Of a stretch of DNA of 64,000 nucleotides, positions 1-64,000 are shown piece after piece. The stretch is from Patiria pectinifera (Eukaryota; Echinodermata; Asteroidea; Valvatida; Asterinidae): the NCBI GenBank assembly GCA_029964075.1, contig CM057138.1:13634932-13698931 (forward strand), in the 5' to 3' direction. A model generated the notes under the pieces. That model was not told the origin of the DNA, made no database searches, and was given only the letters and a program-made list of their open reading frames with translations. Made by a program: the position numbers and the translations under genes. Within the stretch, counting starts at the first letter, position 1. Each line of letters begins with the position of its first letter.

Positions 1-30
1 AATGCTCAAACCAAGAAAGTCTGGGCCTAC

Positions 31-211
31 CTTGACAAAACCTGCCGTCACCCTCAAGTCCTTCAGGGCAGGGGCCACAGGTGTTGTTCAATGACGGTGG
101 CGCTTCGTCAAAACAAGCCACGCCCATGAAACAGGGGCCGTCCTCACAGGCGTCGTAATCAACTTCACAGAACTCACCACTCCAGCCAGGCTCACACTCG
201 CACAGCACCAC
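31..211 (-). CDS. EGF-like exon (last exon in the window)
   Basis: 181-bp exon, phase 0 to phase 1, acceptor TTATCTAG, donor CAAG|GTAGGC. It encodes VVLCECEPGWSGEFCEVDYD, then ACEDGPCFMGVACFDEAPPS and CGPCPEGLEGDGRFCQ. That is the end of one EGF and a second EGF-like module. The transcript continues past the left edge, probably to more EGF and, by analogy with MUC4, a membrane segment (not visible). Confidence 0.87.
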
Positions 212-3200
212 CTAGATAAGAAATGATTGACAATGTAAACTTACACATTACAAAATACGATGTGCATAACAATAGTAACAACTTTATCTCTTTGCTATTG
301 CTATTTGCTACCGACATTCACAAAGCTTATTTTAGGAAGGGTCTATTGGATTAGGAAATCCTCCGGTCTTTCAGCAGGACACCTTTCTTTGAAAAAAAAG
401 AGTGAAACCTTCCATAATCTGCATTTTCGACCTAGGATGAATCAATAGCTTATGAGAATCCTTTTCAAACTAGCAAACATCTAACACAGCTTCTACACGG
501 ACCCATACTAAATTGATCGAGAAAAGTAAGGAAAGCCTTGCCTGTTTTACCATCTCTCAGCCCGGGGGGGGATTCCGCCCCCCCCCCAAGATCTCAGCCA
601 TCGAGTGATGAAAAATTTTGAAGCTCAGTAAATGCATAAAACAAATCTTCCTAAACATAGCCAAGAAATTTCAAGACTTTAGGTCAAAAGGTTTTGGAAT
701 TATGGCTAATTAATTATTCATATGTACGAATGACAATTCTGCTCTGTATACACGACGTATATGGGAAAGTTCAGTTTTCACGGCGCTAAGCGCCGGAAAA
801 TTCTTCGCTTCGCGGCAACCCGTGGTCCGATTTTTATGTTTTTGGTATCAAAAGATGCGCAAAGCTCGAGGCTAAAAAGTCGTAACAGTTTGGGTCGCAA
901 AAACATTTTTTTTAGAGGCTATCGCGGAAAATGTTGGGGGGGTTCCGCCCCCGGCCCCTTTAGGGTTAAGCTCGAGACCAGAAAATTGACAGCAGTTTGG
1001 GGAGATAAGGACATCATTTTTACAAATTAAGAAAGTCAGTCAGTCGGTCAGTACGTCTGTCAGTCGCCAGCACGTCTGCCAGTCGGACAGTCAGTTTTTC
1101 ATGAGTAGGACATTAGGCCGGTCACAGGACAATAAGCTAGCCTTTGGGTCCAGCAGAGACAATAAGCACTCACCCCAAAACGGTCTTCGACAACATCCGT
1201 GCCCATCACAAATTCATCCCACAGGCACGTGCCATTGTTCATGCAGTCACAGAGCTGTACGGTTGGTTCGTGTGTTGCATTAGCCTTGCCATCTGTTGCA
1301 AGGAAACCAACCATGACCTTCGACTTGTCCGCTGGTGTCCAAGTGAAGAGACCAGCTGTAAGATAAGTGAGTATTTATGCTTACTTCTGAAACTTGAACA
1401 TCCGAAATTTGCTGAACTCATACTTTAATGTGTTGTCTGAAATATTTGCTTCCCAACAGGGTGGACTGAGTGGGCTGGTAATATCTGGCAGATCAATACT
1501 AAAATCCAATTTTCCAGAGGGTCGCAGGAGCCCCCCCCCCCAAACGGAAGAGAGTGGGGAGGGTTGCATATTAAAATAAAATATACACCTGAATATTTGG
1601 TCAGAGAGAAGACAACAAATAGTGGATAGACAGTCTTAATTCCAATGTTTACAACTCAAGTAGGCTAGCATTGGTGGATCCAGGAATTTCATGACTGGTC
1701 TACTAGCTTGGGCTTTAAAGTCACCATACTTTTCAAGAGTGGATCGATAGATAAGGTGTTGAGGTCAACGCATACAACGATCAAAGGTCTGTAACGGACA
1801 GTCTATGCACACTTTTGTTGTCATTGCTTTCTAGCACAAGTGCTCCGGCGGGGGGGGGGGGGCCTCCGGCGGCGCGCACCTGACCTGGTTTTGGGTCTGG
1901 CTAGTGCGGGCTCCGGTAATAGGCTCTACAAATATTTTGGCTAAGTGGGGTTCTTTTGTTCACTTTCGCGGGCATGGCTTGGCTTGATTCCAGGGTTGGG
2001 TAAAGTTGCTACAATTGTATACATTTGTTCAGACTATGTACATGTCTATGCTGGGAATCGATCATTTGCAGTTCTGGTAGCGGTGCGGCAAGTTGCCCGC
2101 AAAGTCCGCTTGGCGAAATAAATTAGATCTTCCTTTAGAGTTAGAAATCCCGTCTTTGTGTCCCCTTTCTTGCCTTTGGCCGGATCCGGCGGACAAGAGC
2201 CCAGTAAGATCCCGCTACAGGCCTATGGCCTTTCAAAATTTCAAGATTTGCAACAATGAGTGATGGTATTATTCTTGGAACTTTGTGTAATTCAAGTTGG
2301 GATCATTTTACACCGGTTAGGTAGGGAGTGTTGGGGTTGAAAGGGGGAGAAAGGGAGGGAGCTTGTTAGCCGCCTGAATAATTTTCTCCTGGCAAGAGCT
2401 ATAGGTCGTAGGTTTAACCCTGCGCAGAGTGACCTGCTACCCTTTGGGCACCAGGTAACCGATTTTTTTGAAAAAAAAATGAGGGCCAATAACGTTCACC
2501 TCCTATCTAATCCTCATTCAACTCTTGCCAAATCAGCTGGTTCAATGAACTTTGCAACCAGGGCTACACCCAGGCCGTGTCAACAAACTTTCGACCAGGC
2601 CTCCTGCCAAGTCTCATTGAAAATCAACAAAGACCTGTAACTTGACACAGTCATCCCCCTTCATAACTGCATGCCACAGCCGCCAGTCAATTATCTTTTC
2701 AGCGCACTGTCTGGCAACTGTCTGGACACTGTCTGGCATAGTGCGGGAAAGTACCTGCTGCCCTCTGTTGACGAGTTGTTGTAAAGTTTTTTTTGTAAAC
2801 GCTGCGCAGGGTTAAGTCACACACAATTTAGTTGAGGTGTTTATTTTAATCACAGATTAATTTGACTGCAAAGCGTACACCGCTCTTATGAAAATATTGC
2901 TGACGGAAAGCATAGCCGAACCAAACTACTTCGTAAATGTTAATTGTAATTACCGTCTTCGGTGATGGATGCACCTTCAATTGGCTCCACCAATGAAAAT
3001 ATAACATCGTCTCCATCAGGATCCATGGCTTCCAGTTGTTCTGTGAATAGCACACCAACCATCACCCTCAAGGTATCCGAAGCGGTTATGTTTGGTGGAT
3101 AGTTGGCTGCAAATTGTACAAAAAATAAGTACATTTTATTGCACCGCAGTAGAATGCCACATAAATCCAATAATACCGGACATTTGACCTAAGCAATCAC

Positions 3201-6200
3201 CGCAAAACCTTTGGCAGAACATTGGTTTTACAAATGACCACTAAACAAAATAAACATTTTTTTTTTTGTACGGAACCGTTCTGCCATTTTTTAGTAATGT
3301 TCAACTGTAAATGATCATTTGCATGCACGATTGTCATGATATGGTGAGCACGTGTACGTGCGCTGTGTGAACGCTGATGATGCATGAGCATCATATCAGC
3401 GTATGGTGTCAACGATATCAAAAAGACTCGGCCCAACCCTTCCTTTGTGACAAATAAAGGGCTACTTATGAACCACAGGCTCTACTTACTTGCTGCACTT
3501 TCGCTGACAGAGTTCATTTCATTCAGCATCACTGTAGACTGTCCGATGCTTTCATCGTCTGTCGCCAGTGTGTCATACAAACACATTTTGTTGTCCCCGC
3601 ACAGCTCTTCAGCCTTTGCGAGTTTTTCCGGTGTGGCAGCTGCTACAAGATCTTCATAGAAACTTGGCACGAAGGAGTGGTCATTTGATAATGCCCAAGT
3701 CTCGTCACCCACATAGTAGAAAAGAGAATCTTGTTCCGTGATACGCCCTGTATAATAATAATAATAACACCGGAGTCTTATAGAGCGCACTTATCTACCA
3801 ACAATTATAGATAATTAAAACGCTAATAATTATGTCTATTTTTTTAAGACAGGTAATGAAGTTCATGAAATCATGAGACCCATTATGTGGCACCTGTATA
3901 AGGGTAAGGTGCTGTGGCGCATATTGCAGCAACTGTTAGCAACACCGGGGCAAACCCCTTCTCTTAGCGATAAGTATTACTTGGTTCTTTGACGAGCATT
4001 ACGCACGGCACTTTACGTTCAACCCGAAGGACGAAACAATAATGGTTAAGTGTCTTGCTAAAGGATACAAGTGTGCGTATTCAATTGAATGTCTTTGCAA
4101 AGTTTTCCTCGAACCTCATCCTGATCTAACTACGGATGCCACTGGTAAAAGAAAGTCTGAAAGCTTTCATTGGGCATCCTGGCTGAATGCTGAATTATGA
4201 CAAAATAACCATATCATGCAAAATAATTTTACAGCAGTAAACAACAGTTAATTGATTGACTTACAAGTTTCACCAAAATCATAGAAATCTTTTTCAATCA
4301 TCGCTCCGTTGTCACCGGTGGCTGGTTGTATAGTACCATCACGTCTGGTTGCATCATTGCTTTGGTCGCCATCCCAAACACCTGTACAGCAGACATTTAG
4401 TCAATCATTCAAGCTACACAGACGGAGAACCTGCATGATCTCTAAATACATTAGTATTTGAGAAGGACAACCCCTTCAAAGTTCATGAAATCGTATAAGT
4501 TGCTTATTGGTTGCTATTTATATGTGCCTCGACGGTGCCTACTTCCCTGTACCCTGATTGGGCAACTCCTGCAATACTCCTTTGTTTCATGTGGATCTAA
4601 CTTAAGTAGGCCCTTTAGGAAAGTACATGGAGATCAACATCGCGCCCACTTTTTCAAACAATATGCGTAGTATTGTAATTGAATCTATCACAAGTAAATC
4701 ACAAAAGTGTAAAGAACAATAACAAAGGAATGTCTCTGTCGCAGTTGAATGCTTGACTTGACGAGGGTTTGTATCGGACTTTCATTTACTTCAAATGCAC
4801 TTGTGAGAACTTGTGAGGAATTGAACAAATTAATGTACATTGGACTGAAGTCAACGTGAATTGTTTAAATTTTGTAAGTTAAGGCAACCAATTCCGTGCA
4901 GATATATTTTGTCTTCATAATTCGAGTTTTACTCACCCAGTAATCCTTTGGTCTTTCCACGATATGTTTGCCCAAACTGGACAGTGATGTCTCCAATGCT
5001 GTTGTTTACTCCGACTGTAAACTGAATATCGCCAGGGAACATGGTGACCACTTTGTTAGTTGACGCTTCCCTTTTGACAGTCACATTGCCAATTAGCAAT
5101 CCTAGAGAGGATAGAAGACAATATAACTCACAACTACTTATTAAAAAGTCAGTAAGAAATTCTTGGTTTTTAATTATTTTCGCCATCAGTTCTAGGTTCA
5201 ACGCCACTCATAGATTAAGGCTTCTAAAACTAAGAAACAACGACAGGCAAAAATGCTGCTTGGTGCATTCTAAATATAAACCTGAAAGGTATGGTAGAGG
5301 CATGATGTAATCTAAAAAAAAGCTCAGCATGGGACTTATATCAGGGTGTGATCCATTGAAGAATCACTGCGTTACGTATGGGCTGATCAGCACAGATGTT
5401 GTAATTATAATATTACGAATAAAGGGGGCGGGACTATCAGGTAGCATTAAAACTCCATGCACATGTACCTGCTGTTGTAGGCGTGACAACATCCCCATTG
5501 ACAGTTGTTATCAGATCATCAGCTTTCTGCCTTTTGTTTAATTTCACTTCAACCTGGGGAAATTTAAAAAAAACAACTTCTTATCAAATACGACAGGTTC
5601 AGAAAGCTAGGTCATTATTTCCTTCCCACTGGAAACATTTCGAAAGTGCAAGGTACCTGCAGAACATGTGATATTTCAGTTAGTTTCGGAAGTAGGTTGT
5701 TGCGTTGCCAACTCCAGAGGATATTTAAAAAAAAAAAGTCAATTTCAAAGATCACAATGTTTATCTTAACGAAAATTGGAGTTTCAATATTCAAGTCAAG
5801 AATGTCAAAATATTTCAAGATTTTTGGTCGTATGGATATTGGAGCAAGGGATACACAGCAGTCCTTTTCAAATCTACAAAACAAGTTTTAAAATAATTTC
5901 TCACGTTTTTTGGGCAGGTGAATATAGAACTCATATCATGTTGATTCATAAGCATAACCCGGCTTATAGCAACGTGCAAAAAAGCATGTGAAAGTTAACT
6001 ACTTAATTAGCTACAGCTGTACAATTTTGCAGGTGCAACTCAAATTCTAAGATCACATACTGAATTGTTGCAAAATATTTTTGACAAAGAGAAAATGTAA
6101 CAAACCCTTCCTTCTCCAGGATACTCTGCAGCAAACCCAGAGTAGAATGTTGCATCCGTTAGTTGACCAGTTTCTACATTGGTAGCTCGCTGCGTCCGGC

Positions 6201-9200
6201 CTTGCAGTTCAAAGATTGTTCCTTCGTTGTCATCTTCGATGAGCGCTACCGTGTATTCCCCCAGACCATTGAAGGTGTACTCAACTCCGTCCAGGGATTT
6301 GATGTGGGGGTCTCCCCAGAACCAGACTTTGAGAATTTCCAAAAGGAAACAAAATTGACCAAATAGATTGTATTCAATCCATTTGTTCTTCATTTGTTGT
6401 CAGTAAGAAATCAGAGAAACCTCAAGTTAATGGAAATGTGACCAACCATTATTTCAGCATTTTTTTTGTGTGCGTAAGCTGGTAAAAATGTACCGATTAA
6501 TAACCTTTTCGCTTTTTCAATAAATTGAAATTTTGCAAATGTAGCAAGCACATGGGCGGATCTAGAATACATTTTTTTGAGGGGGAAGGGGTGGGGCAAA
6601 ACAAATTTGGTCCCCCACAAAGTGAGTCAAAAAATTACGGCGTGGTGTACGGGGCCCGCTGAAGGCCCATGGATTTTTTTTTTGATTATGGATGCTCTGA
6701 TGTGCGATCTGATGCAATTTCTTTTCATTTTTTTAACGAAAAGATGGTGGTGTACGCAGTGCTTGCGACGTCACTTAAAAAAACCAATTGGGTTCTTTTT
6801 TTCGGGGGGGGGGATGGCCCCGTTGCCCCCCCCCCCCTCATCCGCCCTTGAGTAAGCATGGATATTTACAACTATACAGCCAAGATCTGAAAGGCATATT
6901 ATCAATCATCGTCTTTGTAATATTAAAGACACAAATGGCTTGTTCAGAGTTCTCAGTAATGCAACTTACACCACCATGGTGGTCGGTATCTCCAGCAACC
7001 CATGGCCGGTCTGTAGGAGTAGTACAGGCTGCAGAGTGTAGAAGCCTGACAGCAGTAATACCGAGGCAGTACTTCCTGATCTGTGTACAAAACACGAATA
7101 TGCTTATAGTGGTTTAAACAAAACATTGAACGTACGCCATTTATTTAACTTATCTTTTTTTATTCTCATTTTATAGTAATTTACTTTGTATTGGTCTTCA
7201 ATGGGCTTTCTTGTTTGTTTGTTTGTTGTTGTTTTTTTTTTCGTTTTGTTTTGTGCATTTTGTTTTGTTTCGTTTTGTTGTGTTTGTTTGTCCAAATTTC
7301 CTTGTCCGTTTCTTTCGTATTGTTGTGAGTAAATAGGGGAAATATTTGAGGAAATTTCGCCTCATACAAACATGCAATTTGGCACAAAGTCAGAGTATGT
7401 TTTAAAAAAGATATTCGGCTATAGTGTAGATATATATCACAGATTTGTGCTTTAAAAATGTTTTTTTTTTTTAACATACTCTGACTGTGTGCCAAATGCC
7501 ATGCTTGTTTCATCAAAGGCACAATCCCTACACCTATCTGCGATACTTTTTATTATTATTGTCTGTGTAAAGTGTCTGCTACATTAATAATTTCAGAAAT
7601 GTAGCATGATATTAATTCATATTTTGAGGGGCCAGTAGCTCTGAAATGATGATGAAAGATTCCGTAAGCCTGGCGCCGGGAAACCCAGCAAAACAATTTC
7701 CAGCGCAAACTTCAGCGCTAACCAACGTTAGCAACTCGTGAGTATGAAAAGGGGGCGTGACACCCTTTCTTTGGAGGGCCATATCTCAGAAGCCCTGGGG
7801 AGATGACCCTTCAAACTGTGCATCCGTTCATTGTACATTATTTACAGGGTACTACCAGAAATTGTTTGAGTCGGTAGCTGTGGAAGATTCCTCGACTTTG
7901 GTTGGGTTGATTATGGAATAACTCAAGTAGCTCCATGAAATAGACATAAGACATGATGACATTTCACTCTGTTTACTGTTTGCTTTTCCATGGGAGCTAT
8001 AGGTGGGTCTTGACCCCACCTAGCTGCCATCGTACATGTAAACAAAGCAAGATGTGATTATGACGCAGGTCTATTGGCCTCGACTCCAGCTGGTTTTAAT
8101 GTAATGTTGCAAAGGTGATGCTGACAGTGTTGTCCTTCTAAGTGCTTACCGTACCACTGGTTGAACCGACCAGGTGTGTAAAACCAGGGACTGACTGGAT
8201 TATATTCAAAGACGGAAGCAACTACTGCACTTTTCACGCCTCGGAGAAGACTCCATGTCCATGTGCTGTAGCAGCATAACGGGCCCGGGGTGTAAGGAAA
8301 CTGAAAGGTCCGGACATAGCAAACAGCAGCTGCATGAAAATTACATTCAATTGAAAAAAAGAAAAAGAAAAATGAGCAGAATAGGTAATCAGTGTGGAAG
8401 GGGTTATACCGTTTGTATACGTAAACAATACAGGGTAAAATGCCAAACGCTCTTTTCCAAAAATGTGAAAATATATAGGACCTTAATGTTGAGTATGCCA
8501 AATTTAAGAAAGGTTTGCCGAAACACCATTGGAATAATTTCTCAAACTAAGATAATTGCTCTGAACAGAACCTGCAGAGGTATGGACTTGTCAGAATCTC
8601 TGACCGTCTTTATGAGAGAACGGTCAGAGCTGAAAAGAACCGGAGGTATAAACTCGCCGCTCCGGTCAGTATGCTCTAACCGTTCTCCAGAAGACGGCCA
8701 GAGCATACTGACCGGAACGTCGAGTTTATACCTCTGGTTTTTTGTTCAGAACCAATCTGTTAATTTGAGAAATAATTCCCACCTAATGTTTCCGCAAACC
8801 TAGTATCCCCACCATGCAAAGCCTCCAATCTTACTTGAGTAAACCATTTTGGCTTTCAGAAATTGAACCGCAAAATGTATTTTGAAAATGTAAGAAATAC
8901 ATTTTGGTATATCGTGTCTGATTTTCGTGAAGTTTGAGAGTCTTCATATCTCAGCATCCAGTTGTTGGAAGAATACCCATTTAAAAATCAAATAGTTTTT
9001 GAAATGTCGGGCTTGTATTAATTGTTGTTTGCTAAACAAAAGAACAACACAGTCAAATGTCAAGATAAAATGAAGCGTTGATTCAACCGCTGTTCATGAA
9101 CTGCCCACTGTTTATTCAAGCATGTACTAATGATGGTCGGTGGGGGGAGTGGATACCCTGTACTCACCGACTGATGAGCTGCTTCCTGAATTTGGGAGGA

Positions 9201-12200
9201 AATAACTGTAACCGATGGATGTCCACCTTGGGTCCCAAAATGCCTGCCACCAACTGCATGGACAAGTGTGCGCGGTCCTATACCAGTAGTAAAGGATAAA
9301 ATTATTGACAACCTGCCCACTGTACCAGTTCCGACAGAACAAGCGGGGATTCACAAAATTGTCTGGTAGGCTGTCAAGTTGCTGGACCCAGCGCCCGTGC
9401 ATCCCGGTATTTCCCATAACACTTCCAGGGCGGAAACGCAAGTAGCTTGGTACGTTCAGGTAGAATTTGTCGCCATATTGTCCGCAGGTGAAGCCCTGGA
9501 TGACGTTGTCGTTTGGCAGGAGGTTTTTGTTCCAGTTCATGCCGCAGCGCTCGTAGTTGAAGATAACATAGCCATGAGTGTAATCTGTCACAAGCACAGC
9601 TTGGAAAGAGTTGGTACTCTGAAGAGAAAAAAAAAATACAAAAAAAATGTTAATCCGAAATGTTTCAGATATCAGTTCAGTTCGATTTCCCTTCACTTAC
9701 CAACAATATCGAAAAGTTTTATTTAATGTCCACACTCTGGTTTAAATATATATACACGTATATACATATTTTAAAATAATATATAGTATTATACAATACC
9801 ATTTCACAAAACAGTGTAGAACAAAATGCATAGTGATGCAAGCTTTGTTAGATAAACTGTTCATTTTTAAACAAATTGTATGCTGCAAATAAATATCGTG
9901 AGTATTTGTCACATAAGTCGTGTACTAGCACTTGTTGGACATGATTTTTAACAAAACGTTGCACAGCCAGAGTTAACATGTGTACGAGGTTACACAGCGT
10001 ACGAGGTTATATACAGACCTACGGTGGTAAAGCGATTGTGATGATGAACCCAAACTCATCACCGACTAAACTAACGATTCGCTTCTGCACCTGATATAAT
10101 AAAGACAGTGAGAGACATGATTTAAATCAAACAACCCTGTCACAAACACTTACTTTATCGGGTGAGAGGGCTTCTACATAGCGCCACGTGATGACAAGAG
10201 CCCAGGCTGCATTGAAGCTGCCATACCGGGCAGACACGATGCTACTCAAGGTAGATAACATGGTGGAGCCACTGCCATCATAAACCTGAAAAAGCAGGAG
10301 AACTTATGCCGTGGTGTTGTAGGCCAAATAAAGTAAAGTGTTTTGAGGTGAGGTGCTAGATCGGATGTTAATGAGGAGACTATACCACAGACTTGGGGCA
10401 GCTGTATACACCAAGATTAGTTCTGCCCAGGATTGTTATGATCTCGGTACAGCAAGACGTTGTAGGTTAGAAGACCTGAGACAAGCAAGACTGGAATTAC
10501 AAAAAAACCACCAAAAAAAACACAAGGGTGATAAACAGGTCTGTGCATCAAATTACTTTATTTCATGCGCTTGACAATCAGTGTGCAAGCGGCAGTGTGT
10601 CCATCTAAAATAGTTCTGTTTATGCAAGGAGTGGATTAAGTGACAGTTATTACAATTTGTGTCTTCCAATGGCATGGATTAATTATTTATGTTTTATTGG
10701 GGGGGGTGGACTGGATGTGAACGCCACCATGTCCCCCCCCCTCCCCCTCCAAGAGCAAGCTAAAACATTTCCACAGTTTATCCAATAATTATTGAACTAA
10801 TTAATTAATTATTTAATTTATTTATTATTTTATTTTATTTTATTTTTTGTTTTGTTTTTGGGGGGAGGGGGTTGGGGGTTGAAATATGCCACTAACATGA
10901 GATGACTTCCATTACCGCCAACCCCGCCCCTGCTTGAACTCCTTCGTATGCAACTTTTTGTGTGAACCATATCCCACAGAATGAGTCTTAATCTCGTTCT
11001 TAATCACCGCTACGTCTCTAAGCGCAAAGGGTGTATGCATGTCTGTAAGATAAAGGGTCTTTGGCATAATCAAGTACGAATCGAGCCTCAAATAAACACA
11101 AGGGCGGATCCAGGGGGGGGCCAAAGGGGGCCATGGCCCCCCCCCCAAAAAAAAAAACGAAACCAATTTTTGGACCCACTTTTTTGGAGGACCAACATTT
11201 TTTTTGCCCCCCGCCCCAAATTGTGTTCTGGATCCGCCCTTGAATAAACAAGGTCAATTAAGGTCAGTTTCGTAGTCTTATCAAGGACGTTTGGATTGCA
11301 CTCAACTATGCAGTAATCACGCGAAGTCTGCGAGGAGATAGAAGCTTGCTTTTCTTATGCACTACAAAGAGCACGCGCTGCTCTCAATCTGATATATAAT
11401 TCCGGTAGAAAATATCGAGTTACTACTTTAGATTCCTTTAGATAATTGTTTCGGGGCTTGTTATTCTAAGATTGCTCTAGCTACTACAAACTCGTTTTGT
11501 TCAGTTGGGCAAAAGAGGTTATTCTAAAGATGTTTTCCACAAAGACACTTTATTAAAAAGAAACACTAGCCAGGGGCTAATGACTGTTGAGCTTTGTTGT
11601 AATTGGTCCGTGTCAAAATAAGCTTTGTTCGGTTGATTTTAAAAGTCTGCAGTATGATTTTGATTTTCGCATGACAGAACGGATAAGGTTACTTAGTATT
11701 AATTTTCTTAAAGTTGGACATGGTTCACTGTCCAAGACGACACGGCAACACAAAACTGAAACAAACTAACCTGAAAGAAGACATTCCTTGTTTGAGAAAA
11801 CCTTCTGCTGTTGACGTCCGCCCAAAAAGGAGCTATCATTTTTGTTGGGCCCCTGAAGAAAGATTTTCTGGTGCCTGGGTAACCTCGTCTGTTCAGACGT
11901 CGCGCATTGGTAAAGACAATGACACCATTATCTGTGAACTGCAAAAACAGACAAATCAGAGATGTGTCAGGACCGTGAAAAAAGGTTTTAAATTATGTTA
12001 TTGGATTATAATTATTTTAAAATTTGGAGGTGCGTATAATTTCATGACACAGCTAAGAACAAGTTTGTGTGTTGACAAAATCCCTTGTCCATTTCACAGA
12101 GACCTACATTACACAGCCAAGAGCCAGCTAACTGAGCCAGGGCCAAATTTGTGTCCAATAACAACAAAATCTACATGTGCACACCACCGGTAGCGTGAAA

Positions 12201-15200
12201 TCTGCTTGATTTTGTATTTTTTGTCGCTACACTTGGCACAATGTCTGTGCTTACTGTTTAGCAGCACCTTGAAACTGGCCCTTGGTGAGAAAAACCAACT
12301 GATGTGACTCGTGTCCTTTCACAAATCTTTTACAAAGTACTGACACATTCTCAACCCTGGGTTTCTATAAAACCAAATCACAAATGTCTACACAATACCA
12401 AGCTTTTTCCTGCCGAAAATACCACGATGTGTAGTTCTGAATGACACTTAGTGTCAGATGCACAATTAAAGAAGCGGTTCCTCTGGGTAAACCCCAATAA
12501 ACCGTGCATTACCGCGCGGTAAACCTAGAGGTTTTTCCGGGTTGGACTACGTGTCTTGTCAGACTGTCTTCTAGGAAGCGGTTTTCAAAATGAAATATTT
12601 TAGGCATTAAGACTAGTTGCTTTCCTCAACCGTTTATTGTTACCTCCACCACCGATCAATAATTACATTTTCCCCCAGAAATGCAAGGGATACATCCTAT
12701 TAATTTCAATAAAGCAGAACGTCCATATTTATTTTACACAAGAATGGAGGTCCCACATATTCTTGTTCCGTTAGTGTTGTTTGTTAGGGTAAGTTTGGCA
12801 TCCAATGGTCAGTATGATTGTAAATAAATTGAATGTTCGCTACAGCCAATTAGTAGGCACACATGTTTTGCATTATTATAGTCCAGTACAATGCTACTGC
12901 GTGTGATTAAACAAACAAGGTATACTTAAGCCGTGACCTCGAACTTCAATGCAGGTGTTCTATTCCAAAAAAAAAATATGCATTTTCCTCTTGTTTTTCA
13001 TAAGTCATACTTACATAGATTTTCTCATGCAGCTCATTGCAGTAAGGAAAGAAATTTGGTGGGCTGATGGTTCGTGAGATCAAGTCTTTGTTAGACGACA
13101 GTGATCGCTGTTTAGACAAAAGGGAATTATTTTTTTTTAATTCAGTGCGCCATCGATATGATTCAAATAATAAAGAAGAAATTGTTTTAAAAAAGACAAC
13201 ATATCTATAAAACAAATCCTCCCGATTCTTCAACCAACCCATAGACGTGCATATACAGCTATAGTGACTAAGATTGTAACTAACGTAAGAGAGAAGTACT
13301 TCCCTGCATTTGCCAATGTGTATTAAAGGGAATGTACATCATTGGCGTATACTTTAATTTTCAGAAATGAACTGTTTGAGGGGTTAGTATAATAGATCAA
13401 ATTATTGTAACACTGACATGTTTGAAGTTTTGTTTTCGAAAATGCTGGAAAAACCAAGAAAAAAACGAAACAAGTAGTCTGGTTCCCTGACTCCACTGAA
13501 GATGAAATGGATCAATTTACAGATGCCAGAAAATTGTACGCTAAGGGAACCAGTCTAGCTGACCTGCACCCATTCATGAACATAAAACCAATTAGCAAAC
13601 AAAATTGGACTGAAAAATCGGTAAATTTGGAGTAGTAGTACAAAAATGTTAGGTTTTTCCTACGGTGGTCGGCCGACCACCGTTGGAAATGTAAACAAAA
13701 ATACAATTTTTTTGAATATGACTTCACACCAGGTGCCATAATTTTACAGGATGCTTTGGAAATTTATATAAAATACCACTTTTCTTGAAAAGGACTAATT
13801 CACACATAGTGCCATAATTTTACAGGATGCTTTAGACTGTCATTTACCAACATCCTAGAAAGGTATTTCGTAAAAACTTGGTCATTTTATTTTTCGATGT
13901 TTGCAAATGTTGTATTTTCCCTTTAAGTAGTCTCTACTTTAATAAAAAAAAAAACAATAACAAAGTAATTTGGAGTAAGGACACTGTGTATTCCAGTACT
14001 ATCGACCTGTTCCTAACTGAAACAGGTTGGCTGCAATTTCAAACAGGGATTCAACAGTTGTGTAATGATTTTCACAAATGGTTAATAAATGAACACGTAT
14101 TATACATTGCATTTATTCCCTGGCTACTCCATAAACACAAATAGTGCTGCGATAGTTTGGTACAGAGTGTAACAGGTACATGCGGTGATGCACCTTATTC
14201 AGCCATTTGTGATCGTGCCCCCTGAAGAGATTTATTAAATTGTAACTGTTGAATGCGATGGTGCCAGACTATTTATGTGTTCCAAACTTCACTTTCACTT
14301 ATTTTTAAATGTGGCTTGATAAGGTATATTTAATCACCGATTTTCAATTAGTCATCAGAGCTGACTGATACTGAATTGTAAGTTATTTTGTGTGATTGCT
14401 GTCTTTTCTATTCGCGGGTCCAGGAAAGGAAGAATTTGCCTTTCTTTTTGAATCAATAATTGTAAGGTGTCCACTTAGAATGAGGTTCCAAAGTTGATAC
14501 AAATCAAATATTCAGAAACTCATGCTCAATGAAATGAAAGTTTACTTACAGGTTGTAGTTCTTGTGAAAGACGCCTATCTCCGACAGCGGCTCCAAAAGG
14601 AACAAAATTGCCCTCTGTTTTGGAAAAGGGCAAAATCATTGGTAAAACAACTTAAATAAGTCTATCCAAATATCCATCGTTTCCTCCAAAAGGCTAGCAT
14701 TTGTTCTGCAGTATATGCTTGTAACAGAAAAAAACCCACTTCTTTAGCTCCAAAAGGATATCAGCCATATTTTTTTTGGAGTAAAAATAAAAAGCAGTTG
14801 CAAACTCGTCCCAGACATTTACATATAAGGTTGGCTCCTTTTGGCTTCACAAATTTGCCATGTAGAAACAATATTTAACAGAAAATAACAGCTGTGAACT
14901 AGAAAAAAACACCCTTTTCTCATTAATGGGTAAATCCAACACTTATGGATTTCTTACCATAGACACTGAATGAGAAGCTCCTTGAAGTACTGCAGATTTC
15001 AACCATAACATCGCAAGTCACTATGTGAGATCCAACACCAAACGAGATGCCTCCGCTCAGAGGCACAGCATTTCCGTTCTGATTGGTACAACTAATGGAT
15101 TGGTCGTCCAAGTATCTGCCTGTTACTGCAGGCCACGAAACTAGGACATCATTCTGTCCAGGCAGGGTACACTGGTCAACAACCGATGGCACCGTTATGC

Positions 15201-18200
15201 GGGGCTTTGCTGTGGAGACAAATAAAGTATTGACATTGTTACATTTTCAAATAAACAACAAGAGGGGTCGAACTCACCAGTTGCACAATAATGATATTTT
15301 ATTTAGAAATGGTACCCGAGGTAGACATTTCTCTAGGGTTGTACGCACACTTTTTCCAAACTTAAATTACCACTGACCTCTATTTTAACTTGTCCTACAA
15401 CCAGGAATGTTGGTATGTTTCTTGTTTGGACCACAATCAATCACTCTAGCCTATTTGCGACTCTATAATTTTTGCCTCGAAGTAGGAGTCGTGACATCAG
15501 AGAAACAATGAAATGTCTCCCTAATTTCCACTCTCTTCCAAAGGTATACCAAAAAAGCTATGACTAAAAAACGTCTCCTTATAGGTATATCAGTAGAAAT
15601 TTATAGTTGAACAAACGTATCGACTGACCTCCAGATTACCGTTCTGACACGCTACCAACTGAGCTTTGAATACGCTTTAGTCACACGCCTCAATTAAGAC
15701 CTTAACATGGTTAATTTGATAGATTATATATGCACAGAGCTGTATTTTGTATGATAATAGCCTAGCAATGTAACATCCAACAATGTATACGAAATTTCAC
15801 AGACGAGTGTGTCCTATTCAAAAAGCAAATTGAGCCTGATTATGTTCGCGGTGTACTACAAAGTGTCCTGAAAATAATGGTGCATGTAAACCCCGCCATT
15901 TTCGCCAACTTACTATCGGAATTTACTGCAAATGTTTACACGATCTTCAAGGTTACAGATTTAGCTTGATGATACCGTTGTTTGATTAAGATTGCTTTTG
16001 TAAATCCAGAGATATGTTTAAACAACCGCAACCCCCCCCCCCAAAAAAAAAAAATTAAAAAAAAATTCTGTGCCACTTTTAAGGAGCTTTAAAGATCAGA
16101 CAATGCCAGTATGGCTCTTTTGATAAGATTATCCCTATGGGTGTAAGAAAAACATTCCATTCACACGACAGTATAGGATTTAGTTCTTATATTGAAACAA
16201 TTTACTAGTACAAACAGGTTAACTTCTTTAAAACTTCAATGAAAGAGTTCAATCAAATATATATAAATATTGCACAATCTGCTTAATTTTTTGTAAATCA
16301 CTAGCATGGTTTTAGACAAGGACTTATACTGATTTTAACTGCTTTACAGAAAGTGGCAAAAAAATGGGTTTCTTGTTTTTGCCGCTATTCAAACACATCT
16401 TTAGATTTTCAAGAGCAATCGCAATGAAACAAACGGTATTCTCGAGCTAAATCTATTACCTTGAAGATGGTGAAAGCATCCGCAAAAAAAGGATGAGTTT
16501 ACATGCACCATTTTATTCAGGACGCTCTGTAATTAGTCACCATCTAAATTTACATCAGGGATGCCACTCAGAAGCATTGAAATAGACAATGTCAACGTTT
16601 GTTACCAACTAACAAGCAACTAACTAACGTACAGACTAACAGAGAGACATGATAATTTGTACCCACAGCTAAAAAAAATATAGAGTAGGTGGAACTCATG
16701 GAATAAATTTGGCAGCATTTTCTTCACCTTCACAACACTGGTTAAAAACACATGAAAGGTAATACGTGTTAAGTAAGCCTTCCTGTGTCTTGACTGTATA
16801 CTTGAATCTTGGAATATTTCTTACCGAATACATGGAAATCGAATGCCCCCACTGCTGTGCAACCAGCATTATTGGTGACAACGCAGGTGTGGACGTGTGT
16901 ATAGTCCTGCAGGTACCACCAACCCCCTGTGAGCGGCATGGAGATTCCCCACGCTATGCAGACGATTCGGTTGTTGTTGCTGTGCATGGCGGTCACTTGG
17001 GGCCATGACACCTGGGCATACACCCACCACGAGACCGCACAACGGTTGTCGACAACTGGCAGGTTAAGAATCGGTGATTCTATGTGGGTAGAACAAGAGG
17101 GGGGAAATCGTTACATAATGAATTATTATTAAGCAAAATTTTCTGCACAGTGTTGAATGCACTTGGGAAACGACACGCTAGACCTTTACGAAGCACCAAC
17201 ACGATAACAGTCTTTTTATATTACTTGGAAAACAAGCACATCACAATGAAGAACTTAATTTCCTCTGAAGTTCATCAGACCCTGTAAGCTCTGTGGTCGA
17301 GTGGTAAGCCGTCTGCACTGGTATGCAGGATGTCGTGAATTCGAGTCATTTCTCTCATATTTCACTCCGAGGATATTACGCTAAATATACAGTGTTTATA
17401 CGTTGGTGAAGTGCAGAACTTAAATTTGAATTTACACCACCCCGACGTAAATTCCATCTTATGATTAAAGACACAAATCACAAGTGGACAAAAAATAATT
17501 GAGTACTGGGCCACAGGTTAAATCAATTAAAAGAATTATTTGGATGGCGCTGTGGTCCAAAAGCTGTAGGACACAGAGCAGAGCACAAGTGCATGGTGGC
17601 GACGGTGCTCAGAAGCTATAATCATCTCCTCTTTCAGTGATGAAGAGGGTACTTATGCCCTGACCCTAAGGAGGTTAAAGGATGATACAATGTTACCAGA
17701 TACAGTACACTGTTACATAAACCAAACTTTATTATATATATTTTTTTACTTACGTTGGACAGTGAACGAGAAGCTTTTCGAATCTTCACAACCATTATTG
17801 ATGGTGACCTGACAGGTAACGGTGTGAACACCCACAGAAAAGGCGATACCACCACTGAGAGGCACTGCAATTACTCCTTCAGTGCATGAGATAGCTTGTC
17901 CGCCCAGGTCGGTACCAGATACTGCAGGCCAGCTCACAGTGGCGGTAGCTAAACCAATATCAGTGCACCGGTCGTCCACGTCTGGTACCGTTAGCGATGG
18001 AGATGCTGTGGATAGCAAGTACAAATCCAGTACGAAGTACAAACTTCTCATTATGCAAATATGGATACAAGTTTATCCAGTATGTCTCAGTTTCATCCCA
18101 AACCGTCCAATATGGTTTCTCTATACTGCCTTAACACTGCATTATTTTATGGAATCATCTGGGAACAAATACAATGTAATAAGGTGTAGTAAAAGTGCCC

Positions 18201-21200
18201 ATCGTTAATTCAACTGTAATTTCAACTGTCAACTGTTGATGGAGCTCATAGGCTCACTGATGATGGGAGCCCGGAGTAGTTTTTATTCGTTATATGTAGA
18301 AAAAAGACCCTGGGCTTCCCTTACCTAGCTCTACTAAATATTTTCAGCTGAGGACACTTGTTTCTACTAATAGAATTGGCCTTTCCCTACTTCCGCACAC
18401 TTGCTTGGATTAAAGAGCAGTATGAGATATCTCTGTACACAACATACTAAGTTAACGGAGCTACAAGTCTCACCTACAACAGCAACTGCGAAGGTTTCTG
18501 ATGCCATGCAACCACCACTATTGGTAACTGTGCAAGTTACGGTGTGAGTTCCTAGAGGGAAGTTACCTCCAACCAGAAACACAGACAATGCACCTGATGT
18601 ACACTGAATGATTTGACCGTTGGTGTTGGTGCCAGTTATTGTACTCCATAACACTCGAGTTGTCACCTGATTCGGATCGGTGCAACTAACAGGGACAACA
18701 GGCACTGAAATTGATGGTGAAGCTATTGGGTAAACAAAAAAGACACAATGAAGGTGATCTTCAAAAACATTTAACAGGATTTCCACATTTGCTTTAAATT
18801 TGATATCCTGTCAGAGACAAAAACTTCCACGGACTGTTACTTTGTATGTTTTTTAACCAACTGCTTTAGAAAAACATACTCCACTACAAATATAATGTTT
18901 GATACCTGATACAACAAACGTGAAGCTGTTTGAGCCTGAGCAACTATTGGTATTGGTAACGCTGCACGTGATTGTGTGCGATCCTACTCCAAAGGTGCCA
19001 CCAGAGATCGTCACTCCAGTACCATCTCCAGAATCAGTACAAGTGATGCTTGCACCATCAGCATCGGTGGCAGTCACAGTGGTCCATGTCACAGTAGCTG
19101 TAGAAGAGCCTTCATCGGTACACTGCTGACCCACGCTGGGCACAGTCACGGATGGAGAAGCTGTTTCAAACACAATATTAAATGACCAATGTCGAGCGAT
19201 TTTCGAAGTTTGGCACGTGCAAGGTTGAAAAAAAATACTACATTTGGACTTGAGCCTGCGGTCTTTGGAATATCGTACAAGTGCTCTACTAAACCCTATT
19301 TTGACAGTCTTCCAACTTGTCAATGTCTTGGCCCAGTAAGAAGCTATCAATCTACATGTGCCATGTAGTCAGGGATCACACCAAAATACACATTACACAA
19401 TGCTTACAACATTCTGCTTATATTTCCGCTGACCTGGGTTTGGCGAACAAGCATCACTCAGGAAGGATATTGGCTTTTTTTGCTACAAAAAATAGCGCAC
19501 CACAAATTAATTAATGTAAGAAGGGGAAACAGACTGAGAGCCAAAACAATGCATGTTAGGTTGAACGTCAGGTTGAATATTAGTTGACTGATGTGGGACT
19601 CAAACTGCCATAAAACTGAACTGATGTTTAACCAGCTAAGCTATCAAGCCCTAGGGTGGCATCCCGATATCTTGGTCAATGCTGCCTCAATTGAAAAAAG
19701 AAGAAGATGTTTCAGGAGATACATTTTCATTTTCACAATACATTTGGCAGACTTAATGGTTCTAGACGTGTTTAATACCTGTTATATCAAACGTGAAGCT
19801 ATTGGAGCCTGTGCAACTACCAGAATTAGTTACAGTGCACGTGACTGTGTGTGGCCCTACTCCAAACGTTCCACCGGAGGTTGTCAAACTGGTTCCATCT
19901 CCAGAATCACTGCAAGAGGTGCTCCCTCCCGCAGCATTGGTGGCAGTTACGATAGGCCAAGTTACAGAGGCTGTAGATGCACCAACATCTGCACACTTAG
20001 AATTCACCATTGGCACATTCACAGTTGGTGTCGCTGTGTAAATGATAATTGATCAGCATCACTCAGTTTCAATTTCTGAAATCCATACTAGGAAGATGCC
20101 AGAGTAACTTTTGAATTATAGGCCATAAAACAAATCTTGAACCAAGGACATCAACAATCCTTTGTTGATGTAGCACGAAGAAGGGCTCTTTCAAATGCAC
20201 TAAAATGAATAAGTGAAAAAAATCCCGAGGAAAAATGTTCAGGGATCCGGTCGTTATATTAAACTGAATTAATTAATGCTTTTGTCGTCTTCACTTCCTC
20301 TGTAAACTGTAAACAAATGAGGTATTCAAGTTGGAATAAAAAAAAGTAAAAGTAAAATAAAAAAACCAAAGTTTACTTTGAATGTTGTGAGTTTTAAATG
20401 TAAAATATTTGTTTGTTTGTTTGTTTGTTTGTTTGTGTTTTTTTTGGTTGGGGAACAAGTCATGGACACAAATTTGAGGGAAGGCCTCTTTTGCAAATAA
20501 TTTGACATTTCCCGTATAATAAAAATGACAATGACGAGGTTTTATATAGCTCTTTTAACTAAGATCAAAGCGCTTTATATAATCTTTACTCCTTATCATT
20601 GGGCCAATTAAACATTCCAAATACGATGTCAACTCCCTAGGGAGTAGACAACTCGATGCAGCCTTCTAGGCGCAAGGAAGCTAATTCAATCACAATAACA
20701 AACCTGCCCTCACATTTACCCATCCTGGTTTGAGAGAAGCAATGAGTGACACAGTGCCTTGCCCACGGGCACATCAACCATGATCCCAGGCTGGACTAGA
20801 ACCCACAGCATGCAGCTTTAGCTGCAGACCACGAACCCAATGCCCGTTACCACTAGGCCACAACACTCATACCGTTTTGATGGGATACTCAGATTCCTCC
20901 CAATTATTAGTCAGTCCGTTTGTATGTGCTCACAACTATTCACCCACGAAATCAGATAAAGACTCAGCTTTAGCGCTTTACAGTATCATTTTTCAAAAAA
21001 ACATGTTTTCCCAATTATTTGACAAAAATGATACCTGATACGAGAAATGTGAAGCTATTGGAGCCATAGCAACCCTCATGATCGGTTACACTGCACGTGA
21101 TTGTGTGTGATCCTGCTCCAAAGGTTCCAGCAGAGGTCGTCACTCCAGTTCCGTCTCCAGAATCAGTACAAGTGATGTTCCCACCCCCAGCATTGATCGC

Positions 21201-24200
21201 GGTTACAGTAGTCCAAATCACAGAAAGTGTGGTCGCACCAACAGCTAGACACTGCGGACCAACAGTCGGCACATTCACAGTTGGTGGTGCTGAAAAAACA
21301 AAGTAACAATTCAGTATAAATAGGCAATTCGATGCTTACAGGGACATGACCCTCTATCGTGTGCAAACTGTATGACGTTTTTACAATCGCTAGAGAAGAG
21401 AAAGCTTAAAACTGATCAGAATTGTGTATGTCCAGTTTCCAATTGTTCACAGTCAGTATCGACAGTCTTACTATAACGTGTAACTGTTATAGCGTTGTCC
21501 AGTTAATGTCGTACGCTGCAAAGTTTCAATAGAAAATCTTAACCAATAGACATTTTCAAGTGCAAACAATAATGCAAATGTTGACATCCTGATCCATGTT
21601 ATTGTATCTATTTTCAATCAAGCAATATTTCTCACTCGAAGATAAATGTACATGTTGTATCAATCTGAAAAACAAAAATGAGTTTTATGACAATAACATG
21701 TTTCTTGCCCCCGCCTGCTCTAGTTGTGGATTCCGTATCAAGTTTTTCTTTATTTATAATATATACTGTATCATTATATGCAGTGTTGTTGTATTATTTT
21801 CAGGTGTTTTTATTACAATCAGAAAAAAAGAAAGCTCAAATGTGATCAGAAATATGAATGTGCAATTTTTATTTGTTTACGGACAGTATTGGTAGTCCAA
21901 CAGTAATGACTTTGTCCCACAAAAAATTATGATTTAAAAGCTAGGTCACAATGAAAATATGATGTCAAAAAGTAACATGTACGTTTCCATCAGGTGATTT
22001 GCCCAAAACCTCTTCTAGTGTGTTAGAAGAAACATGTTTCAATATGAAGAAATTGAAGGCAAATTGTTGGTAGTTTGGAAGTAACATCCATCAAATGTAT
22101 AGCTTTGTCAGTGATCAAGAAATCATAAGCATTACACAAACTTCATCTGTAGCTACTGAATGCAATGTATACCATGTGTACAAGAAAAGTGACCAAAAAG
22201 ATGAAAAGTTTGCTTTTTCGAAGTTTATAATTCGTTTTTAATGTCAAATAATTCATATTTCAAAAGAAGAACATATATGGAAGACGTCCCTGTGCCGTAC
22301 CATGAAACTCTTACCATGCCATTTTTATAGATGGCAATTATGCATTTGTGAAAAACAAACTACCAATCAAATCTTTTAGAAATTTCACTAAAACTCGTTG
22401 AAAGAACAAGCTTTACCACATGTAGTCACTTGAGTGGTTGGTGGTACTGAAATGGGGGGTGTAGCTGAAGTGGTTGGTGGTACTGAAGTGGTTGGTGGAG
22501 CTGAAGTGGTTGGTGGTACTGAAGTGGTTGGTGGTACTGAAGTGGTTGGTGGTACTGAAGTGGTTGGTGGAGCTGAAGTGGTTGGTGGAGCTGAAGTGGT
22601 TGGTGGAGCTGAAGTGGTTGGTGGAGCTGAAGTGGTTGGTGGTACTGAAGTGGTTGGTGGTACTGAAGTGGTTGGTGGAGCTGAAGTGGTTGGTGGAGCT
22701 GAAGTGGTTGGTGGAGCTGAAGTGGTTGGTGGTACTGAAGTGGTTGGTGGAGCTGAAGTGGTTGGGGGAGCTGAAGTAATTGGTGGTACTGAAGTGGTTG
22801 GTGGTACTGAAGTGGTTGGTGGTACTGAAGTGGTTGGTAGTACTGAAGTGGTTGGTGGAGCTGAAGTGGTTGGTGGAGCTGAAGTGGTTGGTGGTACTGA
22901 AGTGGTTGGTAGTACTGAAGTGGTTGGTGGAGCTGAAGTGGTTGGTGGAGCTGAAGTGGTTGGTGGTACTGCAGTGGTTGGTGGTACTGAAGTGGTTGGT
23001 GGTACTGAAGTGGTTGGTGGTACTGAAGTGGTTGGTGGTACTGAAGTGGTTGGTAGTACTGAAGTGGTTGGTGGAGCTGAAGTGGTTGGTAGTACTGAAG
23101 TGGTTGGTGGTACTGAAGTGGTTGGTGGTACTGAAGTGGTTGGTGGTACTGAAGTGGTTGGTGGTACTGAAGTGGTTGGTGGTATTGAAGTGGTGGGTGG
23201 TACTGAAGTGGTGGGTGGTACTGAAGTGGTTGGTGGTACTGAAGTGGGTGGTAGTACTGAAGTGGGGGGTGGAGCTGAAGTGGTTGGTGGTACTGAAGTG
23301 GTGGTTAATACTGAAGTCGGAGGTGGTTCTGAAGTGGTAGGCGGGACTGAAGTGGGGGGTGGTTCTGACGTGGTGGGTGGTATTGAAGGGGTAGTTGGTG
23401 CTGAAGTGGTGGTTGGTACTGAAGTGGTTGTTGGTACTGAAATAGACAAATACAAAAAATAGGAAACAGGTTTCATTGTAAGCGATAGTGATCGCTTTTT
23501 GTATCACGTCCGTTAATATAAAAAAAAATTGCATTGCGTCTTCCTTATCTAGGATGATTTTTTCTTTTCTTAAATAGAAAGAAATAAATGAACTACTGTA
23601 TACCGTCATGAAATTATTTCCTTCTGTATACCCTGCACAAACACAGAACTCCCCGAGACAAAACAAAGTTGTAATATGAATTAAAAACTTTCATAGAAAC
23701 AACATTATTTGAAATATACATAAATTCTGTTATTGGGCTGATTCCCGATCACTTCTTGTGTTTGACGTTTTTCTTTCTTTTTTTTTGTAAATGGTAAGGT
23801 AAACAAAAACACCTTCTGCTTCCAATTGCATGCCTTGCAAAACACATGTAGGTCGATACGTCCATGGAGGAATAAGAGAGCAAATTGTTTTTTTGCAGTT
23901 GTTTTTATGCCGGACTATTTACACCATATTTATAATTATTTTCGGCATTTTTTTTTTTTTGCACTATGAAAGCTATTGGTATCAAAACGGACCCTCAAAC
24001 AAGATAAAACACTTGCTTTAATTACTATTATTTTTTTAACTCATGTTAGGTCGGCAGTACACAAAATAATAAAGATATTAGGTCGTGCACGACATTATGC
24101 ACACACAATGGTAGTCACAAGGCGCTACTTGGGCCGTATTCAAAAACTTCAACTGACGAGAAAAAGGACCAAACTCTAAGCACTCTGCTTACTTAGGTGA

Positions 24201-27200
24201 AGTGTTTAAATTAGTAATCAGGGAAAGATCTAAGCAGCCCACTTATTCTAGTTCTCAACTTAAGTATTTAAAGCAATCACTATTGTTCTTGTGTAAACTA
24301 TTTAAATCACAATTGTTCACAGGCTCAAAAGAACAAAAAAATCATGTCCCACTAATGATACTGAATAACTCTGTTGTAAATCAATGAAATTAAACAATCA
24401 TGTAGACAATTTATGTCACATTTTACGAAACGAGTTTTATCAGGTTTGTGCAAGAGGGTGAGATTTAAACGCCAACAGAATGCAGGTTCACCCCTGATGT
24501 CATTGCACACCTCATTGATCGCGTGTTGCGCCAAACGATCGAGTTGTGCAATGACACCAGTGGTGATCCTGAATTTCTTCAGAAGCTTCCTGTTCCAGTA
24601 CGTTCCTTTCGACACTGTCTGCAGCGCTGTATCGACTTTGGAGGACGTCAAGTAGAAAGTGGCAGATTCTGAAAGTGAGTACTTTTTTTCGTAGGGCGTT
24701 TAAATCTGGCCTTCTTGCACACAGTCGAGAAAAAAATCTATTGAATGTCGGTGGAAAAAAGAATGCACCCAGACATTCGCAATGAAAACTTTACAATCAA
24801 TGTGCATACGAGACCATAGGCAGAGACAAGATATATTTAATAATACAATTTGATACATTTCGGGTTATATAGGTTTCGGGTTATATAGGTTTCGGATCAT
24901 TTTCATTAATGGCAATTCAATTTTGCGTGGTTTTGACACGTCGGATCAAATGTGCTTTCTTTGTTATTGTTAAGGCATTCAATTTCAATGTTGTATCACT
25001 CAAGATTTTGTTCCTACTGTTCGTTTCGTTATTTTGTTATTTTTCCAATTTTCTTCTGAGGTCCTTTTTGTCAAAATCGTTGTCTTTAACATTTATAATG
25101 AAACACATTAACCAAATTGAGGGATGACGCAACGAAATATTGAAATAAAAGGGGCTCAGGAAATTCTTGCTCACTGTTGATCATTTCTATACTTGCCATA
25201 ATCTTTGAACAAACCTTTAACTTTGATGACTATTCTTTTTTGTTCTGTTCTGAATTTGTTTTTGTAAAGGATTTCCGAGCCAACTTTACAAAGTTTTCAT
25301 TCTTACGCCTGGTTCATTTTAGATTGAAATTGAAAGAAAACGCAGATCGTCATTCGACAATAAAAAAAATCAATCAATTACACTATCCCAACACTCTATC
25401 GTCTTTTAGCTTCACTCGACCCTGTAAAAGATGCCTTCATGTTAAAAATATTGTATTGTTCATTCAATTTCGTCTAAACCAGCAGTAATGGGTTAATCGG
25501 GCATTCATTTCCATTAATGGGCAAACATATTTCACATTTGTTCAAGCATCTTACCTTACCGGGATTCAGAAGGGAATATGGAATCTTCACATTTTTTAGT
25601 TTTATATTGTCCTGGCCACGTGGTAAACTCACCCGGGGCCATCTATCACCAGATCCTAGTATGGACCATACTACGTCCTTTATAGGGGGTGTCAGTCTTG
25701 TGATCCTACTGGAGGGGTTGGAATTGGCGGGAAAACCCTGTGTGCTTGTGCACATTTACATAGGCTTGTGTACAAATGCACTATAAACATTGGGATTAGT
25801 TCGATCACCCCTGTGACCAAAATGGAATGTCTAATGGGGTTATGTCTGTGGTTTTAACGGCTGTTTGGGGCCTGAGAGATACCCCAGACATGCCAGGGTG
25901 AATGAGCTGGTTGTGAGGGTCGGGTGGCTCAAATTACATGTGGTGAAGTTGACATTCCATACAATCACTGCATAGTAAATATTAAAGGGGCTCGCTCCAG
26001 CAATTCCTGCATGCTCGCATTCTTGTAAAAGTTCGGGGGGAGGATGGTTTGCACCATCTTCTGATATGGGGCACCGTTAAAAGCGAACATTCATTTGTCA
26101 TAAGGACGTACGATTTTTGCAAAAGGCCTTTTTCGCCGTACCGACTTTGCTCCTATCAGCGGACCGATTTCGCTTTTAAAAAGTCTCGCCCAATGCAATG
26201 AAAATGACTGCCCATCAATGAGTAAGGAAAAAAAACCGTGCTCATACTTCATGTGACCAGCGACGTTCGCTAATTTGAATGCATCCACCGTCAAAATGTT
26301 GCAAAGACTTAATTTAAGAATGCTTCAAATTAGGTCTTGAACGCAACAAAACGAAATATAATGTCCCAAAACGAAAACGAACATTTTGTGCAAAATATAG
26401 GCTGCCTAAAAATAAAATAAAAATAAAAAATAAAAATAAAAAAGAAACCCCAAACTTGATCCCATTAGTAAATATCACGCGAGGTTATTTATATATTTAT
26501 ATATATTTATCACTAAACCACCCATCAATCTCTTTCCACGTTCGCTTTTTAACAGTTCACCTATCCGAAGATGGTGCGAACCACCCTCTGCCTGGACTGA
26601 CGAACACGCGGGAATTTCTTAAAGGATGTTTAAAAAAATATGAAATATGATTGCCCATTCATGAAAATAATGCCCGATGCGACAAACACCTTATTGCTGG
26701 TTCAGACGAAATTGAATGAACAATACGAGACTTTTCATTTTAATGCATCTTTTCCAGAGACGAGAAGCTATAACACGATAGAATGTTCGAATGGTGAAAT
26801 GGAAGGATTATTTTTGATTGTCGACCAACGACCTGCCCTTTCTTTCAATTTCAATCGAAAGTAAATGAGCCTGGCGGTAAATTGAATAAAAATCTGTTGA
26901 ATCATATATATCAAAATAACTATAATTGTTCAAGCGTAATTACTCAATCAATTAAGAAATGATAGACTGGGTTGGTATGTAACAAGGGTGGATCCGGTTG
27001 GGTGAAGGGGGGCATCACGGACCATGCCCCCCCCCCTCCCCCAAAAGACACATTTTTAAGAGACGACATGACGCAATACAGACAGGCCAATAAATACAGG
27101 CAACTATGTTCACCACCACATTCCCCCCCCCCAAAAAAAAATGGCTAGTGTGTTCAGAAATTGCCTCTGATTACACCGCAGAGCATCTAGAATCCAATAG

Positions 27201-30200
27201 GGCCCCGATCCCAAGCGTTAAGTTTTAAAACCCACTTTTTGGGGGGACATTTCAACCCCCCCCCAATCAATTTCCAACGCTGGTTGGCCGACTGGCGTTG
27301 GAAATTCCTGACTTTTTTCTTAACCACTGCCCCAAATTTAACAAATGTATTCAGTTCACATTTTGTTCGAGGTTGGTTATACGTGTGCAAGCCAGCATAG
27401 TTTCCTGACCTTACAATTCCTGACCTTAAATGAACAGCGCAATGAGTATCAATAAGAGTATGCAAAAATCTTAATAACCAGAAGTTAAATGACCAGCCAA
27501 CAAGACTCTGAAATCGTTGTCATGTACACATTTATTATCTATAATGTCATATAGAATAAGTGACGTCATCGCTGCCGCCTTTATTAAATGTTTGAAGGGT
27601 TTATTCTATTTATAAATATATTGCTAACAAGAACTAAGATGGACCTCGATGGCGAGGAGAAGGAGAACACGCGCGCGCAACTTGGAACTCCTCTAAGGAG
27701 GAGGGGATGGCGGCGGTGGTGGTGTCTGCGCATGTGAAGAATTTGTGTAAGAGAAGCTGTTTGGTTGAATACACGTATATAACTTCTTTACTATTCATTC
27801 AAGCAAGTGTAGGGATGTGTTGCGGATAGTGGACTGATTCAGGTTTCAAATCCATCCATATCTAAACCTTGCAGCAAAAGCAATGTTGTATATTCCCTGT
27901 AATGCATGGAAACATGCTCACGCGCTCTTCATACTATTTTGTCATGCACATCTATGCACTCACTGAATGCACTCACTGTAAAAATACCAGGAGAATTAAG
28001 AAACCTCTTTTAGAGTATATAGCAAATATTTTTCAGTAAAAGCGTGTGCTTCATTTTCATTTACACTGTTAAAAATGCTGGGCAAAAAAGTACTGGGTAA
28101 AACTCCATTTGCGAATTGTTGGTGCATTTTTGTTCAACAATTGAGTAAAATTTGGGTTTGGTAAGGAAAAAAAAAGTCCAGCGTTGGGTACATTTGTAGC
28201 TACATACGTTGGATAAACATTGCCCAATTAAAAGTATTATGTTTTTGCTTAATCAAACCACGAGGTGCTGGGTAGAAAGTGGAGTTTAAATCTCGGCATA
28301 TGGGCATTATGGCACGAAAGGGGTGACGGTAATATCCAACTGTTGGGAATTCGTCGGCCTGCATACAGGTTGTACATGTAAACGCTTAGTAGCATCATGT
28401 AATAGTAAGCCGGCCACGCAAACACTGCTAAATGAGCGGCAGTGGCGGGTCGTCAAGTGCTGAAGTTGTGGAAGGGCGGGGCGTTAACGCCATATTGACG
28501 TTTTCATAGGTAAGAATTGTACAACATGTCTCGGAATTTAAAAGTACAGGTGCTTATATTATTGAGAGAGAATTCATAATACAAAAATGTATGTACCTGT
28601 CTGAAAGCACAGAACAGTGTTGCTCCAAATAGCACACGGCTACTGTGCATAATCGCAGTGATATGGATGGGAGTTTATGCTTAATTAAAAATTGGTAGTA
28701 AAAACAAACGCTTGTTTTTATTCATTCGATCAACATCTTTAAAGAGCATTTTTTTTGTTACAGGGGATGTTACAGGAGTGGTGAATGATACTGGAGTGGT
28801 GGTTGCTACCGGAGGGGTGGTTAATCGTCGGCATCGGAACTGTGTTGAAGGCGGGGGCAAGTACTGCTGGTCACCGGTCAAGCCGGCCGTTGCAGTGTAG
28901 CAGCACTCATTTCCGTAAAAGTGGCGGGTACAAGCGCTTGTGCAAAGAATTGGGGGAGGCGACCCCTCCCCCAGTGAAAGGATTGGTTTCATGTACATCC
29001 CTTACCTCCCACTGTTTTATCAGGCATTTCTTGAGTGATGTTTAATTCATTTGGTTCAGCCAGTTCCCCAGGTTGAAAAAAAAATCATGGCATCACATTT
29101 TTGACAATCACTGAAATTTAACAGGGCCTTTTGCGCTTCAAAACAGATCTTCTAAACTCAACGATTTTACTTTACTCAAAACTTTCAATGGCTTTGTAAA
29201 AAATCTTTTTCGAAACAACTGCATTTTTTTTCAAAATCCTGAATTTTGAATCGGTTAACAGTTGAGATTCAGTGAGACTTAAACACATTTGTCAATGGGT
29301 GGTTTTAGGATTCATGCTTTTCAATCAAAACTGACAAATGAAATACTTGTAAAGTAGTTGATAGTGTGTTCTTATTCCTTATATTTGTAAAGTGGTGATC
29401 AAGTATATATACATATACATATGCACATATTACTTGTACACATCAGTTATTGTTGTATGATTTCCATATACTAATTTATGTAAACTTAAACATTTAACGC
29501 ATACGGAATTCAAGCAAAACAAACACTTTTATAAGTGCACGTGATCCCTTCTTTTTAACTTGATGTTATTACTTACCAAGCTCATTTGTGGAGGTTGGTT
29601 TTGGGGTGCTGGCTAGCTCTGGAGTGGTGGTTTGTTCCACTGATAGTTTTCAAAAGTAGATAACAAAACAATGTCATTTAAAAAGATAATTTAAAACAAA
29701 ACAGTAAGATAAAAATAAAACAGATGCTGAGGGGTATGGATGTTATTTTCAATACAGGTATGAAAACCTGCATTGTATCTTCCTTATTTAGGATGATTCG
29801 TCCTTTTCTGGAAAAAAAACCCTACATTACACTATCAAAGGGTTATTTCCTGTTTTTCAATGAACCTTGTACACACTCAAGACAGTAGTGTATAGCAATG
29901 CATTTGTTTTTCAATTGAAGTTGGGTATCAAAATAATTAAAGTTTGAATAATACACTTTGATAGAAAAAAAAAACATCATTGGCAGTAACGAATTTATTC
30001 TGTCATTCTCTCAATTCGTTTTTCAATATTTTTTTTCCTTTGTTTTTTTCTTAATAAAACTGTCAGCAACGTTTGATCTAAATGTTAAAGGTGAAAAACA
30101 CCCTCTGCTTCCGATAACATGCTTGTCAAAACATGTATAGGTCGATACAGGTACATGGAGGTATACAAGGGCAAGTTTGTGGGTTTTTTGTGGGGGGGGG

Positions 30201-33200
30201 TTCTTATTTTTGCATTTTCCTTTTGGTGCTGATTGGCGTATTCACAAAATTTGTTTGCGTATGTTCGGCTAACAATATTTTCATTTGTAAACTTGATAGG
30301 GTCTTTCGGGCTGCGGGTAACCGGAAGCAGAAATTGGCCTAAGCTACATGAAATGAAACTTGGAATAAACAACCACCCTGATAGTTAAACGTGCATAGTA
30401 CTGTAACTTCATTTCAACATCTTCAGATATAAAAATACCAACTTCTTTTAATCGTAAACATAATGAACAATCATGTGAATACTTTGCACTAAATCCAATA
30501 GACCATACACGTACTTTGACGCATATTTTTGAGTTTGTACAATTCAGGTCGCAACATTTCTGTGAAGGGAATGTTCATTCAAACCAAGCACATTAATCAC
30601 AGTAAGGCCTACCTTGGGCAAACAGATTTTTGATGAAGATCCAAGCGTTTTCTAGCGCAATGCGAATTAAATCCAAAAGATCACCGATGTCAATCTCAAT
30701 GACAATTGTGATGTCCAAAGTCACTCCGATTGCATTGACAGCAAACTTGAAAACAACCACGATTGTTACCTGGTTGACTGAATACCTTACACTGAATTCC
30801 AGAGAGATCTATCGACAAATGAAAACAATTGATAGACTATTAACGAATAAGTTGCTTGCAACGTTTTTTGTCAAAATCAAAATCTTTCTATTTTTGGTTT
30901 ATGTTTTGTGCATTTAGTCTGTTAAAACTATTACTTCAACGTATTTCAAAGAAACTCTCAGGAAATACTTGCATGTGGAAACTCCTAGCCAATGGGAAAA
31001 TCATTTACTACGCTTTTGCAATATGCGTCCGTTGATTTTAAACTTTGATATTCAATCACACAACAATGAATGCCCTCGGGGATCAATGTGTCAACAAACC
31101 CAACTGTGAAAACACAAGCGTATGAACCATCACATTCGGACGCATTTCTGAAAACGCTTGATGCTATAAAAAGATGATTTGGCAAACACAGCACCCGTGA
31201 CAAATGATCTACAATCCTGGCCAAATCTCGCTGAGCCCCCACCCCGGCCCCCGACCAATGTTGTATTTCATTGCGCGGTGTGTGCTCAAAAAGCTAGAGA
31301 GAACAACATTGACCAGGGGAGTGTATGGGGAAGTGGCTGACCGTGGGAGGCTAAGGAAGTGTCCCAACCATTTTGGCCGGAATTGTAGCTAGTGGTGCCA
31401 ACAGTGGACCCCGGGCCAAGGTTATAAACATTGATTCAGTACTCGTCTCACAGTGGAAAAAGTCTTTCCCTTTGATGGGCTGCCAAGTCTATTCGGTGTG
31501 GCCAAGACGACTCAGCAACATTCATAATACTCACTGCATTGATGATGCTTAAACTTAAATTTTTGTATTCTTCTGTTGTAGAATCCAAGTAAGCATCGTC
31601 AAAAGTAGCATTCACACCATCAATTTGAGTGATATCAAATGTTGCAGTAAACGTTGTCTCATCTAAAATGCAGAATCCAGGAAATAATATGTTATTTAAG
31701 GTAGAAATAATCCCATGAGTTCTGGTGACCTAAGAACATACACAGGTTTCTCTGCTTTACAGAGGAAGCAGAAAAACATGTTCGTGATTAATTAGTGGCT
31801 CTTTACTCAAGAGAGGACATGAGTAAGAGGACATGTAATGTGTTTGATAAGTGGTTCTTTACTAACGCACAAACAAGATATCACTTTGGTTAGATTAACG
31901 GCTCTTTAATAACACAACAATAAGTGCATCTGCACGTTAGTGTTTGATAAGTGGCAACCGCAAAACCAAGATGACATGTTGGCGCTTGGTAAGTGGTTCC
32001 TACCTTTTTTTTTTAACTTACGCGAGGACACTAGCAAGATGGCAAGAAAGTGTTTGATTACTGGTTCTTTCCTTACGCGAGGACGCAAACTAACAGGACA
32101 TGTAAAGTGTTAAATAATTGGCTCGTTACTAACAAACAAGCAAAAGAGCACGTTTGTTTGATTAACGGCTCTTTACTCGAACAACAATATGCACGCAGGC
32201 ATGTTAGTGTTTGATTGATGGCTCTTTACTCATAACAGACCAAGAGGGCATGCTAGTGTTTGACTAGTGGCTCTTAACTCATACACAATCAAGATGGCAT
32301 GTAAATATTTGTTTAGTGGCCTTTTCCTTATACGTGAGGACACAAACAGGAGGATAAAATAGTGGTTGATTAGTAATTGTTTACTCACGCGAGACACTAG
32401 CAAGATGGCATGTTGGTGTTTGAGTAGTGGCTCTTTCCTTACGCGAGGACACAAACAAGAAGACATAATAGTTGTTGATGAGTGGTTCTTTACTCTCACG
32501 AGGACATTATCAGGATGGCATGTTAGTATTTGGTAAGTGGCTCTTTCCTCAAGCAAGACAAGAGGACAAATTCGTGTTTAATTAGTGGCTCTTTCAAACT
32601 GAGATTTTCAATTGAAAAAAAAAACCCAACAGAATCCAACTTTAATTTTCATAAGTGGTTATTAATTGCCTGAATTTGGTTTGACACAGAAAGACAGTTT
32701 GAAACTCTTCCTAAATTTATTTTTAGCCAGTCTTTGTTGAAAACTAGTTAGTCCCCTTTGTCCCTTGACAGTTGCATCATTTTTAAATTGCTACCTCCCC
32801 CCCCCCCTCCACGCCTGCTTTGTACAATATTGTACAATTTGAAAAATTGGGGTCATCTGTTATGCAAAATGTAGACATAATCTGAATATTCTACACACCG
32901 TTAACGAACTCCTGCAAATAATAGTAACTGTGATCATTGCAATGGTATGAACAAGTTGTCCACGAAATATGTCATGGTCGTTTGACAAAATGGAGAGTGT
33001 GTATATTCCTGTTCATTCCGTTTTGTGTATTGTGCTCCCATAGAAAAGCCATACATTCTTTCCTAAAAATCCCATCGGCGCTGCCTAAACATGGGTATCT
33101 ATACCGACTTGAAAATTGCACTGTACTATAAACCGAAAGCACAATATGAGTAAACATTAACCGCCTATGCAAACGAGTATTTGGCATCTACAATCGAACA

Positions 33201-36200
33201 TTTGCTTTTCAAACATCGAGTCCAACTGTTATTCCGGACGACGAAAAGAATAATGACTTTGAAGTACGTTTTCCTCTTAAAATTGCATAGGCATACGAAT
33301 TAGATGTACATGAAAACATTTCTGTGCTATGGAATAGTGTTAGGACTTTGGATTTATTGTTCAATGAAAAAAAAATGTGAAATTAATATATCTGCTGCAA
33401 GGTGAAAAGGTAAACTGTGGATTTCATTTCGAAACCGTCAGAAAAAAAATCCTAATATTCCATTGTATTATTTATATTCTCAGTTAACATTTCCGTAACA
33501 AATACCCTTAAATAAATACCCATTTATTGTGTTTTCTTTCTTCCAACGATTGTAATTGACTGGGTTGTTCTTGTCTTCGATTAAAGTGTCATTTTTTTTG
33601 TTCGCCCACCTTGATAAGAAGATACCGCAATACGTCGTTTGCTTTGGGGAAACACTGTTACTGTCTGCAATTTATTGTAGTGCGCATGCGCACGGTCATT
33701 CATCAAATTCTTGGTCTTTTTGGGACTTTATCATATGATCGAAGTGAAGCATGCATTTTTAACATTTACTGAAAAACATTTCACAAAAATTGCGGTCAAA
33801 TTAGATTAGTTTTTAGTGTACAGAAATATTGGGGGGTTCTACACAAAAACATAACATCTACAAATAGGTAGTATTGTTTCAAATCAAATTGTCTCAATAT
33901 CCCACTTGTAGGGGCTGTGCATCAAACAGGGGACCATTCACCTGACCGTTGATGTCAGGAATCGGTTCCAAATTATGGAAAACGATACCAAAAATCAAAC
34001 TATACAAACTATCTAGTATCTTCTATGGCAATGACGAAGAAAGATTTTGAATGCTATTTGTGGGGAATTTTCAACATTTAACCAGCTACATGGGAAAACC
34101 AAACATCTGTCACGTTTGAGACCCTCGCGGTAGTTGCAATTTACAAGGCAAAGCTACTACATGTCAAAAAACAAATGCATGTGCAACTTTTGATCCTCAA
34201 TAATTTTTAAACGATCATGTAAACAAAGTATGACGCATTTTACAAATCGAGTTTCATCAGACTTGTGCAAGAGGGTGAGATTTAAACGCCAACATAATTC
34301 GGGCATTTAGAATCTGGATGAGGCGCTGGACACGGCGGCCGAAAGCTTCAGAATCTGCCACTTTCGACTTGACGTCCTCCGATGTCGATACTGCATTGGA
34401 GACGGTGGCGGAAGGCACGCACTTTAGCAAAAAGCTTTTGAATGAATGCAGGTCCACCACTGATGTCATTGCACACCTCATCGATCGTGTGCCTCACCAA
34501 ACGATCGAGGTGTTCAATGACACCAGTGGTGATCCTGAATTCCTTCAGAAACTATCTGCTGCCTTACGTTCCTTCCGCCACCGTCTCCAGTGTTGTAACG
34601 ACATCGGAGGACGTCAAGTCGAAAGTGACAGATTCTGAAAGTGAGTATTTTTCTTCGTATGGCGTTTAAATCTCACCCTCTTGCAGAAAGTCGAGAGATA
34701 CATCTTTGTCAGTCCAAGAAACAAGACTGCATGCAGGCATTGACAATGTAAACTTAAGGTTCACCAGCAATGTGCATACAAGGTCAGTCAAGATAAATTT
34801 AAATGATACAATTTGACAATAAAAAAATGCCACTGTAGATTTGGTTGGAGTGATCGTACTTGGAGTGGTGGTTGTTTCTTGAGTAGTGGTTTGTGCTGTT
34901 GTGGGAGGTCCATCTACGGTGGTAGCTGATGTAAAGGCGGTTGATTGTACCGGAGTGGTGGGTGCTTCTGGAGTGCTGGTTGGTTGTTGGGTTGTTGTTT
35001 GTTCCGGAGTGGTGGTTTGTTCTGGAGTCGTGGTTTGTGTTGTGGTGGGAGTTCCATCTACGGTGGTAGCTGATGTAATGGCGGTTGATTGTACCGGAGT
35101 GGTGGTTGTTTCTTGGGGGTTTGGTGGTTCTTGAGTAGTGGTTGGTGCTGTTGTGGGAGGTCCATCTACGGTGGTAGCTGATGTAATGGCGGTTGATTGT
35201 ACCGGAGCGGTGGTTGGTTCCGGTGTGATGGTTGGTTCTGGAGTGGTGTTTGGTTCCGGTGTGGTTAATGGTTCCGGAGTGGTGAATGGTTTCGGAGTGC
35301 TGGTTAGGTCAGGAGTGGTGGTTTGTTCTACTGATAGTTTTTAAAAGTAGATGTCATTTTAAGATAATTCAAAACAAAAAAGTAAGACAAAAATGAAACA
35401 GGTGCTAAGTGTTGTCTTTTTCATCAAGCCGTTAAATCGGTTTGAAAACCTGCATTGTGTCTTCCTTATTTAGGATGATTCATACTTTTCTGAAAAAAAA
35501 CCCACTACATTACAATATCAAAGGGCAATCCTTTTTTTTCAATGAACCCCGCCATGAACACCATCTGCTTCAGATAGCATGCCTTGTCAAAACATTTATA
35601 GGTCAATACAGGTACATGGAGGAATACAAGGCACATTTGTGGGGGTGGGGGTGGTTTTCCATTTTTTTGCAATTTGCTTTTGGTGCTGATTGCAGTATTC
35701 ACACAATATTTTCGTATTTCGGCCAAACATATTTTCATTTGTAAAAATGATAGGGTCTCATTGGCTGCGGGTAACCGGAAGCAGAAATTTGCCTAACCTG
35801 CACGAACTGAAACTTGGAATAAACAACCACCATGATAGTGAAACGTGCATACTACTGTTACTTCATTAAGATACCTTTAGATGTAAAACATACCAACTTC
35901 TTTTACTAATAAACATAATGAACAATCATGTGAATGCTTTGCAATGACCATACACGTATTTTTGATGAGCATTTTTTGAGTTTGTACGATTCAAGTCGCA
36001 AAATGTCCACGAAAGGACTGGTCATTCAAACCAAGCACATTAATTACAGTTAGACCTACCTTGGGCGAGCAGATTTTCGATGAAGATCAAAGCTTTCTCA
36101 AGCGCACCGCGAATTAAATCCAAAAGATCACTGATGTCAATCACAATGACAACTGTGATGTCCAAAGTCACCCCGATTGCGTTCGCAGAAAACTTGAAAA

Positions 36201-39200
36201 CAACCACGATTGTTACCTGGTTGACTGAATACCTTACACTGAATTCCAAAGAGATCTATAAACAAAGGAAAACAATTGATAGAGTATTAAAGAATGTATG
36301 CTTACAGAGTTTTTTGTCAAAAAAATCCTTTTGTTTTTCAACATGTGTGTATCTAATCAGTTAAAAACTATAGCTTCAACTCATTGCAATGAAACGCTCA
36401 GGGAATACTGACATCTGAAAAGATTTAGCCAAGCGGAAGAGCCTCTACAACGCTATTGCGCTGGGCGTATCTGGATTTTCAACCTTGATGTTCAATCACA
36501 AGACAATGGAAACCCTTCGGGAATTATGTGTCAACAAACCATACTGCGAAAACACAAGTGTATCATCAGCATGCATGCCAACAGCTCTCTAGATGGACCA
36601 CTAATCAAGGTTGTATACGCCAAACAGGTGTCTGATTTTTCACTTTTACGTCTGCAACGTTTTGCAAGTAAAAACTGCGCCTGTGCGAATAGGTAAATGT
36701 AGTGTGGCCATCTATCCACTGCCATTTACACAGGACAATACTTCCCAGAAATAGGCTCCATGTAAAGTATTGCCTCAACGATAGACGTTGGAACGCATTG
36801 ATGCATTGATGTTTGATGCATTGATGCTAAAAAGCGTGGTGCTTGAACAATGATGATTATGCTTCGCGCCATACGAACCACCAGGCGCTCGTGGTGGGTC
36901 CCCCATTCCAACACTCCTCCAAGGTTATCATAACAGGAAAATTAAAGCCAATTCAAGTGCAAACACAGTATGATCTAGCTGTTTGTGCTAACAGTGGACT
37001 CCAGGCCCAGGATATTATTATTGCCCGAGTACTCGTGAATCACAGTGGACAACAAAGACCTTCCCTTTGATGGGCTGCAAAGTCTATTCAGTGGGCGAAG
37101 ACGACTCAACAACACTTATAATACTCACAGCATTGATGATGCTTAAACTTAAATTCTTGTATTGTTCTGTTGTAGAATTCAAGTAAGCATCGTCGAAAGT
37201 AGCATTCACACCATCCATTTGAATGATATCAAATGTTGCAGTATATGTTGTCTCCCCTGAAATGCAGAAACCAGGACATGATCTTTACTTAAGGTAAAAA
37301 TAATCCCATGAATTCTGGTGACTCTAAGAACACATGTTAATGTACATTACAAAGGAAGCAGGATGACATGTTAGTGTTTGATTAGTGGCTCCTTACTCAC
37401 TCGAGGACACAAGCAAGTAGGCGTGTTAGTGTTCCATCAGTGGCTCCTTACTTACTCGAGGACACAAGCAGGATGACATGTTAGTGTTTGATTAATGGCT
37501 CTTTACTCAGAAAAGGACACAAGCATGTTGGCGAGTAGTTTTAGTTTAGTTGTTCTTTACTCACGCGAGAACACAGACAAGGCGACATGTTAGTGTTTGA
37601 TTAGTGGCTCTTTACTCACGATAGTACACAAGCACGTTGGCGTGTGAGTGTTTCATCAGTGGCGTCCCACTGGTGTGGGTAATGTTCGGATACAGGGCCA
37701 AAATTCAAAGGATTTTCAACTAAACAATGGAATTTTTAACAAATTAAACTTATTAAGAATTATATAGTGAACAAGCAGACATGCTGTCGCCAGGATGGGG
37801 CAAGGGGGCGCTTGCAACCCCCCCCCCCCGAAAAAAAAACCCAAAAAGCAGAAAGAAGGGGGCAAAACTTCAGAAAAAAAAACAAGAAATAGAGGTGTGC
37901 AGCTATACTTTTTATTAATGTTATACACATTTTACAAAATGGTTGTTTGCATGGGTGTTAATGAGGGTGGGTGGGCAACAAATGCTCTTCCCCCTTCATC
38001 GCCCGCCAATTTTTGTTTTTCGACAAACGACAACTGCATATAGGTGTACGCTATGACGTTTTGGAATTCACTTTTCTACAAAACATGAGAAGAAAGTAAA
38101 TAATTTGAAAAAAAAAAAAAAAATTCGAACGTAAGGAAATTCAGACATTTTTTTCCTTTTGACAAAATCCTCAGAAGCCTCAAATTAGAAAAAAAAATCG
38201 GGTACAAAACGGCGACTCGCGCCCACAATCTCATGGTGGAAAATCACGACCCTATCAACTGAGCTATGGCACGACACTATGGGTAAAAATAGTTATATAT
38301 CTGCAATCGTATCACAAAAGTATCGTTGAGGGCGCTAAACAACCATGTATGTGGATGTAGTTTGGGAAAAGAAAATTTGTCCCCGCCCACCCTAAAAAAA
38401 ATGATCAATTAAGAATATGTAACAGAAAGTTCAAGGATTTTCAGGGAAAATGTGTGTTGCCCCTAGAAAAAACCCTAGCGACGTCAATGCAAGCAGAAAA
38501 AAAGTTTAGACTTCGGAAAAGATAGGATTTGGTATTTTGTTTACTAATTGGCTACTGGTACTTCAAGAAAGAAATATGTGGTAGTTGATCAGGCAGTGAT
38601 TGATGTTAATGGATGGCTGGTCAATGCTGTTGTTTCATGTTTGTGATACACTGGTTTGAATAAGTCAAATAATCATGATTATCATCAATGCAAATGTTAT
38701 TACTCCTGGGCAAAGGAGACACCTTCTGCACTGCATTCATGTTACCTGATTTGTCGTTAAATTCTACATTTCATTAAATCAATGCTAGCTCAAACATAAA
38801 GCAAATGTTGTTCATTGTTTTCAATCATAGAATGGAAATGTCTTGTCAAGAGATACATCAATAACAGCCCTAAGAACAAGACAACATGTACATCGGGCAT
38901 TTACAATGATCACCACCATAAAAGGCCAAAGGCAAAGTCAAGATATATTTCAATAATACAATTTGACAAACAAAAGTGTGTCCAGCATATAAACAATGTC
39001 ACTAGCTTTGGTTGGTGTTATTCTACCTTCAGTGGTGGTTGGTGTTGTTGAGACTCCAACTCCGGTGTTTGTTGATCCTAAAGAGGTGCTTGATACAGGA
39101 GTGGTGGATGTAACTGGAGGGGTGGTTGCTGCTGGAGTGGTGGTTGGTGTTGTTGACGGTCCATCTACGGTTGCAGTTGATGGAAAGGTGGCTGATCCTA

Positions 39201-42200
39201 AAGTGGTGGATGTTACAGGAGTGGCGAATGTTACTGGAGTGGTGGTTGCTACCAGAGGAATGGTTAATCGTCGGCATCGGAACTGTTTTGAAGGTGGGGG
39301 GGGGGGGCAAGTACTGCCGGTCACCGGTCAAGCCGGCCGATGCAGTGTAGCAGCACAATTTAGAATTCATGCGTAGCACTCATTTCCGCAAAAGTGGCGG
39401 GTACAAGCGCATGTGCAAAGAATTTGGGGGAGGCGACCCCTCCCCCAGTGATGTTTAATTCATTTGGTTCAGCCAGTTCCCGAGGTTGGAAAAAAACCCA
39501 TGGCATCACATTTTTGACAATCACTGAATCTTTAACAGGGCCTTTTGCGCTTCAAAACAGATCTTTTAAACTCAACGATTTGTTTAACTCAAACTTTCAA
39601 TGGCTTTGTAACAATTCTTTTTCAAAACAACTGAATATTTTTTTCAAAATCCTTAATTTTGAATCGGCTAACAGTTGAGATTCAGTGAGACTTATACACA
39701 TTTGTCAATGGGTGGTTTTAGGATGCATGCTTTTCAATCAAAACTGACAAATAAAATACTTGTAAAGTAGTTGATAGTGTGTTCTTATTCCTTATAATAT
39801 AAGGAATATGTACATATACTTGATCACCACTTTACAAATATTATTTGTAAAGTGGTGATCAAGTATATGTACATATACATATGTACATATTACTTGTACA
39901 CATCAGTTAGTGTGGTATGATTTCCATATACTAATTTATGTAAACTTAAACATTAAACGCCTACGGAAGTCAAGCAAAACAAACACTTTTATAAGTGCAC
40001 GTAATCCCTTCTTTTTAACTTGATGTTATTACTTACCAAGCTCATATGTGACGGTTGGTTCTGGAGTGGAGGTTGGTTTTGGAGTGCTGGCTAGCTCTGG
40101 AGTGGTGGTTTGTTCTACTGATAGTTTTCAAAAGTAGATAACAAAACAATGTCATTTTAAGATAATTTTAAACAAAACAGTAAGATAAAAAATGAAACAG
40201 ATGCTGAGGGGTATGGTTGTTATTTTCATCAAGCCCTTTAATAGGTATGAAAACCTGCATTGTGTCTTCCTTATTTAGGATGATTCGTCCTTTTCTGAAA
40301 AAAAAAACCACTACATTACACTATCAAAGGTTATTTCCTTTTTTGCAATGAACCTTGTACACACTCAAGACATTAGTGTATAGCAATGCATTTTTTTTTC
40401 AATGGAAGTTGGGTATCAAAACAATTAAAGTTTAAATTATACACTTTGATAGGAAAAAAAAACATCATTGGTAGTAACGAATTTATTCTGTCATTCTCTC
40501 AATTCCTTTTTCAATGATTTCTTCCTTTATTTTTCCTGAATTAAACTGTCAGCAACGTATGATACAAATGGTGAAGTGAAAAACACCCTCCGCTTCCGAT
40601 AACATACCTTGTCAAAACAGCTTTAGGTCAGTACAGGTACATGAAGGAATACGGGGGAAAATTTGTGGGGTTTTTAGTGGGGGTGTTTTTTTTTTGCATT
40701 GTCTTTTTGGTGCTCATTGGAGCATTTACACAATATTTATGCGTATTTTCGGCCAAAATTATTTTCATTTGTAAAAATGATAGGGTCTCTCGGGCTGCGG
40801 GTCCCGCAAGCAGAAATTGGCGTAACCTGCACGAACTGAAACTTGGAATAAACAACCACCATGATAGTGAAACGTGCATACTACTGTAACCTCATTTAGA
40901 TAGCTTCAGATGTAAAACATACCAACTTCTTTTACTAATAAACATAATGAACAATCATGTGAATGCTTTGCAATAACCATACACGTATTTTTGACGAGCA
41001 TTTTTTGAGTTTGTACGATTCAAGTCGCAAAATGTCAACAAAAGGACTGCTCATTCAAACCAAGCACATTAATTACAGTTAGGCCTACCTTGGGCGAGCA
41101 GATTTTCGATGACGATCGAAGCTTTCTCAAGCGCACCGCGAATTAAATCCAAAAGATCACTGATGTCAATCACAATGACAACTGTTATGTCCAAAGTCAC
41201 CCCGATTGCGTTCGCAGAAAACTTGAAAACAACCACGATTGTTACCTGGTTGACTGAATACCTTACACTGAATTCCAAAGAGATCTATAAACAAAGGAAA
41301 ACAATTGATAGAGTATTAAAGAATGTATGCTTACAGAGTTTTTTGTCAAAAAAAAATCCTTTTGTTTTCAACATGTGTGTATCTAGTCAGTTAAAAACTA
41401 TAGCTTCATCTCATTGCAATGAAACGCTCAGGGAATACTGACATCTGAAAAGTCCTAACCAAGCGGAAGAGCCTCTACAACGCTATTGCGCTGGGCGTAT
41501 ATTGATTTTCAACCTTGATGTTCAATCACAAGACAATGGAAACCCTTCGGGAATTATGTGTCAACAAACCATACTGCGAAAACACAAGTGTATCATCAGC
41601 ATGCATGCCAACAGCTCTCTAGATGGACCACTAATCAAGGTTGTATAGCCAAACAGGTGTCTGATTTTTCACTTTTACGTCTGCAACGCTTTGCAAGTAA
41701 AAACTGCGCCTGTGTGAATAGGTACATGTAGTGTGGCCATCTATACATTGCCATTTACACAGGACAATACTTCCCAGAAACAGGCTCCCTGTAAAGTATT
41801 GCTTTAACGATAGACGTTGGAACGCATTGATGCATTGATGCTTGATGCATTGATGCTAAAACGCGTGATGCTTGAACAAAGATGATTATGCTTCGCGCCA
41901 TACGAACCATCAGGCGCTCGTGGTTGGTCCCCCCATTCCAACACTCCTCCAAAGTTATCATAACAGGAAAATTAAAGCCAATACAAGTGCAAACACAGTA
42001 TGATCTAGCTGTTGGTGCTAACAGTGGACTCCAGGCCCAGGATATTATTATTGCCCGAGTACTCGTGAATCACAGTGGACAACAAAGACCTTCACTTTGA
42101 TGGGCTGCAAAGTCTATTCAGTGGGCGAAGACGACTCAACAACACTTATAATACTCACAGCATTGATGATGCTTAAACTTAAATTCTTGTATTGTTCTGT

Positions 42201-45200
42201 TGTCGAATTCAAGTAAGCATCGTCGAAAGTAGCATTCACACCATCCATTTGAATGATATCAAATGTTGCAGTATATGTTGTCTCCCCTGAAATGCAGAAA
42301 CCAGGACATGATCTTTACTTAAGGTAAAAATAATCCCATGAATTCTGGTGACTCTAAGAACACATGTTTATGTGCATTACAAAGGAAGCAGGATGACATG
42401 TTAGTGTTTGATTAGTGGCTCCTTACGAAAGGACACAAGCAAGAAGGCATGTTAATGATTAGTGGCTCTTTACTCACGCGAGGTCACAAGCAATAAATGA
42501 TGTTAGTGTTTGATTAGTGGCTCTTTACTCACTCGAGGACACAAGCAAGTCGGCGTGTTAGTGTTCCATCAGTGGCTCCTTACTTACTCGATGACACAAG
42601 CAGGATGACATGTTAGTGTTTGATTAATGGCTCTTTACTCAGAAAGGACACAGGCATGTTGGCGAGTAATGTTAGTTTAGTTGTTCTTTACTCACGCGAG
42701 AACACAGACAAGGCGACATGTATAGTGAACAAGCAGACACGGTTTCGCCAGGATGGGGCAAGGGTGCGCTCCCCCTTCGAAAAAAGCTCCCAAAAAGCAG
42801 AAAGAAGGGGGCAAAACTTCAGGAAAAAAAAAAACAAGAAATAGGGGTGTGAAGCTATACTTTTTATTAATGTTATACACATTTTACAAAATGGTTTTTG
42901 CATGGGTGTTAATGGGGGTGGGTGGGCAACAAATGTTCTTCCCCTTCACCGCCTGCGAATTTTTGTTTTCCGAAAAACGACAACTGCATATAGGTGTACG
43001 CTATGACGTTTTGGAATTCACTTTTCTAAAAAAAAACATGAGAAGAAAGTAAATAATTTGAAAAACAAAAATTCGAACGTAACAAAATTCGGACTTTATT
43101 TCCCTTTTAAAAAATCTTCAGAAACCTCAGATTAGAAAAAAAAAAAAAAATCGGGTACAAAACGGCGACTCGAGCCCACAACCTCACGGTGCAAAATCAC
43201 GACCCTATCGACTGAGCTATGGCACGACACTTTGGGTAAAAAAAATTATCTATCTGCGTTTGTATCACAAAAGTATCGCTGAGAGCGCTAAACAACCATG
43301 TATGTGAATATAGTTTGGGAAAAGAAAATTCGCTCCCGCCCACCCTTAAAAAATGATCAATTAAGAATATGTAACAGAAAGTACAAGGATTTTTAGGGAA
43401 AATGTGCGTTGCCCCTAGAAAAATTCCTAGCGACGTCAATGCAAGCAGAAACAAGTCTAGACTTAAGAAAAAATAGGATTTGGTATTTTTTTTTTAAAAT
43501 TGACTACTGGTACTTCAGGAAAGAAATATGTGGTAGTTGATCATGTAGTGATTGATGTTAATGGATGGCTGGTCAATGCTGTTGTTTCAGTTTGTGATTC
43601 ACTGATTTGAATAAGTCAAATAATCATGATTATCATCAATGCAAATGTTATAACTCGTAGGCAAAGGAGACACCTTGTGCACTACATTCATTGTCGCTGA
43701 TCTGTCGTTAAATTTTACATTTCATTAAATCAATGCTAGCTCAAACATAATGCAAATGTTGTTCATTGTTTTCAAACAAAAAATGAAAATGTCATGTCAA
43801 GAGATACTTTAATAACAGCCCTAAGAACAAGATTACATACAGGCATTTACAATGATGGATGTTACAGGAGTAGTGAATGTTACTGGAGTGGTGGTTGCTA
43901 CCGGAGGGGTGGTTAATCTTCGGCATCAGAACTGTTTTGGAGGCGGGGAGGGGGCAAGAACTGCCGGTCACCGGTCAAGCCGGCCGTTGCAGTGTATCAG
44001 CACAATTTAGCAATTTATGCGTAGCACTCATTTCCGCAAAAGTGGCGGGTACAAGCGCTTGTGCAAAGAATTGGGGGAGGCGACTCCTCCCCCAGTGAAA
44101 GGATTGGGTGTCATGCACATCCCCTACCTCCCCCTGGCCACCTCCCACTGTTTTATCAGGCATTTTTTGAGTGATGTTTAATTCATTTGGTTCAGCCAGT
44201 TCTTCAGGTTGAAAAAAAATAAAAATCATGGGATCAAATTTTTGACAATGACTGAATCTTTAACATGGCCTTTTGCGCTTCAAAACAGGCCTTTTAAACT
44301 CAACGATTTCTTTTACTCAAACTTTCAATGGCTTTTTAAAATTCTTTTTCAAAACAAATGAAGATTTTTTTCTAAATCATTGATTTTGAATCGGTTAACA
44401 GTTGAGATTCAGTGAGACACACATTTGTCAATGGGTGGTTTTAGGATTCATGCTTTTCAATCAAAAGTGACAAATACAATACTTGTAAAGTAGTTTATAG
44501 TGTGGTCTTATTCCTTATATTTGTAAAGTGGTGATCAAGTATATGTACATATACATATGTACATAATACTTGTACACATCAGTTAGTGTTGTATGATTTC
44601 CATATACTAATTTATGTAAACTTAAACATTAAACGCATACGGAAGTTAAGCAAAACAAACACTTTTATAAGTGCACGTGATCCCTTCTTTTTAACTTGAT
44701 GTTATTACTTACCAAGCTCATATGTGACGGTTGGTTCTGGAGTGGAGGTTGGTTTTGGAGTGCTGGCTAGCTCTGGAGTGGTGGTTTGTTCTACTGATAG
44801 TTTTCAAAAGTAGATGACAAAACAATGTCATTTTAAGATAATTTAAAACAAAACAGTGAGATAAAAATGAAACAGATGCTGAGAGGTATGGTTGTTATTT
44901 TCATCAAGCCCTTTAATAGGTATGAAAACTTGCATTGTGTCTTCCTTATTTAGGATGATTCGTCCTTTTTTGAAAAAAAACCTACATTACACTATCAAAG
45001 GGTTATTTCCTTTTTTTCAATGAACCTTGTACACACTCAAGACAGTAGTGTATAGCAATGCATTTGTTTTTCAATGGTAGTTGGGTATCAAAATAATTTA
45101 AGTTTAAATTATACACTTTGATAGGAAAAAAAACATCATTAGTAGTAACGAATTTATTCTGTCATTCTCTCAATTCGTTTTTCAATGATTTCTTCCTTTA

Positions 45201-48200
45201 TTTTTCCTGAATAAAACTGTCAGCAACGTATGATACAAGAAGGGAATATGGAATCTTCACAGTTTTATGTTTTATATTGTCCTGGCCACGTGGTAAGTTT
45301 AAATTATACACTTTGATAGGAAAAAAACATCATTAGTAGTAACAAATTTATTCTGTCATTCTCTCAATTCGTTTTTCAATGATTTCTTCCTTTATTTTTC
45401 CTGAATAAAACTGTCAGCAACGTATGATACAAATGGTGAAGTGAAAAACACCCTCCGCTTCCGATAACATACCTTGTCAAAAAAGCTTTAGGCCAGTACA
45501 GGTACATGAAGCAATACGGGGGAAAATTTGTGGGGGTGTTTTTTGTTTGCATTTTCTTTTTGGTGCTCATTGGAGCATTTACAAAATATGTATGCGTATT
45601 TTCGACCAAAATTATTTTCATTTGTAAAAATGATAGGATCTCTCGGGCTGCGGGTCCCGGAAGCAGAAATTAGCGTAACCTGCACGAACTGAAACTTGGA
45701 ATAAACAACCACCATGATAGTGAAACGTGCAAACTACTGTAACTTCATTTAGATAGCTTCAGTTGTAAAACATACCAACTTCTTTTACTAATAAACATAA
45801 TGAACAATCATGTGAATGCTTTGCAATAACCATACACGTATTTTTGACGAGCATTTTTTGAGTTTGTACGATTCAAGTCGAAAAATGTCAACAAAAGGAC
45901 TGCTCATTCAAACCAAGCACATTAATTACAGTTAGGCCTACCTTGGGCGAGCAGATTTTCGATGACGATCGAAGCTTTCTCAAGCGCTCCGCGAGTTAAA
46001 TCCAAAAGATCACTGATGTCAATCACAATGACAACTGTTATGTCCAAAGTCACCCCGATTGCGTTCGCAGAAAACTTGAAAACAACCACGATTGTTACCT
46101 GGTTGACTGAATACCTTACACTGAATTCCAAAGAGATCTATAAACAAAGGAAAACAATTGATAGAGTATTAAAGAATGTATGCTTACAGAGTTTTTTGTC
46201 AAAAAAATCCTTTGGTTTTCAACATGTGTTTCTAGTCAGTTAAAAACTATAGCTTCAACTCATTGCAATGAAACGCTCAGGGAATACTGACATCTGAAAA
46301 GTCCTAGCCAAGCGGAAGAGCCTCTACAACGCTATTGCGCTGGGCGTATATTGATTTTCAACCTTGATGTTCAATCACAAGACAATGGAAACCCTTCGGG
46401 AATTATGTGTCAACAAACCATACTGCGAAAACACAAGTGTATCATCAGCATGCATGCCAACAGCACTCTAGATAGACCAATAATCAAGGTTGTATACGCC
46501 AAACAGGTGTCTAATTTTTCACTTTTACGTCTGCAACGCTTTGCAAGTAAAAACTGCGCCTTTGTGAATAGGTACATGTAGTGTGGCCATCTATACATTA
46601 CCATTTACACAGGACATGTACTTCCCAGAAATAGGCTCCATGTAAAGTATTGCCTCAACGATAGACGTTGGAACGCATTGATGCATTGATGCTTGATGCA
46701 TTGATGCTAAAACGCGTGATGCTTGAACAAAGATGATTATGCTTCGCGCCATACGAACCATCAGGCGCTCATGGTTGGTCCCCCCATTCCAACACTCCTC
46801 CAAAGTTATCATAACAGGAAAATTACAGCCAATACAAGTGCAAACACAGTATGATCTAGCTGTTGGTGCTAACAGTGGACTCCAGGCCCAGGATATTATT
46901 ATTGCCCGAGTACTCGTGAATCACAGTGGACACTAAAGACCTTCCCTTTGATGGGCTGCAAAGTCTATTCAGTGGGCGAAGACGACTCAACAACACTTAT
47001 AATACTCACAGCATTGATGATGCTTAAACTTAAGTTCTTGTATTGTTCTGTTGTAGAATTCAAGTACGCATCGTCGAAAGTAGCATTCACACCATCCATT
47101 TGAATGATATCAAATGTTGCAGTATATGTTGTCTCCCCTGAAATGCAGAAACCAGGACATGATCTTTACTTAAGGTAAAAATAATCCCATGAATTCTGGT
47201 GACTCTAAGAACACATGTTTATGTGCATTACAAAGGAAGCAGGATGACATGTTAGTGTTTGATTAGTGGCTCCTTACGAAAGGACACAAGCAAGAAGGCA
47301 TGTTAATGATTAGTGGCTCTTTACTCACGCGAGGTCACAAGCAATAAATGATGTTAGTGTTTGATTAGTGGCTCTTTACTCACTCGAGGACACAAGCAAG
47401 TAGGCGTGTTAGTGTTCCATCAGTGGCTCCTTACTTACTCGATGACACAAGCAGGATGACATGTTAGTGTTTGATTAATGGCTCTTTACTCAGAAAAGGA
47501 CACAAGCATGTTGGCGAGTAATGTTAGTTTAGTTGTTTTTTACTCACGCGAGAACACAGACAAGGCGACATGTTAGTGTTTGATTAGTGGCTCTTTACTC
47601 ACGATAGTACACAAGCACGTTGGCGTGTGAGTGTTTCATCAGTGGCGTCCCACTGGTGTGGGTAATGTTCGGATACAGGGCCAAAATTCAAAAACGATTT
47701 TCAACTAAACAATGGCATTTTTAACGAATTAAACTTATTAAGAATTATATAGTGAACAAGCAGACATGGTTTCGCCAGGATGGGGCAAGGGGACGCTCCC
47801 CCCCCCCCCTCCTTCGAAAAAAGCCCCAAAAAAGCAGAAAGAAGGGGGTAAAACTTCAGGAAAAAAAAACAAGAAATAGGGTTGTGAAGCTATACTTTTT
47901 ATTAATGTTATACACATTTTACAAAATGGTTTTTGCATGGGTGTTAATGGGGGTGGGTGGGCAACAAATGTTCTTCCCCCTTCACCGCCCGCCAATTTTT
48001 GTTTTCCGAAACGACAACTGCATATAGGTGTACGCTATGACGTTTTGGAATTCACCTTTCTAAAAAAAAACATGAGAAGAAAGTAAATAATTTGAAAAAA
48101 AAAATTCGAACGTAACGAAATTGGGACTTTATTTCCCTTTTAAAAAATCTTCAGAAACCTCAGATTAGAAAAGAAAAAAAAAATCGGGTACAAAACGGCG

Positions 48201-51200
48201 ACTCGAGCCCACAACCTCACGGTGCAAAATCACGACCCTAACACGACCACAGGCACAACACTTTGGGTAAAAATAGTTATCTATCTGCGTTTGTATCACA
48301 AAAGTATCGCTGAGAGCGCTAAACAACCATGTATGTGAATATAGTTTGGGCAAAGAAAATTCGCCCCCGCCCACCCTAAAAAAAATGATCAATTAAGAAT
48401 ATGTAACAGAAAGTTCAAGGATTTTCAGGGAAAATGTGCGTTGCCCCTAGAAAAAATCATAGCGACGTCAATGCAAGCAGAAACAAGTCTAGACTTAAGA
48501 AAAAAAAGGATTTGGTATTTTTTTTTAAATTGACTACTGGTACTTCAGGAAAGAAATATGTGGTAGTTGATCATGTAGTGATTGATGTTAATGGATGGCT
48601 GGTCAATGCTGTTGTTTCAGTTTGTGATTCACTGGTTTGAATAAGTCAAATAATCATGATTATCATCAATGCAAATGTTATTACTCCTAGGCAAAGGAGA
48701 CACCTTGTGCACTACATTCATTGTCGCCGATTTGTCGTTAAATTCTACATTTCATTAAATCAATGCTAGCTCAAACATAATGCAAATGTTGTTCATTGTT
48801 TTCAAACATAAAATGAAAATGTCTTGTCAAGAGATACATCAATAAAAGCCCTATGAACAAGACTACATCGGGCATTTACAATGATCACCACCATAAAAGG
48901 CCAAAGACAAAGTCAAGATATATTTTAATAATACAATTAGACAAACAAAAGTGTTTCCAGCATATAAACAATGTCACTAGCTTTGGTTGGTGTTATTCTA
49001 CCTTCAGTGGTGGTTGGTGTTGTTGAGACTCCAACTACGGTGGTTGTTGATGTGGTGGTTGATCCTAAAGTGGTGCTTGATACAGGAGTGGTGGATGTAA
49101 CTGGAGGGGTGGTTGCTGCTGGAGTGGTGGTTGGTGTTGTTGACGGTCCATCTACGGTGGCAGTTGATGGAAAGGTGGCTGATCCTAAAGTGGTGGATGT
49201 TACAGGAGTGGCGAATGTTACTGGAGTGGTGGTTGCTACCGGTGGGGTGGTTAATCGTCGGCATCGGAACTGTTTTGAAGGCGGGGGGGGGGGGCAAGAA
49301 CCGCCGGTCACCGGTCAAGCCGGCCGTTGCAGTGTAGCAGCACAATTTAGAATTCATGCGTAGCACTCATTTCCGCAAAAGTGGCGGGTACAAGCGCTTG
49401 TGCAAAGAATTGGGGGGAGGCGACCCCTCCCCCAGTGAAAGGATTGGTTTTATGCACATCCCCTACCTCCCACTGTTTTATCAGGCATTTCTTGAGTGAT
49501 GCTTAATTCATTTGGTTCAGCCAGTTCCCCAGGTTGAAGAACAAATCATGGCATCAAATTTTGGACAATCACTGAATCTTTAACAGGGCCTTTTGCGCTT
49601 CAAAACAGATCTTTTCAACTCAACAATTCTTTTGACTCAAACTTTCAATGGCTTTGTAAAAAATCTTTTTCAAAACAACTGAATATTTTTTTCAAAATCC
49701 TTAATTTTGAATCGGTTAACAGTTGAGAATCAGTGAGACTTAAACACATTTGTCAATGGGTGGTTTTAGGATGCATGCTTTTCAATCAAAACTGACAAAT
49801 AAAATACTTGTAAAGTAGTTGATAGTGTGTTCTTATTCCTTATAATATAAGGAATATGTACATATACTTGGTCACCACTTTACAAATATTATTTGTAAAG
49901 TGGTGATCAAGTATATGTACATATACATATGTACATATTACTTGTACACATCAGTTAGTGTGGTATGATTTCCATATACTAATTTATGTAAACTTAAACA
50001 TTAAACGCATACGGAAGTGAAGAAAAACAAACACTTTTATAAGTGCACGTAATCCCTTCTTTTTAACTTGATGTTATTACTTACCAAGCTCATATGTGGT
50101 GGTTGGTTCTGGAGTGGAGGTTGGTTTTGGAGTGCTGGCTAGCTCTGGAGTGGTGGTTTGTTCTACTGATAGTTTTCAAAAGTAGATAACAAAACAATGT
50201 CATTTTAAGATAATTTAAAACAAAACAGTAAGATAAAAATGAAACAGATGCTGAGGGGTATGGTGGTTATTTTCATCAAGCCCTTTAATAGGTATGAAAA
50301 CCTTCATTGTGTCTTCCTTTTAACTTGATGTTATTACTTACCAAGCTCATATGTGGTGGTTGGTTCTGGAGTGGAGGTTGGTTTTGGAGTGCTGGCTAGC
50401 TCTGGAGTGGTGGTTTGTTCTACTGATAGTTTTCAAAAGTAGATAACAAAACAATGTCAATTTAAGATAATTTAAAACAAAACAGTAAGATAAAAAATGA
50501 AACAGATGCTGAGGGGTATGGTGGTTATTTTCATCAAGCCCTTTAATAGGTATGAAAACCTTCATTGTGTCTTCCTTATTTAGGATGATTCGTCCTTTTC
50601 TGAAAAAAAATAACTACATTACACTATCAAAGGGTTATTTCCTTTTTTGCAATGAACCTTGTACACACTCAAGACAGTAGTGTATAGCAATGCATTTGTT
50701 TTTCAATGGAAGTTGGGTATCAAAACAATTAAAGTTTAAATTATACACTTTGATAGGAAAAAAACATCATTGGTAGTAACGAATTTATTCTGTCATTCTC
50801 TCAATTCGTTTTTCAATGATTTCTTCCTTTGTTTTTCCTGAATAAAACTGTCAGCAACGTATGATACAAATGGTGAAGTGAAAAACACCCTCCGCTTCCG
50901 ATAACATACCTTGTCAAAACAGCTTTAGGTCAGTACAGGTACATGAAGGAATACGGGGGAAAATTTGTGGGGTTTTTAGTGGGGGTGTTTTTTGTTTGCA
51001 TTTTCTTTTTGGTGCTCATTGGAGCATTTACACAATATTTATGCGTATTTTCGGCCAAAATTATTTTCATTTGTAAAAATGATAGGGTCTCTCGGGCTGC
51101 GGGTCCCGGAAGCAGAAATTGGCGTAACCTGCACGAACTGAAACTTGGAATAAACAACCACCATGATAGTGAAACGTGCATACTACTGTAACTTCATTTA

Positions 51201-54200
51201 GATAGCTTCAGATGTAAAACATACCAACTTCTTTTACTAATAAACATAATGAACAATCATGTGAATGCTTTGCAATAACCATACACGTATTTTTGACGAG
51301 CATTTTTTGAGTTTGTACGATTCAAGTCGCAACATGTCAACAAAAGGACTGCTCATTCAAACCAAGCACATTAATTACAGTTAGGCCTACCTTGGGCGAG
51401 CAGATTTTCGATGACGATCGAAGCTTTCTCAAGCGCACCGCGAATTAAATCCAAAAGATTACTGATGTCAATCACAATGACAACTGTTATGTCCAAAGTC
51501 ACCCCGATTGCGTTCGCAGAAAACTTGAAAACAACCACGATTGTTACCTGGTTGACTGAATACCTTACACTGAATTCCAAAGAGATCTATAAACAAAGGA
51601 AAACAATTGATAGAGTATTAAAGAATGTATGCTTACAGAGTTTTTTGTCAAAAAAAATCCTTTTGTTTTCAACATGTGTGTATCTAGTCAGTTAAAAACT
51701 ATAGCTTCAACTCATTGCAATGAAACGCTCAGGGGATACTGACATCTTAAAAGTCCTAACCAAGCGGAAGAGCCTCTACAACGCTATTGCGCTGGGCGTA
51801 TATTGATTTTCAACCTTGATGTTCAATCACAAGACAATGGAAACCCTTCGGGAATTATGTGTCAACAAACCATACTGCGAAAACACAAGTGTATCATCAG
51901 CATGCATGCCAACAGCTCTCTAGATAGACCACTAATCAAGGTTGTATACGCCAAACAGGTGTCTGATTTTTCACGTTTACGTCTGCAACGCTTTGCAAGT
52001 AAAAACTGCGCCTGTGTGAATAGGTACATGTAGTGTGGCCATCTATCCACTGCCATTTACACAGGACATGTACTTCCCAGAAATAGGCTCCATGTAAAGT
52101 ATTGCCTCAACGATAGACGTTGGAACGCATTGATGCATTGATGTTTGATGCATTGATGCTAAAAAGCGTGGTGCTTGAACAATGATGATTATGCTTCGCG
52201 CCATACGAACCACCAGGCGCTCGTGGTGGGTCCCCCATTCCAACACTCCTCCAAGGTTATCATAACAGGAAAATTAAAGCCAATACAAGTGCAAACACAG
52301 TATGATCTAGCTTTTGGTGCTAACAGTGGACTCCAGGCCCAGGATATTATTATTGCCCGAGTACTCGTGAATCACAGTGGACAACAAAGACCTTCCCTTT
52401 GATGGGCTGCAAAGTCTATTCAGTGGGCGAAGACGACTCAACACCACTTATAATACTCACTGCATTGATGATGCTTAAACTTAAATTCTTGTATTGTTCT
52501 GTTGTAGAATTCAAGTAAGAATCGTCGAAAGTAGCATTCACACCATCCATTTGAATGATATCAAATGTTGCAGTATATGTTGTCTCCCCTGAAATTCAGA
52601 AACCAGGACATGATCTTTACTTAAGGTAAAAATAATCCCATGAATCCTGGTGACTCTAAGAACACATGTTTATGTGCATTACAAAGGAAGCAGGATGACA
52701 TGTTAGTGTTTGATTAGTGGCTCCTTACTCACGAAAGGACACAAGCAAGAAGGCATGTTAATGATGGCTCTTTACTCACGCGAGGTCACAAGCAATAAAT
52801 GATGTTAGTGTTTGATTAGTGGCTCTTTACTCACTCGAGGACACAAGCAAGTAGGCGTGTTAGTGTTCCATCAGTGGCTCCTTACTTACGCGAGGACACA
52901 AGCAGGGTGACATGTTAGTGTTTGATTAATGGCTCTTTACTCAGAAAAGGACACAAGCATGTTGGCGAGTAATGTTAGTTTAGTGGCTCTTTACTCACCC
53001 GAGAACACAGACAAGGCGACTTGTTAGTGTTTGATTAGTGGCTCTTTACTCACGATAGTACACAAGCACATTGGCGTGTGAGTGTTTCATCAGTGGCGTC
53101 CCACTGGTGTGGGTAATGTTCGGATACAGGGCCAAAATTCAAACGATTTTCAACTAAACAATGACATTTTTAACAAATTAAACTTATTAAGAATTTTACA
53201 GTGAACAAGCAGACATGATGTCGCCAGGATGGGGCAAGGGGGCGCTTGCCCCTCCCCCCTTCGAAAAAAGCCCCCAAAAAGCAGAAAGAAGGGGGCAAAA
53301 CTTCAGGAAAAAAAAACAAGAAATAGAGGTGTGAAGTTATACTTTTTATTAATGTTATACACATTTTACAAAATGGTTTTTTGCATGGGTGTTAATGGGT
53401 GTGGGATGGGCAACAAATGTTCTCCCCCCTTCACCGCCCGCGAATTTTTGTTTTCCGACAACTGCATATAGGTGTACGATATGGCGTTTTGGAATTCACT
53501 TTTCTAAAAAACATGAGAAGAAAGTAAATAATTAAAAAAAAATACAAAATGGCGACTCGCGCCCACAACCTCATGGTGCAAAATCACGACCCTATCGACT
53601 GAGCTATGGCAGGACACTATGGGTAAAAATAGTTATATATCTGCGTTCGTATTACAAAAGTATCGTTGAGGGCGCTAAACAACCATGTATGTGGATGTAG
53701 TTTGGGAAAAGAAAAATTCGTCCTCCGCCCACCCTAAAAAAAAAACAATTAAGAATATGTAACAGAAAGTACAAGGATTTTAAGGGAAAATGTGCGTTGC
53801 CCATATAAAAAATCCTAGCGACGCCAATGCAAGCAGGAAAAAGTCTAGACTTCAGAAAAATATAGGATTTGGTATTTTTTTAATTTTTTTATTTACTACT
53901 GGTACTTAAGAAAAGAAATATGTGGTATTTGATCACGCAGTAATTGACGTAAATTGATGGCTGGTCAATGCTGTTGTTTCAGTTTGTTCTTCACTGGTTT
54001 GAATAAGTGAAATAATCATGATTATCATCAATGCAAATGTTAATACTCCTAGGCAAAGGAGACACCTTATGCACTGCATTCAAGTGAGCTGATTTGTCGT
54101 TAAATTCTACATTTAGGATGATTCATCCTTTTCTGAAAAATTAACTACATTACACTATCTAAGGGTAATTTCCTTTTTTTTTCAATGAACCCTGCACACA

Positions 54201-57200
54201 CTCTAGACATTAGTGTACAGCAATGCATTTTTTTCAAGGGAGGTTGGGTATCAGAATAATTAAACTTTAAATTATACACTTTGATAGAAACAACATCATT
54301 AGTAGTAACGAATTTATTCTGTCATTCTGTCGATTTGTTTTTCAATGATTTTTTCCTTTGTTTTTCCTTGATAAAACTGTCAGTGACGTATGATCTAAAT
54401 GTTAAAGGTGAAAAACACCCTCTGTTTCCGATAACATGCCTTAAAAAAACATATATAGGTCAATACAGGTACATGGAGGAAAACAAGGGCAAATTTGTGG
54501 GATTTTTAGGGTTTTTTTTTTCATTTTCTTTTTGGTGCTGATTGGAGCGTTCACACAATATTTACATGTATGCGCATTTTCGGACACAATTATTTTTTTT
54601 TCTAAAAAAAATGATAGGGTATCTCGGGCTGCGAATAACCGAAAGCAGAAACTGTTTTGAAGGAGGGCAGGGGGGGGGGGGAAGTACCGTCGGTCACCGG
54701 TCAAGCCGACCGTTACAGTGAAGCAGCACAGTTTAGCAATGTATGCGTAGTACTCAGTTCCATAAAAGTGGTGGGTACAAGCGCTTGTGCAAAGAATTGG
54801 GGGGAGGCGACCCCTACCCCAGTAAAAGGATTGGGTGTCATGCAAATCCCCTACCTCCCCCTGGCCAACTCCCTAGTTTTGCCGCCCATGTGGTTCATAC
54901 TGTTGTTATAGTCATTTCTTCAGTGATGTTTAATTTATTTTGGTTCATTCAGTTCTTCAGGGGAAAAAACTCATGGGATCAAATTCTGACAACGGAGCAC
55001 ACATCTTTGAACTACCCGGCCTGACGCAGTGAGCTACCAATGCTGAAACTGGGGAACTAACGGATGCAACATTGTACTCTGGGTTTGCTGCAGAGTATCC
55101 AGGAGAAGGAAGGGTTAGTACACTGTAATAACATATGTAGTATTAACTCATAAAATGAAAATGTCTTGTCAAGAGATACATCGATAACAGTCGTAAGAAC
55201 AAGACTATACATGCAGGCATTTACAATGACCACCACCATACAAGGCCAAAGGCAAAGTCAAGATATATTTCAATAATACAATTTGACAAACAAAAGTGTT
55301 TCCCGCATGTAAACAATGTCACTAGCTTTGGTTGGTGTTATTGTACCTTCAGTGGTGGTTGGTGTTGTTGAGACTCCAACTCCGGTGGTTGTTGATGTGG
55401 TGGTTGATCCTAAAGTGGTGCTTGATACAGGAGTGGTGGATGTAACTGGAGGGGTGGTTGCCGCTGGAGTGGTGGTTGGTGTTGTTGACGGTCCATCTAC
55501 GGTGGCAGTTGATGGAAAGGTGGTTGATCCTAAAAAAGTGATGGATGTTATAGGAGTGGTGAATGTTACTGGAACGTTGGTTGCTGGGGGGGGGGGGTAA
55601 TCGTGGGCAGTGGAACTGTTTTGATGGAGGGAAGTCACCGGTCAAGCCAGCCGTTGCAGTGAATTGGGTGTCATGCACATCCCCTACCTCCCCCTGGCCA
55701 CCATCCTAGTTTTGCCGCCCATGTGGTTCATACTGTTGTATTAGGCATTTCTTCAGTGATGTTTAATTTATTTGGTTCACTCAGTTCTTCAGGGTGAAAA
55801 AAAATCGTGGGATCAAATTTTTACAATGACTGAATCCTTAACAGGGCCTTAAGCGCTTCAAAAACAGATTTTTTTTAGGTCAAACTTTCAATGGCTTTTC
55901 TAAAATTCCTTTCAAAACAACTGAGAATTTGTTTCCCCAAAATCCTTGATTTTAAATCGGTTAACAGTAGAGATTCAATGAGACTTAAACACATTTGTCA
56001 ATGTGTGGTTTTAGGATGTATGCTTTTCGATTTAAACTGACAAATGAAATACTTATAAAATAGTTTTTAGTGTGTTGTTCTTCCTAATATTTGTAAAGGG
56101 TTGATCAAGTATATATACATATACATATGTACATTTTACTTGTACACATCAGTAAGCTTAGTGTTGTATGATTTCCATATACTAATTGATGTAAACTTAA
56201 ACATTAAACGCATATGGAAGTCAAGCAAAACAAACACTTTTATAAGTGCAAGTGAGGTCTTCTTTTTAACTTGATATTATCACTTACCAAGCTCATATGT
56301 GGTGCTTGGATCTAGAGTGGTGCTTGGTTCTAGAGTGGTGCTTGGTTCTGGAGTGGTGCTTGGTTCTGGAGTGGTGCTTGGTTCTGGAGTGGTGCTTGGT
56401 TCTGGAGTGGTGCTTGGTTCTGGAGTGGTGGTGATTGACTTTGGAGTAGTGGCTGGTTTTGGGCTGCTGGTTAGCTCTGGAGTGGTGGTTTGTTCTACTA
56501 ATAGTTTTCAAAAGAAGATGTCATTTGAACATAATTTTAAACAAAACAGTAAGATAAAAATGGGACAGGTGCTAAGGAGTATGTGTTGTCTTTCTCATCA
56601 AGCCCTTTAATAGGTATGAAAGCCTGCATTGTGTCTTCCTTATTTAGGATGATTCATCCTTTTTTCAATGAACCCTGCACACACGCAAGACAGCAGTGTA
56701 TAGCAATGCATTTGTTTTAAAATTAGGTTGGGTATCAAAATAATTAAAGTTTAAATTATACACTTTAAGAGAAACAACATCATTGGTAGTAACAAATTTA
56801 TTCTGTCATTCTGTTCATTTGTTTTTCAATGATTTCTTCCTTTGTTTTTCCTTAATAAAACTGTCAGCAACGTATGATCTAAATGTTAAGGGTGAAAAAC
56901 ACCTTCTGCTTCAGATAACATACCTTGTCAAAACATTTATAGGTCAATACAGGTACATGGAGGAAAACAAGGGCAAATGTGTGGGTTTTTTTTGGGGGGG
57001 ACGCAATCTAACAGGACATGTAAAGTGTTAAATAATTGGCTCGTTGATAACAAACAAGCAAAAGAGCACGTTTGTTTGATTAACGGCTCTTTACTCGCAC
57101 AGCAATAAGCACGCAGGCATGTTAGTGTTTGATTGATGGCTCTTTACTCACAAAGAAACCCCAAGAGGGCATGCTAGTGTTTGACAAGTGGCTCTTAACT

Positions 57201-60200
57201 CATACATAGTTGTTGATGAGTGGTTCTTTACTCACACGAGGACATTATCAGGATAGCATGTTAGTATTTGATAAGTGGCTCTTTCCTCAAGCAAGAACAC
57301 AAACAAGAGGAAAAATTAGTGTTTAATTAGTGGCTCTTTAAAACTGAGATTTTCAATTGAAAAATAAAAACAGACAGAATCCAACTTTAATTGTCATAGG
57401 TGGTTATTAATTGCCTGAATTTGTTTTGACACAGAAAGACAGTTTGAAACTCTCCCTAAATTTTTTTTAGTCAGTCTTTGTTGAAAACTAGTTAGTCCCC
57501 TTCGTCCCTTGACAGTTGCATCATTTCTAAATTGCTACCTCCCCCCCCCCTCCACGCCTGCTTTGTACAATATTGTACAATTTGAAAAATTGGGGTCATC
57601 TGTTATGCAAATGGTAGACACAATCTGAACCGTTAACGAATTCCTGCAAATACTAGTACTGTGATCATTGCAATGGTACGAACAAGTTGTCCAGGAAATA
57701 TGTCATGGTGGTTTGACAAAATGGAGAGTGTGTATATTCCTGTTCATTCCGTGTGTATTGTGCTCCCATAGAAAAGCCATACATTCTTTCCTAAAAATCC
57801 CATCGGCGCTGCCTAAACATGGGTATCTATACCGACTTGAAAATCGCACTGTACTATAAACCGAAAGCACAATATGAGTAAACATTAACCGTCTATGCAA
57901 ACGAGTATTTGGCATCTACAATCGAACATTTGCTTTTCAAATATGGAGTCCAACTGTTATTCCGGACGACGAAAAGAATAATGACTTTGAAGTACGTTTT
58001 CCTCTTAAAATTGCATAGGCATACGAATAAGATGTACATGAACATATTTCTGTGCTATGGAGTGGTGTTAAGACTTTGGATTTTTTGTTCAATGAAAAAA
58101 ATGTGAAATTAATATATCTGCTGCAAAGTGAAAAGGTAAACTGTGGATTTCATTTCGAAACCGTCAAGGCCAGTCAAGATAGATTTAAATGATACAATTT
58201 GACAATAAAAAAAGGTCACTATAGATTTGGTTGGTGTGATCGTACTTGGAGTGGTGGTTGGTTCTTGAGTAGTGGTTGGTGCTGTTGTGGGAGGTCCATC
58301 TACGCTGGTAGCTGATGTAATGGAGGTTGATTGTACCGGAGTGGTGGTTGGTTCTGGAGTGTTGGATGCTTCTGGAGTGCTGGTTGGTTCTTGGGTTGTG
58401 GTTTGTTCTGGAGTGGCGGTTTGTTCTGGAGTGGTGGTTTGTGTTGCAGTGGGAGTTCCATCTACGGTTGGAGTTCCATCTTACGTTAAAAAAAAATGAA
58501 CGACTGCACACTGTCAAGTGGTAATTTCGTTTGTGTGTACCCTGCAGACACACAGAACTCCCAAGAGAAAAAAAAAAGTATTTATAGTATAAATAGACAC
58601 TTTTATAGAAACAACATCATTGGAAAAAAAATGTATTTATTTATTGGGCTAAAGGTTACAACCCGATACTCCCATGGTTCGATAGTCCCGAGGGTCATTA
58701 GTCCAAAGGTTCGTTAGTCCGAAGCTTCAATAGCCCGAATGCTCGATAGTCCGACGAGCACCTTAGTCCGAAAACATAAGAAGGTTAAATTGTCCGAAGG
58801 TTCGATAGGCCGAATGGACGATAGGGTTTGATAGTCCAAATCGACAATATGGTCCAATAGTCCAAATGGACGCTGAGGTTCGATTTGAGAATTACAACTT
58901 AAAAGCTTACCGATTACATCGAACGTGAAGTATGCTGATGCCGTGCAATTACCATCATTGGTCACAGTGCAGGTTACATTATGAGACCCTACTGGAAAGT
59001 CCCCTCCTGTGCTCGTCACATTGGTTCCCCCTGCATCAACCGTACACGTTATTGCTTGACCATCTGTGCTGGTTGCGTTCACTTTATCCCATGTCACAGG
59101 AACTAATGCTTGGCCATGTGCAATGTACAGATCATCAACATTCGGCACATCAAATCTTGGTATCGCTGCAGAGCAATTTACAATATTTATTTATCATGTC
59201 AATGATGCAAACACACTACCAAACACTGAGCAACGATCGAGAATAAAACGAAAATAAAATTCAATTGATGTGGAATTGACAGCTTTCTGCAAATTTTCAA
59301 GGATGGCATTGTTTTAGGTGATGCAATTTATTTTAAGTTTGCGTGTTATTGCCATGTTTAAATCAAATAATCTTGACAAGTAATATGAACAGCTACTCAT
59401 TACACATTTTAAATGCAAAATTCTGTTTAGACTTGACCAAGGCTATCAGCTTGTTCCCATATGAGCTTGTTCCCGCTACCGCACACCGCGCGCGCAGCGA
59501 CACAATGTTGTACTATACCGTTAGCCCCAACGACCCTTGCGGGTGCTTTGTGTGCATGTACGTACGCCCAACCCACACTTCTGCAAACAGCCGTACAGTA
59601 AGTCGAGGCGAAAGATAGCCTTGACGCAACCGTGTATGCTGAATATGATAATTAGTACGCGCTATGGTAAATAGTCTTCTCTCATTGGATAACGGCTGTC
59701 AAAAAATGAATATTTATTGCATTGCATAATACGACCAAAGGTTGATAAACCAGACGGCCTGTGGTAACAATAATTATTGTAAAACCGTGCCCCCTTAAAA
59801 TCTTAAATAATAGTAGAATAAAATTTATAAAGTAACAAATAGTTTGGGTCAAAAATGAAATGAAAAGGATGAAAAAATAGACATTCAAAAAAAATGGCAA
59901 ACGGTACAAAACCGCACGCCGGCAAAAACGATGTCACCATGCACAGAGGCCACGTTGGGGCCGTCCACTGTAGGCACCGGCCCGGCTGGCGCCATGAAGT
60001 AAGACACGCTGCGCTTTCACGTTCAGCGGCAAAAAAAGGTCTCACACTTTTGAGTATATCTACCGCTGACTTTTTTTTTTTTGGGGGGGGGTATTTCTTC
60101 TAAGCTGTCAAGGGGATATGGGAAAAAATATCTCTCCTTCAGCAAACTTATTCTGTAAGACTGATTTTAACTTGTATGAACAACTTATAAGTTATATGTC

Positions 60201-63200
60201 GTATGTACGACTATATATCGACAGGGTACAACATATTTCGACAAGGTACGACTAATTATCATCGACAGGGTACGACATATATGTCGACAGGGTATGACAT
60301 ATCAAACATATGACATAATGTCGACAGGTGCCGGTACGACATATATGTCGTGCATAAGTCGATTCGACAGGGTACGATATATGTCGCATACGACAAAGTC
60401 GTATATAAGTACGACTTAATATCTCGTGTGTACAAAATATGAATTGTAACTCGTACGTTCGACTTGTTTGTCGATATTGCCGTACATACAACATATCTTG
60501 TGAGAACGACTTGTATCTCGTGCGATTTACATCTACGACTTACATCTCGTACGTATGTCGTAGGTACGACATATACGATTCATACGTACGCGTTAAAATA
60601 CATGTATCGTACGTATGAGATGTAAGAATTCAGGGAGAGTTTTTTTCACCATGTACCTGACAGTTTCGTATATTTCCATCCCAAAGTCAATAGCTCGTTT
60701 CTTGCAGTTAATTCATACGGTGTGCTTATAGATACGATAACCTGCATTCGATAAAATGGGTATGATTTGACTTGGGTCCGCTGTCAGAATAGCACGGCAA
60801 GTAGCGGCGTTATAATGTACGCTGTTGCACCGACAAAAGGTCGGCGGACTGTCTTGAACTGTCCAATTCGCAATACATTGGAAATAGTATCATTTTGAAC
60901 AATTGTTCACTCATATAGTGGCATATTTCATTTGTTTGTAATAAAACTGGAGAAATGGTTTAAAATGGGATTGAAATACCTGGACATACCATGGTTGGAG
61001 TGAACATACATGTACGTGGTGTATACAGTAATTTGTGGGTCATGAATATGTATGTCACGGGTCAAAGTTTACGGGCTTTGATTGGATATCGATATGCGCA
61101 TCAGAAATTTTCGGCCGATTTCGGTCGAAACTATAAAGAAACACATTAGGAATTCGCCACGGTTGCGTCAAGGCTATCTTCCGTTTCGACTTATTGTACG
61201 GCTGTTTGCGGAAGTGTGTGTGGGGCGTATGTACATGCACACAAAGCACACGCAAGGGTCGTTGAGGCTAACGGTAGCTATAGTACAACTAGTGATTGTG
61301 TCAAGGCTAAATTCTGTTGTGACTATTTTCAGTAAATATATTCGCTTCCAGGTGAATGCATTATCAAGCTGAAAAATATCCCTGATTTTAAGACAATTAG
61401 ACAATAAAAAGGCATGACTCATGGAAGATCAGTCGAAATAAATCAAATGATCTTACCCCTGATATAAAAAGTGAAAGTCACTTCTTTTACGCATCCACAT
61501 GGTAGAATAACGATGCAGGTCACTGTATGACATTCTACTCCAAATGAACCTCCGGTCGAAGACACTGCCTGTCCTCCCACAGAGTCTGTACAAGTGATGT
61601 TTACAGGTGAAGCACCTACAACGCTGATTTCATCCCATGTCACAGACACAGATCCTTGAGATTCTGCGATGCATTGATCTTCAACTACCGGAACGATAAC
61701 TGTGGGTAGTTCTGTGAAGGTACATAATCAATTTTCATTAACCATTAAGACAAATTACCTACCAAATATTGATCAACTCAACAATCTATTCGATGACAAT
61801 GATATAACACTTAAAGGTTACTTGTACAATTTTAAATGCTTGTGCAGTCTTTTCAGACGTAAGCCTGGGTAAAATTGAATTTTTTGGATCATACTTGTTA
61901 TTTGAGCAGTATTACTATTTATGACAGTGGTTTTGCTTGTGGATCATAATGATTTAGCTCCTTTGTATATTTTACTTTGCACCATAACATTTTAAATGAC
62001 ACGATCAAGCCTTCACTATCTCATGGCGGCTGTCTCGGACCAAAAAAAGCCATTTTACATTTATAATGTCATACAAGTTCATAAAGGCCAAATAGAAAGA
62101 AAATAACATGTTTCTTGTCCGCACTTGTTTCAGTTTTTTGGGCTGTTGATTTATGCTGATGTGTTTAAATCAAATAATCCTGACCGAGAGACATCTTTAG
62201 GTGCAATGTACGATTCAACTGTTAACATCCTGACATGTCGTGCAATAATTGCCATGAAAAGATGCTCACGTGCAGGGAAATGAAGTATCACTCGGAAATA
62301 CAATGCATCATTTTCGGACAATGTTACAAATGAAAACTGTCAGGAAGGTTCATTGAGGTCAAACGGGAAAAAATGACGTTTCTTGTCCCACATACTCCAT
62401 ATAATATGTCTAGTTTTGAATACAACACCGACTTTTTCGTTACCTATAATTTTGGAAAAGTTTTTAGAAAGCAAAGGGAAATACTCAATTAGAACACAGC
62501 ATGCAATTTGATTCATATCGTATGTGCAATCAGAGATTTCGAAATTCCCTTCTTTCAAGAGCGTCTGAAACTTTTGTTATAATTGGCCTCAACAAAGTAA
62601 ATGAACTAATTACCCCAGACATAGAAAGTGATTTCGACGACTTTTATGCATCCACACGGTAGAATAACTACGCAGGACACTGTGTGATTTCCTTCTCCAA
62701 ATGAACCTCCAGTTGGAGACACTGCCTGTCCCCCCACAGAGTCTGTACAAGTGATGTTTTCAGGAGGGCCTTCGGCGGAAGTGATTTCATCCCATGTCAC
62801 GGCTACAGATACTTCAGAGTCTTCAAGGCATGCATCTTCCACAACCGGCACGGAAACTATAGGGATGACTGTAAAGCAGAAATATACAATCTTCATTAAT
62901 CATCTGCACATTACAGTTACTATTCAAACTATTGAATAACTCCATCTATTTGACGTTTGTGATAAAACCATCGATATTATTTATTCAAAAGTGCAACTGA
63001 CAGTCATTTTTGAACTATTCTTGAGAGGCTTTACATTCAGTGGTTAACTTTAGTTTCTCGGGTTGTTGAATTTCGCTGATGTGTCTCAATCAAAAAATCT
63101 TTACCGAAAAACATCAAGAGGTGCAAAGCATGATACAACTGTTAATATCCTGACATGTCTTGCAATAATTGTTTATAAAAAGATGCTCACGTGCAGGTTA

Positions 63201-63800: not shown

Positions 63801-64000
63801 CTGTGAAGCAGAAATATACAATCTTCATTAATCATCTTCACATTACAGTTACTCTTCAAATTATTGAATAACTCCATCTATTAGAAGTTTATGATAAAAC
63901 CATCGAGATTATTTTTTTCAAAAGTGCAACTGACAGTCATATTTCAACTAATATTGCGAGGCTTTACATTCAGTGGTTAACTTTAGTTTTTCAGGTTGTT

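What the first reader, a model, noticed from the sequence alone, without database searches (positions are those of the whole stretch)
31..63800. A single minus-strand gene links HYR arrays, five SEA domains, mucin repeats and a MUC4-type NIDO-AMOP-vWD-EGF core
The sequence shows 48 exons in consistent phase, 9,990 bp with no stop. NIDO-AMOP-vWD-EGF is known from MUC4-like proteins, HYR arrays from hyalin-like proteins and SEA from other mucins. I do not recall this exact order as a described protein. Inferred role: an extracellular giant mucin or coat protein in which HYR and SEA arrays act as a variable stalk.
Basis: partly seen in the sequence, partly recalled or inferred. Interest (0 to 1): 0.72.

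Follow-up and report, generated by a model that had tools for sequence, protein, structure and literature searches.

The report
Giant echinoderm mucin with HYR stalk
The window is the middle of a very large animal gene, probably from a sea star, that appears to make a giant secreted or surface protein: a MUC4-like mucin end joined to a long stalk of hyalin-type domains, most of which lie just outside the window in a run of 53 almost identical exons.

Summary
The minus strand carries one phase-compatible coding chain: 30 exons in the window without anchors, against at most 3 in 20 shuffles; 48 exons and 9,852 bp with motif anchors that I chose. HYR, NIDO, VWD and mucin-type repeats are real. 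SEA is sub-threshold but recurs in five two-exon units. AMOP is not recognised by Pfam. The chain runs past both window edges. Upstream are 53 tandem HYR exons, all 255 bp, phase 1-1 and intact, 98.6% identical against 94.0% for their introns, pN/pS 0.17. Downstream are calcium-binding EGF exons. One gene rather than two is supported by paralogs: the matching HYR exon lies upstream on the same strand at 10 of 10 close NIDO copies, window included; 32 of 37 NIDO places have C8-3 downstream. There is no transcript, signal peptide or convincing membrane segment, so both ends are open. The genome has bindin, which points to an echinoderm. Best reading: a MUC4-like giant mucin with a length-variable HYR/SEA stalk. 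New variant of a known kind.

The parts
58911..63800 (-). Four HYR exons (63546-63800, 62614-62868, 61457-61711, 58911-59165), all 255 bp, phase 1-1; two more lie right of the window, then the 53-copy array
   Evidence: kinship of the divergent type (first three) to other HYRs by hhalign 99.5%, E 3e-23
55347..58479 (-). Thr/Ser/Pro-rich (mucin-type) exons 58246-58479, 56288-56419 or 56476, 55347-55583
   Evidence: exact acceptors uncertain
51391..52588 (-). SEA unit 1: exons 52461-52588 (phase 1-0) and 51391-51586 (phase 0-1)
   Evidence: PF01390 E 2.7e-5, sub-threshold
45942..47137 (-). SEA unit 2: exons 47010-47137 and 45942-46137
41089..42286 (-). SEA unit 3: exons 42159-42286 and 41089-41284 (not itself scanned with Pfam)
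36060..37256 (-). SEA unit 4: exons 37129-37256 and 36060-36255
30613..31662 (-). SEA unit 5, the one 95.5% identical to the unit of paralog P2: exons 31535-31662 and 30613-30808
39027..50422 (-). Thr/Ser/Pro-rich exons between SEA units: 50342-50422, 50085-50165, 49002-49235, 44713-44793, 40037-40117, 39027-39248
34860..35330 (-). Thr/Pro-rich exon with 108-144 bp internal repeats (acceptor at 35237 or 35330)
22417..23436 (-). Mucin exon over 56 copies of an 18-bp repeat (PTTSVP/PTTSAP), 1,020 bp, phase 1-1 in the reading
   Evidence: other frames are also open over the repeat and were chosen
14958..21289 (-). Seven NIDO-proximal HYR exons (21035-21289, 19779-20033, 18906-19160, 18474-18722, 17754-18005, 16825-17079, 14958-15209), phase 1-1
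   Evidence: PF02494 E 1.2e-19 for five of them joined; counterparts of the last one at 10 of 10 close loci, window included
9168..11931 (-). NIDO domain on three exons 11771-11931, 10154-10285, 9168-9618; the last exon also begins the AMOP-position stretch
   Evidence: PF06119 E 9.2e-24, profile 8-185 of 186
6970..8329 (-). AMOP-position exons 8150-8329 and 6970-7080 (CPC...CCY...YYCC pattern), not recognised by Pfam
4265..6326 (-). VWD domain on exons 6106-6326 (weak splice scores), 5469-5553, 4937-5101, 4265-4381, with a GDPH sequence at its start
   Evidence: PF00094 E 2.9e-17
3490..3747 (-). MUC4-type C8-3 domain exon
   Evidence: PF23263 E 3.7e-12; genome place C10:13638443-13638565
31..3106 (-). 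Exons 2954-3106, 1174-1355 and 31-211, the last two with EGF-like cysteines; the EGF array continues left of the window
   Evidence: EGF match weak inside the window

Best explanation
The window is the middle of one giant minus-strand gene of an echinoderm (a sea star is likely) that encodes a secreted or surface MUC4-like mucin. From the N-terminal side it has 59 HYR domains (53 from a tandem array of near-identical exons), then Thr/Ser/Pro-rich stretches alternating with five SEA domains, a long 6-residue-repeat mucin exon, seven further HYR domains, and a conserved core NIDO - AMOP-position - VWD(GDPH) - C8-3 - EGF, then many calcium-binding EGF domains. Likely working: the core and EGF part assemble or anchor the molecule; HYR, SEA and mucin blocks form a long glycosylated stalk whose length changes by unequal exchange of phase 1-1 units, which keeps the reading frame; as proposed for human MUC4, cleavage at GDPH in the VWD domain could leave a giant N-terminal chain beside a shorter EGF chain. 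Shown by sequence: order, phases, domain matches, array, selection. Inferred: one transcript, secretion, glycosylation, cleavage, and a place in an egg coat, mucus or epithelial surface.
For: Open chain of 129 exons, 27,396 bp, no stop, from 110,900 to -25,458, 108 of 129 exons phase 1-1 (anchored by my motifs); un-anchored 30 exons in the window against at most 3 in 20 shuffles. The array spans 67,048-110,895 and the next full HYR domain begins 0.8 kb on. Array: 53 of 53 intact, exon identity 98.6% against intron 94.0%, pN/pS 0.17. Core against paralog P2: 22 exons, 1,465 codons, 0 stops, 0 frameshifts, pN/pS 0.27. Linkage: the HYR exon nearest NIDO lies 4.6-7.8 kb upstream on the same strand at 10 of 10 close NIDO copies (the window and nine others, on C10, C7, C19 and C1); HYR exons of the array type lie upstream of NIDO at C10:14.18-14.22 Mb (44 in the capped list) and C7:26.795-26.812 Mb (3 in the list); SEA lies upstream on the same strand at P2 (E 9e-22) and P1 (E 4e-12, two more at E 0.001-0.003); C8-3 downstream at 32 of 37 NIDO places. 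Pfam HYR, NIDO, VWD, C8-3_MUC4 and EGF_CA above curated cut-offs. GDPH cleavage of MUC4 is described as putative in PMC8660890 (passages).
Against: No transcript. No signal-peptide exon passed the thresholds between 111 and 144 kb, and none of five hydrophobic stretches listed between -25 and -50 kb looked like a membrane exon (by eye). SEA exons and three of the four VWD exons are absent from the un-anchored chain. Only 20 of 37 NIDO places had an upstream HYR in the capped, partly typed hit lists. Four weak SEA matches lie on C15, where no NIDO place of this subfamily is known. In P2 the order is SEA, mucin, two HYR exons, seven proximal HYR, NIDO, so blocks are shuffled between paralogs. 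P2 and P1 are recent copies (93% and 100% identity over the NIDO exon), so they are weak independent witnesses. The 7 kb at 23.4-30.6 kb could hide a gene end. A 500-N gap and a partial repeat of the EGF block lie left of the window.
Confidence: 0.75

Rival explanations
1. Two adjacent genes: an upstream hyalin-like or SEA-mucin gene (HYR array plus SEA) and a downstream MUC4-like gene that starts near the 22.4-kb mucin exon or the seven HYR exons.
For: The 7-kb stretch between 30.6 and 23.4 kb holds only two short doubtful exons. P2 lacks the SEA expansion and has another block order. A HYR array at C10:13.89-13.91 Mb has no NIDO copy of this subfamily near it.
Against: At C10:14.18-14.23 Mb and C7:26.78-26.81 Mb HYR exons of the array type are followed by the proximal HYR exons and NIDO on the same strand. 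SEA is upstream of NIDO on the same strand at three loci, window included. No search for a start or a stop exon was made inside 23-31 kb beyond the chaining itself; the signal-peptide search covered only 111-144 kb.
Confidence: 0.15
2. A decaying or pseudogenised segmental copy: the locus is a recent duplicate without a working product.
For: 26 of the 37 NIDO places are on C10; P1 is identical over 150 residues of NIDO.
Against: 53 of 53 array exons are intact with pN/pS 0.17. The core shows no stop or frameshift against P2 and pN/pS 0.27.
Confidence: 0.05
3. Array length and some copies are assembly artefacts (collapsed or expanded tandem repeats, uncollapsed haplotypes).
For: Near-identical units of about 835 bp, an identical NIDO copy 320 kb away, a 500-N gap and a repeated EGF block.
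Against: The units differ in their introns (mean identity 94.0%) and show a two-unit periodicity, so they are distinct copies. HYR exons of the same type with other sequences occur in number elsewhere.
Confidence: 0.15

Closest known systems
MUC4 / MUC4-like mucins (NIDO-AMOP-VWD-EGF)
   Same: NIDO, VWD with GDPH, the MUC4-type C8-3 domain and EGF in that order, with Thr/Ser/Pro repeats before them. Cnidarian MUC4-like proteins can also carry a SEA domain (passages of PMC9080433).
   Different: AMOP not recognisable to Pfam; HYR domains by the dozen and five SEA domains lie N-terminal of NIDO; many calcium-binding EGFs; no membrane segment found. In PMC9080433 the added SEA is C-terminal.
Hyalin and other HYR-array proteins of echinoderms
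   Same: Long tandem HYR arrays, here on phase 1-1 exons.
   Different: Hyalin is described as consisting of HYR domains (passages of PMC9382459). Here HYR is a stalk on a mucin core, and the array unit matches Pfam HYR only modestly (E 2.3e-5).
Sea urchin EBR1_5, a putative egg receptor
   Same: A SEA domain and exactly seven HYR domains are reported (order not given in the passage); the window has SEA units, a mucin exon and then seven HYR. Three of the seven HYR exons here have more amino-acid than silent differences against P2; in EBR1_5 positive selection was confined to three HYR domains (passage of PMC5521101).
   Different: EBR1_5 is 1,243 residues with a membrane domain in that gene model, and no NIDO or VWD is mentioned in the passage. 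Sequence homology could not be tested. Introns around two of the three HYR exons here are also more diverged.
Membrane mucins with SEA
   Same: SEA beside Thr/Ser/Pro-rich exons.
   Different: SEA here is in tandem, far from the C-terminus, and lacks a GSVVV-type cleavage motif (motif recalled; sequence).

Membership tests
MUC4-like mucins | NIDO domain | tested here: met
   PF06119 E 9.2e-24, positions 8-185 of 186
MUC4-like mucins | AMOP domain after NIDO | tested here: inconclusive
   No Pfam match listed with the limit at E 1; hhalign probability 3.4%, E 0.013; cysteine pattern and position fit
MUC4-like mucins | VWD domain with GDPH | tested here: met
   PF00094 E 2.9e-17; WGDPH in exon 6106-6326, an exon with weak splice scores
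MUC4-like mucins | MUC4-type C8-3 domain | tested here: met
   PF23263 E 3.7e-12; downstream of 32 of 37 NIDO places
MUC4-like mucins | EGF domains after VWD | tested here: met
   EGF_CA E 8.8e-58 for the first seven EGFs left of the window; the stretch inside the window is sub-threshold (E 0.0011)
MUC4-like mucins | Thr/Ser/Pro-rich repeat region | tested here: met
   56 copies of an 18-bp unit at 22433-23441 and exons between SEA units
MUC4-like mucins | Membrane segment and signal peptide | tested here: inconclusive
   None convincing in -25k to -50k or 111k to 144k; gene ends not established
HYR / hyalin-type proteins | HYR domains in tandem | tested here: met
   66 full HYR exons in the chain by a profile built from ten of the window's own HYRs; Pfam HYR above cut-off for the array unit and the proximal HYRs; the divergent type mainly by hhalign
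Hyalin | Protein made of HYR repeats | tested here: not met
   NIDO, VWD, C8-3 and EGF in the same chain
SEA-domain mucins | SEA domain | tested here: inconclusive
   4 of the 5 units scanned, all 4 match PF01390, best E 2.7e-5, 24.7 against a cut-off of 26.4 bits
SEA-domain mucins | GSVVV-type autocleavage motif in SEA | tested here: not met
   Sequence reads SVNQVTIVVV where the motif would be expected; motif and its place recalled
EBR1_5-type egg receptor | Homologous SEA plus seven HYR | not testable with these tools
   No eukaryotic protein collection was at hand; only the passage in PMC5521101

The most novel reading that the evidence does not exclude
This is one member of a large family of echinoderm genes (37 NIDO places found, 26 of them on one chromosome) in which a conserved MUC4-type core carries an exchangeable HYR/SEA stalk that grows and shrinks by phase 1-1 exon duplication, and at least some members are egg-coat proteins: sea urchin EBR1_5 (SEA plus seven HYR, under positive selection) would be an incomplete model of the same kind of gene, making this family candidate partners for sperm proteins.
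Probability: 0.15. Interest if true: 0.8.

Novelty: new variant of a known kind. Interest (0 to 1): 0.55.

Why it matters
It joins two protein kinds usually treated apart, MUC4-like mucins and HYR-array proteins, and shows how phase 1-1 exons let a giant extracellular protein change length without losing its frame: 53 near-identical exons under purifying selection are a clean natural case of homogenised coding repeats. The family gives a way to ask, locus by locus, whether stalk length and HYR sequence vary between individuals, which matters for mucus, adhesion and possibly egg-coat recognition. In the one library searched, a single paper held the words NIDO, AMOP and HYR together: a coral skeleton study whose passages list them as separate abbreviations.

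Tried and rejected
A hydrophobic ORF at 53,936-54,079 that looked like a signal peptide: the sister copies near 48.6, 43.6 and 38.7 kb and in P2 have stops in that frame, so it was rejected. First codon training used minus-strand loci in the wrong orientation and included window exons (used; its control gave minus 33 exons / score 539, plus 15 / 239, ten shuffles up to 3 / 6.9); it was redone with corrected loci from outside the window and the shuffle control repeated. The retrained model picked other frames in the Thr/Ser/Pro repeats, so mucin exons were anchored; there the region 22,417-23,436 was still split in another frame, and the phase 1-1 reading is preferred. The short exons at 24,492-24,668 and 29,577-29,639 are doubtful. 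Positive selection on HYR exons 1-3: 34 amino-acid against 9 silent differences, the other 19 core exons 18 against 49, Fisher p 8e-8; not claimed, because introns around two of them are also more diverged. COX1 search to place the organism: no match. PDB search with SEA: two weak unrelated matches. Rfam: no match. NCBIfam on the AMOP-position stretch: none. Structure prediction was not run: the spliced domains cross introns and would not count as the window's own letters.

Full report
What was checked. The window is C10:13,634,932-13,698,931 of a 613.5-Mb assembly in 1,020 contigs. A bindin match is present (E 1e-33); bindin is, to my knowledge, an echinoderm sperm protein, so I take this as an echinoderm. 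No COX1 was found.

The chain of exons. An exon-chaining script with splice scores and a codon model trained on 19 exons from other loci finds 30 exons, 7,179 bp on the minus strand (score 404) and 14 exons on the plus strand (score 106, of which 88 from seven exons antisense to the T/S/P-rich exons). Twenty dinucleotide shuffles give 1-3 exons and scores up to 7.1; a 15-kb stretch of the right flank, which also served as non-coding training, gives 1 exon. The un-anchored chain lacks the SEA exons and three of the four VWD exons. With anchors on recognised motifs the model has 129 exons, 27,396 bp and 9,131 residues without a stop between window coordinates 110,900 and -25,458; 48 exons and 9,852 bp fall in the window, and 108 of 129 are phase 1-1. 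The anchors were mine, so the exact count is partly by construction, and a few exons are doubtful.

The domains. Pfam on spliced pieces: HYR (array unit E 2.3e-5; five proximal HYRs joined E 1.2e-19; canonical upstream HYR E 4.7e-12), EGF_CA (E 8.8e-58, first seven EGFs left of the window), SEA (E 2.7e-5) and a second SEA-like stretch left of the window (E 6.3e-5), both below the curated cut-off. In the core: NIDO E 9.2e-24, VWD E 2.9e-17, C8-3_MUC4 E 3.7e-12. AMOP did not match, and profile comparison with three AMOP domains of the same genome was weak, though a CPC...CCY...YYCC pattern lies where AMOP should be. The divergent HYR-like exons at 61-66 kb: of four sequences scanned (three of these five exons and one of P2), one matched Pfam HYR (E 0.0013); their alignment fits the other HYRs at 99.5% probability. 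The VWD domain begins with WGDPH.

Beyond the window. To the right, 53 HYR exons stand in tandem at 669-1,355 bp spacing, 48 of 52 intervals being 824-854 bp. All 53 have AG and GT borders, 255 bp and no stop; 15 distinct protein sequences occur. Exons average 98.6% identity, introns 94.0%, pN/pS is 0.17, and copies two apart are more alike than neighbours, so the array probably grew by two-unit blocks. With two more HYR exons right of the window and 11 inside, there are 66. Canonical HYR exons follow at 114.8, 132.6 and 135.6 kb; whether they belong to the gene is open. To the left, 17 EGF domains of the calcium-binding type by my own profile lie between -0.8 and -11.6 kb, then other EGFs and the SEA-like stretch; beyond a 500-N gap the EGF block is partly repeated. 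No signal-peptide exon passed the thresholds in 111-144 kb, and no hydrophobic stretch in -25 to -50 kb convinced me as a membrane exon.

One gene or two. The NIDO exon has 38 matches at 37 places, 26 of them on C10; 10 places, the window included, are at least 74% identical. The HYR exon nearest NIDO lies 4.6-7.8 kb upstream on the same strand at 10 of 10 of these, and a second HYR further upstream at 10 of 10. Over the 37 places, 20 had an upstream same-strand HYR within 60 kb and none a downstream or opposite-strand one among the hits entered, which are a typed subset of capped lists; 32 had C8-3 downstream within 15 kb and none had it upstream or on the other strand. SEA of this type was found upstream on the same strand at P2 and, more weakly, P1; four weak SEA matches on C15 have no NIDO place of this subfamily by them. 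HYR exons of the array type lie upstream of NIDO at C10:14.18-14.22 Mb (44 in the capped list) and C7 (3 in the list); an array at C10:13.89-13.91 Mb has no NIDO near. I take one gene as most likely.

Evolution of the stalk. Four SEA units (37, 42, 47, 52 kb) are 95-98% identical to one another and about 82% to the fifth, which is 95.5% identical to the only unit found in P2. So the fourfold expansion is about as recent as the split from P2 or more recent, while the unit type itself is older. P2 has a SEA unit (profile), then mucin exons, two HYR exons, the seven proximal HYRs and the same core. Core exons against P2 show no stop and no frameshift in 1,465 codons and pN/pS 0.27. The stalk is the changing part and the core the kept part.

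How it may work. MUC4 is described as putatively self-cleaved at GDPH into a large N-terminal chain and a membrane-tethered EGF chain (passages of PMC8660890). The same four residues stand at the start of the VWD domain here, so a similar two-chain form is plausible but untested. The SEA domains lack the usual cleavage motif (recalled), so they are more likely spacers. The mucin exons and about 165 N-glycosylation sequons in the model suggest a heavily glycosylated stalk.

What is known. Cnidarian MUC4-like proteins with an added SEA domain are described (passages of PMC9080433). Hyalin is described as made of HYR repeats, and some sea star footprint proteins carry HYR (passages of PMC9382459). 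Sea urchin Ebr1 has HYR repeats (passages of PMC8403831), and EBR1_5 has a membrane domain, SEA and seven HYR, with positive selection in three HYRs (passage of PMC5521101). The main text of an echinoderm matrix review holds neither hyalin, HYR nor AMOP (term counts). I found no description of HYR joined to a NIDO-VWD core in the held library, which lacks most subscription journals and all gene-model databases.

Verdict. It is a new variant of a known kind: a MUC4-like mucin with a giant HYR/SEA stalk, one of a large family in this genome.

Noticed in passing
C10:13323329-13323778 (P1) against window 9169-9618: A NIDO exon 320 kb away is identical over 150 of 150 residues: a very recent duplication or an assembly duplicate.
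   Followed up: no
window coordinates -32198 to -31699 (left flank, C10): A 500-N assembly gap, beyond which the EGF block of this gene is partly repeated.
   Followed up: no
window 32198-32551, 37365-37663, 42396-42656, 47237-47646, 52688-53097: A 55/110-bp minisatellite sits beside the first SEA exon of each of the five units, apparently copied with the units.
   Followed up: no
window 24492-24668 (-), 34279-34638 (+): Related ORF fragments (SATF.LTSS.VDTAL.TV..GT) that look like remains of a mobile element.
   Followed up: no
window 18906-21289: The first three of the seven proximal HYR exons have 34 amino-acid and 9 silent differences against P2, the other 19 core exons 18 and 49; introns near two of them are also more diverged.
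   Followed up: partly
C10:13891728-13912844 (-) and contig C265: HYR arrays of the same type with no NIDO copy of this subfamily near.
   Followed up: no
C13:21.47-21.73 Mb and 23.58-23.79 Mb: Large clusters of HYR exons with high Pfam scores, probably hyalin-like genes; several successive matches have equal scores at regular spacing, as in near-identical tandem units.
   Followed up: no
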